From positions 1 through 64,000 of the forward strand of contig PKQS01000009.1 in NCBI GenBank assembly GCA_017577945.1: a stretch of DNA of 64,000 bases. Reading direction: 5' to 3'. Position 1 is the first letter of the stretch, and every line of letters starts with the position of its first letter. The position numbers and the translations under genes were made by a program. Shown here piece after piece: positions 1 to 64,000 of this stretch. The notes below the pieces were generated by a model, which searched no databases, had not been told where the DNA came from, and was given only the letters and a program-made list of their open reading frames with translations. Source of the stretch: Bacillota bacterium (GTDB lineage Bacteria; Bacillota; Limnochordia; Limnochordales; ZCTH02-B6).

Positions 1-1
1 C

Positions 2-1105
2 AACGTGGCCAAGGTAGATGGGGAGCCTTCGCCCGGTGACATTGTGGATGTGCGCGCGGCTAACGGCGAGGGGCTGGGCCGGGGCTATTACAACCCCCAT
101 TCCCAAATCGTCATCCGCCTGCTGACCCGTACCGACGAGCCCATTGACGACGCCTTTTTTGCGGAACGCATCCGGCGGGCCCGGGCGTGGCGGGCACGCT
201 TCATGCCTGGCGCCACCTCGTACCGGCTCGTTTACTCCGAAGGCGACCTGCTCCCGGGCTTGATCGTCGACCGCTACGAGGACGTCCTGGTGGTCCAGTT
301 TCTCACCTTGGGCATGGACGTGCGCCGGGACCAGATCGTGCGGATTCTTGCCGAGCTTGAGAAACCGCGCGCCATCTACGAGCGCAGCGATGTGCCCAGC
401 CGCAAGTACGAGGGGTTGGAGCTGCGCACAGGACTGCTTTGGGGAGAGCTCCCGCCGCAGCCGATGGTCATCAAGGAGAACGGCTTGTCCTTCGAGGTCG
501 ACGTGGTAGCCGGCCAAAAGACGGGCTACTTCCTGGATCAGAAGGAGAACCGCCAAGCCCTAGCCCAGTTGGTTCCCGGCGCGCGGGTGCTGGACGTTTT
601 CTGCCACAACGGCCCCTTTTCCGTGCACGCCTTGCAGTTTGGGGCCCGTGAAGTGCTGGGGGTGGACAGTTCCGCCCAGGCCCTTGAGACGGCGCGCCGC
701 AACGCTGCCCTGAACGGTTTCACAGACGCTGCCCGCTTTGTGGAAGCCAACGCTTTTGACTTGCTGCGGGAACTGGACCGCACCGGTGACCGGTACGACG
801 TCGTGATCTTGGACCCGCCGGCGTTCGCCAAGAGCAAATCCCATTTCGAATCCGCCCGGCGGGGCTACAAGGAAATCAACCTGCGGGCGATTAAGCTTCT
901 TCGTCCCGGCGGGTTTCTCGTCACCTGCTCCTGCTCGCACCACATGCCCGCGGATGCCTTTTACGAGCTGGTCCTCGAAGCGGCGTCCGACGCCCGGCGC
1001 CCGCTGCGGCTGGTCGAGTGGCGGGGCCAAGCCAAGGATCATCCGGTCCTGGCCGGCGTGCCGGAGACCGCATACCTCAAGTGCCTCATCTTCCAGGTCC
1101 TCTGA
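2..1105 (+). CDS. Class I rRNA methyltransferase, RlmI/RlmK-like (5' end outside window)
   Basis: This is a SAM-dependent RNA methyltransferase of the PUA plus Rossmann type (COG1092), which methylates a cytosine C5 in 23S rRNA in related proteins. The frame is open to the window edge and begins inside the PUA domain (PGDIVDV, LGRGYYNP), so the true start lies upstream; the GTG at 5 is probably internal. The SAM-binding loop is VLDVFCHNGPFSVHAL at about residue 197, and the catalytic loop is VILDPPAFAKSK near residue 270. A late Cys-rich strand (TCSCSHHM) is typical of the family. The exact target base cannot be read from the sequence. No partner gene is visible; it is separated from the liv operon by 320 bp. 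Confidence 0.9.
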   Translation, partial: NVAKVDGEPSPGDIVDVRAANGEGLGRGYYNPHSQIVIRLLTRTDEPIDDAFFAERIRRARAWRARFMPGATSYRLVYSEGDLLPGLIVDRYEDVLVVQFLTLGMDVRRDQIVRILAELEKPRAIYERSDVPSRKYEGLELRTGLLWGELPPQPMVIKENGLSFEVDVVAGQKTGYFLDQKENRQALAQLVPGARVLDVFCHNGPFSVHALQFGAREVLGVDSSAQALETARRNAALNGFTDAARFVEANAFDLLRELDRTGDRYDVVILDPPAFAKSKSHFESARRGYKEINLRAIKLLRPGGFLVTCSCSHHMPADAFYELVLEAASDARRPLRLVEWRGQAKDHPVLAGVPETAYLKCLIFQVL

Positions 1106-1286
1106 CCGGTCCAAAGCAGTTTAACCCGCTGCACCTGTGAACCCCCACCCCCGCTGCCCGGGGGCCCAGCCTGCATTAGACTCGCGACCGGTTGGCCCAG
1201 CTGTCGTGTGAGCTGCCGTATGTCCGAGGACGCCGATCTCCCGGGCCATGGCGGTGCTCCTCCGTGTCTGGAATCGGCGCAGGATC

Positions 1287-1352
1287 ACGGTCTCCTTGTG
1301 GCCTCTGAGACTACCGTACGGGGCACCCCTGAGCTAAGAGGCCACATTTTTT
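1287..1352 (+). terminator. Hairpin terminator or attenuator ahead of liv operon
   Basis: GTGGCCTCT at 1298-1306 pairs with AGAGGCCAC at 1337-1345 and is followed by ATTTTTT, a good intrinsic terminator. The 5' arm also lies in the loop of an alternative stem, ACGGTCTC (1287-1294) with GAGAC-TA-CCGT (1307-1317), so the two folds exclude each other. It may simply end transcription from the methyltransferase gene, or act as an attenuator for the liv genes 72 bp downstream. The rest of the 1106-1424 gap holds no gene I can recognise. Confidence 0.6.
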
Positions 1353-1424
1353 AACTCTAGAAAGGAAAAACTCTTATGCTGACAGCATGATCGGCACATA
1401 AGCATTCTCTACGCAAACGCCCAA

Positions 1425-2354
1425 ATGAGTGGTCGATCCATGGAATTCGTCGCAGAACTCGCCGCACCGTTTCTCACCGGTATTCTTCACGGCAGCTTGT
1501 TCACGCTCATGGGCATCGGCCTCACAATGACGTTTGCCGTCACCCGGATGATCAACTTCGCCCACGCGGAGCTGGTCACGCTGGGAGCCTACACGACGGT
1601 TGTCGCCGTCAACATGTACGGCTGGGGCATCTGGCCGTCGATCCTGGTTTCCGTCCTGCTGAGTCTCATCGTTGCGGTCGTCGTTGACGAAGCCATCTAC
1701 AAACCCCTCAACGCCAAGCGGGCACCGGCTTTGTACCTGATGGTGGCCTCCATCGGCGTCAGCATGGTGCTGCGCCACTTGATCTACATCTTCGCCGACA
1801 TCAACGGGTTGCTAAATGTAAAGGCACGGGTATTGACCCAGCCGGTCATGTTCATCGGGTACGGAACGGTCACCAACGTGCACCTGTACGCCGTGCCTGG
1901 GGCGTTGCTCATTGCCCTTGGGCTGCACTTCTTCCTGACGCGCACGCTTACGGGCAAGCTCATGCGGGCCGTGGCGGACAACATGATGCTCGCGCAGGCG
2001 TCGGCCGCCCCGGTGATGCGGATCCGCCGGCTGGCGTGGGCGGCGGCCGGTGCCATGGCGGGGCTGGCAGGGGCCGTCTGGGCGGTCTACTCGCCGGTGA
2101 CGCCCATGGTGGGCTGGGGCCTTTTGCCCCGCATGTTCGCGTCCTCCATCATCGGCGGGCTTGTGAACTTCTCCGGCACCTTCCTCGGCGCCTATATAGT
2201 GGGGTTTGCTGAGAACCTTGGCATCTTCCTCGCCAACTACTTCTTCGGCACGCCGCTGGACTACCGGGGCATCATCACGTTCCTGATCGTGGTGGTCATG
2301 CTCTTGTGGCGGCCGGCGGGCGTGTTGGCCAAGCGGGGGGCAGTGCGTCCGTGA
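1425..2354 (+). CDS. livH: Branched-chain amino acid ABC transporter permease LivH
   Basis: Inner-membrane permease of the HAAT family, which with LivM forms the channel for leucine, isoleucine and valine (or related amides). The protein has 309 residues, the usual length, with about eight hydrophobic segments and the family patterns FTLMGIGLTMTFAVTRMINF near the N-terminus and AVWAVYSPVTP further on. ATGs at 1425 and 1440 are both possible starts; neither has a clear Shine-Dalgarno site. It is first in a tightly overlapped livH-livM-livG-livF-binding protein operon and its stop overlaps the livM start by 4 bp, which suggests translational coupling. The substrate is inferred from the family only. 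Confidence 0.93.
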   Translation: MSGRSMEFVAELAAPFLTGILHGSLFTLMGIGLTMTFAVTRMINFAHAELVTLGAYTTVVAVNMYGWGIWPSILVSVLLSLIVAVVVDEAIYKPLNAKRAPALYLMVASIGVSMVLRHLIYIFADINGLLNVKARVLTQPVMFIGYGTVTNVHLYAVPGALLIALGLHFFLTRTLTGKLMRAVADNMMLAQASAAPVMRIRRLAWAAAGAMAGLAGAVWAVYSPVTPMVGWGLLPRMFASSIIGGLVNFSGTFLGAYIVGFAENLGIFLANYFFGTPLDYRGIITFLIVVVMLLWRPAGVLAKRGAVRP

Positions 2355-3412
2355 ACTTGACGCCGCTCATCGTCTCGTTCCTGGTCTTCTACGGGCTGTA
2401 CTTCATCCTGTCCCTCAGCCTCAACCTCGAATACGGCTATGCCGGGCAGCCCAACTTCGGCAAGGTCTTCTTCTATTCGGTCGGCGCCTACACCGCCGGG
2501 GCCGTGAGCGCCCATGTGCTGCGCTGGGTTTCCTTTGGGCCTATGGGAGAGGCGCTTGGGCTGCAGCCGGTCATGGATATCTGCTCCGCGGCGGCCGCTG
2601 TGGTCCGGGAGCGCCTGGCAGCCGAGCATCCGGGCCTCATGGCGGCGATCTTTATCGGCTCGCTGCTGCTGGCGGCCGTCATCGGTGCGGCGGCCGGGTA
2701 CCTGCTGTCCTACCCGGCGCTGCGGGTGCGGGAAGTGTACCTGGCCATGGTGCTGCTCATCGTGGCCGAGATCAGCCGCAGCTATGTGCGGGCCAACAGC
2801 GCCATCGCCTGCGGGGCGCATGGGCTGGTGGGGATTCCCAACCCGCTCTTGTGGGTGGGTGACCCCGGGCTCCGGGGCTACCTCTATGCGGCGGTGGTGC
2901 TGGTCATTGCCGGATTGATGTACGCGATCGCCGAGCGGCTGGCCAACTCGCCCTTCGGCCGGGTGCTCAAGGCCGTGCGCGACGATGAGCTGGCAGCGCA
3001 GGTGCTGGGCAAGCGGGTGGCCCAGGTCAAAGGCCAGGTGATGGCCATCGGGTCCGCCATGGCGGCGGTGGCTGGGGTCCTGTACGCGTTTCATGTGCAG
3101 TTTGTGGGCGCGGAGGACTTCATCCCCGTCATCACCTTCCACGCCCTGGCGATGGTGATCCTGGGCGGTGCGGCCAACAACAAGGGCGTGGCCCTGGGTG
3201 CCTTGATCCTGACAGCCGTCGACCGCATGAGCCGCACATCGTTCCTGGCCCTGTTTGGCATCCAGCCGGCCTTTGACGTCAACTACCTGCGCTACGTCAT
3301 CATCGGGGCGCTGCTGGTGGTGCTCATTATGTTTCGGCCTCAGGGGCTGGTGCCCGAGCGGCCTGTGCAGACCCCGGCCGTGGAGGTGTTTGCCCGCCGT
3401 GGCTCTGCTTGA
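2351..3412 (+). CDS. livM: Branched-chain amino acid ABC transporter permease LivM
   Basis: Second permease of the liv importer, 353 residues from the GTG at 2351, which overlaps the livH stop in a GTGA arrangement. Upstream in-frame starts would add residues inside livH and are unlikely. Family features include SLNLEYGYAGQPNFGKVFFY near the N-terminus, the long loop before KAVRDDELAAQVLGKRVAQV (the EAA-like segment that contacts the ATPases), and ILGGAANNKGVALGA late in the protein. About ten hydrophobic segments are visible. The stop overlaps the livG start by 14 bp. Confidence 0.92.
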   Translation: MNLTPLIVSFLVFYGLYFILSLSLNLEYGYAGQPNFGKVFFYSVGAYTAGAVSAHVLRWVSFGPMGEALGLQPVMDICSAAAAVVRERLAAEHPGLMAAIFIGSLLLAAVIGAAAGYLLSYPALRVREVYLAMVLLIVAEISRSYVRANSAIACGAHGLVGIPNPLLWVGDPGLRGYLYAAVVLVIAGLMYAIAERLANSPFGRVLKAVRDDELAAQVLGKRVAQVKGQVMAIGSAMAAVAGVLYAFHVQFVGAEDFIPVITFHALAMVILGGAANNKGVALGALILTAVDRMSRTSFLALFGIQPAFDVNYLRYVIIGALLVVLIMFRPQGLVPERPVQTPAVEVFARRGSA

Positions 3413-4175
3413 AGTGAAGGGGCTGCAAAAGGACTTCGGCGGCGCGACGGCCGTGGCCGGGGTTGACTTTGCGCTGGAGGCGGGCGAGTTTGTGGGCCTC
3501 ATCGGCCCCAACGGCAGCGGCAAGACGACCCTTTTCAATCTGCTCTCCGGCGTGCTGAAACCCACCAAGGGGGAGATTCGCTTCGACGGCCGGCGCATCG
3601 ACGGCTGGCCGCCGGACCGCATCTTCCACGCGGGCCTTGTCCGCACGTTCCAGGTGCCGCGGCTATTCCGCAACATGACGACGCTGGAAAACGCCCTGCT
3701 GCCGCCGGAGGGGCAGTTGGGTGAAAGCCCGTGGCACGCGCTGTGGCCCAAGCGGTGGCGGTCGCAGGAGGTGCAGCTGGCGGAGAAAGCCCGTGCGGTG
3801 CTGGAGACGTTCAAGCTGGACCATGCGGCGCTGCAAGCGACAACGGAGCTGTCCGGCGGGCAGATGAAGCTCCTGGAAGCGGCCCGGGCGCTTATGGGCA
3901 AGGCGAAGCTGCTGTTGTTTGACGAGCCGGCCGCGGGCGTGGCGCCGGCATTAGCCCGGCGGGTTTTTGACCATCTCCGCCGCATGCAGCAGGAAACCGG
4001 GATGACGCTGTTGGTCATCGAGCACCGGTTGGACGTGCTGTTTGAGTACGTGGACTACGTGATTGTCATGGACCGGGGGCGCATCATCGCCCGCGGGAAA
4101 CCGGCGGAGATAGCCAGGGACCCGCGCGTTATCGAGGCGTATTTCGGCGGGACCGGCGTGGGTGAAGCCGGGTGA
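3399..4175 (+). CDS. livG: Branched-chain amino acid ABC transporter ATPase LivG
   Basis: Cytoplasmic ATPase of the liv importer, 258 residues. I chose the GTG at 3399 (VALLEVKGLQKDFGG) because it gives the standard LivG length and N-terminus; the open frame continues further upstream inside livM but has no reason to be coding there. Walker A is GPNGSGKTT, the signature is LSGGQMKLLEAARAL, Walker B is LLLFDEPAAGV, and the switch histidine is in LLVIEHRLD. The C-terminal segment with VIEAYFGG is typical of LivG and separates it from LivF. The gene overlaps both neighbours. Confidence 0.93.
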   Translation: MALLEVKGLQKDFGGATAVAGVDFALEAGEFVGLIGPNGSGKTTLFNLLSGVLKPTKGEIRFDGRRIDGWPPDRIFHAGLVRTFQVPRLFRNMTTLENALLPPEGQLGESPWHALWPKRWRSQEVQLAEKARAVLETFKLDHAALQATTELSGGQMKLLEAARALMGKAKLLLFDEPAAGVAPALARRVFDHLRRMQQETGMTLLVIEHRLDVLFEYVDYVIVMDRGRIIARGKPAEIARDPRVIEAYFGGTGVGEAG

Positions 4176-4957
4176 GGGATAGGAAGATGGCGGCAACGGC
4201 GTTGAAAGCGGCGGCGAGCCAGGGAACCGGCACGACGGCCGGTGCGCCGGCCCTGTTGGTCGAGGGCTTGCACGCGGGCTATGGGAAGGTGCAGATCGTC
4301 CACGGCGTTTCTCTGACCGCCGAGCGGGGACAGGTCGTCGTCGTGCTCGGGCCCAACGGCAGCGGCAAGAGCACGTTTGTGAAGGCCGTATACGGTCTGG
4401 CCGACCAGTTTGCGGGTTCCGTCAAGCATTTTGGCGAGGAAATCTCCCGGACCGCGCCCGAGGTGCTCGCCCGGCGGGGCATCGGCTACGTGCCCCAGCG
4501 GGACAACGTGTTCGTGACGCTGACCGTCCAGGAGAACCTGGACGTAGGGCTTGCGCCGGTGCCCCGGGCCGAAAGGCGCGAGCGGCTGGAGCGGGTCTTC
4601 GAGCTGTTTCCGCTGCTTTACGAGCGGCGAAAGCAGCCGGCCGGGACGCTGTCGGGCGGCGAGCGGCAGATGTTGGCCATGGCGCGGGCCCTTTTGCCGC
4701 AGCCGTCGGTGCTGCTCTTGGACGAGCCGACGGCAGCCCTGGCCAGTAAGGTGACGGCGCATCTGTTTCAGATTGTCCGTTCCATCGCCGATTCAGGCGT
4801 CGCGGTGGTGCTGGTGGAGCAAAACGCCCGCCAGGCCCTGCAAATCTGCGACTGGGCATATGTCCTCATCAACGGCCAGGTGGCCTTTGAGGGCAAGGGC
4901 CGTGACATCGCAGGCAACCAGGAGGTGGTGCGGCAGGTTCTCGGGGAAGCCCGCTAA
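4172..4957 (+). CDS. livF: Branched-chain amino acid ABC transporter ATPase LivF
   Basis: Second ATPase of the liv importer, pairing with LivG. It has 261 residues from the GTG at 4172 (GTGA overlap with livG); an ATG at 4187 is an alternative. Walker A is GPNGSGKST, the signature is LSGGERQMLAMARAL, Walker B is VLLLDEPTAAL, and the H-loop position reads LVEQNARQAL, as is usual for LivF where Gln replaces His. The protein ends with QEVVRQVLG, close to the family ending. A gap of 169 bp without an obvious terminator separates it from the binding-protein gene. Confidence 0.93.
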   Translation: MRDRKMAATALKAAASQGTGTTAGAPALLVEGLHAGYGKVQIVHGVSLTAERGQVVVVLGPNGSGKSTFVKAVYGLADQFAGSVKHFGEEISRTAPEVLARRGIGYVPQRDNVFVTLTVQENLDVGLAPVPRAERRERLERVFELFPLLYERRKQPAGTLSGGERQMLAMARALLPQPSVLLLDEPTAALASKVTAHLFQIVRSIADSGVAVVLVEQNARQALQICDWAYVLINGQVAFEGKGRDIAGNQEVVRQVLGEAR

Positions 4958-5126
4958 GACGCGTTAGGCCTGCCGACGGAGGCCCGCCGAGCCCGGCGAC
5001 AGGGGCCGGCGCCGCGAAGCTCAAGCGGCGCGGGGGAAACGCCGGCAGGGACGGCTGACGGCTGGCGCAGCCTGGGACGAAGGTTTTGAGAGTTGGAAAA
5101 CCTTGGAGAGAAGGGGGTTGCTGCTT

Positions 5127-6347
5127 GTGCGCATGCGTGCTCGTTTGTCTTTTTGGAGCCTCGTGGTCGTGATGGTGCTGGTGGCATCGCTGGCCGCTTC
5201 TGCGCAGACCCGCATCCCCATTGGGGTGCTGTTGCCCTTCACCGGCGCCGGCGCGGCGGAAGGGCCTTTTATGCGCAACGCCGCGGAGCTTGCGTTTGAG
5301 GAAATCCATGAAATGCTGGCCGCCGCCCGTTCGAACATCCGCTTCCAGCTTGTGATCGAGGACACCAAGACGACGCCGGAAGGGGCATTGGCCGCGATCG
5401 AGTCGCTGGCCGCAGCGGGCGTGCAGATCGTCATCGGCCCGTACTCGTCGGCCGCATCGTCGGGTGTGCGCGGTTTTGCCGACGCCAATAAGATCTTGGT
5501 GATCAGCGCGTCGTCCACGAGCCCGGCGCTGGCCATTCCGAACGACTATTTGTTCCGTTTGATCGTGTCCGACACGCTGCAGGGGTCGGCCGTCTCGGCG
5601 CTCATCAACCACGACGGTTACCGGCAAGTGGTCGTGTTCCACCGCGGCGACTCCTACGGTGCGGGCATGGCCAACGCGTTCAAGTCGGTGTTTGAGTCGC
5701 AGTACGGCGGCACGGTGCACCTCTTGCCTTACGACCCGGATCTGCCGGACTTCGCCGCGGAAGTGCAGAACTTGGCGCAGACCGTGCGGCGGTTGGGCGT
5801 CAACAACACGGCGGTGCTGCTGGTCGCTTTCCAGCCTGACGGCCTGAACATCTTGGGCCATGCGCGGCTTGACCCGACGCTGACCCGGGTAAAGTGGTAC
5901 GGCAGCAAGGACGCTTTCTCGCCGGTCATGTACCCGCCGCACGCACCGGCGGAGATCAGCGCGTTTATGGCGTCGGTCAAGATGTCGGGTGCCTTCCCGG
6001 CGCCGCCGATGGGTCCGATGCGGGCCATGTTTGAGGCCAAGTACCGCCAGCGCTTCGGGCATGATCCGAGCCCGTGGGCCTTGTACATGTACGACGCGGC
6101 TTGGATCGCGGCCTTGTCGGTGCTGGTGGCGGGCGAGTACAACGGCGAGGTTCTCCGCGATGTGGCCCGGGTCATCGCCGCCCACTACATCGGCGCGAGC
6201 GGCCACAAGCTCCTGGACGCCAATGACGACGCCGCCATCGGCGACTACGAGATCATGCAGGCCCGCCAGGTGGGCGACACCTACGCGCCGGTCGTCATCG
6301 GCAAGTGGAGCAGCGGGACCGGAGAGTTGGTTCTCAACAACAACTAA
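5127..6347 (+). CDS. livJ: Branched-chain amino acid ABC transporter substrate-binding protein
   Basis: Extracytoplasmic binding protein of the liv importer (type I periplasmic-binding fold, Peripla_BP_6). A Shine-Dalgarno stretch GGAGAGAAGGGGG at 5105-5117 fits the GTG at 5127, giving VRMRARL followed by a hydrophobic signal core and an AxA-type cleavage near SAAS-AQT. The mature N-terminus IPIGVLLPFTGAGAAEG is the classic ligand-binding start, and VIGPYSSAASSGV contains the Ser region that grips the amino acid. There is no lipobox Cys, so it is either soluble in a periplasm or held by the signal. Unusually, it is the last gene in the operon rather than the first. It is followed by a strong terminator. 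Confidence 0.92.
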   Translation: MRMRARLSFWSLVVVMVLVASLAASAQTRIPIGVLLPFTGAGAAEGPFMRNAAELAFEEIHEMLAAARSNIRFQLVIEDTKTTPEGALAAIESLAAAGVQIVIGPYSSAASSGVRGFADANKILVISASSTSPALAIPNDYLFRLIVSDTLQGSAVSALINHDGYRQVVVFHRGDSYGAGMANAFKSVFESQYGGTVHLLPYDPDLPDFAAEVQNLAQTVRRLGVNNTAVLLVAFQPDGLNILGHARLDPTLTRVKWYGSKDAFSPVMYPPHAPAEISAFMASVKMSGAFPAPPMGPMRAMFEAKYRQRFGHDPSPWALYMYDAAWIAALSVLVAGEYNGEVLRDVARVIAAHYIGASGHKLLDANDDAAIGDYEIMQARQVGDTYAPVVIGKWSSGTGELVLNNN

Positions 6348-6404
6348 CTACGCACCACAGCTGTGACCTGAGCGCGGCACATCTGCCGCTGGCGTAGCGT
6401 AAAG

Positions 6405-6453
6405 GCTGGCCCAACGGGTCGACTTCGCTCAAACCGTTGGGCCAGCGCTTTTC
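6405..6453 (+). terminator. Intrinsic terminator after liv operon
   Basis: Perfect 13-bp arms GCTGGCCCAACGG (6405-6417) and CCGTTGGGCCAGC (6434-6446), a 16-base loop, then GCTTTTC. It lies 58 bp after the binding-protein stop and should end the liv transcript. The 236 bp from here to purU show no gene, only the purU ribosome site at the end. Confidence 0.9.
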
Positions 6454-6689
6454 ATGGTGTCGTTTCTGGGCGCCTGTACGGTCCGGGGAAATTGCAGCCC
6501 GGCCCGTACCTTGCCCAGCCAGTAAATCTCGTCTTTCCTTTACGAATCCGGCAGGCGGTGCAGGAGATCGGCCGTCAGCGAGGTATTGGACATCTTTATA
6601 TCAGCCACGTGCGCAGCGCGTTGCGCCGGAAAATGCGGTGCAGTGCGCACAAAGCGTGCGTAGTTCCTGCCAAAGGAAGGTCTAGTGCG

Positions 6690-7544
6690 TTGCAGGACCG
6701 AGGCCGATTGATCGTTTCGTGCCCGGACCGGCCGGGCATCGTCGCCGCACTGTCGAGGTTTCTGTTCACGGCCGGTGCCAACATCGTCCAGTCGGATCAA
6801 TATTCGACCGACCCCTGGGGCGGCCGCTTCTTCATGCGGGTGGAGTTTGAACTGCCGGGTTTGGCCGACCGCTATGAGCAGCTCCGGCGGGACTTTGCCC
6901 CCGTGGCCCAGGAATTCCAGATGGAGTGGGAACTGAAGCGGGTTTGGCCGCCCAAGCGCATGGCCATTCTGGTTTCGCGCGAGGAACACTGCTTGCTGGA
7001 CCTGCTTTGGCGCTGGCAGGCCGGGGAGTTGGGGGTAGAGATTCCGCTGGTCATCAGCAACCACCCCCACTTGGCGCACCGGGTGGAGCCGTTCGGCATT
7101 CCCTTTTACCACCTGCCCATCGAGCCCGGAGGAAAAGAACGACAGGAACAGCAGATGCTCGAGCTGCTGCGGGGCCGGGTCGATTTTGTGGTGTTGGCCC
7201 GCTACATGCAGATTCTCACCCCGGCATTCCTGGCCGAGTACCCTCACCGGGTCATCAACATCCATCATTCGTTTTTGCCGGCATTTGTCGGGGCGCGCCC
7301 GTACCACCAGGCGTACGCACGGGGGGTCAAGCTCATCGGCGCGACGGCCCACTACGCTACCGAGGAGCTGGATCAAGGGCCCATTATCGAGCAGGACGTC
7401 ATCCGGGTCGACCATCGGGACGATCCGGAGAGCTTGCGCCGCAAGGGGCGGGACATCGAGCGGCTGGTGCTGGCCAGGGCGGTGAAGCTCCACGCGGAGG
7501 ATCGCGTCATCGTGTTCGGTAACAAGACGATCGTATTTGCATAA
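6690..7544 (+). CDS. purU: Formyltetrahydrofolate deformylase PurU
   Basis: Hydrolyses 10-formyltetrahydrofolate to tetrahydrofolate and formate, balancing one-carbon pools and supplying formate for purine synthesis. The TTG at 6690 sits 9 bp after AAAGGAAGG and gives 284 residues, the normal PurU length; the longer open frame upstream is not conserved coding. An N-terminal ACT domain ([17 protein letters not shown], residues 5-80) is followed by a formyltransferase domain with ISNHPHLA, the catalytic-region [18 protein letters not shown] and [17 protein letters not shown]. It stands alone between two terminating regions. Confidence 0.95.
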
Positions 7545-7567
7545 GCGCGCAGCGCGGATCCCGCACC

Positions 7568-7745
7568 AGCGGGCGACTTTGTCGCTTTTCCAGCACTTCC
7601 ACGGGGGCCGGGCCGTCGAGGCAGATGTCGCCCAGGTAAACGATCCGGTCGACGCCGGACCGCTCGATGTCCTCCAGGACAGCGTCCAAGGCGAACAGCT
7701 GGAGCGTTTCCTTATGTACAGCACCTTGGAATGGAAAATAGCCAC
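7568..7745 (-). pseudogene. Remnant of a YfcE/MJ0936-type metallophosphoesterase
   Basis: On the minus strand one frame reads LFALDAVLEDIERSGVDRI followed by VYLGDICLDGPAPVEVLE, the start of a small calcineurin-like phosphoesterase (compare the family pattern HGNLxALDAVLxDI). Upstream a ribosome site and GTG (about 7745) begin VAIF, which matches the usual first strand, but the DxH metal motif is lost in a scrambled stretch and the frame shifts by one base near GGAAAC. The C-terminal three quarters of the enzyme are absent. The remainder of 7545-7991 holds no other gene; the chemotaxis gene's leader fills the end. Confidence 0.55.
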
Positions 7746-7991
7746 ATCACCTTTCAATTACACCATATACGGACCTCAAGCGCCCTGCTGACTTCTCGCT
7801 TTAGCAAGCGCCTATCGCCACCGATCCATGCTAGTGAAGCGGGGACGAACGTCGTAGGGCTATCGGCCACCCTGCCCCGGTTTGGGACCGAAGGGTCGCG
7901 GGACGAACCACGCACGGAGGGTCGGTTCTACACCAGAGTACTCCGTTAGAAGCTCTACCGGACCAGGTGTCGCACCAAGGAGGGGCATACG

Positions 7992-9884
7992 TTGCGGTTT
8001 CCAATCGGCGCAAAACTGGCGCTGGCCTTCTCGCTTTTGCTCTTGCTAATGGTGATCCCGGCCGTCGCAACGTTCAGGGGAATGCGCACCATCGAGAGCG
8101 CCTACCGCGATGAAGTGGTGCGCATCAGCGAAGCACTGCGAAACATCGAGCTTCTCGAGACACACATCGTTACACAGGCCCTGAACGTGTCCAATTACTT
8201 GCTGACCAAGGACCCCACCTTTCGCACGGGATTCGAAAATGCCCGGCGGGACGTGGATAAGACGCTGGCTACGCTGAAGGAGCTCCTCCGCTTGCCGGAA
8301 AGCCAGGCCCTGCTCCGGCAAATCGAGGAGATCCAGGCCGAGTACGTGGCTTTCGCGATGTCCCTGATGGATATCGCAGAATTAGCCACGCTGTCGCAAA
8401 TCGAATCCGGCATCCTATGGCTGGCGGAGGTGCGGACCGACCTCCTGGAGGTCACCGAGACCCTCATCCGGACCGGCACGCAGCTGGTCACGCAGACGCA
8501 GCAGCAGGCGCAAGCGTCCGCGGCATCGGCCCGCAGACTGGCCACCATCGCCTACGTTCTAACGGTCCTCGTCGCCTTTGCGGCCGCCTCCTTGATGACG
8601 CGGCAAATCACCGGCCCGCTGCACCGGGTTGCCGCCCTGGCGGCGCGGCTCGCGGACGGCGACTTGTCCGTCGAGCGCCTTGAGGTATCGTCCCGGGACG
8701 AGTTTGGCGACATGGCTGCCGCCTTCAATCGGATGGTGGACAGCTGGCGGGAGATCCTCCACCAGATCCGCGAGACGAGCCGCCGCTTGCTGGGCGACGG
8801 GGAACGGCTCCTGGCAATCGTCCGGGAGTCGTCGGACGCGACGTCGCAAATCGCCTCCGCTGTCAATGAGGTGGCGCAGGGGGCCGCGGTCCAGGTACGG
8901 CAGGTGCAGGAAACCCGGGACGCCGTGGAGCAGCTGCGGGCGGCCATCCAGCGGATCGCCGCGGGCGCCCAAGAACAGGCGCGGCGTGCTGACCAGACCA
9001 GCCAGTCGCTGGAGCAGATGGCCCAGTACGTGGAGCAGGTGGCCGCCTCGGCCCGGGAGGTTGCCGAGGCCTCGAGCCGTGGGACCGAGCGGGCCCAGGC
9101 CGGCGACGACGCGGTGCGTCGCGTGGTGGACGGCATGGCCCAAATCCGCGCGGCCGTGGAGCGGGTCGCGCAGCGCATGGACGAGCTGCGGGACTCGAGC
9201 CGTCAGATCGGGCAGATCGTCGGCCTCATCAGCGACATCGCGGACCAGACCAACCTGCTGGCTCTCAACGCGGCGATTGAAGCGGCGCGCGCCGGCGAGC
9301 ACGGCCGCGGTTTCGGCGTCGTGGCGGACGAGGTGCGGCAGCTGGCCGAGCGGGCGGCCCAGTCCACCCGGGATATCAGCCGTCTGATCGGCACCATCCA
9401 GGTTTCCATCGAAGCCGCCAACAGCGATATGGAAGCCAGCACCCAGCACGTGGAAACCGGTATGGAACTGGCGACCCGCGCCCGCACGGCGCTCGACGAG
9501 ATCATCGCGGCGATCCGCACCACGGACAATTTGGCCCGCACCATCTCCGAGGCGGCTGCCCGGATGGCCGCCGCCAGTCCCAAGATGCTGTCGGATGTGG
9601 CCGAGATGGTCGCGGTGATCCAGGCAAACAAGGCGGCCACCGAGGAAATGACCGCGTCCAGCGACCGGGTGCGCCAGGCCATGGACGAGGTGGCCAGCAT
9701 TTCCGAGGAGAGCGCCGCCGGCGCCGAAGAGGTGAGCGCCTCCGCGGAAGAGATCAATGCGGCGGCCGAGGAGATGAAGAACTCCATGCAGCGGCTCATG
9801 ACCATCGCTTCGGACTTGGGCCAGCTGGTGGAGCGGTTCCGCCTTGCCGAGCGCGAATCGTCGCCGGCAGGCACAGCCGGGTAA
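7992..9884 (+). CDS. Methyl-accepting chemotaxis protein
   Basis: Membrane chemoreceptor of 630 residues starting at a TTG 6 bp after AAGGAGGGG. Layout: membrane helix about 7-27, an all-helical extracytoplasmic sensor of about 150 residues (four-helix-bundle type), a second membrane helix near 185-205 ([16 protein letters not shown]), a HAMP domain to about 258, then the long coiled-coil signalling domain. The conserved hairpin tip reads [20 protein letters not shown] followed by [20 protein letters not shown], which binds CheA and CheW. No che genes are in the window, so its kinase is elsewhere. The ligand is unknown. No c-di-GMP riboswitch core was seen in its leader. Confidence 0.95.
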
Positions 9885-9994
9885 GGTAGACTGAGCGTAA
9901 TACTGGGGACGGCGCGCGCAAGGGCGTTAGCTAGTGTTACGCGTGTTTCTCGAACCCGCGCGCTAGACAAGCTACGCGACGGAGGTGAAGTACC

Positions 9995-10564
9995 GTGTAT
10001 GACGTCATCGTGGTAGGCGGCGGCTGCGCCGGCGGCAGCGCGGCCGTCTTTCTCGCGAAGGCGGGACTCAAGACGCTGGTTATCGACAATGACAAGGGAC
10101 AAACCCGCCGGGCGTGGATCGAGAACCATTACGGTTTCCCCGACGGTATCTCGGGCCCCGAGCTCGTTGAGGCGGGCAAGCGGCAGGCGCAGCGCCTGGG
10201 GGCCGAGTGGCGCATTGCTCACGTGACCGCCGTTTCGCCCATCGAGGGCGGGTTTGCCGTCACCACGGAGGACGGCCAAGAGTTCCGGGGGAAACAGGTG
10301 CTGCTGGCCACCGGCGCGGCCATGGCCTTGGCGGAAGCCCTCAACCTCGAGTTTACGGAAGGGCGCGAAGCCCGCTACCCCCGGGTGGTCAAGGTCGACA
10401 GCGACGGCCGCACCAGCATGCCCGGGGTATGGGCGGCAGGGATCCTCGCCGGGGTGAGCGCCCACACCATCATCACCGCGGGGCACGGCGCCCACGTGGC
10501 CGTCGGCCTGATCAGTGAACTCGAGGGCAAGCGCCACGTCCAGCACGACGTGCTCGGCAAGTAG
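9995..10564 (+). CDS. Short FAD-dependent oxidoreductase, thioredoxin reductase-like
   Basis: A flavoprotein of 189 residues starting at a GTG 5 bp after GGAGGTGAAG. It has the dinucleotide motif VVGGGCAGGSAAVFLAKAG at residue 6, a central VLLATGAAMA motif and the C-terminal FAD motif SMPGVWAAGILAG. A full thioredoxin reductase has about 310 residues; this protein lacks the NADPH-binding insert and the redox-active CxxC, so it is close to the FAD domain alone. The ends of the fold are present, so it looks like a natural short form and not a truncation. Electron donor and substrate are unknown. It may share a transcript with the chemoreceptor, 110 bp upstream. Confidence 0.85.
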   Translation: MYDVIVVGGGCAGGSAAVFLAKAGLKTLVIDNDKGQTRRAWIENHYGFPDGISGPELVEAGKRQAQRLGAEWRIAHVTAVSPIEGGFAVTTEDGQEFRGKQVLLATGAAMALAEALNLEFTEGREARYPRVVKVDSDGRTSMPGVWAAGILAGVSAHTIITAGHGAHVAVGLISELEGKRHVQHDVLGK

Positions 10565-11143
10565 GTCCGTGGCGCCTGAAGCCCTGTCTCGCCGCGTCCC
10601 GTCCGCGGTGAATCCGCGGTAGCTTTCCGACAAGGCCCAGGCGTGCAGCATGGGCGCAGCCCTTGGGATGTCTGCGGGCGGTGCCGGGAGTTGATTCGCC
10701 GGCTGGCGCACGGCCAGGGGTGCCCACACGCGGCCGCTGTCCATACGCTGTGGATACCCACGCGAGTTTGTACGATGGCACGTAGGTGCGATGGACGTGG
10801 CGTACGTCCGTGTGAATATCACGCTGGCGCCCGGCGATATGCGGAACCTGGAAGAGCCGGAACGGGAGACGGGCCAGCCCCGCAGCGGGCTGATCCGCTT
10901 CCTGCGGACTCGGTGGCGTTGGTCCTTCGCGTGAGGGAGGGGCTCCGGGACCGGCAGGGTCGGGGTCGCTGTTCCTGCTGTGCGGGCTTCCGCCGGGTTG
11001 TTTCGCGCACTCTGAACGTTTTACGCCACGTCGCCCGGGAGGTTCAGGTGCGTACACGTATGGTTCCCTGCCCATCGGTCGCCCGGTATCGGATAGAATC
11101 GGAGAAACAAAGGGAAATGTCTGTGTAAACAAAATATGATGAC
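10565..11143. other. Intergenic region without a recognised gene
   Basis: Nearly 580 bp without a convincing gene. A 47-codon frame at 10791-10934 (plus strand, beginning MDVAYVRVNITLAPGDM) has a weak ribosome site AGGTG before its ATG but resembles nothing I know. A short CCGCGG-TGAAT-CCGCGG hairpin lies at about 10600. No tRNA, repeat or insertion-sequence end was seen. Confidence 0.4.
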
Positions 11144-12085
11144 ATGGGCCGGCGACCAAAGGTGTCGCATGAAATCCAACCGCACACGCTGCGGGACAAG
11201 GCCCGCGGGACGCTGCTGGGTCTTGCCGTCGGCGACGCGCTGGGGGCGGCGCTGGAGTTCAAACCGCCGGGCACCTTCCAACCCATATCGGACATGGTAG
11301 GCGGTGGGCCGTGGGGCCTTGAGCCGGGACAGTGGACCGACGATACTTCCATGGCTTTGTGTCTGGCGGGAAGCTTGATCGAACGGGGCGACTTTGATCC
11401 CAAGGACCAGATGGAGCGGTACCTGCGCTGGTACCGGCATGGGCATCTGAGCAGCACGGGCGTCTGCTTCGACATCGGCAATACCACCGCCCGCGCTTTG
11501 CGCCGCTTCGAGCAGACCGGGGAACCGTATGCCGGCCCCACCGAACCCGAATCGGCGGGGAACGGCAGCATCATGCGCCTCGCACCCGTGCCCGTGTTTT
11601 ACTATGCCCGCGGCGACCTCCACGCAGCCGTCGAGCGGGCGGGCGACTCGTCTCGCACGACCCACGGCGCTGCTGCGTGCATCGACGCCTGCCGGTATTT
11701 GGCCTACCTCATCGTCGGCGCCTTGAGCGGTAAGCCCAAGGAGGAGCTCTTGAGCCCGCCGCCGCTGGAGTTTTCGACCGCCGAGGTGCGCGCCGTGGCG
11801 GAAGGTTCCTTCAAGCGCCGGCAACCGCCGGATATTCGAGGGTCGGGCTACGTCGTGGAATGCCTGGAAGCCGCCCTGTGGGCGTTTTGGCACAGCGACG
11901 ATTTCCGGGAAGGCTGCCTGCGGGCCGTGAACCGGGGCGACGACGCCGACACGACCGGCGCCGTCTACGACCAGCTCGCCGGCGCGTATTACGGGGCCGC
12001 GGCCATCCCGCGGTCATGGGTCGAGCGGCTGGCCTTGAAGGAACTGATCGTCTCTTACGCGGATCGGCTCATCGGCCTCGGGTAG
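11144..12085 (+). CDS. ADP-ribosylglycohydrolase family protein
   Basis: Member of the DraG/ARH family (313 residues), which removes ADP-ribose from modified proteins, nucleic acids or small molecules using two Mg ions. Visible motifs are GTLLGLAVGDALGAALEF at residue 22, the metal-binding WTDDTSMAL near 67, GNGSIMRLAPVPV in the middle, and NRGDDADTTGAVYDQLAGAY near the end, whose Asp pair completes the metal site. The ATG at 11144 is used; the Shine-Dalgarno site is poor, and a GTG at 11162 or an ATG at 11168 are alternatives. No ADP-ribosyltransferase or nitrogenase gene is nearby, so its target cannot be inferred. Confidence 0.92.
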   Translation: MGRRPKVSHEIQPHTLRDKARGTLLGLAVGDALGAALEFKPPGTFQPISDMVGGGPWGLEPGQWTDDTSMALCLAGSLIERGDFDPKDQMERYLRWYRHGHLSSTGVCFDIGNTTARALRRFEQTGEPYAGPTEPESAGNGSIMRLAPVPVFYYARGDLHAAVERAGDSSRTTHGAAACIDACRYLAYLIVGALSGKPKEELLSPPPLEFSTAEVRAVAEGSFKRRQPPDIRGSGYVVECLEAALWAFWHSDDFREGCLRAVNRGDDADTTGAVYDQLAGAYYGAAAIPRSWVERLALKELIVSYADRLIGLG

Positions 12086-12405
12086 GTGTTGCCCGGGCCG
12101 GCTCGGCTTTGGCTTGGGGGTACCCATCAACGCTGCAGGACCCATTTCGTCCGTCGGAAAGAAACGCTCTCCATCTCTCACAGGCGAGATCGAGCCCGCC
12201 AATCCCGGCGACCAACAACCTTTGGAGGCCGAGCGGTGGGCATTCCGGCGGGAGCGTCGGCTTTCCAAGGACGAGCATTGCAACGGCTGGACCTGTTGGT
12301 TCAGCCGCCTCGAGGTTGACCCCGGGCGGCCTACGTGGTGCATGTTGAACCAGCAAGCCCTCATTAACAAGCAAGACCGCCCCGCACTGCTTCATCTCGG
12401 ACACG
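12086..12405. other. Intergenic region without a recognised gene
   Basis: About 320 bp between two converging genes. I see no conserved frame, terminator with a T-run, or repeat in it. Confidence 0.4.
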
Positions 12406-12939
12406 CTACCGAGCGAACCGCTTGGGAAACTGCGCGATGATGCCGGCCGACAGCAGGTCCGCCAAACCCATCATGTGGTCAAAAGCCCTGTCGTAATCCC
12501 TGACCGCCGCAACGTAGTCACGATTCAAGACGTCCACCGAGTAGGTGGTCGTTTGGTCGATGTGCACTCGCCAAATCTCTTCCATCTGAGACCTGGGCCA
12601 GTTGTTCAGGTTCAGCGACGAGAGGAAGTTGGCGATCTCGTTGGCGTTGGCGTACCAGTCGGCCAGAGCCCGGTCCAGCGCCGCCCTGTCCCCGGCCTGT
12701 GCCGCCTGAAGGACCGGAACGGCCTGCTGGATGTGGATCGTGAGAAGTCCAGCCAGTCGCTGGCCGGTCTCCTGGCCGTAGAACTCGGCGAATGCAGCTT
12801 CACGTGCCGCGGGGGCTATGAGGGACCTCGTTCCTGCCAACGCCGTCCGAATAAGTTCCGATGGCCGTATAGCGGTGCCGGAGTAGCAGTGTCGTTGCCG
12901 AGTCAAATGTGCAACAAAGGGAAAGCCGAGCATGGGCAC
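12406..12939 (-). CDS. Conserved helical protein of unknown function, probably N-terminally truncated
   Basis: A 177-residue protein predicted almost fully helical, with two related halves: FYGQETGQRLAGLLTIHI leading to NANEIANFLSSLNLNNW, and the C-terminal DRAFDHMMGLADLLSAGIIA followed by QFPKRF. From memory this matches a small family of uncharacterised Bacillota proteins of about 180-200 residues whose N-terminus begins with an LWxxHVxWTR segment. That segment is absent here: the first 30 residues (MPMLGFPFVAHLTRQRH) look unrelated, and I did not find the missing piece in another frame upstream. It may be a 5'-truncated gene. No function is proposed. Confidence 0.6.
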   Translation of the reverse strand: MPMLGFPFVAHLTRQRHCYSGTAIRPSELIRTALAGTRSLIAPAAREAAFAEFYGQETGQRLAGLLTIHIQQAVPVLQAAQAGDRAALDRALADWYANANEIANFLSSLNLNNWPRSQMEEIWRVHIDQTTTYSVDVLNRDYVAAVRDYDRAFDHMMGLADLLSAGIIAQFPKRFAR

Positions 12940-13007
12940 CGAGGAGCTGTATGCAATCGCCGTAGTGACTTAGGTCGAGTGCGTACCTAGTGTGATTCCT
13001 CGAGAAA

Positions 13008-13043
13008 CTATTAAGCCCCGACCGGGAGGGCAGGGCTTAATAG
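13008..13043. repeat. Perfect 11-bp inverted repeat
   Basis: CTATTAAGCCC (13008-13018) and GGGCTTAATAG (13033-13043) with a 14-base loop. No T-run follows on either strand, so a terminator role is uncertain. It lies upstream of the helical-protein gene and downstream of the DUF488 pair, and may end the latter's transcript. Confidence 0.6.
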
Positions 13044-13158
13044 GAAGAGCTCTACGAGGGCGTTGCCGTTGCCGGGGATGTTGGCGCATCCCCGCTGCCG
13101 GTCTCGTGTGAACCCGAGTTCGCCGGCGGGTCCGTGTCTCTGGTGTCACAAGCCCGCC

Positions 13159-13278
13159 TCAGCGGGACGGATTCTCACTGCTCCGCGCGCCATATCGATG
13201 CTCTTCGAGCTTTTCGCGGCGCCAGTCGTTGCCCACGGCCTCGAGGTACTCCTGCGGCGTCTGGACCTTGTATTGCAT
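13159..13278 (-). CDS. Small protein of 39 residues after DUF488 gene
   Basis: A short frame with a good ribosome site (AAAGGAG, 7 bp before the ATG) located 23 bp after the DUF488 gene, so probably in the same transcript. The sequence MQYKVQTPQEYLEAVGNDWR followed by REKLEEHR resembles the N-terminal helix of DUF1801/YdhG-type proteins (KTPEEYL... RREAL), but the rest of that domain is missing. It is either a small protein in its own right or a leftover N-terminus. Confidence 0.45.
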   Translation of the reverse strand: MQYKVQTPQEYLEAVGNDWRREKLEEHRYGARSSENPSR

Positions 13279-13301
13279 AGTGCGTTCTCCTTTCTGCGGC
13301 G

Positions 13302-13667
13302 TTAGACGGTGGGATCCGCTTGGAGGCTTTCTAGGTACTCCTTCAGCACCTCGGCGTTGTTGTGCGTCACACGGCGGGAGCTGTAGACGAGCGTTACCTT
13401 GCGGGTTTTGGCGATGCCGGCCAACCGGCGCAGCTCGTCGGCGTGCTGGGCGAGCTCGTCGAGATAGCGCGCCCGAAACTCCTCCCAGCATGACGGATTC
13501 TTATGATACCACTTGCGCAGTTCGTCCGAGGGCGCTACGTGGCGCAGCCACTCATCGATGCGGGCTTGCTCTTTGGAGATGCCGCGCGGCCACAACCGGT
13601 CGACGAGGACCCGGTAGCCGTCGTCGGGCGAGGCGGCGTCGTAGACGCGTTTGAGCTCAATAGGCAT
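13302..13667 (-). CDS. DUF488 family protein (YeaO-like)
   Basis: A 121-residue cytoplasmic protein of the DUF488 family, which has no settled function. The ATG at 13667 follows GGGAGG by about 12 bp and gives MPIELKRVYDAAS, the usual family start; the longer open frame upstream is not conserved. Signature segments are RVLVDRLWPRGISKEQARID, the KWYHKNPSCWEEFRARYLDEL helix and VTLVYSSRRVTHNNAEVLKE near the end. Family members often sit beside stress genes. The 370 bp upstream to the nucleotidase gene holds only a hairpin. Confidence 0.9.
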   Translation of the reverse strand: MPIELKRVYDAASPDDGYRVLVDRLWPRGISKEQARIDEWLRHVAPSDELRKWYHKNPSCWEEFRARYLDELAQHADELRRLAGIAKTRKVTLVYSSRRVTHNNAEVLKEYLESLQADPTV

Positions 13668-13917
13668 GCGAATCGTTCCTCCCGGCACCAACGAGGCTGA
13701 AATCGTCCACAGCGAACCAGCGGCAAGAAGCAGCGACTGGCCGTTCCTTTGGCTGTGGTCCACGAACCCGACATCGTTTTTCTCAATGGACCCACGGGGA
13801 AAGCCCGCCGGCCTGGTACGGGAGCACCCCCAATCCTTCTTCACGCCGCGCCGTCGACGCTTTCTTGCGTACGGTCGCCGGCAGGGGTACCGCGGGCGCC
13901 GAGGTCAAGACAAGCGC

Positions 13918-13942
13918 TGCCCGCTGGTTCTACCAGCGGGCA
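13918..13942 (-). terminator. Strong hairpin after the nucleotidase half-gene
   Basis: Perfect 11-bp arms TGCCCGCTGGT (13918-13928) and ACCAGCGGGCA (13932-13942) with a 3-base loop, about 97 bp beyond the stop of the minus-strand metallophosphatase gene. The following bases on that strand (GCGCTTGTCTT) are only weakly T-rich. The rest of 13668-14038 shows no gene. Confidence 0.5.
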
Positions 13943-14038
13943 ACGCATCGATCCCTTGTCGGATGCAGATTTTCGCCGGGCTTAGACTCTTGCACATTCA
14001 GCCTCTCGCCGAGCTCCGACCTTCGTCCGGTTTTTCCG

Positions 14039-14992
14039 TCAGCGCCCGAGCAACCTCCGCATCACTTCGGCCCGCGCCTCTTCCAAGAGTTGTTGGATTT
14101 CGGCAACGGGCTCCAGCTGAAAGCCTTCCGAAGCCGGGATGAGCGAAGCTTCCATGACGGGGACGTCGCCGCTCAAGTCCACCAGCACCTTGCCGACATA
14201 ATGCGCGTGCTCATGCGCCTGGACGAACAACGTGCCGTGGTGTACTTCGCCCTCCGGCAGCAGGGTGTGGCTGTGACCGTCGATGAACAGATCGATGCCC
14301 GGCACGGCCGCCGCGATGTCCGTCGACGAATAGTTCCTGCCGTAGCCGACATGCCCGACGGCGATGACCATGTCCACACCCAGCTGGTTGCGGAGGAAAT
14401 CCACGTAGTAGGCGGCCGTCTCCGCCATGTCCCGGAACTCGATCCCCCGGATGTTGTCCGGGTGAGTAGTCGTGGATGTGTCAGGCGTGGCGAGACCGAA
14501 GATGCCGATTTTCTTTCCCGCTGCCTCGACGACGGCGTAGTCTCGGAACAGCCGCTCGCCGTCTTTGTACACGTTGGCACCGAGCAGGGTGAAGTCCATC
14601 ATCTCCTGCAGCTCGAGGAGTCGATCGTACCCGAAGTTGAAATCGTGGTTGCCCGGCACCATGAAATCGTAGCCCGCCAGATTCATCGCCTTCACGGTGC
14701 TTTCGCCGTGCAGGCGGTCGGAAATCGGCCGGCCGTGGAGCGTATCGCCCGCGTCGATGACCAGCACGTGCGGGTACATGGCGCGGTAGTGCCGCACAAG
14801 GGCGGCGATATACGGCATGCCGAGGATCTCGTTGTCCACGTTGGGCTCGATGCGGGCGTGCATGTCGTTGGTGTGGAGGATGACCAGGTCCACCCGCGGC
14901 ATGCCGAAGGTGGGAGCCGAGACAACGAGTGCAACAAGCAACGCTATGACCGCCGCTGTTTGGGTCATTAGCGCTGGGCTTCGTCGTGCCAT
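14039..14992 (-). CDS. Secreted metallophosphatase: N-terminal half of a split 5'-nucleotidase
   Basis: A secreted calcineurin-like phosphatase of 317 residues that matches only the N-terminal domain of UshA/YfkN-type 5'-nucleotidases. A signal peptide (AAVIALLVALVVSAPTFG) is followed by the metal motifs ILHTNDMHARIEP, IDAGDTLHG, VPGNHDFNFG and DGHSHTLLPEG, plus QAHEHAHYVG. The substrate-binding C-terminal domain, normally fused, is missing; it is encoded separately at 16719-17387. The protein ends soon after a short Glu-rich tail, so this is a clean domain boundary and not a random break. Start: ATG at 14992, with GAGG 7 bp upstream; a GTG one codon earlier is possible. Expected role: dephosphorylating nucleotides outside the cell. 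Confidence 0.88.
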   Translation of the reverse strand: MARRSPALMTQTAAVIALLVALVVSAPTFGMPRVDLVILHTNDMHARIEPNVDNEILGMPYIAALVRHYRAMYPHVLVIDAGDTLHGRPISDRLHGESTVKAMNLAGYDFMVPGNHDFNFGYDRLLELQEMMDFTLLGANVYKDGERLFRDYAVVEAAGKKIGIFGLATPDTSTTTHPDNIRGIEFRDMAETAAYYVDFLRNQLGVDMVIAVGHVGYGRNYSSTDIAAAVPGIDLFIDGHSHTLLPEGEVHHGTLFVQAHEHAHYVGKVLVDLSGDVPVMEASLIPASEGFQLEPVAEIQQLLEEARAEVMRRLLGR

Positions 14993-15040
14993 CACAGCGC
15001 CTCAAGCCTCCGTTCCTCGATCGGTACTCGGTACTTGGTC

Positions 15041-16600
15041 TCAGCGGCTGCGGAACTGGAATGAGTACAGGTCCGCATCCCGCAGCACGAAGCGAATGCG
15101 CACCGGCCGGCCGCTCAGGCGGCTCAAATCATCGATGCGCTCCTTGCCGCCTTCCGGATCGCGCCAGCGCACCACCCGTTCCGTGTGATCCCCGCGGATC
15201 AAGGGGCACTCCTCCAGGGTCAGGTTGGGAATGGGCTGGCCGCGCTCATCCAGGAACTCGACCTGAATGCTCCCCTGGGCCGAGGTCGAGAAGTTGATCA
15301 CCATGTAGTTGCCTTCGAAAATGATGGGCTTGGTGATAATCTCGCCGCCGCGATACGAGGCGTTGACCGAAACGAAACCGTCCAGCCGGATGGTGTGGCG
15401 GCGAATCGTGGCGAAGCGCCCGTAGCGCCAGCGCTCGACCGTATAGATGGACAGCTCCTTGTAGCCGGGAATTTGCGTCGACTCCGTTTCCACGATGCCC
15501 CAGAGGGCTCCCGTGCCGTAGTAGCCCCAGCCGCCCCGCTGCTCGGGACCCGGGCGAATGAAGGCCTCGTTAAAGCGGAAGAACGTCTCGCCGTCGCGGC
15601 TGCTCATGAACAGGACGCTCCGGACGGCGGCCGCCGCCCGGTGCATGCGGACGTGCATCCATTCGCGCTGCTGCGGATCGTACGTATCGTCGTTCAGGAA
15701 GTAGGCCGGGTCCACGTCCATCACCCGGGCTTCGGGCCACTCCTGGTCGACGTACACGTCCGGGAACGCGATGAGAATGGACGGATTCCGGTAATAGGGC
15801 ATGACATTTTGCGTGTACAGTTCGAAGTTCGGCGCCGGCAGGCCGTCGGGCGCGACGTATTCGAGGCGCTTCGGTTCCGTCCAGTGGAGGAAGTCCTCCG
15901 AAGTCGCCGTCAAAATCGTGCGCATGCCCAGGTGCCGGCCGCGCCAGTACGCCCGGTACACCCCCGCCGCTTCATCCCAGAACGCCAAGTTGAGCGAGCC
16001 GAATTCGCCCTGGGTAATGACGGGTTCCTCGTGCATCAGCTCCCAGCGGAGCCCGTCGGGCGACTGGTACGCGAACATGGGCGATCCGCCCATGGCCTTG
16101 TACTGCGCCTCCGGCGAAGCATGCGGATTCGTGTCCTTGAACGGCGCGAACTGGGGGCCCTTCCAAACGATGTTGTTTTCCGTGGAGCCGTCATACTCGA
16201 CGATGCCCAAGAACGGCTTTTCCCAGTGAATGCCGTCTTTGCTTTCGAGGTACGTGTAAACGGACTCGGTAGTCTGGATTCTCGGGAAAATGTTGAAGGT
16301 GATGTTGTGCTGGTTGGTGCGGATGTACATGCGATAGATGTCGCCGTCTTTGAACACCGTGCCGTACGCGGTGTCACTGCCTTCCCAGTCGAAGTCTCCG
16401 GTCGAAACGACGATTTCTTGCGCGATCGGGTGATGGAGCTTCAGGCGCACGTCGCCGATGAATTCGTCGATCAAGTAATCGTCGAAAAACGGCTGTACGT
16501 CGGAGCCTACGTAGATGGGCTCACCCGCGGCGGCGACGCCTGCTTGCAGCAACACCAGGACGCCGGCCAGGAGCACCAGGCCGAAACGACGAACATGCAT
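15041..16600 (-). CDS. Secreted glycosidase-like five-bladed propeller protein
   Basis: A 519-residue exported protein. The ATG at 16600 lies after AAAGGAGGAAAGGAC and gives a signal peptide (FGLVLLAGVLVLLQAGVAAA). The mature part begins YVGSDVQPFFDDYLIDEFIG and carries repeated propeller-like motifs such as MYIRTNQHN, VYTYLESKDGIHWEKPFLG, AYQSPDGLRWE and ATSEDFLHWTEPKRLEY. This pattern matches the GH32/GH43/GH130-type propellers often annotated as glycosyl hydrolase-like, and a C-terminal beta-sandwich follows. I cannot assign a catalytic acid or a sugar. It sits between the two halves of the split nucleotidase on the same strand, although a terminator precedes it. Confidence 0.7.
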   Translation of the reverse strand: MHVRRFGLVLLAGVLVLLQAGVAAAGEPIYVGSDVQPFFDDYLIDEFIGDVRLKLHHPIAQEIVVSTGDFDWEGSDTAYGTVFKDGDIYRMYIRTNQHNITFNIFPRIQTTESVYTYLESKDGIHWEKPFLGIVEYDGSTENNIVWKGPQFAPFKDTNPHASPEAQYKAMGGSPMFAYQSPDGLRWELMHEEPVITQGEFGSLNLAFWDEAAGVYRAYWRGRHLGMRTILTATSEDFLHWTEPKRLEYVAPDGLPAPNFELYTQNVMPYYRNPSILIAFPDVYVDQEWPEARVMDVDPAYFLNDDTYDPQQREWMHVRMHRAAAAVRSVLFMSSRDGETFFRFNEAFIRPGPEQRGGWGYYGTGALWGIVETESTQIPGYKELSIYTVERWRYGRFATIRRHTIRLDGFVSVNASYRGGEIITKPIIFEGNYMVINFSTSAQGSIQVEFLDERGQPIPNLTLEECPLIRGDHTERVVRWRDPEGGKERIDDLSRLSGRPVRIRFVLRDADLYSFQFRSR

Positions 16601-16616
16601 GTCCTTTCCTCCTTTG

Positions 16617-16646
16617 AGAAAAAGACCCGGCGGAAACCGCCGGGTC
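16617..16646 (-). terminator. Intrinsic terminator between split-nucleotidase C half and propeller gene
   Basis: On the minus strand GACCCGGCGG, TTT, CCGCCGGGTC (10-bp perfect arms) is followed by TTTTTCTC. It lies 72 bp after the C-half gene and directly before the ribosome site of the propeller gene, so the latter is reached only by read-through or an unseen promoter. Confidence 0.85.
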
Positions 16647-16718
16647 ACCTTCGCTCACGTTACGATTCAGCACGAGGGGAGACCAAGCGGGGCTCCCGTG
16701 CCGGCAAGAGGCCGGCTG

Positions 16719-17387
16719 TCACTTGACCTCGCCGATCTGGACGATGCGCCCTTCGACTTTGGGAGCGACGGGGCTGTTTTCCATCAGGTACTGGATGAGC
16801 ACTTCCTGCATGGAACCGAACTCCTGCAGGACCGGCTTGTTCAGCATCTCATAGCCGTCGCCGCCAGCCGTAAGGAAGCCGTTGGTTGCCACGACGAACT
16901 TGGCGTTGGGATCGATGGGCTCGCCCTGGTACCGCACTTCCACGATGCGGCTGCCCGGCGGCTGGGTGCCGTCGAATACGTAAGCGAGTCCGCTGACGTG
17001 CGGGAAACCGCCCCACAGCTCGGGCCACATGCTGACCCCGTGTTCGAGCGCGGCGATGATTTCCGCGCCGGTGAGCTCAATGGTCACCACCGTGTTCTCA
17101 AAGGGCAACAGCGTCAGCAATTCTTCCAGGGTGATGGGCCCGGGTTCGATAAACTCACGAATGCCGCCGCCGTTGGTGATGCCTACGTCGGCGCCGGTGA
17201 ACTCCCGCATCGCGTCGATAACGAGATTGCCCGCGGTGGTTTCCTTGGTGCGGATGTTCTCGCGCGCGGCGTCCAGGTACACCAGCGTTTCGCCGACGAC
17301 CATGTCCATCGCCAGGGCATGCCCGCCGAGCACGGACGCGGCGGCCAACAGAGACATGACAAACATAAGTTTCCTCAATGCGCGCAT
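16719..17387 (-). CDS. Secreted 5'-nucleotidase C-terminal domain protein (second half of split enzyme)
   Basis: A 222-residue exported protein equal to the 5_nucleotid_C domain only. It has its own signal peptide (LMFVMSLLAAASVLGGHALA), then GNLVIDAMREFTGADVGITN with the nucleoside-binding NGGGIRE, the FENTVVTIELTGAEIIAALE helix and VVATNGFLTAGGDGYEML, all hallmarks of the substrate-binding domain. It has no metal-binding motif, so it should not be catalytic alone. The partner domain is encoded at 14039-14992. The ATG at 17387 follows AGGAGTGGCAGC. The gene is headed by its own promoter and a palindrome. Confidence 0.9.
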   Translation of the reverse strand: MRALRKLMFVMSLLAAASVLGGHALAMDMVVGETLVYLDAARENIRTKETTAGNLVIDAMREFTGADVGITNGGGIREFIEPGPITLEELLTLLPFENTVVTIELTGAEIIAALEHGVSMWPELWGGFPHVSGLAYVFDGTQPPGSRIVEVRYQGEPIDPNAKFVVATNGFLTAGGDGYEMLNKPVLQEFGSMQEVLIQYLMENSPVAPKVEGRIVQIGEVK

Positions 17388-17424
17388 GCTGCCACTCCTA
17401 ATCGGTGCGATTTGGCGGTTCCCG

Positions 17425-17470
17425 CCATGAATACGAATTCATGGTATCACTAACAAATGTCCATTCTCAA
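17425..17470 (-). promoter_or_regulatory. Promoter with overlapping palindromic operator
   Basis: On the minus strand TTGAGA (17465-17470), an 18-base spacer and TACCAT (17441-17446) precede the nucleotidase C-half gene. A perfect inverted repeat CCATGAAT-acga-ATTCATGG (17425-17444) overlaps the -10 element and start site, the position expected of a repressor operator. The repressor is unknown; the sequence differs from the GGTGTAAA sites by deoR. Confidence 0.55.
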
Positions 17471-17552
17471 GATGACACTGCTAATGGAACCTTAATAAAT
17501 GTTGGAAGGGGAAGCGATTTCCGAACGGCCGGTGCGGGCCCGTTCAGCCGGA

Positions 17553-17579
17553 GCCGCCGGCCCGGGCGGATCCGGCGGC
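17553..17579 (-). terminator. Hairpin just after deoR-type gene
   Basis: GCCGCCGG (17553-17560) and CCGGCGGC (17572-17579) form an 8-bp stem with an 11-base loop a few bases beyond the regulator's stop on the minus strand. No T-run follows, so it may only stabilise the transcript end. Confidence 0.4.
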
Positions 17580-17584
17580 CCCGG

Positions 17585-18343
17585 TCAGACGATGTGCAGG
17601 GTGATGCCGAGGTTTTGGATGTGCTCGATCCAGTCTTGGCTGATGCCCGAATCGGTGATGATGGCGTCGAAGTCGGTGAGGTCCGCGAAGTACGAGGGCT
17701 TGACTTTGCCGAACTTGGTGGAGTCGACCGTCAGGATTTTCGAAAGAGAACACTTCAGGGCCGCGAGCTTGGTCGAGGTCTCGTACTGGTTGACGCACGT
17801 GACGCCCAGCTCTTTGCTGATGCCCGCCGCGGACACGAAATACTTGTTGGCGCACGTCCTGGAGATGAGCTGGATCCCTTCCGGGCTCTCGAACAGGCCG
17901 GTATCCCGGTGGTAATACCCGCCGGCGAAAATGATGTCGACCATAGGCTTCTTGTAGATCTCCGCCAGCACGTTGGCGGTGAAACAGACCACCGTCACGG
18001 GCAGGTCGTCCGGCAGTAGCTTGGCGATGTACTCCGTGGTGGTGCCGATGTCGATGACAATCACGTCGTGGGGTTCGATGAGCGAGACTGCCTTCTGGCC
18101 GATGCGGTATTTCTCCGGGGCATGCTTGTCCTTTTCCGCCGCCAGTTCGTAGATGCCGTCGCTGTTGTAAATGGCCGCACCGTGAATGACGTTCACAATG
18201 TTGTATTCTTTCAGCACACTGAGGTCCCGGCGGATCGTCATCTCGGACACGTCGAACGCGGCGGCTAGTTCCTTGATGGATGCAGCGTGCTTTCTCTTAA
18301 GATAAGACACGATTTCGTTGAGCCTGTCCCGCCTTCGACTCAC
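17585..18343 (-). CDS. DeoR/GlpR-family transcriptional regulator
   Basis: A 252-residue repressor: an N-terminal winged helix (ASIKELAAAFDVSEMTIRRD, the DeoR signature) followed by the ISOCOT-fold sensor domain with DIGTTTEYIAKLLP and ADLTDFDAIITDSGIS, which in relatives binds a phosphorylated sugar. It starts at a GTG after AAGGGGGTCGAGAAGTT. It is transcribed divergently from deoC-udp-ECF, so deoxyribose-5-phosphate or ribose phosphate is the likely effector, as for Bacillus or E. coli DeoR, though this is inference. Matching GGTGTAAA sequences lie just downstream of both divergent promoters. Confidence 0.9.
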   Translation of the reverse strand: MSRRRDRLNEIVSYLKRKHAASIKELAAAFDVSEMTIRRDLSVLKEYNIVNVIHGAAIYNSDGIYELAAEKDKHAPEKYRIGQKAVSLIEPHDVIVIDIGTTTEYIAKLLPDDLPVTVVCFTANVLAEIYKKPMVDIIFAGGYYHRDTGLFESPEGIQLISRTCANKYFVSAAGISKELGVTCVNQYETSTKLAALKCSLSKILTVDSTKFGKVKPSYFADLTDFDAIITDSGISQDWIEHIQNLGITLHIV

Positions 18344-18380
18344 AACTTCTCGACCCCCTTCATCCGAGTCCCCCGATCCT

Positions 18381-18425
18381 TTTACACCTTAATAAAGTAC
18401 ACGATTAAACGCCGAACCCTGTCAA
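18381..18425 (-). promoter_or_regulatory. Promoter of the deoR-type gene with GGTGTAAA site
   Basis: Minus strand: TTGACA (18420-18425), an 18-base spacer, TGTACT (18396-18401), then GGTGTAAA at 18381-18388, about at +1 to +9. The same octamer lies on the plus strand at the same place relative to the deoC promoter. Confidence 0.6.
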
Positions 18426-18557
18426 TACTTGTGATTGCGTGTTTGAAAATGGGCGAAACACCATCGCGACGGCGCGGGATTGCTGCTCGCGGGGTGACCT
18501 TCGTCCAGGGAGTGGTCAAATTGTCACAGTTAAGTGTTTGAATAATATCAATGCGTG

Positions 18558-18606
18558 TTGACGTCCTTACATATTGATGGTACAATCAAAACAACGACGG
18601 TGTAAA
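18558..18606 (+). promoter_or_regulatory. Promoter of deoC-udp operon with GGTGTAAA site
   Basis: TTGACG (18558-18563), a 17-base spacer and TACAAT (18581-18586) form a near-consensus sigma-A promoter. GGTGTAAA follows at 18599-18606, close to the start of the transcript, and mirrors the site below the deoR promoter about 210 bp away. I infer a DeoR operator pair controlling both directions. Confidence 0.7.
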
Positions 18607-18680
18607 GTGACTCAATGCGAACGAGATGTAGTCGTTTTCGTAACAACTTGCATCGTCATTCGCAAGGGGTTGCAGAACTG

Positions 18681-19358
18681 GTGGACAATCCGGTGGATTA
18701 CAAAGAGATTCTAAGCAAAGTCGACCACACGCTCCTCGACGTCACGGCCCGCTGGGAAGACGTCAAAGCGGTGGCGGACGAAGCCCTGGCATTTCAGACC
18801 GCTTCCGTGTGCATTCCTCCCAGTTTCGTCAAGCCAGTCAAGGACTACGTAGGAAATCGCATGGCCGTCTGTACCGTCGTCGGATTCCCCAACGGCTATA
18901 GCACGACCGCCGTCAAGGTTTTCGAGACGGAAGACGCCATCGCCAACGGCGCCGATGAGATCGACATGGTCATCAACATCGGCCTGGTCAAAGCGGGACT
19001 GTCCGACCAGGTGCTCGCGGAAATCCGCGCCGTGAAAGCGGCCTGCGGCAGCCGCTTGCTCAAGGTCATCATCGAAACGTGCCTGCTGACGGACGACGAG
19101 AAGGTGCGCATGTGCGAAGTCGTCACGGAGGCGGGGGCCGACTTCATCAAGACGTCCACCGGTTTTTCGCACGGCGGAGCCACGTTCCGGGACATCGAGC
19201 TCATTCGGCGGCACGTGGGACCCGGTGTCAAGATCAAGGCTTCGGGCGGCATCGCGAGCCTGGAAGACGCCGCCAAGTTCATCGCTCTCGGGGCGTCCCG
19301 TTTGGGTTCGAGCCGGATTGTGAAACTGGTCAAGCAACAGCAGCAGCAACAGCGGTAG
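18681..19358 (+). CDS. deoC: Deoxyribose-phosphate aldolase
   Basis: Class I aldolase splitting 2-deoxyribose-5-phosphate into acetaldehyde and glyceraldehyde-3-phosphate, the last step of deoxynucleoside breakdown. The GTG at 18681 ([20 protein letters not shown]) follows AAGGGG and gives 225 residues, the family norm; the ATG at 18615 would add an unlikely tail. The Schiff-base lysine is K157 in DFIKTSTGF, the second lysine is K186 in KIKASGG, and the catalytic Asp lies in [10 protein letters not shown]. The C-terminus ends in six glutamines from a CAG/CAA run. It is the first gene of an operon with udp and an ECF importer. Confidence 0.95.
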
Positions 19359-19375
19359 GGAGGACTAGGGGCAGC

Positions 19376-20110
19376 ATGGCTCTGGAGGTAGACGGGCTGC
19401 AGTATCACATCAGGCTGAAGAAGGGCGACGTCGGCAGGTACGTCCTTTTGCCCGGCGACCCGTTCAGGACGGATCTCATCGCCACTTACTTTGAACACCC
19501 CCAGCTCATGGCCCACAACCGTGAGCACAAAACCTGGACCGGCTACATCGACGGCGTCAAGGTGTCCGTGACGTCCACCGGCATGGGCTGCCCATCTACC
19601 GCCATCGCCGTGGAGGAGCTCATCAAGTGCGGCGCGGACACCTTTATTCGTGTCGGGACGGCGGGCCCGGTGGCGGACATCGCCCGGGACCCGTCGGTCG
19701 ACGGGGTCATCTGCACGGCGGCTGTGCGCGATGAGGGAACGACTCTCCACTACATGCCTGTGGAGTACCCCGCGGTGGCCGATCGGCACGTGGTTGCCGC
19801 CTTGGTGGAAGCGGCCAAGAAGAACGGGCTCAACTACCTGGAAGGCATCTGCCAGTCGAAAGACTCCTTCTACGGCGAAGTCGACCCCGACTCTTCGCCC
19901 GTGGCCAAGCGGCTGAAGGAACGGTGGGAAGCCTGGAAGCGAGGCAACGTCCTGGCGTCGGAGATGGAGGCGGCGGCCTTGTTCGTCATCTCGTCGATCC
20001 GAGGCTGCAGGGCGGGGGCCATCGTGTCCTTCAAGGACGTGCGCGATTCCATCCGGGTCGCCTGCGACGCCATCCGGATTCTGGCGCGGAAGGACGGCCT
20101 GATCCAATAA
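19376..20110 (+). CDS. udp: Uridine phosphorylase
   Basis: Nucleoside phosphorylase (PNP/UDP family, 244 residues) that converts uridine and phosphate to uracil and ribose-1-phosphate. The N-terminus LQYHIRLKKGDVGRYVLLPGDPFR, the phosphate-site STGMGCPSTAIAVEELI, FIRVGTAGPV and the ribose-binding SEMEAAALF are visible. The ATG at 19376 lies after AGGGAGGACTAGGGG, 17 bp beyond deoC. Together with deoC it makes a pyrimidine (deoxy)nucleoside breakdown unit. Thymidine use by the enzyme is possible but cannot be judged from sequence. Confidence 0.92.
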   Translation: MALEVDGLQYHIRLKKGDVGRYVLLPGDPFRTDLIATYFEHPQLMAHNREHKTWTGYIDGVKVSVTSTGMGCPSTAIAVEELIKCGADTFIRVGTAGPVADIARDPSVDGVICTAAVRDEGTTLHYMPVEYPAVADRHVVAALVEAAKKNGLNYLEGICQSKDSFYGEVDPDSSPVAKRLKERWEAWKRGNVLASEMEAAALFVISSIRGCRAGAIVSFKDVRDSIRVACDAIRILARKDGLIQ

Positions 20111-20122
20111 CAGGTGACGAAC

Positions 20123-20974
20123 ATGAGCCGACCAATCATCGAGGTGCGGGAGTTCAGCTACATCTACCCCAACTCGACGGAGTTCGCGCTGAAAAACGTG
20201 TCCTTCACCATCGAAAAGGGCGACTTCGTCGGGATCATCGGTTCGAACAAGGCAGGCAAGTCCACGCTCTGCAAAGCCTTGGTGGGCGTCATTCCGAACT
20301 TCATCGGCGGCAAGTGGAGCGGGGATGTGCTCGTCGACGGCGAGCCGATCACGGGCGTGGAAAACCACAGCGCGGCCGACAAGATCGGAATCGTCTTTCA
20401 AGACGCCGAAAGCCAGTTCACGCAGGAAACCGTCGAGGACGAAGTCGCTTTCGCCATGTGCAACCACGGCTTCAGCAAAGAGCTCATGCTGCAGCGCGTG
20501 GAGGAAGCGACCAAGGCCTGCGGCCTGTTTGACCTGCTTGACCGCTCACCGTTCAGGCTGTCGGGCGGCCAGCAGCAGCGGCTGGCCATCGCCTGCGTGC
20601 TCGCTTTGCGCCCCGAGGTCATCATCCTCGACGAATCCACGTCCCAGCTGGACCCCATCGGGCGCAGCGAAGTGTTCTCGGTCGTCAAGGAGCTGCACAG
20701 AAGAGGCACCACCATCATCATGGTCGAGCACAACATCGAAAAGATCGCGGAGTACGCAGATAAAGTCATGGTGCTCTCCCACGGGGAGCTGGTCGAGTAC
20801 GGCCCCGCGAAAGAGGTTTTCAACAAGCGGGAGAAGTTGGCCGGCCACAAGGTGCGGGTTCCTCAGGTGACCGAGGCGGCGTTGGCCCTCCGGCACAAGC
20901 TGGACTTCACGGCCGCTCCGATCACGCTTCCGGAAGCCAAGCAGTTGTGCACACCGCTGAGAAGGCCGAGGTAG
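20123..20974 (+). CDS. ecfA: ECF transporter energy-coupling ATPase (cassette 1)
   Basis: CbiO/EcfA-type ATPase of 283 residues that powers a vitamin- or nucleoside-type importer with the following three genes. The Walker A reads GSNKAGKST, where the usual GxGK glycine is Ala; Q-loop FQDAESQFTQETVEDEVAF; full signature LSGGQQQRLAIACVLAL; Walker B VIILDESTSQLDP with Ser after the catalytic Glu where Pro is usual; switch His in MVEHNIEKIAEYADK. The ATG at 20123 follows AGGTGACGAAC. Its gene follows udp by 12 bp, tying transport to uridine breakdown. Confidence 0.92.
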   Translation: MSRPIIEVREFSYIYPNSTEFALKNVSFTIEKGDFVGIIGSNKAGKSTLCKALVGVIPNFIGGKWSGDVLVDGEPITGVENHSAADKIGIVFQDAESQFTQETVEDEVAFAMCNHGFSKELMLQRVEEATKACGLFDLLDRSPFRLSGGQQQRLAIACVLALRPEVIILDESTSQLDPIGRSEVFSVVKELHRRGTTIIMVEHNIEKIAEYADKVMVLSHGELVEYGPAKEVFNKREKLAGHKVRVPQVTEAALALRHKLDFTAAPITLPEAKQLCTPLRRPR

Positions 20975-20980
20975 ACAGCG

Positions 20981-21789
20981 ATGGGCAAAGCGGTCATCGA
21001 AACCATCGACCTCGTTCACACCTACAAGACGGGCGTCACGGCCCTCAAAGGCGTGAACCTGAAGATATACGAGAACCAAGTGGTGAGCATTGTCGGCCAG
21101 AACGGGAGCGGCAAGACCACCCTGGTCAGGCACTTCAACGGGCTGCTGAAGCCCACTTCGGGCAAGGTTCTCGTGGACGGGGAAGACACCGCAGGAAAGC
21201 GCATGCCCGAACTGGCGCGCAAGGTGGGCTACGTCTTCCAAAACCCGAACCACCAGATTTTCTGCACGACCGTTCGCGAAGAGCTCCTGGTGGCGCCGCG
21301 GAACTTTAACTTCTCGGAAGACGAAAACGGGCCCTCGACGAAGTGGTCGAGCTGATGGGGCTCGCGTCCGAGCTGGACAAGCACCCGCTCACGCTGGACT
21401 ACACCTCGAAGAAGATTGTCACCATTGCCTCCGTCTTGATCTACAAACCTAATGTGCTCGTCTTGGACGAACCTACCAACGGCCTCGATCAGTCCGGTCG
21501 CGAGATGCTCACCAAGATCATCGACATGATGAAAGCGGCGGGCCACACGGTCGTCATGATCTCGCACGACATGGACTACGTCGCGGAGGTCTCGGAGCGT
21601 GTCGTCGTGATGGCCAACGGCCAGGTGATCAAGGACGGCGCTCCGGCGGAGGTCTTCCTGGACCGCGAGGCCTTGGTGGAGGCACAAATCGAGCCACCCC
21701 AGATCACGGAGTTGGACTTGTACCTGTCCAACGGAGCGGGAGGTGGGTTGGCGCTGACGGTGGCTGATTTCGTCAGGAAGTACCAGTAG
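20981..21789 (+). pseudogene. ecfA: ECF transporter second ATPase (cassette 1), frame broken once
   Basis: The partner EcfA' ATPase, readable in two frames: 20981-21355 (Walker A GQNGSGKTT, Q-loop FQNPNHQIFCTTVREELL) and about 21343-21789 (Walker B VLVLDEPTNGLDQ, switch His ISHDMDYVAEVS). Restoring one A to the AAAA run near 21330 joins them as SEDEKRALDEVVELMGLASE with normal family length of about 269 residues. The signature region reads LDYTSKKIVTIAS with no LSGGQ, the same degeneracy as in the second cassette's partner. It is either a true frameshift or a sequence error; I lean to error. Confidence 0.8.
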
Positions 21790-21842
21790 ACGGCGAAGCA
21801 CCGGACGGCACAGATGGGATTCCTCGGGGAGGGTAAACGTCC

Positions 21843-22449
21843 ATGCCGGAACTGAAGGAAATGGAAGCTGCCAAAGGCAGACTGCGCACTACTTACTTGG
21901 CTGTTCTTATCCCGCTGGGTACCGCCATCAACCTCGTCGGCGGGCAGGTTGGCGAGCCAGCTCAAGCTGCCGTTGTTCCTGGACTCCATCGGCACGGCCA
22001 TCGTCGCCGCCATCATGGGGCCGTGGGCCGGCGCGGCTTCCGGCGTGCTGTACAACGTCATCGCCTCGCTGATTAGCGGCAACCTGCTCGGCTCGCTGTT
22101 CGGGATCTGCAACATGGCGACGGCCCTTATCGTCGGCTACATGGTGCGAAAGGGCAAGTTCGAGACGTGGGTGCACGTGGCCCTGGCGGGCGTGTTCGTC
22201 GCGCTGGCCAATGCCATGCTCGGCGCGCCCATCGCGGTAGTGGTGTACGGCGGCGTGCAGGGCAGCGGCGTCGATTTGCTGGTAGCCGGGTTGCTGTCGC
22301 TGGGGCAGGACATCTTGTCCGCGGCGTTCTTGGCCCGGGTGCCCATCAACTTGGTGGATAAGGGCATTGCGGTGATCATCGCGTGGATCATTCTCAAGCG
22401 CCTGCCTGAAAACATGAAAGGCTTGTCGGGAGCGCCGGCGCGCAGCTGA
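21843..22449 (+). pseudogene. ECF transporter S-component (cassette 1), frame broken once
   Basis: Membrane substrate-binding subunit of the ECF importer, in two frames (21843 to about 21935, then to 22449). Removing one G in CAGGTTGG near 21948 gives INLVGGQLASQLKLPLFLDS, which aligns gap-free with INLIGGAIAIALKLPIYLDS of the second cassette. The joined protein would have about 201 residues and five to six membrane helices, typical of S-components. Neighbouring udp and deoC suggest a pyrimidine nucleoside or base as substrate; this is inference. The extra base is not in a long homopolymer. Confidence 0.75.
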
Positions 22450-22456
22450 CCGCTGA

Positions 22457-22492
22457 ACCGGACAGAACAGGATAACCGGACAGAACAGGATA
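22457..22492 (+). repeat. Tandem duplication of an 18-bp unit
   Basis: ACCGGACAGAACAGGATA occurs twice in direct succession (22457-22474 and 22475-22492), just after the S-component stop and before the ribosome site of ecfT. A recent slippage duplication is likely; it spaces the two genes. Confidence 0.85.
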
Positions 22493-22514
22493 GGAGAAGC
22501 GAGGGCAAACAGCT

Positions 22515-23297
22515 ATGATCCAGCCACGGCCAAAACCCACGTTCCTGCGCAGGCTACATCCCATCACCAAACTGTGGATGAGTCTGGGGCTGACCCTCGC
22601 GATCATTCTGTTCGCGAACACCTGGTTTTCGCTCCTGCTCATGCTGGTGGGCGTCCTCTGGATATACAAGGAAAAGTATATCCTGGAGTTCAAGATCGTG
22701 GCGTTCGCCATCGTCACCATGGGCATCAGCATGTTCCTCATCAACGGCACGCTGAACCCGGTGAACGACTACACGAAGGATCCCGTGTTCATCCTTCCTT
22801 GGCTGGGCTGGAAGTTTTACGAAGAAGGGCTGATGTACGCGCTGGCCGTGTTCCGCCGGATCGCCCCGCTGATGGCCGTGCTGTTCCTGCTGTTTCGGAC
22901 GATCAACATGACGGATCTCGGCGTCGGGCTGACCCAGGCCGGTTTGTCGTACCGCGCGGCCTTCATCTTCGTGACGACCTTCCAGCTGCTGCCCGTCCTG
23001 AGCAAGGACATGCAGCAAGTGATGGACGCGCAGCGATCCCGCGGCCTCGACACGGAAGGAAATCTGTGGCAGAGGTTCAAGGCGTTCGTCCCGATCATGG
23101 TGCCGGTGATCGCCAACTCCATCGCGAAAATCCAAGAGCAGGCCATCGCGCTGGAGACGAAGGGGTTCAACCTGCCGGGCAAGAAAACCGTCTACCGCGA
23201 CCTGCCCAAGACGGCGGCGGATCGGCTGTTGACGGTCGGTAGCATCTTGCTGGCCTTGTGCGCCATCGTCTACCGCATTGTCGCGGCTTTCGCCTGA
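22515..23297 (+). CDS. ecfT: ECF transporter transmembrane component EcfT (cassette 1)
   Basis: Energy-coupling T-subunit of 260 residues with about five membrane helices and the two cytoplasmic coupling motifs: AQRSRGLDTEG near residue 171 (the Ala-Arg-Gly signature) and ALETKGFN near 213. It links the two ATPases to the S-component. It ends the deoC-udp-ecfA-ecfA'-S-ecfT operon and is followed by a clear terminator. The presence of a private A-A'-T set makes this a dedicated (group I) ECF system. Confidence 0.92.
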   Translation: MIQPRPKPTFLRRLHPITKLWMSLGLTLAIILFANTWFSLLLMLVGVLWIYKEKYILEFKIVAFAIVTMGISMFLINGTLNPVNDYTKDPVFILPWLGWKFYEEGLMYALAVFRRIAPLMAVLFLLFRTINMTDLGVGLTQAGLSYRAAFIFVTTFQLLPVLSKDMQQVMDAQRSRGLDTEGNLWQRFKAFVPIMVPVIANSIAKIQEQAIALETKGFNLPGKKTVYRDLPKTAADRLLTVGSILLALCAIVYRIVAAFA

Positions 23298-23324
23298 GGG
23301 CGCACGGCAGCGGGTCATAGGCGG

Positions 23325-23361
23325 AAAAGGTGGTGTTGCTGCGGTAACACCACCTTTTTTC
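23325..23361 (+). terminator. Intrinsic terminator after ECF cassette 1
   Basis: AAAAGGTGGTGTT (23325-23337) pairs with AACACCACCTTTT (23346-23358), an 8-base loop, ending in TTTTTT. It closes the deoC-to-ecfT operon. Confidence 0.92.
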
Positions 23362-23401
23362 GTGGGGCAGGCGAGTTTCGGGTTGCAAGAGGAGACGGAG
23401 C

Positions 23402-24694
23402 ATGAAATCAGCAGTCGTTGGCACGATCGACCGCGCGGCGGTCGAGGCATTGAAAGAGAAGTACTACCGGCGGAACTACATTGCCCTGGTGTTCGAGGGG
23501 TTCTTTTTCTCCTTCGGGTACGCGATGTTTTCGCACCAGACCGTCTTGCCCATCTATGTTTCCAACATCACCGAAAGCACGGTTCTGGTGAGCCTGCTCA
23601 CGCTGATTTTCTTCAGCCTCTCGAACGGGTCGAGCATTTTCTCCGCCGTCCTGGGGGTGAACACGACCAGCCCCAAGTGGCTCAGCGTGTTCATCTGCGC
23701 GCTGCAGCGCTTGGGATTTTTGCTGATTTTCCTTTCGACGTACACCGTCGCGGGCTCGCCTGAGCTCGGCCTCGTGCTGTTCTTTTCGTCGTACGCGGTG
23801 TTTGCGGTAACCGCCGGCCTGTCGTCGCCCATGTTCGCCACCATGGTTTCGTCCGTAATCCACCGCGATGTGCCGGGCTTCTACGGCTCGTACGCCCTGG
23901 CGGGGGCGGTGGGCGGCCTCGTCGCGTCCCGGGTTATCGCGGTGTTCGAGCGCTACCCGTTCCCCGAAGGTTTCCGGTACATGTTCCTCAGCGGCTTGAT
24001 CATGGCCGTGCTGGCGACGCTCATCGTCGTCTTCTTCGTGCGGGAAGTGCGGCGGGAGCCCGTGGCGCAGAAGCTGCGCTTCGCCGACTTGCCGGGCCTC
24101 TTCAAGACGGTGGTCCGCGACAACCGGCCGTTCCGGAACTTCCTCGTCGCCCGGGTTCTGGTGGCCGCGGCGGAGCTTTCCGTGCCGTTCTACATCGTGA
24201 AAGTCAGCACGCTGGAAGGCGTGACCGAGGGGTTCGTGGGCGCCATGTCCACGGTGCTGCTCGTTTCCAGCATGGTTTTCGGCAAAGTGTTGGGTTACGT
24301 CGGCCGCCGGTGGGGGCCTTTCGCGCAGCTGGGAGTGGGGTGCGCGGCCGGCATCGGCGCTGCGCTTTTGGCTATCGCCTTGCCGTCGCCGTCGTACGCG
24401 TATTTGCTGTTTGCGCTGGTCAGCCTGGCGGGGCAGGGGCCGCTGCTGGCCAACTCGGTGGCCACCATCGTGTACGCTCCGCCGCGGCACGTATCCGTTT
24501 ACGCCTCCTTCAGCGGGCTCATCGTGGCACCTTTCTACGGGTTGTTCTCGCTGGGCGGGGGGCTGGTCGCGAACATCGCCTCCCTCGATTCCGTGTTCAT
24601 GATTTCGCTGGCTTTGTATGCCGCGGCGCTGGTGTTCGTCCTTTCGCTGCGCCGCCGCAACGCGGCGTACGGTCGCGCCGTTCCGGGGAGCTGA
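23402..24694 (+). CDS. MFS transporter
   Basis: A major facilitator protein of 430 residues with twelve predicted membrane helices and no signal peptide; ATG at 23402 after GAGGAGACGGAGC. Loop motifs include VIHRDVPGFYGSYALAGAVG between helices 4 and 5 and VGRRWGPFAQLG between 8 and 9, a loose version of the MFS motif A. Its place in the island, between two nucleoside import cassettes, hints at a nucleobase or sugar exporter or importer, but no substrate can be read from the sequence. Confidence 0.85.
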   Translation: MKSAVVGTIDRAAVEALKEKYYRRNYIALVFEGFFFSFGYAMFSHQTVLPIYVSNITESTVLVSLLTLIFFSLSNGSSIFSAVLGVNTTSPKWLSVFICALQRLGFLLIFLSTYTVAGSPELGLVLFFSSYAVFAVTAGLSSPMFATMVSSVIHRDVPGFYGSYALAGAVGGLVASRVIAVFERYPFPEGFRYMFLSGLIMAVLATLIVVFFVREVRREPVAQKLRFADLPGLFKTVVRDNRPFRNFLVARVLVAAAELSVPFYIVKVSTLEGVTEGFVGAMSTVLLVSSMVFGKVLGYVGRRWGPFAQLGVGCAAGIGAALLAIALPSPSYAYLLFALVSLAGQGPLLANSVATIVYAPPRHVSVYASFSGLIVAPFYGLFSLGGGLVANIASLDSVFMISLALYAAALVFVLSLRRRNAAYGRAVPGS

Positions 24695-24775
24695 TGGCAC
24701 GCTTGGGCGCCGCAAGCGGCGGTATGTCCGAAAACCCGCGCTGGCAGGCCCATCCGAATCCATAAAAACATAAAG

Positions 24776-24842
24776 TTGACAATAAACTTATGCGGTTTTA
24801 CGATCGGGATAGAGGTCTGATCTCTTTTCGGCTGATCAGACC
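24776..24842 (+). promoter_or_regulatory. Promoter and palindromic operator of gntR-nucleoside hydrolase-ECF operon
   Basis: TTGACA (24776-24781), a 17-base spacer and TACGAT (24799-24804), followed at once by a perfect inverted repeat GGTCTGATC (24814-24822) and GATCAGACC (24834-24842) with an 11-base gap. Its position near +1 to +35 suits a repressor site for the GntR-type regulator encoded 100 bp downstream. Confidence 0.7.
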
Positions 24843-24940
24843 AGTCCGCGAAACGTCAAGCGGCCCAGGGCACCTGGCATGACGCCGACTAGGCAAAAGG
24901 CTTGGGCGCAGGCAGTTCGGGCAGGAGGTAGGTACCGTCC

Positions 24941-25783
24941 ATGGACAGGACCAGCGAGATGCCGGACCTGCCGATCGCGGAACAATCTCCGTTTAGAAAA
25001 GTCGTACGGCCGCGCGGCGACAGGCGCCCGCTGTACGTGCTGGTGTACATGCAGCTGCTCGAGAACATCCGCAGCGGCCAGCTGCCGCCGGGAAGCGCCT
25101 TGCCGCCTGAGAACCAGTTGGCCAAAATGCTGGGCGTCAGCCGTGCTACGCTGCGGCAAGCTTTGCTGGTTCTGAAGGAAGACGGGCTGATTATCAACCG
25201 CCACGGCAGCGGCACCTACGTCCGCCACGTGACGCCGCGGCGCGGGTTTGGGCTGGAAAGCCTCGTCAGCGTCCCGCAGATGCTCGGGGAAGACGGCGTC
25301 GAAGTCGTGCACCTAAAGCTCACCTTCGAAAGCCCCGATAGTCTGGTAAAGGAAATCCTGAAACTGCAAAACCACGAGCTGCTGGTTGTATTGGAGCGAG
25401 TCTACGCGAAAAACGGAGAACGCCTCGCCTACGCCATCACTTTTGCCCCCAACACGCGCTTGGTGGAGCCCGTCGAACTCCACTCGGCCGAACGGGTGTT
25501 GGACTATGTGGACGGCGGCTTGATCGCTCACAGCGCCTTGTCCGTGACCCGGCTGAAGGCTACGGTCGCGGGCGATTTTCTCGCCAAGTGCCTGTGGGTG
25601 CCCGAAGGCGAGAGCTTGCTGCTGCTCGAGGACTGCCTGATCGGCGACGACGACGTGCCGCTGGCCTTTACGAAGACGTACTTGCGCACCGACATGGCCG
25701 AATTCGTTTTGCACCGCGGCAAAGCGTACGTTGGAGGTGCCCTTGATGAAAGTTCTGCTCGACACCGATCCAGGCATCGATGA
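24941..25783 (+). CDS. GntR-family regulator with UTRA sensor domain
   Basis: A 280-residue regulator: winged helix PLYVLVYMQLLENIRSGQLP leading to LPPENQLAKMLGVSRATLRQ and DGLIINRHGSGTYVR, then a UTRA ligand domain (from about residue 105 to 260, ending TYLRTDMAEFVLH). HutC/UTRA members sense small metabolites. The ATG at 24941 follows GGAGGTAGGTACCGTCC. Its last 38 bp overlap the nucleoside hydrolase gene, so the two are cotranscribed and it probably senses a nucleoside, base or sugar phosphate (inference). Confidence 0.92.
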   Translation: MDRTSEMPDLPIAEQSPFRKVVRPRGDRRPLYVLVYMQLLENIRSGQLPPGSALPPENQLAKMLGVSRATLRQALLVLKEDGLIINRHGSGTYVRHVTPRRGFGLESLVSVPQMLGEDGVEVVHLKLTFESPDSLVKEILKLQNHELLVVLERVYAKNGERLAYAITFAPNTRLVEPVELHSAERVLDYVDGGLIAHSALSVTRLKATVAGDFLAKCLWVPEGESLLLLEDCLIGDDDVPLAFTKTYLRTDMAEFVLHRGKAYVGGALDESSARHRSRHR

Positions 25784-26723
25784 TTCTCTAGCCATCATGC
25801 TCGCGCTGCGATCTCCTGAACTGGAGGTCGTGGGCATCACTACCGTCAGCGGCAACGTGCCGGCCGACCAAGGCGCCCGCAACGCGGCGCGGATTTTGGA
25901 GTACCTCGGGCGCGAGGAGATTCCGCTCTACAAGGGCGAGGACAAGCCGCGCGTCGTCGAGCTGGTGACGGCGCAGGACACCCACGGCCAGGATGGCCTG
26001 GGCGAAACGTATCTCCCCGAGCCGAAACTCGGCTACAAGGAAGGCGGCGTGGACTTCATCCTCTCGTCGCTGTACGAATACCCGGGGGACCTGACCATCA
26101 TCGCCCTCGGGCCGCTGACGAACATCGCAGCGGCGCTGGAGCGGGACAAAGAGGCGTTCCGGAATCTCAAGCGGCTGATTGTCATGGGCGGCGCGGCCAA
26201 AGTGCACGGCAACTGCAGTCCCGTGGCGGAGTACAACTTCTGGGCCGACCCGCATGCCGCCGACTACGTGTTCCAGAACCTCAGCGACATCGTCATGGTC
26301 GGCCTCGACGTCACGCGGCAGATCGTGCTGACCCCCAATTACCGGGAGCTGCTGCGCCAGTTCGATACGCCCATCGCGCGCCTGGTCAACAAGATTACCC
26401 GCTTCTACGTGGACTTCCACTGGAAACAGGAACGGACGCTGGGCTGCGTCATCAACGATCCGCTGGCCGTGGCCGTGGCCTTTGCACCCGATCTGGTCCA
26501 GACCCGGCCGTACTACGTGCAGGTCGAGACGGAGGGGCGCTCGCGGGGCCAGTCGCTGGTCGACTTTGCCGGCTTTTACCGGCGCCCGCCCAACGCGCAC
26601 GTCTGCCTGACCGTCGATGCCCAGCGTTTCATGCACCTGTTTCTCAAGCGGCTCTGCCCTGAATTCGCGGAAGACATCGACCGTTACTTTGCAGAGCCGG
26701 CGACGATTTCCGTTCCCGTATAG
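25746..26723 (+). CDS. Inosine/uridine-preferring nucleoside hydrolase
   Basis: Hydrolyses ribonucleosides to base and ribose in the cytoplasm. The ATG at 25746 (after GGAGGTG) gives 325 residues with the calcium-binding DTDPGIDD at residues 6-13, HGQDGLG, IALGPLTNIAAALE, VMGGAAKVHGNCSPVAEYNF and the late Asp in CVINDPLAVAVAF. Purine or pyrimidine preference cannot be called. It overlaps gntR and precedes a complete ECF importer, which suggests that the imported substrate is a nucleoside. A GGAACCG/CGGTTCC hairpin lies after its stop (26723-26751). Confidence 0.95.
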   Translation: MKVLLDTDPGIDDSLAIMLALRSPELEVVGITTVSGNVPADQGARNAARILEYLGREEIPLYKGEDKPRVVELVTAQDTHGQDGLGETYLPEPKLGYKEGGVDFILSSLYEYPGDLTIIALGPLTNIAAALERDKEAFRNLKRLIVMGGAAKVHGNCSPVAEYNFWADPHAADYVFQNLSDIVMVGLDVTRQIVLTPNYRELLRQFDTPIARLVNKITRFYVDFHWKQERTLGCVINDPLAVAVAFAPDLVQTRPYYVQVETEGRSRGQSLVDFAGFYRRPPNAHVCLTVDAQRFMHLFLKRLCPEFAEDIDRYFAEPATISVPV

Positions 26724-26849
26724 GAACCGTCGTCTTTGCGCAGGCGGTTCCGCGACAGAGGTGGTACTTGCCGGCAAGGTCGCTGCCGGTTGCGCTGGAA
26801 ACGAGGCGGGGGTTTCGGTGGACGACTCAACGCTGGGGAGGCGAGCTTC

Positions 26850-27437
26850 ATGTCCGTGATACGTCGCATTACGCAAAACTTCACGATGATGTCGATCTTG
26901 CTCATCCCGGTCGCCATCGGCATCAACCTGATCGGCGGGGCTATCGCCATCGCCCTGAAGCTGCCCATCTACCTGGACTCCATCGGCACGGTGCTGACCG
27001 CCGTCTTGTCCGGTCCCTGGGTGGCCGCGGTGGCGGGCTTCCTGACGAGCGTGGTGGCCACGATTACCATCGACCCCATCTCGCTGCCCTTCGGCCTCGT
27101 GCAGATCGCTATCGCTTTGGTGGCCGGAGCGCTGGCGAACCGCGGCTGGTTCGACAGCGTAGGCAAGACCATCGTGTCCGGGCTGGTCATCGCCCTCACG
27201 GCCGCGGTGGCCGCATCGCCCATCGTCGCCTACTTGTTCGGCGGCGTTACCGGTGCGGGTTCGGCGTTCATCGTGGGCTACCTGCTGGCGACGGGGCAGC
27301 AGCTGCTGACTTCCGTCTTCACGGCGCAAATTCTGAGTGACGGCGCCGACAAGGTGCTGTCCGCGCTGGTGGCCTACGTGATCGTGCGCAACATGTCGGA
27401 GCGGTACAAGGTGCAGTTCCGCGGCGCGGCGAGGTAG
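26850..27437 (+). CDS. ECF transporter S-component (cassette 2), putative nucleoside binder
   Basis: Membrane substrate-binding subunit of 195 residues with five or six hydrophobic segments. I chose the ATG at 26850 (GGGGAGGCGAGCTTC before it); the open frame extends upstream without support. Conserved with cassette 1: INLIGGAIAIALKLPIYLDS at about residue 30 followed by IGT, and a second-half FGGVTGAGSAFIVGYLLATG. These shared stretches suggest related ligands for both systems. Substrate inferred as a nucleoside or base from the hydrolase next door. No predicted specificity for vitamins such as ThiT or RibU motifs was seen. Confidence 0.85.
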   Translation: MSVIRRITQNFTMMSILLIPVAIGINLIGGAIAIALKLPIYLDSIGTVLTAVLSGPWVAAVAGFLTSVVATITIDPISLPFGLVQIAIALVAGALANRGWFDSVGKTIVSGLVIALTAAVAASPIVAYLFGGVTGAGSAFIVGYLLATGQQLLTSVFTAQILSDGADKVLSALVAYVIVRNMSERYKVQFRGAAR

Positions 27438-27530
27438 CGCATCGAAGCTGCCCGTCGCCTGTTTTCCGCGCCGGCTGGCGGACGGCCTTGGCCGGCAAGC
27501 ACGCTTGTCCCGACGGCGAAAGGCGCGGGG

Positions 27531-28310
27531 ATGACGATGAACACGTTTTACGTGAACACCGGCTCTTGGTTCGAATCGTTGCACCCCATCTCCAAACTGT
27601 ACTTCGTCGCGGCGATGGCCGTCGTGCCGTTCCTTACGGCCAACCTGGGCGTCCTCGGCGCGTATTTGGCCGTCGTCGTCCTGCTGGCGTACAGCGCGCA
27701 GGTCGGCGGGCGCTTCGTCGGCGTGCTGCTGCGGGCCGTCGCGCCGCTGCTCCTGCTGCTCTTCGCCATGCAGAGCCTGCTCTATCCCGGCGGGCAGGAC
27801 ATTCTCTTCCAGTGGGGCGGTCTGGCGGTGAAGCGGGAAGGGGTGCTCTTCGCCGCCGTCGTCGGCATGCGGCTGCTGGTCGTCGTGGGCGCCATCCTGC
27901 TCATGCTCATGTCCACGCACCCGAAGCACCTGGTGGTGGCGCTGGAACAGCGGGGCATGCCGGCGAAAGCGGGCTACATTATCTTGTCCACGATGCAGAT
28001 CATCCCGCAGATGCAGACCCTGTCGAGAAAGATCCTGGACGCGCAGAAATCCAGGGGCGTCGAGGTCGAAGGCGGCCTCTGGACGAGGATTAGGGCGTAC
28101 ATTCCGGTCGTCGGGCCGCTCATTCTGGCGTCCATCGCCCAGCTGGAGAACAAGGCCTTGGCGCTGGAGTCCCGCGCGTTCAACGCGGCGGTAAAGAAGA
28201 CTTCCATGATCGACTTCACGATGACGGCAGCGGACCGCGCGCTGCGAGCCGGTTCGATCCTGATCCTTGTCGGCGCGGTCGCCGGAAGAGTGGTGCCGCT
28301 ATGGCTCTGA
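27531..28310 (+). CDS. ecfT: ECF transporter transmembrane component EcfT (cassette 2)
   Basis: T-subunit of 259 residues, about five membrane helices, with coupling motifs AQKSRGVEVEG near residue 172 and ALESRAFNAA near 212; the second has Ala where Gly is common. ATG at 27531, with another at 27537. The last 10 bp overlap ecfA. It shares layout with the cassette 1 T-subunit but is clearly divergent in sequence, so the cassettes are paralogues and not a recent copy. Confidence 0.92.
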   Translation: MTMNTFYVNTGSWFESLHPISKLYFVAAMAVVPFLTANLGVLGAYLAVVVLLAYSAQVGGRFVGVLLRAVAPLLLLLFAMQSLLYPGGQDILFQWGGLAVKREGVLFAAVVGMRLLVVVGAILLMLMSTHPKHLVVALEQRGMPAKAGYIILSTMQIIPQMQTLSRKILDAQKSRGVEVEGGLWTRIRAYIPVVGPLILASIAQLENKALALESRAFNAAVKKTSMIDFTMTAADRALRAGSILILVGAVAGRVVPLWL

Positions 28311-29158
28311 TCCAGGTCGAAAACTTGTCGTTCCAATACCTGCTGGGCAACGGAAAAGCGCTCGACGGCGTTTCGCTGACCGTCGAAGAAGGCGAGCTGT
28401 GCGCCGTCATCGGGCCCAACGGCAGCGGCAAGTCCAGCTTGTGTTACGCCATCCGGGGGTTTATCCCGCACTTTTTCCGCGGCCAGCTGACCGGCGACGT
28501 CATCATCGACGGCAAGCGCAACTCCGAGCGCACGCTGGGCGAGATCGGGCTCGACGTCGGGTTCGTCTTCCAGAATCCGTTCACGCAGCTCTCCGGCGTC
28601 GCGCTGACCGTCGAAGAGGAAATCGGCTTCGGCCTGGAAAACCTGGGGGTGCCCAGGGAGGAGATCCGGCGGCGGGTCGACGAGATGCTGGAGCTGCTGG
28701 ACATCGCCGCCCTGCGGGACCGCAGCCCCTACGAGCTTTCGGGTGGGCAGCAGCAAAAGGTGGCCATTGCGTCGATCCTGGTGATGCAGCCGCACATTCT
28801 CATCCTCGACGAACCCACGTCCCAGCTGGATCCCATCGGGACGGAGCAAGTCTTTGAGGTCATCGACCTCATGAAGCGGCGCGGCATCACCGTCATCTTG
28901 GTCGAGCACAAGCTGGAGCTGATTTCGCGCTTTGCCGACAAGGTGGTCGTGCTGCGCGACGGGCGCGTGCTGCTGAGCGGCGGGCTGCGGGAAGTGTTTG
29001 CTCATCCCGACTTTGAACGCTCCGGGCTGAAGCCGCCCGTTTACGTCGAGGTCAGCGAGGCGGCCAGGCGCCGCTTCGGCGTCGACGTTCCGGTCGCGCT
29101 GACCCATGAAGAATGCGTCGCCGTGCTGCGATCGGTGGACCGGCGAGGTGGCTGCTGA
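28301..29158 (+). CDS. ecfA: ECF transporter energy-coupling ATPase (cassette 2)
   Basis: EcfA-type ATPase of 285 residues. All motifs are canonical: Walker A GPNGSGKSS, Q-loop FQNPFTQLSGVALTVEEEI, signature LSGGQQQKVAIASILVM, Walker B ILILDEPTSQLDP and switch His VEHKLELISRF. It overlaps ecfT by 10 bp and touches the next gene in a TGATG junction. Compared with its cassette 1 counterpart, the Walker A is intact here. Confidence 0.93.
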   Translation: MALIQVENLSFQYLLGNGKALDGVSLTVEEGELCAVIGPNGSGKSSLCYAIRGFIPHFFRGQLTGDVIIDGKRNSERTLGEIGLDVGFVFQNPFTQLSGVALTVEEEIGFGLENLGVPREEIRRRVDEMLELLDIAALRDRSPYELSGGQQQKVAIASILVMQPHILILDEPTSQLDPIGTEQVFEVIDLMKRRGITVILVEHKLELISRFADKVVVLRDGRVLLSGGLREVFAHPDFERSGLKPPVYVEVSEAARRRFGVDVPVALTHEECVAVLRSVDRRGGC

Positions 29159-29961
29159 TGGCCATTGTGGTGTCGAACCTGGTGTACCGGTACCCGAACG
29201 GGTACGAAGCGCTGAAAGGCGTCAACTTGCGCATTGAGGCCGGCGAGCAGGTGGCCATCATCGGGCAGAACGGCGCGGGAAAGACGTCGCTGGTCAAGCA
29301 CTTCAACGGGCTGCTGAAACCGTCGGAAGGCCAGGTGACGGTCAACGGCGTCGACACGCGGGAGAAGACCACCGCCCAGCTGGCTCGCCTCGTCGGGTAC
29401 GTGTTCCAAAATCCCGACGACCAGCTGTTCAATTCGACCATTCGCGAAGAGCTGCGCTTCGGGCCGCGGCAGCTGGGCATGCCGGCCGAGGAGATCGACA
29501 AGGCGGTGGAAAGGGTCGCGCAGCTCACCGGTCTGCAAGACGTGCTGGACAAGAACCCTTACGACGTCTCCGAGTCGGCCCGGAAAATGATCGCCATCGG
29601 GTCGGTGCTGACCATGGACCCGGACATTATCGTCATGGACGAGCCGACGGCCGGGCAGAGCTACGACCAAATCCTGGTTCTGGAGTCGATCCTGGCGTAC
29701 GCGCGCCGGCGCGGCAAGACCGTCATCACCATCACCCACGACATGGAGTTCGTGGCGCGCAATTTCGACCGCGTCATCGTGATGCACGAAGGGCAAGTCC
29801 TGATGGACGGCACGCCGCGCGAAGTGTTCGCTCGGCCGGACGTGTTGGCCGCGAGCCGCCTGCGGCCGCCGTTCCTGAGCCGCCTCAGCGCCGAGCTGGG
29901 CTTGCCGCTCTGTTTCACCGTTCAGGAGCTTCTCGACGCGCTGGCTGCGAGCAAGGCGTGA
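29158..29961 (+). CDS. ecfA: ECF transporter second ATPase with degenerate signature (cassette 2)
   Basis: Partner ATPase EcfA', 267 residues from the ATG at 29158, which shares one base with the upstream stop. Walker A GQNGAGKTS, Q-loop FQNPDDQLFNSTIREEL, Walker B IIVMDEPTAGQSYDQ and switch His ITHDMEFVARNF are present, but the signature reads VSESARKMIAIGS with no LSGGQ. The equivalent protein in cassette 1 is also degenerate here, so the asymmetry is conserved. It predicts one normal and one weakened ATP site per dimer. It ends the operon; a GC-rich hairpin region follows. Confidence 0.92.
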   Translation: MAIVVSNLVYRYPNGYEALKGVNLRIEAGEQVAIIGQNGAGKTSLVKHFNGLLKPSEGQVTVNGVDTREKTTAQLARLVGYVFQNPDDQLFNSTIREELRFGPRQLGMPAEEIDKAVERVAQLTGLQDVLDKNPYDVSESARKMIAIGSVLTMDPDIIVMDEPTAGQSYDQILVLESILAYARRRGKTVITITHDMEFVARNFDRVIVMHEGQVLMDGTPREVFARPDVLAASRLRPPFLSRLSAELGLPLCFTVQELLDALAASKA

Positions 29962-30105
29962 CGGCAACGCCCGGGCGCCGGCTTTGCGCGTTGCGCGGCG
30001 CTTGGGGGGCGCTTGGGCGGCGCACCTGCGGTGCTTGTTTAGCGCTCGTGCAGCGCCTGTGCAGCGCTTCTGCGGAGCTCGTGGGGCGCCGCCGAGGCAC
30101 GGGCG

Positions 30106-30138
30106 CGTCGCGGAGCCACAGGACAAGGCCCCGCGACG
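30106..30138. terminator. Hairpin between converging genes
   Basis: CGTCGCGGAGCC (30106-30117) pairs with GGCCCCGCGACG (30127-30138), one wobble, 9-base loop. It lies between the end of the ECF operon and the end of the C39-like gene and could serve both strands; no T-run is present. The stretch 29962-30105 is low-complexity GC-rich DNA with repeated GCGCTT words and no gene. Confidence 0.45.
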
Positions 30139-30166
30139 AAGGGCCGGCTGCCCAAAGAGCAGGGGC

Positions 30167-31204
30167 TCACGGCCGCACCACATACACGATGCGGCGCCAG
30201 GCCGCCAGAAACCGCGCCAGCGGGTAGCGGCGCGGTACGTCTTCGTCGGCATAGGCGGCCGGATCGTTGGCGAGGACGAAGCGTTGGCCGCCTTCCTCCG
30301 CCAGACCCGTGACGACCAGCAGGTGGCCGGCCGGGTACGGCAGGACCGCGCCCGGCAGCGGCTCCTCTTTCGGCGTGCGGACGGAAGCGATGACGGGGAC
30401 GCCCTGTTTCAGGTATTCCTTGACGTCCTCCAGCGACTCGCAGTATTCCACCCAGGCGGTGAAGCCTTGCTCGCCGGCGTAGGCGACGTTGTAGGACCAG
30501 TTGCCGTAGATGCCCGCACCGTTGTCCTTCACGCCCGCCGCGACTTGTTCCGTAGGCTGGTCGACGCCGTAGTATTGCAGCACCATCGCCAAGGACGTCG
30601 GGCTGCAGATTTCCCGGCCAATGCGGGGAATCGGCAGCTGGGCGCGGGCGGGGACCGTGAGCGCTACGTTTTCGTGAACGTAAGGCCGCGGCTGGGGAGC
30701 GACCGGCGCGACCGTGAAGGCGACGAGCCGCACCCGCGGCGTGGAGCCCTGCGCCGCCGCTTTGGCGGCGCGCTCCAGGTGCAGCCGGAAGCGGACGGCG
30801 TCCGCGGCCCCGTTCGGGATCCGGAGCAGGTCCACGTCCAGCACCGCCAGCGCGTCGCGCTGCCCCGCTACACTGCCGGCGCTCGCACCGTCCGCGGCCC
30901 ATTTTCCGTACGTGAACCAGCGGCTCCACGTCCCTTGGACTTGCACTTGCACCGCCAGTTCCAAAAAGGCGCCCGGCGGCGTCCTGGCGTTCCAAGACGC
31001 CACCAGTTCGGTGAAGGCGGGCAAAGGAAGGGCGGGGGAAACGGCCCTGCCGGGACGAACGTCCCGGGCGAGGATAAACGTCTGCAGTGGAAGGTTTCGG
31101 AAGGTGTAGGACAGAAATTCCTGGAAGTAATAATCGAAACGCGCCGGCGCCGTCGGCGGCCGGCGCGTGGCCGGGCCAACACGTCTGGCCTGAGCCGACG
31201 CCAC
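30167..31204 (-). CDS. C39-like (papain-fold) cysteine peptidase
   Basis: A 345-residue protein with an N-terminal beta-rich domain (ELVASWNARTPPGAFLELAV, then GTWSRWFTYGKWA) and a C-terminal peptidase C39_2 domain. The predicted triad is C200 in REICSPTSLAMVLQYYG, H294 in YPAGHLLVVTGL and D314 in VLANDPAA. The GTG at 31204 is the best start I find, but the ribosome site is weak and the start could lie a few codons away. No signal peptide is visible, unusual for this type. It is divergent from the first cpdB with only 27 bp between, and its function in the island is unclear. Confidence 0.75.
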   Translation of the reverse strand: MASAQARRVGPATRRPPTAPARFDYYFQEFLSYTFRNLPLQTFILARDVRPGRAVSPALPLPAFTELVASWNARTPPGAFLELAVQVQVQGTWSRWFTYGKWAADGASAGSVAGQRDALAVLDVDLLRIPNGAADAVRFRLHLERAAKAAAQGSTPRVRLVAFTVAPVAPQPRPYVHENVALTVPARAQLPIPRIGREICSPTSLAMVLQYYGVDQPTEQVAAGVKDNGAGIYGNWSYNVAYAGEQGFTAWVEYCESLEDVKEYLKQGVPVIASVRTPKEEPLPGAVLPYPAGHLLVVTGLAEEGGQRFVLANDPAAYADEDVPRRYPLARFLAAWRRIVYVVRP

Positions 31205-31231
31205 AAAATAGGAGGGGAGTTGTGTCCACCG

Positions 31232-33256
31232 ATGAGTGGGCGGCGGTATCGTCTTGCCGTATTCGTTCTCATCCTTGCGTTGGCAGCCGCGTACCCGGCC
31301 GTGGCCAGCGCGGCTGAGCTCGTCATCATGGCCACCACGGACATCCACGCGAACATCTATGCGTGGGACTATTACGCCAATCAACCGAGCGACAACGTCG
31401 GTCTGGCCAAGATTTACACCTTGGTCAAAGAGATCCGGGCGAGCCATCCCAATACGCTGTTGTTCGACAACGGCGACCTGATCCAGGGTACTCCGCTGGC
31501 GTCGTACCTGGTCGCCAACGGGTTGCCCGCGCCGGGCGAAGTGCACCCCATCATCGACGTCATGAACCGGATGGGCTACGACGCGGCGACGCTGGGCAAC
31601 CACGAGTTCAACTTCGGGCTTGACTACGCGCTGAATACGATCGCCGGCGCCCAATTCCCGTACGTGCTGGCCAACGTTTATCATCCGGGCACGCAGGATC
31701 CGTACTTCACGCCGTACGTCATCCTGGAGCGCACCATCGACGGCCAGCCGATCCGGATTGGCGTCATCGGCTTCGTGCCGCCGCAGATCATGGTGTGGGA
31801 CCGCACCAACCTGACGGGCAAGGTGGAGGCGGGCTCCATCATCGAGGCGGCGCAGCGGTTCGTGCCTGAGATGAAGGCCAAGGGCGCGGACATCGTCATC
31901 GCCCTGGCGCACACGGGCGCGACGCCGGGCAACCGGTCGGAGAACGCGGCGTACACGCTGGCCGAAGAGGTGCCCGGCATCGACGTCATCATCGTCGGCC
32001 ACTCGCACCTGGAGATCCCGGGCCCCGGCTTGGCGGACGTGCCCGACGGCAAGGTCAACGGCGTGCAGCTGGTGCAGCCGGGCTTCTGGGGCCAGTACCT
32101 GGGCGTCGTGACGCTGACGCTGGAGCGCGAAGGCGGCACCTGGAAGGTCGTGGACAGCAAGGCGGAGCTGCGCTCCACGGCCGGTGTCGAGCCGTCGCCG
32201 GAAGTCATGGAGTGGGCCAAGGACGTGCACGAGGCCACCGTGGCTTACGTGAACACGCCCATTGGAATCACGCTGACGCCCATCTCCAGCCGGGCCAGCT
32301 TGCTGACGGACACCGCGGTCATCCAGCTCATCAACGACGTGCAGCTGTATTACGCGCGGCAGTGGCTGCAGGGCACCGAGTATGAGGACCTGCCGTTGCT
32401 GTCGGCGGCGGCGCCGTACAAGAGCGGCCGCGGCGGCGAGCTGGACTTCACCGAGATCGCGGCGGGCGGCATCACCATCGGCGACGTGGCGTCCATCTAC
32501 ATCTACGACAACACCGTCAAGATCCTGAAGATCACGGGCGCCGAGCTGAAGGCGTGGCTGGAGCACGCCGCGCAGAAGTTCCATCAGGTCGTGACGCCGG
32601 GCCGCGGCGAAGAGCCGCTCTACACGGACTTCCGCGGCTACAACTTCGACCAGATCGACGGCGTCGAGTACCAGATCGACATCACGAAGCCGCTGGGCGA
32701 GCGGATCGTCAACCTGACGTACCAAGGCGAGCCCGTCCGGCCGGACCAGGAGTTCCTGATCGTCACCAATAACTACCGGGCCGACGGCGGCGGCAACTTC
32801 CCGGCCACGGGCGCCAACCAGCGCCTGGTGCTGGATCCGGGCGTCGCGAACCGCGAGCTGATCGTCCAGTACATCATCGAGCACGGCGTCATCGAGCCGA
32901 ATCCCGACCACAACTGGTCGCTGGTGCCGAACTTCCTGAATCACCCGCAGGCGCAGTTCGTGTATGAGCTGATCAAGCGCGGCGCCTATGTGGGTGACCT
33001 GGAAGGCCGGCTGTTGCTGGATGCGCCGCTGACCCAGAAGGTCTGGGCCGATATGGTATACCGGGCGCTGGGCCTGCGGCTGGCGGTGGATGAGCCGGCG
33101 GCCGTGGTGACGGCGGCCCAGGCGGTGCGCGACCTGGCGGCCTACCTGCCCGGCAGCGTGGTGGCGGCCGCGGGCGACGATGTGCTGACGCAGGCCGACG
33201 CGGCGCAGCTGCTGGTGGGCGTGCTGGCCGTGGCGGACGTGGTCAGCGCTCGGTGA
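31232..33256 (+). CDS. cpdB: Secreted 2',3'-cyclic-nucleotide phosphodiesterase / 3'-nucleotidase (copy 1)
   Basis: Exported two-domain nucleotidase of 674 residues. After a signal peptide (LAVFVLILALAAAYPAVASA) comes the metallophosphatase domain: D37/H39 in ATTDIHANIY, D82 in DNGDLIQG, N123-H124 in LGNHEFNFG and H257/H259 in VGHSH. The 5_nucleotid_C domain runs from about 340 to 560, with NNYRADGGGNFPA. A tail of about 100 residues resembles SLH repeats (YELIKRGAYVGDLEGRLLLD, then ADMVYRALGL), likely for envelope anchoring. ATG at 31232, after AGGAGGGGAG. It releases nucleosides and phosphate outside the cell for the ECF importers (inference). Confidence 0.93.
   Translation: MSGRRYRLAVFVLILALAAAYPAVASAAELVIMATTDIHANIYAWDYYANQPSDNVGLAKIYTLVKEIRASHPNTLLFDNGDLIQGTPLASYLVANGLPAPGEVHPIIDVMNRMGYDAATLGNHEFNFGLDYALNTIAGAQFPYVLANVYHPGTQDPYFTPYVILERTIDGQPIRIGVIGFVPPQIMVWDRTNLTGKVEAGSIIEAAQRFVPEMKAKGADIVIALAHTGATPGNRSENAAYTLAEEVPGIDVIIVGHSHLEIPGPGLADVPDGKVNGVQLVQPGFWGQYLGVVTLTLEREGGTWKVVDSKAELRSTAGVEPSPEVMEWAKDVHEATVAYVNTPIGITLTPISSRASLLTDTAVIQLINDVQLYYARQWLQGTEYEDLPLLSAAAPYKSGRGGELDFTEIAAGGITIGDVASIYIYDNTVKILKITGAELKAWLEHAAQKFHQVVTPGRGEEPLYTDFRGYNFDQIDGVEYQIDITKPLGERIVNLTYQGEPVRPDQEFLIVTNNYRADGGGNFPATGANQRLVLDPGVANRELIVQYIIEHGVIEPNPDHNWSLVPNFLNHPQAQFVYELIKRGAYVGDLEGRLLLDAPLTQKVWADMVYRALGLRLAVDEPAAVVTAAQAVRDLAAYLPGSVVAAAGDDVLTQADAAQLLVGVLAVADVVSAR
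31390..32009 (+). repeat. 620-bp tract identical to 33691-34310
   Basis: By eye every base of this block matches the corresponding block of the second cpdB gene (offset 2301 bp), including silent positions, whereas sequence on both sides differs at many sites. It covers most of the metallophosphatase domain. The pattern indicates recent gene conversion or recombination between the tandem copies. Confidence 0.85.
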
Positions 33257-33316
33257 ATCCCCTCGCTGCCCGGGCGCGCAGCGCCGGGCGGACAAAGGAA
33301 TAAGGGCAACCGATGC

Positions 33317-33350
33317 GGAGCCGGCCTGGGGGCCGGCTCCGTTTTGTTTT
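33317..33350 (+). terminator. Intrinsic terminator after cpdB copy 1
   Basis: GGAGCCGGCC (33317-33326) and GGCCGGCTCC (33331-33340), 4-base loop, then GTTTTGTTTT. A related hairpin (GGAGCCAGCC) ends copy 2, so terminators were duplicated with the genes. Confidence 0.92.
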
Positions 33351-33355
33351 CCGCC

Positions 33356-33439
33356 GGGACAAACGTCGCTAGCCCGGGATGAACGTCCGTTTTTGGGCCG
33401 TTTGGGAAGGTTTGACAGCGGGGAAGCGTGAAGTAAAAT
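33356..33439 (+). promoter_or_regulatory. Promoter of cpdB copy 2 with tandem AACGTC motifs
   Basis: TTGACA (33412-33417), a 16-base spacer and TAAAAT (33434-33439), 93 bp before the gene. Upstream, GGGACAAACGTC (33356-33367) and GGGATGAACGTC (33376-33387) form a direct repeat with a 20-bp period, a possible activator or repressor site. Confidence 0.6.
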
Positions 33440-33532
33440 TTCGCAAGCAGCGAATCGGTACAGGAGCGGGTGCCGGGATGACCTTAGGCGTCCCGGGCCG
33501 CAACCAACGCGCAGGAGGGGAGTTAGTCGTCG

Positions 33533-35554
33533 ATGAGCGGACGGTGGTATCGTCACGTCGCCTTCGTGCTGGCGCTGGCCTTGGCCGTCGCTGTGCCGGC
33601 CGTGGCTCGCGCGGCCGAGCTGGTCATCATGGCCACCACGGACATCCACGCGAACATCTACCCGTGGGACTACTACGCCAATAGACCGAACGACAACGTC
33701 GGTCTGGCCAAGATTTACACCTTGGTCAAAGAGATCCGGGCGAGCCATCCCAATACGCTGTTGTTCGACAACGGCGACCTGATCCAGGGTACTCCGCTGG
33801 CGTCGTACCTGGTCGCCAACGGGTTGCCCGCGCCGGGCGAAGTGCACCCCATCATCGACGTCATGAACCGGATGGGCTACGACGCGGCGACGCTGGGCAA
33901 CCACGAGTTCAACTTCGGGCTTGACTACGCGCTGAATACGATCGCCGGCGCCCAATTCCCGTACGTGCTGGCCAACGTTTATCATCCGGGCACGCAGGAT
34001 CCGTACTTCACGCCGTACGTCATCCTGGAGCGCACCATCGACGGCCAGCCGATCCGGATTGGCGTCATCGGCTTCGTGCCGCCGCAGATCATGGTGTGGG
34101 ACCGCACCAACCTGACGGGCAAGGTGGAGGCGGGCTCCATCATCGAGGCGGCGCAGCGGTTCGTGCCTGAGATGAAGGCCAAGGGCGCGGACATCGTCAT
34201 CGCCCTGGCGCACACGGGCGCGACGCCGGGCAACCGGTCGGAGAACGCGGCGTACACGCTGGCCGAAGAGGTGCCCGGCATCGACGTCATCATCGTCGGC
34301 CACTCGCACCGGGTCATCCCCGGCCCTGGCTTGGAAGTTGCGCCCGACGGCAAGGTCAACGGCGTGCAGCTGGTGCAGCCGGGCTTCTGGGGCCAGTACC
34401 TGGGCGTCGTGACGCTGACGCTGGAGCGGGAAGGCGGCGCCTGGAAGGTCGTGGACAGCAAGGCCGAGGTGCTGCCGACGCGTGACGTCGCCCCGGCGGA
34501 CGAGGTGCTGGCGTGGGCCAAGGACGTGCACGAGGCCACCGTGGCTTACGTGAACACGCCCATTGGAATCACGCTGACGCCCATCTCCAGCCGGGCCAGC
34601 CAGCTGACGGACACGGCGGTCATTCAGCTGATCAACGACGTGCAGAAGTACTACGTCGAAGAGATGCTGAAGGGCACCGAGTATGAAGGCTTGCCGGTGC
34701 TGTCGGCCGCCGCGCCGTTCAAGACGGGCTACGGCGGAGAAACGGACTTCACCGAGATTCCCGTGGGCGGCATCACCATCGGCGACGTGGCGTCCATCTA
34801 CATCTACGACAACACGCTGAAGGCGCTCAAGGTGACGGGCGCCGAGATCAAGGCGTGGCTGGAGCGGGCCGCGCAGAAGTTCCAGCAGGTGACGCCGGGT
34901 CGCGGCGAAGAGCCGCTGTTCACCACGATGCCTGGCTACAACTTCGACCAGATCGACGGCATCGAGTACCAGATCGACATTACGAAGCCCGTTGGCGAGC
35001 GCATCGTCAACCTGACCTTCAACGGCAAGCCCATCGAGCCTGACCAGGAGTTCATCCTGGCCACCAACAACTACCGGGCCGACGGCGGCGGCAACTTCCC
35101 GGCCACGGGCGAGCACGCTCGGGTCGTCCTGGATCCGGGCATCGCGAGCCGGGAGCTGATCGTCAAGTACATTACCGAGAAGGGCGTCATCGCCCCGGTG
35201 CCGGACTACAACTGGTCGCTGGTGCCCAACTTCCTGGATCACCCGCAGGCGCACTTCGTGTACGAGCTGCTCAAGCGGGGCGCGTACGTGGGTGACCTGG
35301 AAGGCCGGCTCCTGCTCGACGCGCCGCTGACCCAGAAGGTCTGGGCTGACATGGTGTACCGGGCGCTCGGTTTGCACCTGACCGTGCTGGATCCGCAGGC
35401 CACGGTGACGGAGGCCCAGGCGGTGCGTGACCTGGCCTCGTACTTGCCGGGCACCGTGGTGGCCGCCGCGGGGGACCGCGTGCTGACGCAGGCCGACGCC
35501 GCGCAGCTGTTGGTGGGCGTGCTGGCGGTCAAGGACCTGGTGCCGGTCTGGTAA
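33533..35554 (+). CDS. cpdB: Secreted 2',3'-cyclic-nucleotide phosphodiesterase / 3'-nucleotidase (copy 2)
   Basis: Tandem paralogue of the preceding nucleotidase, 673 residues, with the same signal peptide, metal motifs, 5_nucleotid_C domain and SLH-like tail (HFVYELLKRGAYVGDLEGRL). Differences cluster in the signal peptide, in the linker after GHSH (RVIPGPGLEVAPDG) and in the C-terminal half, so substrate range may differ while the catalytic domain is kept the same by conversion. The ATG at 33533 follows AGGAGGGGAG. It has its own promoter and terminator. Confidence 0.93.
   Translation: MSGRWYRHVAFVLALALAVAVPAVARAAELVIMATTDIHANIYPWDYYANRPNDNVGLAKIYTLVKEIRASHPNTLLFDNGDLIQGTPLASYLVANGLPAPGEVHPIIDVMNRMGYDAATLGNHEFNFGLDYALNTIAGAQFPYVLANVYHPGTQDPYFTPYVILERTIDGQPIRIGVIGFVPPQIMVWDRTNLTGKVEAGSIIEAAQRFVPEMKAKGADIVIALAHTGATPGNRSENAAYTLAEEVPGIDVIIVGHSHRVIPGPGLEVAPDGKVNGVQLVQPGFWGQYLGVVTLTLEREGGAWKVVDSKAEVLPTRDVAPADEVLAWAKDVHEATVAYVNTPIGITLTPISSRASQLTDTAVIQLINDVQKYYVEEMLKGTEYEGLPVLSAAAPFKTGYGGETDFTEIPVGGITIGDVASIYIYDNTLKALKVTGAEIKAWLERAAQKFQQVTPGRGEEPLFTTMPGYNFDQIDGIEYQIDITKPVGERIVNLTFNGKPIEPDQEFILATNNYRADGGGNFPATGEHARVVLDPGIASRELIVKYITEKGVIAPVPDYNWSLVPNFLDHPQAHFVYELLKRGAYVGDLEGRLLLDAPLTQKVWADMVYRALGLHLTVLDPQATVTEAQAVRDLASYLPGTVVAAAGDRVLTQADAAQLLVGVLAVKDLVPVW
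33691..34310 (+). repeat. 620-bp tract identical to 31390-32009
   Basis: Second member of the identical block shared by the two cpdB genes. Shorter identical runs also occur further downstream, for example around the VNTPIGITLTPISSRAS codons in both copies. Confidence 0.85.
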
Positions 35555-35617
35555 GCGGCCATGCCGCCCGAGCCGGCAGGAGACCGGGACCGCAGGAGAA
35601 CTGAATAAGAAAAGGGC

Positions 35618-35651
35618 GGAGCCAGCCGAGAGGCTGGCTCCGTTGCTTTTT
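35618..35651 (+). terminator. Intrinsic terminator after cpdB copy 2
   Basis: GGAGCCAGCC (35618-35627), GAGA loop, GGCTGGCTCC (35632-35641), then GTTGCTTTTT. Confidence 0.9.
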
Positions 35652-35700
35652 CCTTGCGTCGATTCCTGTTCCGTTGTTTCTTGCTCTCCTTTATGCCTGT

Positions 35701-36228
35701 TTACTCCTGTTCCTCTGGTGCGTTCTCGCCCTCCGACTCCCCCTCCGGATCGACCGGCGGCAGGCCCATTAGGGCCCGCAAGGTGGCGATCTGGCCCATG
35801 TGGTAGCTGTCGTGGAGGAGGACGCCCGCTTCCATCAGGAACTGCTCGTAGCCGCTCTCCTCATCCTGTCGCAACAGCGCTTCATCATCGCGTTGCTCGA
35901 ACCAGCGCACCAGCTCTTCCTGGACGGCGCGCAGCCGCTGCAGGTCGGCCCGCCAAGCCTCGTCGTCGGCCGGCTCGGGCAGCGACCAGTTGTTGGCCTC
36001 GGGATCCGGCGTCGGCTTCCCCTGAACGTGGGCCAGCAAATACTCGCGCCAGAAGGTGATGTGGCGTACGATCTCCCAGATGCACTTCCGTTCCGGAGCG
36101 GGACGCCAAAGCGCTTGTTCGGCCGTGAGACTTTCTACCATTGTTGTTAGCGGCCCGTGCCAGTAGTTGCCGCCTGCAAACGATTGACGTGCCAATTGCG
36201 CCAAGGCGGCTGATAGGGAGCCCTTCAT
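35701..36228 (-). CDS. DinB/YfiT-family protein
   Basis: A 175-residue four-helix-bundle protein of the DinB superfamily, which often acts as a metal-dependent thiol S-transferase or hydrolase. Start at the ATG 36228 (AGAGGAGGCTGGATCCGC before it). The three metal-binding histidines are placed as in the family: one in EIVRHITFWREYLL and two in LLHDSYHMGQIATLRAL. The C-terminus is acidic (EGESEGENAPEEQE). Substrate unknown. Confidence 0.85.
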   Translation of the reverse strand: MKGSLSAALAQLARQSFAGGNYWHGPLTTMVESLTAEQALWRPAPERKCIWEIVRHITFWREYLLAHVQGKPTPDPEANNWSLPEPADDEAWRADLQRLRAVQEELVRWFEQRDDEALLRQDEESGYEQFLMEAGVLLHDSYHMGQIATLRALMGLPPVDPEGESEGENAPEEQE

Positions 36229-36730
36229 GCGGATCCAGCCTCCTCTGCTTGTGAACTTTACCGGAAGCCGAAAAGCGGCGGAAAGCCGAAGACGACGAAG
36301 AGAAACCACGCGGCGCACGCCCACCGGTACGCCATTGGCCACCGCCAAAGCAGCGACAGGTTCGCGCCCTTGGGGGCGAAGCGGACCTAGGCGATGCCCA
36401 GAGCGATGAGATGGTCAGGGAGCAGTACGTTCTCCGGCGCCCGTTCTCCGCCCTTTTCCACCTAACCTTTTGGATGAGGCGGCAACCATACCACTCCCCT
36501 GGGCCAGCCAGGAAAGGAGGAGCGGGGTTACTGAGGTAGCGATCAGGTCCCGGCTGATCCCCATGGCACGATGATACCTGGAACTGCTAGGTGGGGCAAG
36601 TCGTTCGTTCCCTGGCAATGGCAACCCAATCGCCAGACGGCTGGCTCGGCGGTGGCAAGAGGGGAGGCGAAAGGCCCACGCGAGGCGAACCAGAGAGCCG
36701 AAAGGGAAGAGCTTTCGGGGGGCCGGGGCC
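36229..36730. other. Intergenic region without a recognised gene
   Basis: About 500 bp between the divergent DinB and CRP/FNR-type genes. The ends hold the DinB ribosome site and the leader of the regulator. A 49-codon minus-strand frame (MGISRDLIATSVTPLLLSWL, near 36415-36564) has no ribosome site I trust. No repeat or mobile-element end was seen. Confidence 0.4.
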
Positions 36731-37420
36731 GTGGCGCAGTTCTTCTTTACCAGGCACCGCCAGTGCACCGCGTTCATGGACGTCATCCGGAGCGGCCAGC
36801 AGTACTTGCCCAAGTTCGGCCGTCCGGAGACGTTCGCCGAGGGCGAGACGATTTACGATTACGGCGACGCGCCGAACCAGCTTTATTGGGTGGAGTCAGG
36901 CCTGGTGCGGACCAGCGTCCTTTCCTCGACAGGGAAAGAGCTGGTGACGGGCTTGTGGGGCCCGGGCGAGCTGTTCGGCGAGTTTTGCCTCTGTGGCCAG
37001 CGGCAGCGCAGCGAGCGGGCGGTGGCGGTGAAGGAGTCGCAAGTGGTCCGTTTCGGGGTCGAGGAGCTGTTGCGTCTCGCTTCAACGGGCGAAGGGGCGT
37101 TGGCGCTGCTGCAGCTGTTTTGCCGGCGCATCAGCGCGCTGGAGGAGAAGGTGGCGGAGCTGGCCTTCGCCAGCGTGCGGACGCGGCTGGGCCTGCTGCT
37201 TCTGAGCCTGGCCAGGGAAGGCATGCCGCAGGCCGACGGCAGCGTCGTCTGCTACCAGTACCCGACCCACGAGGAGATGGCGCGCCGCATCGGCACGACC
37301 CGCGAGCAGGTAACCAGCCTCTTGGCGCAGTTCCGGCGCAGCGGCGCCGTGGCCTACCGCCGCAAGGGCCCCTTGCGCATTTTCCCCGACCGCGTGGAGC
37401 AGCAGATTGAAGCGCCGTAG
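36731..37420 (+). CDS. CRP/FNR-family transcriptional regulator
   Basis: A 229-residue regulator: cyclic-nucleotide-binding beta-barrel (residues 30-125, with FAEGETIYDYGDAPNQLYWV and GELFGEFCLC), long dimer helix, then a C-terminal winged helix PTHEEMARRIGTTREQVTSL. The barrel lacks a clear cAMP phosphate-binding Arg-Ser pair, and no FNR-like N-terminal cysteine cluster is present, although Cys-Leu-Cys occurs in the barrel. It starts at a GTG (36731); an ATG at 36776 is possible. It precedes a disulfide oxidoreductase gene by 216 bp, so a redox link is conceivable. Confidence 0.88.
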   Translation: MAQFFFTRHRQCTAFMDVIRSGQQYLPKFGRPETFAEGETIYDYGDAPNQLYWVESGLVRTSVLSSTGKELVTGLWGPGELFGEFCLCGQRQRSERAVAVKESQVVRFGVEELLRLASTGEGALALLQLFCRRISALEEKVAELAFASVRTRLGLLLLSLAREGMPQADGSVVCYQYPTHEEMARRIGTTREQVTSLLAQFRRSGAVAYRRKGPLRIFPDRVEQQIEAP

Positions 37421-37636
37421 GGACCGCCCGGCGCCAAGGGCGCAGCGAGCGGCGGCGAGCGCACTTGCCGGCTGGCGGCGGGACACTTCGCTGGCTGACG
37501 GCGGGCTGGTCCGCTGGGTCAGAACGGCGGCGAATGGCGTTGCTGCCCGAGATTGTTGTACGAAAACATACATCCCGCTGGGGCGGCGGCGGGGTAAGCT
37601 TGGGATAGGGCTTGCGGGGCAAGCGTAGGAGGAAGG

Positions 37637-38350
37637 ATGAGACGCATGCTGATACGCGAGAAAGATCGTGCCGCCATCCGGCAAATGTTCGAGCAGTTGC
37701 AAGACCCGGTGACGCTCGTGGTGTTCTCGGAAGGCAGCGTGAAGCTGTCGGGGCGGGACCAGTGCCCGTACTGCGAGCAGACCGTGCAGCTCGTGCGGGA
37801 AGTGAGCGAGCTGTCCGACAAAATCAATGTCGAGGTCGTCAATTTCCACCTGGACAAGGAGAAAGTCGAGCAATACGGCATCGCCCGCATTCCGGCCGTG
37901 GCCATCGTGGGCGCCCAAGACTACGGCGTCCGCTACTACGGCATCCCGGCCGGCTACGAGTTCACCGCTTTCATCGAGGACATCGTCGACGTCTCGAAAG
38001 GCGCGGCGGACCTCGAGCCCGAGACGCTGGAACAGCTGTCGCGCCTCGACGAGCCCGTCCACATCCAGGTGTTCGTGACGCCGACGTGCCCGTACTGCCC
38101 GCCCATGGTGCGCTTCGCACACAAGCTGGCCATCGCCAGCGAACACGTGCGGGCGGACATGGTGGAGGCCCAGGAGTTTCCCGACTTGGCCCGGCGGTAC
38201 GGCGTCTTCGGCGTCCCGCGCACGGTCATCAACGAGGACACGCACTTGGAAGGCGCCCTGCCGGAGCGGTACGCAATGCTCTACGTCCTGAAGGCGGCGG
38301 GCAAGCTGAACGAGCAGGAAGCGCAGCTGCTCCAGTCCATCGCGCGCTGA
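37637..38350 (+). CDS. Protein disulfide oxidoreductase (two glutaredoxin-like domains)
   Basis: A cytoplasmic thiol-disulfide oxidoreductase of the PDO type seen in thermophiles: two thioredoxin folds in 237 residues, each with a CPYC active site (C43-C46 in RDQCPYCEQT and C151-C154 in TPTCPYCPPM) and a cis-Pro loop (ARIPAV and GVPRT). Family members reduce or form protein disulfides and work with thioredoxin reductase. ATG at 37637 or 37646, both near GGAGGAAGG. The fold is common in thermophilic organisms, which supports a warm habitat. Confidence 0.92.
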   Translation: MRRMLIREKDRAAIRQMFEQLQDPVTLVVFSEGSVKLSGRDQCPYCEQTVQLVREVSELSDKINVEVVNFHLDKEKVEQYGIARIPAVAIVGAQDYGVRYYGIPAGYEFTAFIEDIVDVSKGAADLEPETLEQLSRLDEPVHIQVFVTPTCPYCPPMVRFAHKLAIASEHVRADMVEAQEFPDLARRYGVFGVPRTVINEDTHLEGALPERYAMLYVLKAAGKLNEQEAQLLQSIAR

Positions 38351-38442
38351 GGCCGCTAGGCGGGGAAGATGGGAAAACAGGGAAAACCGAAAATGTAAGA
38401 ACGGAGAAAACGGGGTCTCATTCACCAGCCATTAGCAGCGAT

Positions 38443-38476
38443 GCGCCCCCGGCATGCGAGATGGTGCCGGGGGCGC
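38443..38476. terminator. Hairpin between converging genes
   Basis: GCGCCCCCGGCA (38443-38454) and TGCCGGGGGCGC (38465-38476) are perfect 12-bp arms with a 10-base loop, between the ends of the oxidoreductase and the secreted-protein genes. No T-run follows on either strand. Confidence 0.55.
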
Positions 38477-38501
38477 GGCGTTGCTGCGGGATTTGGCATC
38501 G

Positions 38502-39098
38502 TCAGCGCAGCGGCGCCGTGAACTCCACAGCGAACCGGCTGCCGGCCAGCGCCTCCTGGAGGGCGGCTACGATCTCCGCGTCGGCCAGGCCGATGACGAT
38601 CCGGTTCAGCGGCGACTGGATCGTGAGGCGCTGCACCGGTTGAATGCCCAGAATCTCAACCACTGGACGCCATACCGTGCATGGGGACGTCCCGCCGACG
38701 ACTTCGCCGTCCGGCGCCGCGCCGTCCGGCACGCACACCTCGTCCGTGGCGCGCAAGAAGAAGACGTACGGCGTTCCCCGGGATCTTAGGGAGGTGCCGG
38801 GGGTGGACATACCGCCTCCGGTGCCGCCCACGGTGCGCACGACGAGGGGCTCGTACGGCACCGAGCCTTTCAGGACGAACTGCGGGAATACTTGCCAGTC
38901 GGTGACGATGGCCCGTTCGCCCACAAGCCGCGACGTGCCCTCGTCGATGGGAAAACCGACGATGATGAGATCCGCGGATGCGACCACGGAACCGTAATCT
39001 TCGGGCGCCTCGACGGTTAGCGCCAGCGCCGCCAACGCCGGGGAGAGAGTGAGCAACGCGGCGGCCAAGGCGATCGCCAAAGGAAGCCGCAACGACAC
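38502..39098 (-). CDS. Secreted protein of unknown function
   Basis: A 198-residue protein with a signal peptide (LPLAIALAAALLTLSPALAA) starting at a GTG close to AAGGAGGGG. The mature part begins DYGSVVASADLIIVGFPIDE and continues with a beta-rich region (VTDWQVFPQFVLKGSVPYEP) resembling uncharacterised export proteins that start with an ADxIVxGxV strand. Two Cys residues (VCVPDG and PCTVW) may pair. It lies 60 bp after the ABC-2 permease on the same strand and may be the last gene of that operon. Confidence 0.65.
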   Translation of the reverse strand: MSLRLPLAIALAAALLTLSPALAALALTVEAPEDYGSVVASADLIIVGFPIDEGTSRLVGERAIVTDWQVFPQFVLKGSVPYEPLVVRTVGGTGGGMSTPGTSLRSRGTPYVFFLRATDEVCVPDGAAPDGEVVGGTSPCTVWRPVVEILGIQPVQRLTIQSPLNRIVIGLADAEIVAALQEALAGSRFAVEFTAPLR

Positions 39099-39158
39099 CC
39101 CCTCCTTACGGGCAACAATTGCGTTCTCGGCTGCGCCGGCTCCTGCGCGCGGGGTCCT

Positions 39159-39782
39159 TCAGAACTCCTTCCGCTCGTAGATGGCCACCGAGACGCGCCA
39201 CGATGCGGCCAGCAGCAAGACCCCAGCGGCCGCCGGCCACGCGTAGAGCCACCATTCCGGCAGCGTCCGCAGCCACTCCAGGAGGCCCCAGAAGTTGTTC
39301 CGGACGGCGAGGTTGTAGACGATGGGCTCCACGGCCAGCACGATCAGCAACAGGGTGAGCGTGCCGGCGTAGACGAAGCGCTGTCCCAGCCAATAGTAGA
39401 GCGGGAAGAAGGTTGACAAAAACACCGCCAGCACAACCACGTTCGTCAGCAGTTCCAACGCTCTCGGCACGGGGACGCCGCCCAGCGCCGCGCGGCCCAC
39501 CGCGGCCACCAGCATCAGCCCGACGCCGGCCGCGAGGTGGAAGACGTACTTGGCCGTGACGAGTTCGCGTCGGGTCACGGGCAGGCTGTTGAGCAGCACG
39601 TGCGCGTTGAACCGGTCGTCTTGGTTGGCGGCGGCGAAGGGGAGGAACATGCCCACCATCGTAGCTCCTGCCAGCGGCGCCTCCGCGCCGCCGAACTGGA
39701 CCGTAAGGAACAACGCCAACGCCGCGTAGACCGCCAGCAACGTGCGATGCACGAGGAAATCTTTGTACACGAGCTTCAGCAT
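39159..39782 (-). CDS. ABC-2 type transporter permease
   Basis: A 207-residue membrane protein with five or six hydrophobic segments, of the ABC2_membrane_5 type. MLKLVYKDFLVHRTLL at the start and LNSLPVTRRELVTAKYVFHL in the middle (the conserved cytoplasmic loop before a long helix) are family features. It lies 7 bp after the ATPase gene, so the pair forms one exporter of the YtrBC or bacitracin-resistance kind. Substrate unknown. Confidence 0.85.
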   Translation of the reverse strand: MLKLVYKDFLVHRTLLAVYAALALFLTVQFGGAEAPLAGATMVGMFLPFAAANQDDRFNAHVLLNSLPVTRRELVTAKYVFHLAAGVGLMLVAAVGRAALGGVPVPRALELLTNVVVLAVFLSTFFPLYYWLGQRFVYAGTLTLLLIVLAVEPIVYNLAVRNNFWGLLEWLRTLPEWWLYAWPAAAGVLLLAASWRVSVAIYERKEF

Positions 39783-39789
39783 CGGTCGC

Positions 39790-40659
39790 TTACCTCGCTT
39801 CCTGCCCGTACTTGATGGTGTACACCATGATGTCGTCCAGCGTCGGCGTTTCGACGACGGCTTTCCCGCCGAAATAGGCCCGCGCCGCGGCGGCGTCGGC
39901 CGTCAGCCCTTCGAAGCCGAAGCTGTGTTCCCGCAGCCCGACGAACAGCCGCCGGCTGTCCGCGTTCAAGAGCTCCCGTCCGCCTTTGACGAGGGCGTAG
40001 CGTTCGAACAGTTCGTCTTTCGGGAGCGAAAAGAGGATGCGGCCGTCGTGAATGAACGTAATGTAGTCCGCCACCTTCTCCAAGTCCGACGTGATGTGGG
40101 TCGAGAAAAAGATGGTCTTTTCTTCGTGCTGCATGAGCCCCAGCATCAAGTCCAAAATTTCCCGCCGCATCACTGGGTCGAGGCCCGACGTCGGCTCGTC
40201 CATGACGATCAAGTCCGCGTTGTGCGACAGCGCCAAGGCGATCGCGTACTTCACCTTCATGCCCCGCGACAAGTGCTTGATGCGCTTGCCGGCCGGCAGC
40301 TCGAACTGGTCGAGGTAGCGCCGGAACGCCTGCTCGTCCCAGTCGCGATAGCACGCGGCGACGATGCGCTTCATCGCCTCCACCGACAAGTCTTCGTAGA
40401 AGCAGCTGTCGGCGTAAACAAAGCCGATGCGTTGTTTGATTTCTTTCTCATGCTGGCGGTGATCCAGGCCGAAGACGCGGATCGACCCGGCGTCGGGACG
40501 CAACAGGTTCATCAGCAGCTTGATGGTGGTCGTCTTGCCCGCACCGTTCCTGCCGATGAACCCGTGAACGTACCCCCGTTTGACCGAAAACGAAACCCGA
40601 TCCAGGGTGAAGCCGGGAAAGCGTTTACTCACTCCGTCAAAAACGACGATGTCTTCCAT
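39790..40659 (-). CDS. ABC-2 type transporter ATPase
   Basis: ATPase of the exporter, 289 residues from the ATG at 40659, preceded by GAGGAGGCCAGCGGG; an upstream ATG at 40680 would overlap the regulator gene. Walker A GRNGAGKTTTIKLL, signature LSRGMKVKYAIALAL (Arg in place of the second Gly, common in this group), Walker B LIVMDEPTSGLDP and switch His STHITSDLEKVAD. A C-terminal domain of about 70 residues is typical for YtrB-like proteins. Cotranscribed with a GntR regulator. Confidence 0.93.
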   Translation of the reverse strand: MEDIVVFDGVSKRFPGFTLDRVSFSVKRGYVHGFIGRNGAGKTTTIKLLMNLLRPDAGSIRVFGLDHRQHEKEIKQRIGFVYADSCFYEDLSVEAMKRIVAACYRDWDEQAFRRYLDQFELPAGKRIKHLSRGMKVKYAIALALSHNADLIVMDEPTSGLDPVMRREILDLMLGLMQHEEKTIFFSTHITSDLEKVADYITFIHDGRILFSLPKDELFERYALVKGGRELLNADSRRLFVGLREHSFGFEGLTADAAAARAYFGGKAVVETPTLDDIMVYTIKYGQEAR

Positions 40660-40672
40660 CCCGCTGGCCTCC

Positions 40673-41065
40673 TCACGCATCGTTGCCTTCGCTTTCCTCC
40701 TCGTACAGCAGCCGCACCATGTCGATCAGCTCCTTCAGCGTCACGCCGACGGCCTTGCTTTCCGCCACCACCTCCGCCAGCCGCTCCTCCACCCAGCGCA
40801 GCCGCATCTCCCGCAGCAGCTCCCGATTCTTGCCGGCCACGAACGACCCTTTGCCGACGACGGAGACGATGAATCCTTCGCGCTCGAGGTCGTCGTAGGC
40901 CCGCTTGGTGGTGATGACGCTGACCTGCAACTCTTTGGCCAGCTGCCGGATGGAAGGGAGGGGCTGGTTCTCCTGCAGCTCGCCCTTGAGGATGCTCTCC
41001 TTGATCTGGCGCTTGATCTGCTCGTAAATGGGCTCTTTCGAGCTGTTGGAAATGATGATGCGCAT
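40673..41065 (-). CDS. GntR-family regulator, YtrA-like
   Basis: A 130-residue regulator consisting of a winged helix (PIYEQIKRQIKESILKGELQ and LPSIRQLAKELQVSVITTKR) and a short helical dimerisation tail, the YtrA subfamily layout. Such proteins repress the ABC operon they head, often until a cell-wall stress is met. Its 3' end carries the ribosome site of the ATPase gene, so the two are coupled. A promoter with an inverted repeat is found directly upstream. Confidence 0.92.
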   Translation of the reverse strand: MRIIISNSSKEPIYEQIKRQIKESILKGELQENQPLPSIRQLAKELQVSVITTKRAYDDLEREGFIVSVVGKGSFVAGKNRELLREMRLRWVEERLAEVVAESKAVGVTLKELIDMVRLLYEEESEGNDA

Positions 41066-41106
41066 CGCAGGCCTCAGTGTTTATAGTGAGTATGGTGTCA
41101 ATACAC

Positions 41107-41134
41107 AGTATATACACTTGTGTACGGCCGTCAA
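41107..41134 (-). promoter_or_regulatory. Promoter and inverted repeat of YtrA-like operon
   Basis: On the minus strand TTGACG (41129-41134), a 16-base spacer and TATACT (41107-41112). The spacer contains TACAC-TT-GTGTA (41113-41124), a short perfect inverted repeat that a GntR dimer could bind. It is 40 bp before the regulator's start. Confidence 0.65.
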
Positions 41135-41261
41135 GAGCTCGCGATGGCAAGAGAGGGCCTGCGCGGCGGGTCGGGACGTTTCGCCGCGCGGATGGGACGT
41201 TTGTCGGCAATTGCTGCCATTGGGAGGATACGATGGAAAAGTGGAGAAATGGTGCAACGCA

Positions 41262-41290
41262 CCACTTGTGCACACGTTTGCACAAAGTGG
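41262..41290 (+). promoter_or_regulatory. Palindromic operator upstream of lacI-type gene
   Basis: CCACTTGTGCA...TGCACAAAGTGG, with perfect core arms TTGTGCA (41266-41272) and TGCACAA (41279-41285) around CACGTT. Size and symmetry fit a LacI-family site; autoregulation is inferred. It would lie inside the coding region if the ATG at 41233 were the start. Confidence 0.55.
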
Positions 41291-41301
41291 GGGTGGCTGC
41301 C

Positions 41302-42384
41302 GTGTATCCGACCATCAAGGACGTCGCCAAACGGGCGGGGGTGTCGCCGTCGACGGTGTCGCGCGTCATCGCCGACCACCCCCGGATCAGTAGGGCGACG
41401 AAAGAACGTGTTCGGGCGGCCATGCGGGAGCTGAACTACCAGCCCAACGCGGCGGCCCGCAGTCTGGTCCGGCGCCGAACGCAAACCATCGGCGTCGCCT
41501 TGTCACGCTCGACGGAAGCCGCCCTCGCCAACCCCTTCTTCCCCGAAGTGCTGCGAGGCATCGGCGCGGCAGCCCGCTTAGCTCGCTACTCCCTCACGCT
41601 GACTACCGCCACCTCCTACGACGAAGAACGGCAGCAATGCATGGAGCTTTTGACCCAGCGCCGGGTCGACGGCCTCATCGTGCTGGCGTCGCACACGGAC
41701 GACCCGCTCATCGACTGGCTGGACGAGCGCGGGCATCCGTTCGTCGTGCTCGGGCGCGTGCCGGGACGCGACGTGCCGCACGTCAACAACGACAACGTGG
41801 CCGCGGCGCGGGAAGCGACGCAGCACCTGCTGGAGCTGGGCCACCGGCGCATCGCGTTTGTCGGCGGCCCGCTGGATTTCATCGTCACCCTCGACCGGCT
41901 GGAAGGCTACAAGCAAGCGCTGCAAGAGGCCGGCCTGGCCGTGGACCCGCGGCTGGTGGTGACGACGGATTTCAGCTACGAGCAGGCGTACGAGGCGGCG
42001 CGCCGGCTCCTTACGGATTCGTCCTTGGCCGGAGCGCCGGGGAAGGGTGCCGGCGGGGTGAGTGGCCGGCCTACGGCGTTCGTGGCCATCGACGACGGCG
42101 TGGCGCTGGGCGTGCTGGCGGCCGCGAAAAGTTTGGGCCTGCGGGTGCCGGAGCAGGTGTCGGTAGTCGGGTTCAACGACTCGCCGGTCTGCCCGCACGT
42201 GGCGCCGCCGCTGACGAGCGTGTTCATTCCGGTGTTCGACATGGGCTTCGCCGCGGCGCAAATGCTGTGCGACATACTGGCGGGAAAGCGCGGCAGCCGG
42301 GCGGTGTCGCTGGCGACCAGGCTGGTGGTGCGCCAGTCGACGGCGCCTTTGCGCGGCGCGCTGGGAGTGGTTGGAGCGCACTGA
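41302..42384 (+). CDS. LacI-family transcriptional regulator of the maltodextrin operon
   Basis: A 360-residue repressor. The GTG at 41302 gives YPTIKDVAKRAGVSPSTVSR at the very N-terminus, as usual for LacI proteins; the ATG at 41233 has a better ribosome site (GGGAGGATACG) but adds 23 residues and overlaps a palindrome. The hinge reads NYQPNAAARSLVRRRTQTIG, and the sugar-binding core includes FVVLGRVPGRDVPHVNNDN, AFVGGPLDFIVTLDRLEGY and VSVVGFNDSPVCPHVAPPLT. Standing just before malEFG, it probably responds to maltose or maltodextrin. A lone TTGTGCA half-site also occurs just before malE (about 42474). Confidence 0.9.
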   Translation: MYPTIKDVAKRAGVSPSTVSRVIADHPRISRATKERVRAAMRELNYQPNAAARSLVRRRTQTIGVALSRSTEAALANPFFPEVLRGIGAAARLARYSLTLTTATSYDEERQQCMELLTQRRVDGLIVLASHTDDPLIDWLDERGHPFVVLGRVPGRDVPHVNNDNVAAAREATQHLLELGHRRIAFVGGPLDFIVTLDRLEGYKQALQEAGLAVDPRLVVTTDFSYEQAYEAARRLLTDSSLAGAPGKGAGGVSGRPTAFVAIDDGVALGVLAAAKSLGLRVPEQVSVVGFNDSPVCPHVAPPLTSVFIPVFDMGFAAAQMLCDILAGKRGSRAVSLATRLVVRQSTAPLRGALGVVGAH

Positions 42385-42517
42385 ATCGACGACGGCGGAA
42401 AGGGGGAATGCCGGTCCGGCGAGACGCCGGGCGGGAGGGAGAGTTAAACGGCGGTCAAGTCGGAAGACGGTCGTGTTGTGCATTTTTGGCGACGCCTGAA
42501 CGGAAAGGGGAGGGCTC

Positions 42518-43723
42518 GTGGTGAAACGGTTGTTGAGTGTCGTGATGGCGTTGGTCTTGACGTTCGCGGTCGCCGGCTCCGCGCTGGCTTCGACGCCGGG
42601 CGAGTTGCTGATTTGGGCCGACGACACGCGGGCGCCGGTCATGGAAGAGCTGGGCAAGCAGTTCGAGGCTGAGTTCGGCATTCCGGTGAAAGTCATGGAG
42701 ATGGGCCTGGCCGACATTCGCTCGCAGCTGGCCGTGGCTGGTCCTGCGGGCGAGGGGCCCGACATCATCGTCGGTCCTCACGACTGGCTGGGCGAGTTTA
42801 TCGTCAACGGCTTGCTGGAGCCCATCGATCTGGGCCCGCTGGCGGCTGACTTCGAGCCGGTCACCATCGAGGCGTTCACGTGGGGCGACACGCTGTACGG
42901 CGTGCCGGCGGCCTTCGAGGCCATCGGGCTCATCTACAACAAGGCCCTGGTCCCGGAGCCCCCGAAGACGTGGGACGAGCTGCTGGAGATCGCTTACGCC
43001 CTGACCGACCGGGAGAAGGGCTACTACGGGTTCCTGATGCAGATGCCTGACCCGTACCACACGTTCCCGCTCATGAGCGCCAACGGCGGCTACGTCTTCG
43101 GCACCAACGAAGACGGCACGCTGAACCCGCTGGATGTGGGCCTGAACAACGAGGGCGCCGTCAAGGGCCTGGAAGTGTTCGACCACCTGCTGGAGAGCGG
43201 CCTGGTGCCCGTCGGCACGGACTACAACACGATGACGAGCCTGTTCAATCAAGGGCGCGTCGGCATGATGATTAGCGGCCCGTGGGCGCTGGGCGACGCG
43301 CAGAAGGCCGGTATCGACTTCGGCTACGCCCGCATCCCGACCATCGACGGCGGCCAGCCGAAGCCGTTCGTCGGCGTGCAGGGCTTCATGGTCAGCGCGT
43401 TCAGCCAGAACAAGCTGCTGGCTGACGTGTTCCTGAAGGAGTTCGTCATCCGGACCGACACGTATCTGGCCATGTTCGCCCGCGACCCGCGTCCGCCGGC
43501 CTACCTGCCCGCGCTGGAGCAGCTGCAGGACAACCTTATCATCCAGGGCGTGCGGGCGAGCGGCTCCGTGGGCATTCCGATGCCGGCCATTCCCGAAATG
43601 GCGTCGGTGTGGACTGCCTGGTCGGACGCCATCGAGCTGGTCATGAACCAGGAGCTGGAGCCGAAGGAGGCGCTGGACATCGCGGTCCAGCAGATTCTCG
43701 AGCTCATCCGGTCGTCCCGGTGA
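42518..43723 (+). CDS. malE: Maltose/maltodextrin ABC transporter substrate-binding protein
   Basis: Extracytoplasmic sugar-binding protein (401 residues) close to MalE. A GTG at 42518 follows AAGGGGAGGG; a signal peptide (LLSVVMALVLTFAVAGSALA) ends in ALA-ST. MalE-type segments: LLIWADDTRAPVMEELGKQF, GPDIIVGPHDWLGEFIVNGL, YGVPAAFEAIGLIYNKAL, PKTWDELLE, VGMMISGPWALGD and GVQGFMVSAFSQNK. Trp and Tyr residues typical of the maltodextrin cleft are present. No lipobox Cys. It is first in malE-malF-malG-GH57-GH13-GH31, separated from malF by a stable hairpin. Confidence 0.93.
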   Translation: MVKRLLSVVMALVLTFAVAGSALASTPGELLIWADDTRAPVMEELGKQFEAEFGIPVKVMEMGLADIRSQLAVAGPAGEGPDIIVGPHDWLGEFIVNGLLEPIDLGPLAADFEPVTIEAFTWGDTLYGVPAAFEAIGLIYNKALVPEPPKTWDELLEIAYALTDREKGYYGFLMQMPDPYHTFPLMSANGGYVFGTNEDGTLNPLDVGLNNEGAVKGLEVFDHLLESGLVPVGTDYNTMTSLFNQGRVGMMISGPWALGDAQKAGIDFGYARIPTIDGGQPKPFVGVQGFMVSAFSQNKLLADVFLKEFVIRTDTYLAMFARDPRPPAYLPALEQLQDNLIIQGVRASGSVGIPMPAIPEMASVWTAWSDAIELVMNQELEPKEALDIAVQQILELIRSSR

Positions 43724-43784
43724 GACGCTGAACCGTCGCGGTGAGCCGCGGGCGGCCGCCGCGCCGGTACGGCTCGTCGACGCA

Positions 43785-43817
43785 GGGCATCGGGGCCTGC
43801 CGCGGGCCCCGGTGCCC
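43785..43817 (+). other. Stable intercistronic hairpin between malE and malF
   Basis: GGGCATCGGGGCC (43785-43797) pairs with GGCCCCGGTGCCC (43805-43817) with a single G-U pair. No T-run follows, so it more likely protects the malE message end than terminates. E. coli malE-malF also has hairpins here. Confidence 0.65.
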
Positions 43818-43837
43818 TGGCTGCGGGCCCTGAAAGG

Positions 43838-45490
43838 GTGAAGTCCCCGATGCAGCCGCAAGAACATCGCAAGACACCGGCGCGCCTGGCGCTGCGCCTG
43901 GCCTTCCCGAGCGGGTGGGGCTGGTACGTTCGGCTGGCGTTGCTGGCCGCTTTGGACGCAGTGATTATTCCGTTCCTCATTCAGCTGCTCCGCGATGGAC
44001 AGTACGTGTTTTTCGCCTCGGTCGCCGTCGGCGTCTTGCTCATCAACATCGTCTCGCTGGTGGAGCGGGCGTACCCGGCCCGGTACCTGCTGCCCGGCCT
44101 GCTGTTCATGGCCGCCATGGTCGTGTACCCGATGCTCTACAACATTTACGTCTCCTTTACCAACTACGGCACGGGCAACATCTTGTCCATGGAGCAGGTC
44201 ATCCGGCAGCTGGAGGCGCAGACGTACGCGCCGCCCGATGCGCCGCGTTACCGTTACGAGGTGTTTGAGAACGCGCGCGGAGAAATGACGCTGCTGCTGG
44301 CCGCACCGGACGGGGAGCTGCTGGTGTCGGTGGGGCAGCAAGTCGTGCCGCTGCGGGACGTCTGGGGCCCTGAGGCCGTCGGTTTGGAGGACGACCCGGA
44401 TTTCCGGCTGGACGTGGTGGTGGACGATGCGGGGAACATCGTCCAGATCGGTGATGCGCGCCGGCTGGAGCGACGGGACGTCTTGCAGCGCCTCCGGTCC
44501 TTGCAGGAGCTGCGGCTCGAGATGGACGGCGTCGTGCTGCAGATGGCCGACGCCAGCACGTTCCGGGAGCTGCGGCCGCGCTACACGTACGTGCGGTCGG
44601 AAAACGTGCTCATCGACAACCAGACGGGCGTGGTGTACACGCCTAAAGACGGCTTCTTTACGTCCCCCGACGGTGAGCGGCTGCTTCCGGGCTTTCGTGT
44701 CACCGTGGGCTTCGCCAATTACGTGCGGCTGCTGACGAACCCCGCCATTTCAGGGCCGTTCTTCAAGATCTTCACGTGGACGTTCGTCTGGGCCGGCGCC
44801 AGCGTGCTGCTGACGTTCACGATGGGGCTGGGGCTGGCGCTCATCTTGAATCATCCCCATATGAAGCTCAAAGGCCTGTACCGGTCGCTGCTGATTATTC
44901 CGTACGCGGTCCCGGGCTTTATCGGCGCGCTGGTCTGGCGCGGCCTGTTCAACACCGAGTTCGGGCAGGTCAACCGCATCGTGCAGGCGCTCTTCGACAC
45001 CACCATCCCGTGGCTGCAGGATCCGTTCTGGGCGAAAGTGGCGGTCCTCATCGTCAACTTGTGGCTCGGCTATCCCTACATGATGATCGTGTCGCTGGGC
45101 GCGCTGCAGAGCATTTCCCCGGAGCTGTACGAGGCGGCGTACTGCGACGGCGCCAAGCCGTGGCAGCAGTTCCGGTACATTACGCTGCCGCTTTTGATGA
45201 CGTCGGTGGCGCCGCTGCTCATTTCGTCCTTTGCGTTCAATTTCAATAACTTCACCGTCATCTACCTGGTCACGCGCGGGCGTCCGCCCATCGCGGGCGC
45301 GATTACGCCGGCCGGCGCGACGGACATCCTGATTTCCTACACGTACCGCCTCGCGTTCGAGGGCGGGCGGGGCGCCGACTACGGCCTGGCGGCGGCGGTG
45401 TCCATGCTGATCTTCATCATCGTCGGCACCATCACGTGGTTCAACTTCCGCTTCACGCGGGCGCTGGAGGAGGTGGACCACAGTGCATAA
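43838..45490 (+). CDS. malF: Maltose/maltodextrin ABC transporter permease MalF
   Basis: A 550-residue permease with a large extracytoplasmic P2 loop (about residues 110-290), as in E. coli MalF, between SFTNYGTGNILSMEQVIRQL and VGFANYVRLLTNPAISGPFF. Eight membrane helices are likely. The EAA loop reads SPELYEAAYCDGAKPWQQFR and contacts the ATPase. Start: GTG at 43838 or ATG at 43850. The P2 loop binds the open face of MalE in the E. coli system. It overlaps malG by 8 bp. Confidence 0.93.
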   Translation: MKSPMQPQEHRKTPARLALRLAFPSGWGWYVRLALLAALDAVIIPFLIQLLRDGQYVFFASVAVGVLLINIVSLVERAYPARYLLPGLLFMAAMVVYPMLYNIYVSFTNYGTGNILSMEQVIRQLEAQTYAPPDAPRYRYEVFENARGEMTLLLAAPDGELLVSVGQQVVPLRDVWGPEAVGLEDDPDFRLDVVVDDAGNIVQIGDARRLERRDVLQRLRSLQELRLEMDGVVLQMADASTFRELRPRYTYVRSENVLIDNQTGVVYTPKDGFFTSPDGERLLPGFRVTVGFANYVRLLTNPAISGPFFKIFTWTFVWAGASVLLTFTMGLGLALILNHPHMKLKGLYRSLLIIPYAVPGFIGALVWRGLFNTEFGQVNRIVQALFDTTIPWLQDPFWAKVAVLIVNLWLGYPYMMIVSLGALQSISPELYEAAYCDGAKPWQQFRYITLPLLMTSVAPLLISSFAFNFNNFTVIYLVTRGRPPIAGAITPAGATDILISYTYRLAFEGGRGADYGLAAAVSMLIFIIVGTITWFNFRFTRALEEVDHSA

Positions 45491-46340
45491 CCGGCTCACG
45501 CTGTGGGGCCACATTTGGCGGCACGCCGTAATCTGGCTGGCGCTGTGCTTCACCTTTTTCCCCATCGTCTGGGTCGTGTCGGCGTCCTTCGACGGAACCA
45601 ACACGCTGGTGCAGCAGTCCATCATCCCCATCGTGCCGACGCTGGACAACTACCGGATGCTGGTGCGGGAGCCGCGCTACCCGTTCTTCACGTGGATGTG
45701 GAACAGCGTCAAGGTGTCAGGTACCAGCGCGGCCATCTCCGTCTTCCTGTGCGCCTTGGCGGCGTACGCCTTTTCCCGCTTCCGCTTCCGGGGACGGCGC
45801 ACGGGGCTGTTCGCGCTCATCATGGTGCAAATCTTCCCGCAGGTGCTGGCGGTCGTTTCCATCTACCTGCTCTTGCTCAACATCGGCCGCTATGTGCCTT
45901 GGCTGGGGCTGAACACGCACGCCGGGCTCATCATGGTTTACCTGGGCGGGGCCATCGGCGTCAACACGTGGTTGATGAAAGGTTACTTCGACACCATCCC
46001 GCGAGAGTTGGAGGAGTCGGCGCTGATTGACGGCGCGTCGCGCTTTACGACGTTCACCCGCATCATCTTGCCGCTGGCGCGCCCGATCTTGGTGGTCGTG
46101 TTCATCCTGAGCTTCATCGGCACGTACTCGGACTTCATCCTGGCGCGGGTGTTGCTGCAGACCAACGACAAGCTGACGCTGGCGGTGGGGATGAACTTGT
46201 TCATCGGCGACCAGTACGCCCAGCGGTGGGGCATTTTCTCCGCGGGCGCCCTGATTGCGTCCATCCCCATCGTGGTCATCTTCTTGCTGCTGCAAAAGCA
46301 GCTGATTTCGGGCTTGACGCAAGGCAGCGTCAAAGGTTGA
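45483..46340 (+). CDS. malG: Maltose/maltodextrin ABC transporter permease MalG
   Basis: Second permease, 285 residues, six membrane helices, starting at a GTG inside the end of malF. The EAA motif is RELEESALIDGASRFTTFTR, and the C-terminus ISGLTQGSVKG is the typical MalG ending that reaches into the ATPase dimer. No MalK gene follows, so the energy source must be an ATPase encoded elsewhere. Confidence 0.94.
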   Translation: MHNRLTLWGHIWRHAVIWLALCFTFFPIVWVVSASFDGTNTLVQQSIIPIVPTLDNYRMLVREPRYPFFTWMWNSVKVSGTSAAISVFLCALAAYAFSRFRFRGRRTGLFALIMVQIFPQVLAVVSIYLLLLNIGRYVPWLGLNTHAGLIMVYLGGAIGVNTWLMKGYFDTIPRELEESALIDGASRFTTFTRIILPLARPILVVVFILSFIGTYSDFILARVLLQTNDKLTLAVGMNLFIGDQYAQRWGIFSAGALIASIPIVVIFLLLQKQLISGLTQGSVKG

Positions 46341-46380
46341 CACGCGTACGGCCATTGCGGAGAGGGAGAGGTGTGGAGGT

Positions 46381-49300
46381 ATGGCGTGGCGATACTTGAG
46401 GCAAGGGCTGGACCGCCGGGGGGCGCGCCGGCCGGCGCGGTTCTTCGCCGGCGCGGTAAGCCTCTTGGCCGCTTTATTGCTGCTCGTGGCCGTCGCCGCG
46501 GCGCAGGAGAGCAGCCCCGGCGGGCAAAGCGGGGTCTCGTCGGAAGCCCCGTCGCCGGCCGAGGCGCCGCTGAACGTGGCGTTCATCTGGCACCAGCACC
46601 AGCCGCTGTACGTGGACCCGGCCACGGGCGAGGCGTTCTTGCCTTGGGTGCGGATGCACGCCATCAAAGACTACTACGACATGGCGGCCATTTTGGAGCA
46701 GTATCCGTCGGTCAAGGCGACGTTCAATCTGGTGCCGTCGCTCATCGAGCAGCTGCTCGGCTATTACGACGGCGAGCTGCGGGACAGCTACCAGAAGGTG
46801 GCGATGACGCCCGCGGATCAGCTGACCGACGAGCAGAAGCAGTTCTTGCTGCGCCGTTTCTTTGACGCCAACTGGGACAAGGTCGTCGCGCGCTATCCGC
46901 GCTACAAGGAGCTGCTCGACAAGCGCGGGGCCGATGCGTCGGATGCGGCCATCGCCGAAGCGATGACGCGCTTTACGGAATCCGATTACCGCGACTTGCA
47001 GGTCTGGTTCAACCTGGCCTGGTTCGACCCGGACTTCCTCGAGAACGATCCGGAGCTGGCGGCGCTGGTGCGGAAAGGCCGCAATTTCACGGAAGAAGAC
47101 AAGCAGATCATTCACGCCAAGCAGACGGAGATCATCCGGCAAGTGCTGCCGCTGCACCGGCGCCTGCAGGAGTCGGGGCAGATCGAGGTCATCACGGCGC
47201 CTTACGCGCACCCCATCATGCCGCTGCTGTACGACACCGACCTGGCGCACGTGGCGTCGCCCGACCTGCCGCTGCCGGAGGTCCGCTTCTCGTATCCGGA
47301 GGACATCGCGCGGCACCTGGAGCGGGCCGTGGCGATTTACCGCGAACACTTCGGCCGCGATCCGAAGGGGCTTTGGCCGTCGGAGCAGGCGGTGTCCAAG
47401 TACATCGTGCCGTACGTGGCCCGAGCCGGATTTGAGTGGATGGTGTCCAGCGAAGGCGTGCTGGCCAAGTCGCTGGGCGTGCAGCTGCGGGGCGTCGACG
47501 GCTCGGTGGTGCGGCCGGACCTGCTGTACCAGGCGTACATCGCCGAGTGGGAAGGCGAGCAGGTCGCGATTCTGTTCCGCGACATCGTGCTCTCCGACCG
47601 CATCGGGTTTGAGTATTCGGGCAGGAGCGGCGAGGCGGCCGCCGCGGACCTGATCAGCTACTTGCACCGGGTGCGGCGGCAGCTGGGCCCGGAGGCGTCG
47701 GAGAAAGTCGTCGTCATCGCGCTGGACGGCGAAAACGCGTGGGAGTACTACGACAACGACGGGAAAGAGTTCTTCCACGCACTCTACCGGGCGCTGGAGG
47801 AAGACCCGCTGCTCAACACCGTGACGGTGTCGGAGTACTTGGCCGCGCATCCGCCCACGGTGGTGCTGGACAATCTGTGGACGGGTTCGTGGATTAGCGA
47901 CAACCTGGAGACGTGGATCGGCGAGAGCGAGGAGAACACGGCGTGGACGCTGCTGGCGGGGGCCAGGGCCGCGCTGGCGGAGTACGAGGCGCGCTACGGG
48001 CATGATCCGGCGCACGCCGACCGCATCGCCGCGGCGTGGGACGCCATGCTGGCCGCCGAGGGCAGTGACTGGTTCTGGTGGTACGGCAACGACCAGGACT
48101 CGGGCAACGACGCCGCGTTCGACCAGCTGTTCCGCCGCCACGTGGCGGGCGTGTACGAGCGCCTGGGCCTGACGCCGCCGTCGCGGCTTGCTCGGCCCAT
48201 CGTGGCGCCGGCGCCGGCTCGCCCGGCGCGGCCGGTGACGGCCTTGAGCGCGCCGCTGGCCGACGGCTGGGCCGACTTCCAGGAATGGGACGCGGCGGCC
48301 CGGTATGATGCGGCGGAAGGCGGCACGCTGCGGGCGCTGTACGTGGCGGTGGACAACCAGCAGCTGACGCTGCGGGTGGACTTCAGCCAGCAGGCGCGGC
48401 AGCTGGTGGGCAAGCCGCTGGAGCTGCTCATCTATCTCGATCACCCGACCAAAGAGCCGGTCAACGACGGCACGCGCTACGGCGCGGCGCGGGAAGACGG
48501 CATCATTTTGGGCTTCGGGCCGGCGTACGAGGTGCGGCTCGATCTGGCCGGCGCGCCGGCGGGGCTGCGGCCGCCGGTGACGGTGTCGGAGGCTACGGGC
48601 GACGGCGCGTGGCGCGACGTGACGACGCTGCGCCAGGCGGGCCTGGGCGGCATCTTCGAGGTGCGCATCCCCTTCGAGGTGCTGGGCTACCAGCCGGGCG
48701 ACGCGGTGCGGCTGGTCGCGGTGCTGGCCGAACGGACGGACGCCGCAGGCGGCGCGGCCGTGGAGCGGGAGCGGCTGCCCGTCGACGGTCCGGCGGTGGT
48801 GTACGTGCCGCGGCCGACCGAGGGCACGCTCGTCTTTCGCATGGAAGATCCCGAAGGCGACGACTACGGCCCGGGCACCTACGTGTATCCGACCAACGCG
48901 GTGTTCGAGCCGGGCGTGTTCGACCTGACGGCGTTTGAGGTGTACGAGACCGAAAGCGACGTCGTCTTCCACGTGCAGTTCCGCGGTCCCATCAACAACG
49001 TGTGGAACTCGCCCATCGGCCTGTCGGTGCAGACTATCGACATCTACATCGACACCGACGGGGTGCCGGGCTCCGGCAGCACGGAGGCGCTGGCGGGGCG
49101 GCGCGTGCGGGTGGCGCCGGACAGCGCCTGGGAGTACGCCGTGTGGGTCGAAGGCTGGAACCAGAAGCTGTTTACCGCCGACGGCGTCGAGTCGCCGGCC
49201 CGGGTGCGGGCGGTGACGGATCCGATTCACCGGCGGGTCACCATCCAGGTGCCGAAGAGCGCCATCGGTTCGCCGCAGCCGCACTGGGGCTACACCGTGC

Positions 49301-49521
49301 TGATCCTGGGCCAGGAGGGCTACCCGGCGTCCGACTCGCTGCGGGTGCGGGAAGTGCTGCGGGTGGCGCAGGAGTGGCGCTTCGGCGGCGGGCATGACGG
49401 CCCGTTTGATCCGAACGTCATCGACTGGCTGGCGGCGCCGGGCGTGCAGGAGCAGGCGCTGTCGGCCTACGACGTGGAGGCCGGCCGGCTGGCGGAAGTG
49501 CACGCCGTGCGGGGCGAGTAG
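46381..49521 (+). CDS. Secreted GH57 amylase/pullulanase with C-terminal glucodextranase-type domains
   Basis: A 1046-residue exported enzyme acting on alpha-glucans such as starch or glycogen. Signal peptide (SLLAALLLLVAVAAA). The GH57 domain (about 62-480) starts VAFIWHQHQPLYV and has the nucleophile E335 in GLWPSEQAVS and the acid D449 in IALDGENAWEYY. A helical cap follows (DWFWWYGNDQDSGNDAAFDQ). Two beta domains occupy the rest, the last (from about 810, VFRMEDPEGDDYGPGTYVYP) matching the glucodextranase C-terminal domain often found on amylopullulanases. Its place after malG suggests it supplies maltodextrins for MalEFG. Confidence 0.92.
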   Translation: MAWRYLRQGLDRRGARRPARFFAGAVSLLAALLLLVAVAAAQESSPGGQSGVSSEAPSPAEAPLNVAFIWHQHQPLYVDPATGEAFLPWVRMHAIKDYYDMAAILEQYPSVKATFNLVPSLIEQLLGYYDGELRDSYQKVAMTPADQLTDEQKQFLLRRFFDANWDKVVARYPRYKELLDKRGADASDAAIAEAMTRFTESDYRDLQVWFNLAWFDPDFLENDPELAALVRKGRNFTEEDKQIIHAKQTEIIRQVLPLHRRLQESGQIEVITAPYAHPIMPLLYDTDLAHVASPDLPLPEVRFSYPEDIARHLERAVAIYREHFGRDPKGLWPSEQAVSKYIVPYVARAGFEWMVSSEGVLAKSLGVQLRGVDGSVVRPDLLYQAYIAEWEGEQVAILFRDIVLSDRIGFEYSGRSGEAAAADLISYLHRVRRQLGPEASEKVVVIALDGENAWEYYDNDGKEFFHALYRALEEDPLLNTVTVSEYLAAHPPTVVLDNLWTGSWISDNLETWIGESEENTAWTLLAGARAALAEYEARYGHDPAHADRIAAAWDAMLAAEGSDWFWWYGNDQDSGNDAAFDQLFRRHVAGVYERLGLTPPSRLARPIVAPAPARPARPVTALSAPLADGWADFQEWDAAARYDAAEGGTLRALYVAVDNQQLTLRVDFSQQARQLVGKPLELLIYLDHPTKEPVNDGTRYGAAREDGIILGFGPAYEVRLDLAGAPAGLRPPVTVSEATGDGAWRDVTTLRQAGLGGIFEVRIPFEVLGYQPGDAVRLVAVLAERTDAAGGAAVERERLPVDGPAVVYVPRPTEGTLVFRMEDPEGDDYGPGTYVYPTNAVFEPGVFDLTAFEVYETESDVVFHVQFRGPINNVWNSPIGLSVQTIDIYIDTDGVPGSGSTEALAGRRVRVAPDSAWEYAVWVEGWNQKLFTADGVESPARVRAVTDPIHRRVTIQVPKSAIGSPQPHWGYTVLILGQEGYPASDSLRVREVLRVAQEWRFGGGHDGPFDPNVIDWLAAPGVQEQALSAYDVEAGRLAEVHAVRGE

Positions 49522-49523
49522 GC

Positions 49524-51290
49524 ATGCTGTGCGTGGAGCATAGGCCCTTGCCGCCCTACGCGTATCCGCTGGACGGGCGGACGCTGCGGGTGGTCGTGCG
49601 GGCCGGCAAAGGACAGCTGCGCAGCGTGAGCGCGGTGTACGGCGACCGGTACGCGCCGCCGGAGGAGAACGAGGTCGTGGCGCTGGAGAAGGCGGGCTCC
49701 AGCGCCCGCTATGATTACTTCCTTGGCGAGTTGCGGCTGAAGCCGCCGCGCTTTCGCTACGCGTTCTTGCTGGACGACGGCGTGCGGCGGACGTGGCTCA
49801 CGGAGGCGGGCCTGTCGGCCGCGCCGCCGCGCGGCGGCTTTTTCGCCTACCCCTACATCAACGCCGCCGACCTATACGACGTACCCGGCTGGCTCGTCGA
49901 CGGCGTCGTGTACCAGATCTTTCCCGAGCGGTTCGCCAACGGCAATCCGGCCAACGATCCGCCCGGGGTCCGGCCGTGGACCGACGAGCGCCCGACGGCC
50001 GCCTCCTTTTACGGCGGCGACCTGGAGGGCATCATCCAACGCCTGCCGCACCTGGAGGAGCTGGGCGTAACGGTCTTGTACCTGACGCCCATCTTCGCTT
50101 CGCCGTCGAATCACAAATACGACACGACCGATTACTTCCGCGTCGACCCACATTTCGGCGACGAGGAGACGCTGCGGGAGCTGGTGCGCCAATGCCACGC
50201 CCGCGGCATCCGCGTCATCCTCGACGGCGTGTTCAACCACAGCGGCTTCGACTTTTTCGCCTTCCAGGACGTGCGCCAGCGCGGGAAAGAGTCGCCTTAT
50301 GCCTCTTGGTTCCACGTCGAGGAATTTCCCGTGCGCACGGATCCTGCGCCCAACTACGAGACGTTCGCCAACGCGGTGCGCTCCATGCCGAAGCTGCGCA
50401 CGGAGACGCCGGCGCTGCGGCGGTATTTGCTGGACGTGGCGCGCTACTGGATCGAGCGGTGCGACATCGACGGCTGGCGGCTCGACGTGGCCAACGAGGT
50501 GGACCACGCCTTCTGGCGCGAGTTCCGGCGCACCGTCAAGGAAGTCAAGCCCGACGCGTACCTCGTCGGCGAGGTGTGGCACGACGCGCTGCCGTGGCTG
50601 ATGGGTGACCAGTTTGACGGCGTCACCAACTACCCGCTGCGGGAGGCGTGCCTGGACTTTTTCGCCCGCGGCCGCCTCAGCGCGGAAGGCTTTGCGGAAG
50701 CCATCACCGAAAATTTATTCGCCTATCCCTTGCCGGCGCTGCAAGCGTCGTGGAACTTGCTGGGCAGCCACGACACGGAGCGGTTCCTGACCGCCTGCGC
50801 CGGCGACGTGCGCAAGATGGCGCTGGCGGCGGTGTTCGTCATGACGTGGGTGGGCACGCCGCTCATCTACTACGGCGACGAGATCGGCATGGAAGGCGGT
50901 ACCGATCCGGACTGCCGCCGGCCGATGATCTGGGAGCGGAAGCGGTGGAACGAGCCGCTGTTCGCGCTGTACAAGGCGCTCATTCGCCTGCGGAAGGAGA
51001 CGCCCGCGCTGCGGCGTGGCGAGGCGCGCGTGCTGCACGCCGACGCGGCGGCGGGCACCATTGCGTACCGGCGCGGCGACGCCGCATCAGGCGTCGTCGT
51101 CGTGCTGAACAACTCGCCGCGCCGGCGGCAAGTGGCGTTGCCGGCGGGGGCGCTCGCAGGCAGGCCGTTGAGCGCCGTGGTCTTGCTGGACGGCAGCACT
51201 GACCTGCGCGCCGGCGGGGCGGGCGAGCCGCAGGCGCCGGGCGAAGGCGGCGTCTGGGTGCCGCCGTACGGGGCCGTCTTGCTGCGCTGA
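49524..51290 (+). CDS. GH13 alpha-glycosidase, neopullulanase/cyclomaltodextrinase type
   Basis: Cytoplasmic enzyme of 588 residues starting 3 bp after the GH57 stop. An N-terminal CBM34-like domain (to about 115) precedes the barrel, the layout of neopullulanase and maltogenic amylase. Catalytic residues: nucleophile D321 in DGWRLDVANEVDH, acid E350 in YLVGEVWHDAL and D417 in LLGSHDTERF; region I is ILDGVFNHSG. It would open cyclodextrins and split imported maltodextrins or panose-type links. No signal peptide. Confidence 0.93.
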   Translation: MLCVEHRPLPPYAYPLDGRTLRVVVRAGKGQLRSVSAVYGDRYAPPEENEVVALEKAGSSARYDYFLGELRLKPPRFRYAFLLDDGVRRTWLTEAGLSAAPPRGGFFAYPYINAADLYDVPGWLVDGVVYQIFPERFANGNPANDPPGVRPWTDERPTAASFYGGDLEGIIQRLPHLEELGVTVLYLTPIFASPSNHKYDTTDYFRVDPHFGDEETLRELVRQCHARGIRVILDGVFNHSGFDFFAFQDVRQRGKESPYASWFHVEEFPVRTDPAPNYETFANAVRSMPKLRTETPALRRYLLDVARYWIERCDIDGWRLDVANEVDHAFWREFRRTVKEVKPDAYLVGEVWHDALPWLMGDQFDGVTNYPLREACLDFFARGRLSAEGFAEAITENLFAYPLPALQASWNLLGSHDTERFLTACAGDVRKMALAAVFVMTWVGTPLIYYGDEIGMEGGTDPDCRRPMIWERKRWNEPLFALYKALIRLRKETPALRRGEARVLHADAAAGTIAYRRGDAASGVVVVLNNSPRRRQVALPAGALAGRPLSAVVLLDGSTDLRAGGAGEPQAPGEGGVWVPPYGAVLLR

Positions 51291-51353
51291 ACGGGTTGCT
51301 TGCGTGCAAACGTCGCAAAACAAGTTCGTGGCCTAAAGGGAGCTGAGGAAACG

Positions 51354-53909
51354 ATGCAACAATCGTGGCAGGGCAACAGCGCAACGTCGCCGCGCTCGGC
51401 GGGCGCCGTGCGGGAGCACCGGCTCGAGGGTTCGCGGCTTTGCCTGCGCCTGGACGGCGCGCAGCTGTTTGTCACCGCGCTGGCGCCGGATCTGGTGCGG
51501 GTGCAGCTGGTGCCCGACGGGGCGGAGGAGAAGGTGGTGCTCCCGTCCTTCGCCGTCGTAAAGCAGCAATGGGAGCCGGTGCCGGTCGAACTGCTGGAGG
51601 AGGCGGAGAAGCTGACGCTGCGCCTCGGCTCGGCGGCCGTCTCGCCCGAGGCCGGCGAGACATCGGCGGCTGGGGCCGGTGCGGCCGGCGCGGCAGCCGG
51701 AGCAGGTAGCGCGCTGACGGTCGAGATTGGGCGGGACCCGGTGCGGCTGCGCATCGTGCGGGGCGACGGAACGCTGGTGGCGGCCTGTGCGCCCGACGGC
51801 GGCCTGGCGTGGGACGAGGAATGGGTGCACTGGCGCATGCACGCGCCGCCGGGCTGGCGCTACTACGGTTTCGGGCAGAAGCAGGGCTTTCTCGACAAGC
51901 GGGGGCAGCGCCTGGCCCTGTGGGCGACGGACGAGACGCTGCACGTTCCGTGCAACGACGAGCTGTACCAGGCCATCCCATTTTTCATGACTCTAGAGCC
52001 CGGCACGGGCCGCAGCACGGGCGTCTTCTTCGACTGCACGGGGCGCGTCGAGTACGACGTGGCCAAGACCCGCAGCGACGTGCTGGCGATGCGGGGCGTC
52101 GGGCCGGTGCTTGACGTGTACGTGTTTGCCGGGCCGCGGCCGAAGGACGTCGTGCAGCGGTATACGGAACTTACGGGGCGCATGGAGTTGCCGCCCCTCT
52201 GGTCGCTGGGCTATCACCAGTGCCGCTACAGCTACTATCCCGAATCGCGCGTGCGGGAAATCGCCCGGGAGATGCGGAACCGGCAAATCCCGTGCGACGC
52301 AATCTGGCTGGACATCGACTACATGGACGGCTACCGCGTCTTCACGTGGGACAAAAACCGGTTCCCGGACCCGAAGAAGCTGGTGGCGGACCTGAAGGAA
52401 CAGGGCTTCCGCACCGTCGTCATCGTGGATCCGGGCGTCAAGCTGGATGCGCGCTTTTCCGTCTTCCGGCAGGGCATCGCCGAAGGCCACTTCATCTGCC
52501 ATCCCAGCGGCGAGCCGTTCGTCGGCACGGTCTGGCCCGGCAACACGGTCTTCCCCGACTTTCTGCAGGAGAAGACCCGGCGCTGGTGGGGCCAGCTGCA
52601 CCGCGAGTTCCTGCAGGACATCGGCATCGCGGGCATCTGGAACGACATGAATGAGCCGTCGTGCTTCGCCCGCAATACGCTGCCCGACCACGTGCTGCAG
52701 GGCGAGGACGGCGCCAAAGTGCCCCACAAGCGGGTGCACAACGTCTACGGGCTCACGATGTGCATGGCCACCATGGACGGCTGGCGGCGCATCAATCCCG
52801 ACAAGCGGCCGTTCATCCTGACGCGCTCGGGCTATGCAGGCGTGCAGCGCTACGCAGCCGTGTGGATGGGCGACAACCATTCGTGGTGGGAGCACCTGCT
52901 CATGGCCATGCCCATGTGCCTCGGCATGGGGCTGTCGGGCGTGCCTTTCGTCGGCACCGACATCGGCGGCTTTTCGGGCGACAGCAACGGGGAGCTGCTG
53001 GCCCGCTGGACCCAGATGGGAGCGCTCATGCCGTTCTGCCGCAATCACAGCTCCATCAATACGGCCGACCAGGAGCCGTGGGCGTTCGGGCCTGAGGTGG
53101 AAGACATCGTCCGGCAGTACCTGCGCCTGCGCTATGCGCTGCTGCCGTACTTGTACACCCTGTTCTGGGAGGCGGCGCAGACGGGGCTGCCCATCATGCG
53201 GCCGCTGGTGCTCGAGTACCCGGACGACGTGCACGTGGCCAACTTGTCGGATGAGTTCCTGCTGGGCCGCGACTTGCTGGTGGCGCCCATCTACCAGCCA
53301 GGCGCCACGCACCGCATGGTGTACTTGCCGGCCGGCACGTGGGTCGACTTCTGGACGGGCCAGCGGCTGGAAGGCGGGCGGTTCGTCGTGGCCGAGGCGC
53401 CGCTGGAACGCATGCCGCTTTACGTGCGGGACGGCGCCGTGTTGCCGATGGAGCCGCCGGTCAACCATACGGGCGAGCGGGACGGCAAGCACCTGACGCT
53501 GCACGTATACGCCGGGCAAGACGGGGAGTTCCGGCTGTACGAGGACGCCGGCGAAGGCTACGGCTACACGCGGGGCGAGTGGGCGCTGACGACGGTGAGC
53601 GTGCGGCGCACGGAACAGGGCGTCGTGGTGTCCGTCAGCGACCCCCTCACGGGTACGGCGGCCGGCGGCGCGGCGGGAGCGCGGGCTTTCCGGCCGCCGC
53701 GGGAGCGGGTGACGGTCCACCTGCACCTGCGGGGCGCCGGCTTGGCGGGAACGCCGACCGTCCTGGTCGACGGCGCGCCCGTCGCGCCGGAGCAGCTCGG
53801 CGCGGCTGCGGCTGCGGGCAGCCCGAGCCCGGGCGCCCGGGCCGACGTGGTCGTCACCGTGCCGACCCCTGAGGCGCGCGGCTTTACGCTGGAGGTCCTC
53901 TACCGGTAA
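51354..53909 (+). CDS. GH31 alpha-glucosidase
   Basis: Cytoplasmic exo-alpha-glucosidase of 851 residues; ATG at 51354 after GGGAGCTGAGG. Domains: N-terminal beta-sandwich (to about 270), catalytic barrel with nucleophile D431 in GIWNDMNEPSCF and acid/base D507 in AVWMGDNHSWWEHL, then C-terminal beta domains. The loop YHQCRYSYYPESRVREIARE starts the barrel. It releases glucose from the non-reducing ends of maltodextrins, completing the pathway of GH57 and GH13. A Gly/Ala-rich insertion near residues 100-125 is low complexity. Confidence 0.94.
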   Translation: MQQSWQGNSATSPRSAGAVREHRLEGSRLCLRLDGAQLFVTALAPDLVRVQLVPDGAEEKVVLPSFAVVKQQWEPVPVELLEEAEKLTLRLGSAAVSPEAGETSAAGAGAAGAAAGAGSALTVEIGRDPVRLRIVRGDGTLVAACAPDGGLAWDEEWVHWRMHAPPGWRYYGFGQKQGFLDKRGQRLALWATDETLHVPCNDELYQAIPFFMTLEPGTGRSTGVFFDCTGRVEYDVAKTRSDVLAMRGVGPVLDVYVFAGPRPKDVVQRYTELTGRMELPPLWSLGYHQCRYSYYPESRVREIAREMRNRQIPCDAIWLDIDYMDGYRVFTWDKNRFPDPKKLVADLKEQGFRTVVIVDPGVKLDARFSVFRQGIAEGHFICHPSGEPFVGTVWPGNTVFPDFLQEKTRRWWGQLHREFLQDIGIAGIWNDMNEPSCFARNTLPDHVLQGEDGAKVPHKRVHNVYGLTMCMATMDGWRRINPDKRPFILTRSGYAGVQRYAAVWMGDNHSWWEHLLMAMPMCLGMGLSGVPFVGTDIGGFSGDSNGELLARWTQMGALMPFCRNHSSINTADQEPWAFGPEVEDIVRQYLRLRYALLPYLYTLFWEAAQTGLPIMRPLVLEYPDDVHVANLSDEFLLGRDLLVAPIYQPGATHRMVYLPAGTWVDFWTGQRLEGGRFVVAEAPLERMPLYVRDGAVLPMEPPVNHTGERDGKHLTLHVYAGQDGEFRLYEDAGEGYGYTRGEWALTTVSVRRTEQGVVVSVSDPLTGTAAGGAAGARAFRPPRERVTVHLHLRGAGLAGTPTVLVDGAPVAPEQLGAAAAAGSPSPGARADVVVTVPTPEARGFTLEVLYR

Positions 53910-53915
53910 CCAATG

Positions 53916-53987
53916 GGCCCGGAAACGTGTTGGACATCATCGCTTTGGCGCCTGCCGGACATCGTTGTGGCGACACGTTTCCGGGCC
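53916..53987 (+). terminator. Long inverted repeat after the GH31 gene
   Basis: GGCCCGGAAACGTGT (53916-53930) and ACACGTTTCCGGGCC (53973-53987) are perfect 15-bp arms around 42 bases that themselves contain two GGACATC copies; TTCTTG follows. It begins 7 bp after the GH31 stop and probably ends that operon. Confidence 0.7.
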
Positions 53988-54068
53988 TTCTTGTCTGCGC
54001 GCCCGGGTACCCCTCGGACGCGCGGGCGGCTGCCTCTCGGGCCTCGAGACGAAGCCGGCATGCACGAC

Positions 54069-54100
54069 AAAAAAAGAAGCGGCCCCGCCGGCGGGACCGC
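54069..54100 (-). terminator. Intrinsic terminator of second sugar ABC operon
   Basis: On the minus strand GCGGTCCCGCCGGCGGGGCCGC folds into a stem with one G-U pair and is followed by TTCTTTTTTT (54069-54078 region). It is 38 bp beyond the permease stop. Confidence 0.88.
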
Positions 54101-54137
54101 CTTGCGATGGGCTGCGGCGCGGGATTCCCGCCGCGCG

Positions 54138-55571
54138 TCAGCCCTTGATGCCCGTAAACGAAATGCCTTCCACGAAGTAACGCTGGAACGCGATGAAGAC
54201 GATGATCACCGGGATGGCCGAGATGAAGGCGCCCGCAAGGAGCGGCCCCCAGTCCATCGCCACTGCGCCGTACGCCTGCCGCAAATTCAGCAGCCCGACG
54301 GTGAGCGTGAACTTGTCCTGCGGCGTCGTCAGCACGATGAGCGGCCAGAAGAACTCGTTCCAGACGCCCTGGAAGGTCAGGATGGCGACGGCGCCCAAGG
54401 CCGGCCGGGCCAGAGGCAGCACGATGCGGGTGAAGATGGTCGCGGGGCCCGCGCCGTCGATGCGGGCCGACTCCTCCAGTTCTCTGGGCAGCGATTCAAA
54501 GAACTGCTTCATAATGAACACCGCCGAGCCGCCGCACAAGCCCGACAAGATGAGGCCCGTGAAGCTGTTCAGCAGCGTATCCTGTCCCCACAGCTTCGAT
54601 AAGCCGAAAATGCCGTCCCGCAGGACCAGGTAGTTGGAAATGAAGGTCACCTGGCCCGGAATCATCATGGAGAACAGGATGAGCATGAACAGCGCGTGCC
54701 GGCCGGGGAAGCGCAGCCGCGCCAGAGCATAGCCCGCCATGGACGCGATGACCAGCGTCGTCAGCACTTTGACGCCGGCGATGAAGAACGAATTCCGGAT
54801 CCAGGCCAAGAACAAGTTCTTGCCCGTCGTGCGGCTGTAGTTTTCCTGGAATACGCGGGCGTAGTTGTGGAAGACATACGGGATGACGCCCGGCGTGATG
54901 TTGTTCCAGCTTTGCACGCGTCCCAGCCGCTCGATGCGGTTCGGGTCCAGCGTGGCCGAGTAGAACGTCTGCCGCGCCGGCACTTCCAGGTCCAGCGGCA
55001 AGCGGTCGACGACGACGTCCTCGCCGTTGTGCCAAATCGTAAAGGCGTACGTCACCAGCAGCCCAGACGTGCCGTTCAGCTCCACCGGCTCCCGCTTCGT
55101 TTCCACGACGTCCGACACGACGGCGTAGTCCGCCGCGAACGCCCCCGGGCGCACCGCACCGATGCCCGCCCCCGCCACGCGCCGCGGGATGCGCACGACG
55201 GGCGGTGTCGGCTCCATGCCTTCGGGGACGAAGTACGTCACTTCAAAATGGACCTCCGCGCCGGGGGCGAACTGGCCGAACCAGCCGCTGCCGCCGCCCG
55301 CTTTGCCCAGCCGGTACGCGGCCACCCAGTTCTTCGGTTTCAGCTGCGGCGGATCGAGCCGCGGCGGCCATTCCAGCGGGTCGTCCTTCAGGCTGGAGAT
55401 GGTAGCGTACAAGAAGGGCCCGATGAAAAACAGCGAAAAGATCAGCAGCAGCGTGTATACGAGCCCAGCGCGAGCCCACAGGCGGCGCTTAGCGGCTTTG
55501 CGCCGCTCGATCTCCGCTTCGGGCAGCAAAGGCGCTGTCCTGGTGGCCATGTCGGCACCCATGCGGTTCAC
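54138..55571 (-). CDS. Carbohydrate ABC transporter permease (MalG-like) with large extracytoplasmic insertion
   Basis: A MalG-type permease of 477 residues, against about 280-300 in the family. The first membrane helix (VYTLLLIFSLFFIGPFLYAT) is followed by an extra segment of about 180 residues (roughly 65-235) that is beta-rich and partly repeats the pre-insertion pattern (KNWVAAYRLG before it, VFHNYARVFQE after it). The rest is normal, with EAA loop RELEESARIDGAGPATIFTR and ending VEGISFTGIKG. The insertion should face outside and may contact the binding protein, as MalF P2 does in maltose importers. GTG start overlapping the malF-like stop (GTGA). Confidence 0.9.
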   Translation of the reverse strand: MNRMGADMATRTAPLLPEAEIERRKAAKRRLWARAGLVYTLLLIFSLFFIGPFLYATISSLKDDPLEWPPRLDPPQLKPKNWVAAYRLGKAGGGSGWFGQFAPGAEVHFEVTYFVPEGMEPTPPVVRIPRRVAGAGIGAVRPGAFAADYAVVSDVVETKREPVELNGTSGLLVTYAFTIWHNGEDVVVDRLPLDLEVPARQTFYSATLDPNRIERLGRVQSWNNITPGVIPYVFHNYARVFQENYSRTTGKNLFLAWIRNSFFIAGVKVLTTLVIASMAGYALARLRFPGRHALFMLILFSMMIPGQVTFISNYLVLRDGIFGLSKLWGQDTLLNSFTGLILSGLCGGSAVFIMKQFFESLPRELEESARIDGAGPATIFTRIVLPLARPALGAVAILTFQGVWNEFFWPLIVLTTPQDKFTLTVGLLNLRQAYGAVAMDWGPLLAGAFISAIPVIIVFIAFQRYFVEGISFTGIKG

Positions 55572-56692
55572 TCCCTCTCCACCACGCGGCGTTGGATCAT
55601 GACGGCGACCAATGTCAAGATGGCCAGGATGACTGCGGCCGCGCTGGCCATGCCGACCCGAGGCAAGGCGCCGCCCGGGAACGCGTTGCTGTAGACGTAG
55701 TAGGCCAGCGTGATGGTCGCCTCCAGCGGCGCGGCCGAACCGATGATGGCCACCTGGTCAAACATCTGCAGCGTGCTGATGAGGCCCAGCGATAAGATGA
55801 GGAACGTCACGTGCTTCAGCTGCGGGAGCGTCACGTAGCGGAACTGGTGCCACTTGTTGGCGCCGTCCACCGCCGCCGCTTCGTACAGTTCCTTCGGGAT
55901 GTCCTGTAGCCCCGCCAAGTAAAGCAGCATGAGGGTCGGAGCCGTCGTCCACGTATTCAGCATCATGATGGACGCCAGCGGAATCGGCACTGAAAGCCAG
56001 CCGCCGCTCGAGGGAAGGGTCTGCCGCGTGTTGAGCCAGACGATGCGGACCGGTTCGACGTCGACGGCGGAAATTTTGCCGGTGGCCCATAAGGCTGCTA
56101 CGCCGGCCACGGCCAGAAGGAAAGAGGTGAGCAGAGCGGGCGGCTCGAACCAGCCCACAGGCCGTTTCCGCCACCGATCCCACGCCACCTGCGCAACCTG
56201 CACTGCCGCGGCGAGGGCGAAAAACGCCGCCAAAAACGGCCGGTACCTGGCGAAGAGCTCCAGCACGTAGTTGAAGACGCCGGTGCGCTGGAACATCCAC
56301 AAGAAGATCAGCGTCACCACGACGCTGGAGGCCACGCTGGGCATGTAGTAGGCAGCGCGGAAGAACGTGATGCCCTTCAGCCGATTATTCAGCACGATCG
56401 CCAGCAGCAGCGCGAACGCCGTTTGCGCCAGCGTGACGATGATGGAAAACGCTAGGCTGTTGCGCAGGGCCGTTAGGAACTTGGTGTCACGGAAAATGGC
56501 GGCGTAATTCGCCAGCCCCACCCAGCGCGGGGCGTCGAACATGTTGTAGTCCGTGAAGCTGAAGTAGATGGTGCGGACGAACGCGTAACCAAAAAAGATC
56601 GCCAAACTGAGAACGAAAGGCAGCAAGAATAAATAGGCCGCCAGCACTTCCTGACCGTGGCGGCTCAGCAGTCGGCGCGGCAAAGATCTCAC
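55568..56692 (-). CDS. Carbohydrate ABC transporter permease (MalF-like) with central insertion
   Basis: Partner permease of 374 residues, against about 290-310 usual. Between the helix FFRAAYYMPSVASSVVVTLI with FLWMFQRTGVFNYVLELF and the next standard part (LASIMMLNTWTTAPTLMLLY) there are about 90 extra residues that appear to form two additional membrane helices (FLAAFFALAAAVQVAQVAWD; LTSFLLAVAGVAALWATG). The EAA loop is KELYEAAAVDGANKWHQFRY. Starts at a GTG. Both permeases of this importer therefore carry unusual insertions. Confidence 0.9.
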   Translation of the reverse strand: MRSLPRRLLSRHGQEVLAAYLFLLPFVLSLAIFFGYAFVRTIYFSFTDYNMFDAPRWVGLANYAAIFRDTKFLTALRNSLAFSIIVTLAQTAFALLLAIVLNNRLKGITFFRAAYYMPSVASSVVVTLIFLWMFQRTGVFNYVLELFARYRPFLAAFFALAAAVQVAQVAWDRWRKRPVGWFEPPALLTSFLLAVAGVAALWATGKISAVDVEPVRIVWLNTRQTLPSSGGWLSVPIPLASIMMLNTWTTAPTLMLLYLAGLQDIPKELYEAAAVDGANKWHQFRYVTLPQLKHVTFLILSLGLISTLQMFDQVAIIGSAAPLEATITLAYYVYSNAFPGGALPRVGMASAAAVILAILTLVAVMIQRRVVERE

Positions 56693-56731
56693 ATCCCCTC
56701 ACCGTCGGGCGCTGCCCCGGAAGGTGGGCGA

Positions 56732-56769
56732 GCCGGCGGGCGGGGGCGAAGCACCCCCGCGCCGCCGGC
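56732..56769 (-). other. Stable intercistronic hairpin between binding-protein and permease genes
   Basis: GCCGGCGG (56732-56739) and CGGGGG (56741-56746) pair with CCCCCG (56754-56759) and CCGCCGGC (56762-56769) around a 7-base loop with a small internal loop. No T-run follows on the minus strand. It mirrors the hairpin after malE. Confidence 0.65.
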
Positions 56770-56783
56770 TTCCTCTCAATAAT

Positions 56784-58048
56784 TTACTGACGCCCGGTTA
56801 GCCGGTCGAGCCTCTGCTGCGCTTCGCGCAGCGCGGTGTCGACGTCCATCTCGCCCAGCAACACCGCGGTCAGCGCGTTATTGATCGGCTCCATCCAAGC
56901 GCCGCCGTGTTCGCGGAACTTGAACGGATAGACGAAGCCGTCGGAAGCGCCCCTGAAGATGACGAAGTTCGCTTGCGCTTCCTTATCGTCCCGCTGGAAG
57001 TACGGGTTGTCCACCAGCGCCGCACGGCTCGGCAGCGCCAGGCCGCGCTCGAGCACCCACTGCTGCGCCTCCGGGCTCGTCAAGGCCTCGAGCACCTTGA
57101 AGGCCTCGTCCTTCACCTTGGAGTTGGCGTTGATGCACCACGCGACAGTGAAGATCAGGTTGCCGCGCTGGCCGGTCACCGGATGCTTCGGAATCGGCGC
57201 TGCGCCGTACTCCATGTTGGGCGCGCCGTCGCGCAGGAACCCGAGGACCCACGCGCCCTCAAGCGCCGCCGCGACCTGCTCGGTCGACAAGGCGCCGCCG
57301 CCCCAGCCCTGGCCCACGTCCTGCGGATGGACGCCGGCCCGGTCCTTCAGCAGCCCCGTGTAATACTTGAACGCCTCGACGAACCGCGGGTCGAGCACGT
57401 TGGTGTGGCCGTTCTCGTCGAACGGCTCCCAGCCGGTCGCATACGCGAACGCGCCGAAGCGGGCGAACTCGGGCTGCAGCGCCAGGCCGTAGTACTCAGG
57501 CCCGATGGCCGCCACCCGGCGCATCTTCTCCGCGAACGTGTTCCAGTCGTCGTTCTCGTCCGGATACGGGACGCCCGCGAAGTCGAACAGGTCCTTGTTG
57601 TAGACGACCGCCAGGGTGTTGAAGTCCTTCGGGATGCCGTAAATCTTGCCGTTGTACGTGAAGGCGTCAAGCAGTTCGGGGATGATGTGCTCGGCTTTGA
57701 GGATCTCCGACTTGGCCAGGTAGTCGTTCAAGGGGTGCAGCTGGCCGGTCCGCATCAGGCCCTCGGCCCAGAAGATGTCGACGTAGAAGAGGTCGGGAGC
57801 CGTTCCCGCCGACAAGGCGTTGAGGATGTACGTCTCATACGCGTCGGGGATAGGCTCGTACACCACTCGGATGCCGAGGGGCTCGACGGCCGGCTTCACG
57901 AACCGCTCAATCAGCTCTTCGACGATGGCGTGTCCGTGCCGCCCCAGCCCGACACCCGCACCGTCGTCTGCGCTGCCGCCGGCATCGCCAGCGCCGCGAC
58001 GAGCAGAACGACGAGCAGAATCCTTACAGCGACGCGATGCTTTAACAC
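56784..58048 (-). pseudogene. Sugar ABC transporter substrate-binding protein, frame broken near the N-terminus
   Basis: Extracytoplasmic sugar-binding protein of SBP_bac_1 type. The body (to 56784) is in one frame: FVKPAVEPLGIRVVYEPIPD, AGTAPDLFYVDIFWAEGLMR, GIPKDFNTLAVVYNKDLFDF, and LEGAWVLGFLRDG. Its signal peptide lies in another frame, starting at a GTG (58048) after AAGGAGGTTGCAGGA: HRVAVRILLVVLLVAALAMP then AAAQTTVRVSGWGGTDTP. Restoring one C (CC to CCC) near 57928 joins them as GGTDTPIVEELIERFV with normal length of about 421 residues. Likely a base lost in sequencing or a recent mutation. The substrate is unknown; GH130 nearby hints at a mannose-containing or other oligosaccharide. 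Confidence 0.8.
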
Positions 58049-58082
58049 TCCTGCAACCTCCTTTATGAGTGCTGTTGCGTGC

Positions 58083-58109
58083 AATACAACCGTTGCAATC
58101 GGTTGTATT
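58083..58109 (-). promoter_or_regulatory. Palindromic operator upstream of second sugar ABC operon
   Basis: AATACAACCG (58083-58092) and CGGTTGTATT (58100-58109) are perfect 10-bp arms around TTGCAAT, 35 bp before the binding-protein start. The CAACCG...CGGTTG core resembles LacI-family sites, and differs from the TTGTGCA palindrome at 41262-41290, so a different regulator is likely. It may also affect the divergent debranching-enzyme gene. Confidence 0.6.
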
Positions 58110-58311
58110 CCTATTGTTCAGTTTCTTCGACGGCACCTTTGGACAGTCCTGCCGTTTTTCCCGGAAAGAGAATGCAATGGGACTTATTGCAAGAACGTGT
58201 CGAAGTTCCTAAGATCCATCGCGGCGGCGAGGTTTGCGCCGGCAGGAGGAAGGGTAGGATTGGCGAACAAATAGGCGCGCCACATAAGCGACGAAACGGA
58301 GCGTTGTGTGA

Positions 58312-60492
58312 GTGACCACTTTCAGCCACGTAATGAAACGGGATGAATACTTTTTCGTCGCCGATGAGGCGGGGGAAGCCGGCGGCGGCATCGGCGACGC
58401 GTACGGCCTCTTTTTCGGCGACACGCGCGTGTTGTCGCGCTATCGCGTCGGGATCCGGCCGGGGACGCTGAGCGCGACGACGGTTTCTTTCCGAGCGGGG
58501 CACGGAGGCCGCGTCGTGCTGCTGGCCGACGGCGTCACGTCGCTGCACGGCCAGCGGCGCGAGGTGGTGGTCGAGCGGCGCCCGGTGCTGGCCGACGGGA
58601 TGTTTGACCGCATCGAGGTGGCCAACTTCGGGGCCGAGGCGTGCCGGCTAGAGCTCTTAATCGAGCTGGGCGCGGACTTCCGCGACATGTTCGAGGTCCG
58701 GGGCATGGTTCGTCCGGCCCGGGGCGTCGCCGCGGCCACGGTGTCGGAAAACTCCGTCCTTTTCCGCTACTGCGGGCTGGACGGGCTGGAATACATTACG
58801 CAGGTAAGCTTCTCGCCGGCGCCGGCTGCGTGGGAACGCCTCGAGAGCCGCGACGGCGAAGAAGCGGTGCGGGCCGTTTTCACCCTGGATGTGGAGCCGC
58901 GGAGCCGGCGTACCGTGGATGTGATGATACGGGCGTCCATCGGCGACGGCCCAGCGCAGCCGGCGCCGCCGCTGAGCCGGGTGGACGCGCCCCGCAGCTA
59001 CGAGGAGGCGCAGGCCGCGTCGGAAGGGGCGAAGCGGCGGTGGCTCGCAGGCGCGGCCCGCTGGCGGACCGACAACGCCGTCGTCAACGAGGTGCTGGAG
59101 CAGTCGCTGAGCGACGTGTTCATGCTGCTCAACGACTTCGGCTACGGGCTGATGCCCAGCGCGGGCGTGCCCTGGTACGCCGTGCCCTTCGGGCGCGACA
59201 GCCTCATTACCTCCATGCAGCTGCTTGGCGTCCGCCCCGACGTGGCGGCGGCCACGCTGCGCACGCTGGCGCGCTGGCAGGGCGCTCGTCTCGTGCCTGA
59301 GCTGGACGAGGAGCCGGGCAAAATCTTGCACGAGCTGCGGCGAGGCGAGATGGCCCGCACGGGCGAAATTCCGTTCCGGCCGTATTACGGCACCGTCGAC
59401 GCGACGGCCCTGTTCGTCATTGCCGCCGGCGAGTACTGGCGCTGGACGGCCGACCGAGCGCTGCTGGAGGAGCTCATGCCCGCGGTGCGGCGGGCCGTGG
59501 CGTGGCTGGACGCGGCGGAGGCCGCGGGCGGCGGCTACATCCGCTATCACCGGACCCTGGCCGGCGGGCTTACGAATCAAGGCTGGAAGGACTCGGGCGA
59601 CGCCATCGTTCACCGGGACGGCCGACTGGCGGAGCCGCCCATCGCGCTCGCGGAGGTGCAAGGGTATGCGTACGCGGCGCGGCTCCACTATGCGGCGCTG
59701 CTCGAAGTCATCGGCGACGCGGCGGCCGCGGCGGAGCAGCGCCGGCGGGCCGAGGCGCTGAAGGCGGCCTTCAACCGCGACTTTTGGGTTGAGGAGACGC
59801 AGTATTACGCGATGGCCCTCGACGGCGCGGGCGCTCCGGTCGCGTCTGTGTCGTCCAATCCGGGCCAGTGCCTGTGGACGGGCATCGTGGCGCCCGAGCG
59901 GGCCGAAGCGGTGCGCCGGGTCCTCATGGGCTCCGGGCTGTTCTCCGGCTACGGCGTGCGGACGTTGAGCGCCGAGGAGCGCGGCTATCACCCTCTGAGC
60001 TACCACCGCGGCACCGTGTGGCCGCACGACAACTCCCTCATCGCGCTGGGGCTGGCCCGCTACGGGTTCGGCGCGGATGCGGCGCGCATCGCCTGCGGCC
60101 TGTTCACGGCGGCCACCTTCAACCGGGATCGGCGGCTGCCCGAGCTGTTCGGCGGGTATCCGGCGGACGTCGACGGCCCGGCCTGGTATCCCGTCGCCTG
60201 CATCCCGCAGGCTTGGGCCGCCGGCACGCCGTTTATGCTGCTGCAAGCGGTGATGGGGCTGGAGGTGAACGCACCGGAAGGCCGGCTGCGCTTGGCGCCG
60301 GTCCTGCCCGAGGGCATCGACGGGATTACGGTGGACAACTTGATCGTCGGCGACCGCCGGCTGCGCATCGAAGTGAAGCGCAGGCCGGACGGACGGACCG
60401 AACAAGACGAAGTCGACGTGGATGTGCGAGTGCTGGAGGGTCCGCCTCTGTCCGTCGAGATTGGCCGTGCGCCCTTGGCCCCGCTGATCTGA
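58312..60492 (+). CDS. Amylo-alpha-1,6-glucosidase / glycogen-debranching-type enzyme
   Basis: A 726-residue cytoplasmic enzyme with an N-terminal beta-sandwich (DEYFFVADEAGEAGGGIGDA, FGDTRVLSRYRV) typical of bacterial debranching enzymes and an (alpha/alpha)6 barrel from about residue 245 (GVPWYAVPFGRDSLITSMQL, PYYGTVDATALFVIAAGEYW, GGLTNQGWKDSGDAIVHRDG, SYHRGTVWPHDNSLIALGLA, ELFGGYPADVDGPAWYPVAC). The acidic residues in DSGDA and the late ELF-GG region match the GDE/MGH1 families. It would remove alpha-1,6 branches from imported or stored glucans; trehalase-like or mannosylglycerate-type activity cannot be excluded. GTG at 58312 with GGAG upstream. Confidence 0.88.
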   Translation: MTTFSHVMKRDEYFFVADEAGEAGGGIGDAYGLFFGDTRVLSRYRVGIRPGTLSATTVSFRAGHGGRVVLLADGVTSLHGQRREVVVERRPVLADGMFDRIEVANFGAEACRLELLIELGADFRDMFEVRGMVRPARGVAAATVSENSVLFRYCGLDGLEYITQVSFSPAPAAWERLESRDGEEAVRAVFTLDVEPRSRRTVDVMIRASIGDGPAQPAPPLSRVDAPRSYEEAQAASEGAKRRWLAGAARWRTDNAVVNEVLEQSLSDVFMLLNDFGYGLMPSAGVPWYAVPFGRDSLITSMQLLGVRPDVAAATLRTLARWQGARLVPELDEEPGKILHELRRGEMARTGEIPFRPYYGTVDATALFVIAAGEYWRWTADRALLEELMPAVRRAVAWLDAAEAAGGGYIRYHRTLAGGLTNQGWKDSGDAIVHRDGRLAEPPIALAEVQGYAYAARLHYAALLEVIGDAAAAAEQRRRAEALKAAFNRDFWVEETQYYAMALDGAGAPVASVSSNPGQCLWTGIVAPERAEAVRRVLMGSGLFSGYGVRTLSAEERGYHPLSYHRGTVWPHDNSLIALGLARYGFGADAARIACGLFTAATFNRDRRLPELFGGYPADVDGPAWYPVACIPQAWAAGTPFMLLQAVMGLEVNAPEGRLRLAPVLPEGIDGITVDNLIVGDRRLRIEVKRRPDGRTEQDEVDVDVRVLEGPPLSVEIGRAPLAPLI

Positions 60493-60599
60493 CGTCGGCG
60501 GGTTGTCCGCCGGGAGGCTCACCTGCGCCGACCGACGGCGGACGGCGAGGAAATAGCAAGGAAAAGCGAGGAACAGCGAGAGGAGCGCTCTTCTGCTCG

Positions 60600-61655
60600 A
60601 TGGTGCTGAAGCGTTACGCCGGCAACCCCATCTTGACGCCTGCCGACGTTCCCCCGACGCGCGACGACTACGAAGTCATCGGCGTCTTCAACGCGGGAGC
60701 GGCGCGGGTGGGCGACGAAATCGTGCTGCTCTTGCGCGTCGCCGAGCGGCCGCTGCAGAAGGATTCGACGCGCATCCGGGTCCCGCTGCTGGACACGACG
60801 GTGGAACCGCCGCGCATGGGCGAGCTGTCGTGGTCGCTGGACGACCCCGATCTGGACGTTTCCGACCCGCGCGGCGTCCGGTACAAAGGCCGGGACTATC
60901 TGACTTCGGTGTCGCACCTGCGCGTCGCCCGCAGCCGCGACGGCTACCACTTCACGGTCGATCCCGAACCGGCCATGTTCCCGAGCACACCGTATGAGGC
61001 GTACGGCCTTGAGGACCCGCGCATTACGCCGCTGGGAGGCGGCGAATACGCGGTCGTCTACGTGGCCGTGTCGAGCTGGGGCATCGTTCCCGCCCTGGCC
61101 ACGACGCGGGACTTCGTGCGCTTCGAGCGCAAAGGGGCCATTTTCCATCCGGAAAACAAGAACACGGTGCTGTTTCCGTACCCCGCGGAGAACGGCTGGA
61201 TGGCGTTGCACCGGCCGGCCGCGGGCGGGCTGGGCGACAAGAATATTTGGTTCTCGCGCTCGCCCGACGGCATCCACTGGGGCGGCCATCGCCCGCTGAT
61301 GGGGCTGCGGCCGGGGATGTGGGACTCCATCCGCATCGGCGCCGGCGCGCCGCCCATCAAGACGGACAAGGGCTGGCTTGAGATTTACCACGGCGTGGAC
61401 GACAGCGGCGTGTATCATCTGGGGGCCGTCTTGCTGGACCTGAACGATCCGACCAAGATCTTGGCCCGCTCGCCCCGGCCCATCCTTTCGCCGAGCGAGC
61501 CGTACGAGACCGACGGCTTCTTCGGCCGGGTCGTCTTCACCTGCGGCGCCGTGGACATGCCTGACGGCCGCCTGCTCGTGTACTACGGCTGCGCCGACGA
61601 GCGCATGGCCGTGGCGGAAGGCCGCATCGAAGACATTCTCGCCAGTTTGGAGTAA
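60600..61655 (+). CDS. GH130 family glycosidase/phosphorylase
   Basis: A 351-residue five-bladed propeller of the GH130 family, which phosphorolyses or hydrolyses beta-mannosides. The ATG at 60600 gives MVLKRYAGNPILTPADVP, the family start. Key segments: VFNAGAARVGDEIVLLLRVA, EAYGLEDPRITPLGGGEYAV (with the catalytic Asp), FHPENKNTVLFPY, WDSIRIGAGAPPIKTDKGWL and YHGVDDSGVYHLGAVLLDLN. Whether it is a phosphorylase depends on phosphate-site residues I cannot judge safely. It follows the debranching gene by 107 bp and may share its transcript. Confidence 0.93.
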   Translation: MVLKRYAGNPILTPADVPPTRDDYEVIGVFNAGAARVGDEIVLLLRVAERPLQKDSTRIRVPLLDTTVEPPRMGELSWSLDDPDLDVSDPRGVRYKGRDYLTSVSHLRVARSRDGYHFTVDPEPAMFPSTPYEAYGLEDPRITPLGGGEYAVVYVAVSSWGIVPALATTRDFVRFERKGAIFHPENKNTVLFPYPAENGWMALHRPAAGGLGDKNIWFSRSPDGIHWGGHRPLMGLRPGMWDSIRIGAGAPPIKTDKGWLEIYHGVDDSGVYHLGAVLLDLNDPTKILARSPRPILSPSEPYETDGFFGRVVFTCGAVDMPDGRLLVYYGCADERMAVAEGRIEDILASLE

Positions 61656-61662
61656 GGCGACA

Positions 61663-61747
61663 CGGCTCCGGCGCCGCCGCCCGGCGGCTGTCCGGAGCCG
61701 CCGCGCATTGGCCGGGAAAGCGGTGCGGCGGGGCGACGCCCCGCCGC
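61663..61747. terminator. Two hairpins between converging genes
   Basis: CGGCTCCGG (61663-61671) with CCGGAGCCG (61692-61700), and GCGGCGGGGC (61725-61734) with GCCCCGCCGC (61738-61747). They fill the space between the GH130 and MFS gene ends. T-runs are weak on both strands. Confidence 0.55.
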
Positions 61748-61764
61748 ATGTCGCGCTGTTTCGT

Positions 61765-63016
61765 TTAGCGCTGTTTCACCAAGCCGGGAACCGCGTACCC
61801 GAGAAGGCCGGACGCTGCCACCATCACACCGCTGGCGAGAATAATGAGATGGGGCCGCACGGCGGTGGAAACGGCACCCACCAGCGCCAGGGAAACGGGG
61901 CTGGCCGCCTGGGCGATGGAGCTGCGCACGGCAAACACCCGGTCTTGCATCTCTTGCGGCACCAGCGTCTGGAACAGGCCGCTGGAGCAGACGTTCACCA
62001 CGGAGATGGCTACGCCCATGGCTGCGAACGCCGCCACGGCCACCCAGAGAGATTGCGTTTGCCCGACGGCCGCCAGCAGCAGCCCGACCACCGTAATCCC
62101 CCACACCACTCCCAAGCCCCGCCGCAGCCGGGAGCCTACGGCCGAGATGATGAGCGCGCCCGCCAGCGTGCCCGCGGGAAAGCCCGTCATCAGCAGGCCA
62201 AGGCCGCCGGCGTCGGTGCCCAGGCGGTGTTGCGCCACGAACGGCAGCAGCGGCCCGATGGGCGCCAAGGCGAAGTTGACCAGCGCAAACGTGCACAACA
62301 TGAAGAACAGCATGCGCTGTCCCGTCCAGAGGTAGGCCAGCCCGTCGCCCAGTTCGCGGAAGAGATTGCGCCGCGGCGCGGCACCGGCTTCGGCGCTAAA
62401 GGCGGCAGGGCGACCAGCAGCAGCGTAGCCGCCGCCACGGCGCAGGTCAAGGCGGAGACGGCGACGGCCGCTCCGGCGCCCAGCCAAGCCACCAGCGCGC
62501 CGCCGACGGCGGGCGCGATCAGGTTCGCGCCGGCTTCAGCCATCTGGAACAGCGAGTTGGCGCGGTTGAGAGCCTGTTCCGGCACCAGCTGCGCGATGGA
62601 AGCCTGCAGGGCGGGGCGGTGGAACGTCCGGCACGTGGCGGACACGGCCGCGACGGCCAGCAGGACGGCCAGAGTCATCTCGCCGCGGATCATGCTCCAC
62701 GCCACGACGCCCCAGCCGATGGCCCGCACCACGTCGGCAATCATCATCAGGGTGCGGCGGCTGTAGCGGTCCACCACGACCCCGGCAACAGGTCCAAGAA
62801 AATGATGGGCAGCGTGGCCAGCAGGGCCAGCGAGGCCGAAGCGGTCACCGACTGCGTTTCTTCGGCGATCCACCACAGCACGGCCAAGTTCGCCAAGCCG
62901 TCTCCCTGCATGGACATGGCCTGGCCGGTGAACATCCACAGAAAGTCGCGTCCGAGCCCGGGCTTGGCCTGCGGCGCAGCCGCCCCGCGGACCGGCAAGC
63001 TTGCTTCTTGTTCCAC
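61765..63016 (-). pseudogene. MFS transporter (macrolide efflux-like), frame broken twice
   Basis: A 12-helix exporter in three frames: GTG at 63016 to about 62790 (LGRDFLWMFTGQAMSMQGDG, LLATLPIIFLD), then to about 62395 (GPVAGVVVDRYSRRTLMMIA, ADVVRAIGWG; ALNRANSLFQMAEAGANLIA), then to 61765 (RNLFRELGDGLAYLWTGQRM; VPQEMQDRVFAVRSSIAQAA). The patterns match MefA/Bcr-type exporters (PVAGVVVDRYSRR is motif A). Each break is repaired by one base in a short run (G near 62790, T near 62395), and the joined protein of about 417 residues has normal length. Ribosome site GAAGGAGTGAC overlaps the end of the regulator gene, so both are cotranscribed. Confidence 0.8.
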
Positions 63017-63022
63017 GGTTTG

Positions 63023-64000
63023 TCACTCCTTCGTGAAGAATCGCTCGAGATGGCGCGCGACGGCCCGGGCCCGGGCCGCATCCACCGTGTAGTGCTTGAC
63101 GCCGTCGATCCGCTCGGACCGCAGTAAACCCGTCGACTCCAAGGCACACAAATGGCGGGACGTCGTTGACTGGCTCCACCCGAAGCGCTCCATCAGATCC
63201 GCCGCGCGGGCTTCCCCGCGGTCGCGGATGTACGCCAGCGCTTCGAGCCGCGCTTCGTCGGCCAGCGCCTTCAGCACCGCCAGCAAGTCGCGCCGGGCCG
63301 TCTCTTCGGAAAACGTTTCTCCATGCACAAGGCCGAAACCGAGGTAGACGGCGCCGAGGTCCGGCTCGTCGGCGACGCTGATGTACGGGCCGAGGAAGGG
63401 GATGGGAACGAAGACGATGCGCCGGTTGAGCAGCGCCGCGCGCTGTTCCCGCAGCTTGCGGCCGAGGATGGCTTGCAGCACCTGGGCGGGGTCCTCCAGG
63501 TCCAAGTGGCGGCGGGCTTCCTCCGCCAGGGCCCGGCAGTGCGGCAGCGCCTCGCGCCAGCGGGGGGCGAAGTGGTCGTGCCAGAGCTGGCGCAGGCGCA
63601 GTTCGACCATGGCCTTGAGCTCCGCGGGGTGCCGCAGCAAGTGCAGCGCCCGCTCGACGTCGATGGCGAACGGATGGTCCGGGCTCGGCCGCGGCATGGC
63701 CGCGATGAGTTCAGCAAGGCGCTGGGGCTCTTCGTTGATCCAGCGCCGCACGGCCTCTTCGTCCCGGTCCTCGGTCTCCGCGGCTAGGCGAGCCACGGCG
63801 CGGGCGTGATACTCCTCCGCAGGCGTGGCGGCCAGCGCGTCCAGCAGCGGCTGCATGCTCTCCTCGGTGTCGCGGCCTTCAAACAGATAGGAAAGGACGC
63901 CGGAGAGCGGCACGCACAGGAGGCGAACGTCGGCCCGGATGGTGCGCCCCAGGCGGCTCGGCAGCTGGGCGAGCCAGGGGTCGAGGCCGGGAAACTTGCC
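63023..64000 (-). CDS. ArsR-type regulator with large N-terminal domain (5' end outside window)
   Basis: A transcription regulator of at least 325 residues; the frame stays open to the window edge (reading PWLAQLPSRLGRTIRADVRL upstream of the GTG at 63913), so the start is missing. A helical N-terminal part of about 230 residues carries an unknown sensor (AILGRKLREQRAALLNRRIV; FVPIPFLGPYISVADEPD). The C-terminal 85 residues form an ArsR-type winged helix (LADEARLEALAYIRDRGEAR, then WSQSTTSRHLCALESTGLLR). It lies 6 bp before the MFS gene and probably controls it, as in drug-sensing regulator/efflux pairs. Confidence 0.85.
   Translation of the reverse strand, partial: GKFPGLDPWLAQLPSRLGRTIRADVRLLCVPLSGVLSYLFEGRDTEESMQPLLDALAATPAEEYHARAVARLAAETEDRDEEAVRRWINEEPQRLAELIAAMPRPSPDHPFAIDVERALHLLRHPAELKAMVELRLRQLWHDHFAPRWREALPHCRALAEEARRHLDLEDPAQVLQAILGRKLREQRAALLNRRIVFVPIPFLGPYISVADEPDLGAVYLGFGLVHGETFSEETARRDLLAVLKALADEARLEALAYIRDRGEARAADLMERFGWSQSTTSRHLCALESTGLLRSERIDGVKHYTVDAARARAVARHLERFFTKE

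What the first reader, a model, noticed from the sequence alone, without database searches (positions are those of the whole stretch)
14039..35554. A nucleotide-to-sugar scavenging island with two dedicated ECF importers
Four secreted nucleotidase proteins (a split 5'-nucleotidase and two CpdB types), deoC, udp, a nucleoside hydrolase, a DeoR and a GntR/UTRA regulator, and two full ECF cassettes (A, A', S, T) lie within 22 kb. Each cassette follows a nucleoside-cleaving enzyme in the same operon. The two S-components share a motif (INL[VI]GG...LKLP[LI][FY]LDS). This suggests a family of ECF S-components for nucleosides: pyrimidine type for the udp-deoC cassette and possibly another nucleoside for the hydrolase cassette. 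Operon membership is seen; substrate is inferred.
Basis: partly seen in the sequence, partly recalled or inferred. Interest (0 to 1): 0.78.

Follow-up and report, generated by a model that had tools for sequence, protein, structure and literature searches.

The report
ECF importers probably specific for nucleosides
A bacterium carries two small ATP-driven importers of a type known for vitamins, each in an operon with an enzyme that cuts nucleosides, and relatives of these importers in other bacteria keep the same partners, so they probably bring in nucleosides as food.

Summary
The observation largely holds. The window has four secreted nucleotidase-type proteins, deoC, udp, a nucleoside hydrolase (NH), DeoR and GntR/UTRA regulators, and two ECF cassettes, each downstream of a nucleoside-cleaving enzyme. 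Correction: cassette 1 is not intact as assembled; EcfA' and the S-component (S1) are each split by a frame slip. A third related cassette lies elsewhere in the genome.

The inference was tested with relatives of the second S-component (S2). The scan confirmed 425; the best 80 were kept. NH or a PNP/UDP-type phosphorylase (PNP) lies nearby in 65 of 80, and NH directly upstream in 58 of 80. In a control, 0 of 30 other PF12822 S-component loci had either gene within 1.5 kb (10 of 33 for the family at that flank). The S2 model has the S-component fold. Both S-components fall below the cut-off of an NCBIfam family with no assigned substrate (CD3073). The 12 CD3073-type loci examined carry a TudS-like desulfidase gene next to or near S.

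Best reading: dedicated ECF importers for nucleosides, feeding intracellular cleavage. No transport or binding was measured. Queuosine importers of the same Pfam family (QrtT) are the main rival; no tgt was found beside these loci. My searches of open-licence papers showed no report of this use.

The parts
14039..14995 (-). secreted 5'-nucleotidase, catalytic (Metallophos) half
   Evidence: PF00149, 53.2 bits; signal-peptide-like N-terminus read by eye
16719..17387 (-). secreted 5'-nucleotidase, C-terminal half, separate gene with its own signal-like N-terminus; lies upstream of the catalytic half on the minus strand
   Evidence: PF02872, 156.1 bits; gene order from coordinates
17585..18343 (-). 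DeoR-type repressor, divergent to operon 1
   Evidence: PF00455, PF08220; best NCBIfam model DeoR 182 bits against cut-off 244
18558..18586 (+). sigma-70-like promoter ahead of operon 1
   Evidence: 10 of 12 consensus matches with TG; consensus match only
18615..19358 (+). DeoC deoxyribose-phosphate aldolase (start codon uncertain)
   Evidence: TIGR00126, 239.9 bits, over cut-off
19376..20110 (+). Udp-type nucleoside phosphorylase
   Evidence: TIGR01718, 254.5 bits, cut-off 280.3
20114..20974 (+). EcfA of cassette 1
   Evidence: PF00005; TIGR04520 best NCBIfam model, under cut-off
20981..21789 (+). EcfA' of cassette 1, split by a frame slip near 21331
   Evidence: two ORFs 20981-21355 and 21343-21789, both PF00005 hits (the second 21.7 bits, under cut-off 25)
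21843..22449 (+). S-component S1, split by a frame slip near 21950
   Evidence: PF12822 36.3 bits; NF045596 143 bits for 21949-22449
22515..23297 (+). EcfT of cassette 1
   Evidence: PF02361, 80.1 bits
23324..23359 (+). terminator-like hairpin closing operon 1
   Evidence: -27.4 kcal/mol, z -4.8 against shuffles; not among the 19 sites of the pattern scan
24776..24804 (+). sigma-70-like promoter ahead of GntR and operon 2
   Evidence: 10 of 12 consensus matches; consensus match only
24941..25783 (+). GntR/UTRA regulator
   Evidence: PF00392, PF07702
25746..26723 (+). nucleoside hydrolase, no signal peptide seen by eye
   Evidence: PF01156, 328 bits; RihA 232.8 and RihC 229.7 bits, both under cut-off
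26850..27437 (+). S-component S2
   Evidence: PF12822 26.3 bits (under cut-off 30.7), NF045596 130.7 bits; model pLDDT 87, S-component fold
27531..28310 (+). EcfT of cassette 2
   Evidence: PF02361, 83.2 bits
28301..29158 (+). EcfA of cassette 2
   Evidence: PF00005; TIGR04520 best model, under cut-off
29158..29961 (+). EcfA' of cassette 2 (start inferred)
   Evidence: PF00005; TIGR04521 best model, under cut-off
31232..33256 (+). secreted CpdB 2',3'-cyclic phosphodiesterase/3'-nucleotidase (start inferred)
   Evidence: NF006938 593 bits over cut-off 486
33533..35554 (+). secreted CpdB, second copy
   Evidence: NF006938 599.5 bits over cut-off 486

Best explanation
Two dedicated (own A, A', T and S) ECF importers whose S-components bind nucleosides. 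Secreted nucleotidases and CpdB proteins strip phosphate from outside nucleotides. The S-components capture the nucleosides, which the ATP-driven A-A'-T module carries in. Inside, operon 1 phosphorolyses pyrimidine (deoxy)nucleosides with the Udp-type enzyme and sends deoxyribose-phosphate to DeoC; operon 2 hydrolyses ribonucleosides with the nucleoside hydrolase. DeoR and GntR/UTRA control them. Shown: genes, order, S-component fold of S2, conserved context. Inferred: substrate, direction, the pyrimidine/ribonucleoside split, regulation.
For: Operon membership with gaps of about 3-126 nt and a terminator-like hairpin after EcfT1. Of 80 named relatives kept from 425 confirmed, NH or PNP lies in the fetched DNA in 65, NH in 61, PNP in 6, RbsK-type kinase in 35; NH or PNP within 1.5 kb in 62 of 80; NH directly upstream and co-directional in 58 of 80; T-A-A' directly after S in 51 of the 79 with a selected S ORF. 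By phylum: Chloroflexota 58/65, Bacillota 5/9, Parvarchaeota 1/1, unassigned 1/1. Control, best-scoring PF12822 S-components of 30 genomes, +-1.5 kb: 0 of 30 NH or PNP (2 of 30 a RbsK-type kinase), against 10 of 33 CD3073-relatives at the same flank (Fisher p 0.0007). Dropping this genome's own 3 loci and counting the L006 remnant as negative leaves 8 of 30 (p 0.002). After dereplication at 75% identity, 25 of 46 S rows have NH or PNP nearby, two of them the window's own. The two kinases from NH loci scanned with NCBIfam are ribokinase over cut-off (L066, L147). The NH starts MKVLLDTDPGID, no signal peptide by eye, so the nucleoside itself must enter. The 22 highest-ranked solved structures by VIA-align Z (9.8-14.1) are S-components, some identified from memory. 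PF02361 finds three EcfT in the genome, each in a cassette with a CD3073-like S, and PF07662 finds no CNT-type nucleoside transporter.
Against: No binding or transport data. 15 of 80 named relatives lack NH and PNP in the fetched DNA, including all 3 Pseudomonadota (PCC-type gene upstream instead) and the one Bipolaricaulota. The genome also has two Bmp/PnrA-type hits, so ECF need not be its only nucleoside importer. YhhQ-type queuosine-precursor transporter genes lie in 11 of 80 loci. The third cassette of this genome has no adjacent nucleoside gene among those recognised. Cassette 1 is frame-broken as assembled. The 80 are mostly Anaerolineae and are the closest relatives only; 4 of them look like the same contigs as loci in the phylum set (equal contig lengths).
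Confidence: 0.77

Rival explanations
1. The S-components are queuosine/queuine-precursor importers (QrtT-like), the nucleoside hydrolase being a QueK-type queuosine hydrolase.
For: QrtT is also PF12822, one C. difficile QrtT carries preQ1, q and Q, and QueK is a nucleoside hydrolase (PMC11130926, passages). YhhQ/QPTR-type genes occur in 11 of 80 named loci.
Against: No TGT homologue in 80 named loci, the 35 wide loci or the window (phmmer with the own genome's TGT, E up to 1e-5); that genome's tgt is on another contig. No preQ1 riboswitch at E up to 1 in window 12000-38000, nor at gathering threshold in 8 related loci. Udp, DeoC, ribokinase, LacI and DeoR are catabolic partners, not Q-salvage genes. 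A QrtT or QueK sequence was not on hand, so there was no direct comparison; QueL was not searched for.
Confidence: 0.1
2. The cassettes import free nucleobases or a pentose (products of outside cleavage), and the adjacent enzymes work on nucleosides from another importer or from RNA turnover.
For: CD3073-type S-components lie near TudS-like proteins, whose characterised relatives act on thiouracil bases as well as 4-thio-UMP. Bmp-type hits exist in the genome.
Against: NH and Udp show no signal peptide by eye, so cleavage is taken to be intracellular, and NH directly precedes S in 58 of 80 loci.
Confidence: 0.09
3. Vitamin or metal ECF importers whose nucleoside neighbours are accidental.
For: Characterised ECF substrates are described as micronutrients (abstracts listed; PMC7329351 passage).
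Against: 0 of 30 control S-component loci against 10 of 33 at the same flank, and 65 of 80 for the closest relatives. For 10 related S-components, NCBIfam folate and ThiW S models stay below their cut-offs (best: FolT family 38.6 against 60, L070).
Confidence: 0.03

Closest known systems
NCBIfam NF045596, CD3073 family putative ECF transporter S component
   Same: Best model for S1 (143 bits), S2 (130.7) and the 10 related S-components scanned
   Different: S1 and S2 are under its cut-off (180). The 12 top-scoring other loci of the phylum scan (11 over cut-off) have a TudS-like desulfidase gene, in 8 next to S and in 4 behind the A-T module; only one of the 12 (L054) also has an NH in the mapped neighbourhood. 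No substrate is named for the family
QrtT/QueT ECF importers of queuosine precursors
   Same: PF12822 S-component (QrtT), ECF module, a nucleoside-hydrolase partner (QueK) in the pathway (PMC11130926 passages)
   Different: No tgt found beside the loci examined and no preQ1 riboswitch found where searched; catabolic partners (DeoC, ribokinase) instead
FolT and RibU/ThiT vitamin S-components
   Same: Fold: VIA-align Z 9.8-14.1 for the 22 top rows; FolT chains are the only clear sequence hits in PDB (best 1e-8)
   Different: 11-19% identity in those rows; no vitamin gene was recognised beside S1 or S2, but no systematic scan for such genes was made in relatives
BmpA/PnrA-NupABC nucleoside ABC importers
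   Same: ATP-driven nucleoside uptake (recalled)
   Different: Substrate-binding lipoprotein plus separate permeases rather than an ECF S-component (recalled); this genome has Bmp hits elsewhere

Membership tests
ECF transporter (dedicated-module type) | S-component with the six-helix S fold | tested here: met
   S2 model pLDDT 87.4, pTM 0.84; the top 22 rows by Z are S-components, Foldseek E-values alone weak. S1 not modelled
ECF transporter (dedicated-module type) | A, A' and T encoded with S | tested here: met
   Cassette 2 intact; cassette 1 has all four genes but A' and S1 carry frame slips
ECF transporter (dedicated-module type) | ATP-driven import of the S ligand | not testable with these tools
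   needs uptake assay
NF045596 CD3073 family | score over the curated cut-off of 180 bits | tested here: not met
   S1 143 (part after the slip), S2 130.7; relatives, not members
Pfam PF12822 ECF_trnsprt | score over gathering cut-off 30.7 | tested here: inconclusive
   S1 36.3 over; S2 26.3 under
QrtT queuosine-precursor importer | clustering with Q salvage genes (tgt) | tested here: not met
   no TGT hit in 80 named loci, 35 wide loci or window; YhhQ-type genes in 11 of 80
QrtT queuosine-precursor importer | sequence similarity to a characterised QrtT | not tested
   no QrtT sequence was fetched
Nucleoside importer | nucleoside binding and uptake | not testable with these tools
   context only
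TudS desulfidase (neighbours of CD3073-type S) | three cluster-ligating Cys and catalytic Glu | tested here: met
   Cys at alignment columns 24, 61, 122 and Glu at 63 invariant in 12 of 12; pattern as Cys10, Cys43, Cys104, Glu45 of TudS (PMC10611767 passages)
TudS desulfidase (neighbours of CD3073-type S) | PF04463 gathering score 34.7 | tested here: not met
   6 of 12 scanned: 29.8, 19.2, 20.5 bits and three with no hit; distant relatives at best

The most novel reading that the evidence does not exclude
The CD3073-related S-components form a nucleoside/pyrimidine arm of the ECF superfamily with several branches: NH-linked importers that take ribonucleosides as carbon (frequent in Anaerolineae), PNP/DeoC-linked importers for (deoxy)nucleosides, and CD3073-type importers for thiopyrimidines from tRNA decay, feeding a TudS-like desulfidase. 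ECF transport would then serve bulk nutrient scavenging and not only vitamins and metals.
Probability: 0.5. Interest if true: 0.78.

Novelty: new variant of a known kind. Interest (0 to 1): 0.63.

Why it matters
ECF importers are described as micronutrient (vitamin and metal) systems. A conserved branch tied to nucleoside cleavage and ribose or deoxyribose catabolism would extend them to nucleosides as food, give a testable substrate to an NCBIfam family whose name gives none (CD3073), and suggest a nucleoside importer for many uncultured Anaerolineae. It also suggests a transporter for thiouracil/thiouridine desulfidases; the main text of the TudS paper I searched does not contain the word transporter (PMC10611767).

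Tried and rejected
Insertion splitting the 5'-nucleotidase: rejected, because on the minus strand the C-domain gene lies upstream of the catalytic-domain gene, the reverse of an interrupted gene, and each has its own signal-like start.

Riboswitch control of the cassettes: Rfam on window 12000-38000 at E up to 1 gave three weak hits, all under their gathering scores; 8 related loci at gathering threshold gave only rRNA.

Viral relatives: one viral-contig scan with S2; 7 stretches matched a pattern, none confirmed.

Pocket residues: model coordinates were not among the files in the Python box, so no pocket analysis was made. Foldseek itself gave no E under 0.001 (best 0.015, TmRibU); the fold claim rests on Z and coverage.

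Literature: ten searches, library of open-licence PMC papers only. None of the listings showed an ECF importer for canonical nucleosides; exact phrases such as 'ECF nucleoside' gave 0 papers and CD3073 gave 0. Passages only were seen in PMC11130926, PMC11109136, PMC10611767, PMC5301498, PMC6593275 and PMC7329351; none names such an importer. The other listed papers were seen as titles and starts of abstracts. Subscription papers and preprints are not covered. The 2009 ECF survey of Rodionov and colleagues and the 2019 QueK/QueL paper are recalled, not read.

Control caveats: the 30 PF12822 control loci are the best-scoring hit of each of 30 genomes (of 61 searched), hence biased to canonical S-components; three have a flank cut by a contig end, as have three of the 33 family loci. 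From I left out of the 33 the weak hits L008 and L043-L045 and all hits for which no locus was given.

S1 tree placement (with L055 and L152, SH-aLRT 84, quick tree, end branch 1.55) is weak; the tree rests on its 166-residue part. L140 was left out of the upstream-gene count because its S ORF was not selected (1 of 80), and 6 more have S at the contig edge. S-like ORFs over 400 residues (phylum set) and 300 or more (named set) were left out of the tree.
Full report
What was checked. The window is part of contig C9 of a 1.96-Mb, 95%-complete genome in 19 contigs. Its 3.8-Mb single-contig relative G005 looks like Limnochorda by size (recalled, not tested). Operon 1 runs deoC-udp-ecfA-ecfA'-S1-ecfT with short gaps, from a promoter-like site at 18558 to a strong terminator-like hairpin after ecfT, with DeoR divergent. 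Operon 2 is gntR-NH-S2-ecfT-ecfA-ecfA'; gntR and NH overlap slightly. The nucleotidases flank both.

Correction to the observation. Cassette 1 is not intact in this assembly: ecfA' and S1 each change reading frame internally. Both halves remain open and carry conserved residues. Without reads I cannot say whether these are errors or lesions.

Family. S1 and S2 both match NF045596, the CD3073 family of putative ECF S-components, well below its cut-off. The genome holds a third relative on C7 and three EcfT hits, one in each cassette. S2 was modelled from 33 sequences (pLDDT 87, pTM 0.84). The 22 highest-ranked solved structures are S-components (Z 9.8-14.1; some named from memory), followed by Lnt at Z 8.8 and below; Foldseek's own E-values were weak.

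Context test. A scan of named genomes matched 468 stretches, of which 425 encode relatives; the best 80 were kept. In these, NH or PNP is present in 65, NH in 61, PNP in 6, ribokinase-type kinase in 35. NH is the gene directly upstream on the same strand in 58 of 80; six loci have S at the contig edge, in one the S ORF was not selected, and in six the upstream gene belongs to a cluster with the PCC domain (two members scanned). S is followed directly by T-A-A' in 51 of 79. Thirty loci have two adjacent NH genes, both of 250 residues or more in 27. The sample is dominated by Chloroflexota (58 of 65 with NH or PNP), with Bacillota 5 of 9, Pseudomonadota 0 of 3, Bipolaricaulota 0 of 1, Parvarchaeota 1 of 1 and unassigned 1 of 1. 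In a phylum sample (299 genomes) plus near relatives, 33 loci with flanks up to 1.5 kb had NH or PNP in 10 and a TudS-like gene in 8 (18 with any). Three of the 33 are this genome's own, and one PNP hit (L006, Limnochorda-like) is a remnant in the S upstream region. Four contigs seem to occur in both sets (L059 and L076, L060 and L079, L061 and L082, L062 and L077), judged by equal contig length. The control, 30 best PF12822 loci, had 0 of 30 NH or PNP and 2 of 30 a RbsK-type kinase (Fisher p 0.0007; with own loci dropped and the remnant counted as negative, 8 of 30 and p 0.002). At 75% dereplication 25 of 46 S rows have NH or PNP within the counted neighbourhood (two of them the window's own), 8 more have TudS-like alone, 4 PCC alone and 9 none.

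Downstream pathway. The two kinases from NH loci scanned with NCBIfam are ribokinases over the curated cut-off (L066, L147), so ribose released by NH can enter the pentose-phosphate pool. Of seven Udp-type genes scanned from related loci, all score best with the uridine-phosphorylase model, one of them over its cut-off (L064). Neither NH nor Udp of the window shows a signal-like start by eye, which argues that the intact nucleoside is what crosses the membrane.

CD3073-type loci. All 12 loci L046-L057 carry a DUF523/TudS-like gene: next to S in eight (L046-L053) and behind the A-T module in four (L054-L057). It is a distant relative by Pfam score (at most 29.8 against 34.7 in the six scanned, three without a hit), but cysteines at columns 24, 61 and 122 and glutamate at 63 are invariant in 12 of 12, in the pattern of the cluster ligands Cys10, Cys43, Cys104 and catalytic Glu45 reported for TudS (PMC10611767, passages only). 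This hints at thiopyrimidine import. S1 groups weakly with the L055/L152 branch (SH-aLRT 84); L152 itself has no TudS-like gene in its locus.

Queuosine rival. QrtT is PF12822 and QueK a nucleoside hydrolase (PMC11130926, passages). No TGT homologue was found in 80 named loci, 35 wide loci or the window; YhhQ-type genes were found in 11 of 80. I rate this rival at 0.1. A direct sequence comparison was not possible.

Novelty. In the ten literature searches listed under Tried and rejected, and in the passages seen, I met no ECF importer for canonical nucleosides. Queuosine import by QrtT means that ECF transport of one modified nucleoside is already known, so this is a new variant, not a new kind.

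Verdict. What remains inferred is the ligand.

Noticed in passing
L071:5110-8718; L073:5791-7977; L074:6920-8626; L075:7331-9520: CD3073-like S-component domains at the N-terminus of long proteins; the C-terminal parts look HD-GYP-like by eye (not scanned). Possible sensing receptors.
   Followed up: no
L046-L057 (12 loci): TudS-like desulfidase gene beside or near CD3073-type S-components, three Cys and one Glu invariant; suggests thiopyrimidine import.
   Followed up: partly
L015:5940-9323 (G000:C7): Third CD3073-like cassette of the same genome, with A and A' fused in one ORF, next to a DUF6351 (tannase-like) gene and about 3.6 kb from a chemotaxis-receptor gene; no nucleoside gene recognised beside it.
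   Followed up: partly
L145:7348-7959; L151:7481-7957: PCC-domain (PF03479) gene directly upstream of the S-component in Buttiauxella (scanned) and Morganella (by cluster), where NH and PNP are absent.
   Followed up: partly
window 15041-16648 -: Secreted-looking 535-aa protein without Pfam or NCBIfam hits between the two halves of the split 5'-nucleotidase.
   Followed up: no
window 23402-24694 +: MFS transporter gene between the two operons; could itself carry nucleosides or bases.
   Followed up: no
window 30167-31270 -: Peptidase_C39_2-like gene on the minus strand between cassette 2 and the CpdB genes.
   Followed up: no
window 1425-6347 + and 11144-12085 +: Branched-chain-type ABC importer genes (permeases, ATPases, binding protein) and an ADP-ribosylglycohydrolase left of the island.
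   Followed up: no
30 of 80 named loci: Two adjacent nucleoside hydrolase genes upstream of one S-component (both 250 residues or more in 27 of 30), suggesting two nucleoside classes per importer.
   Followed up: partly
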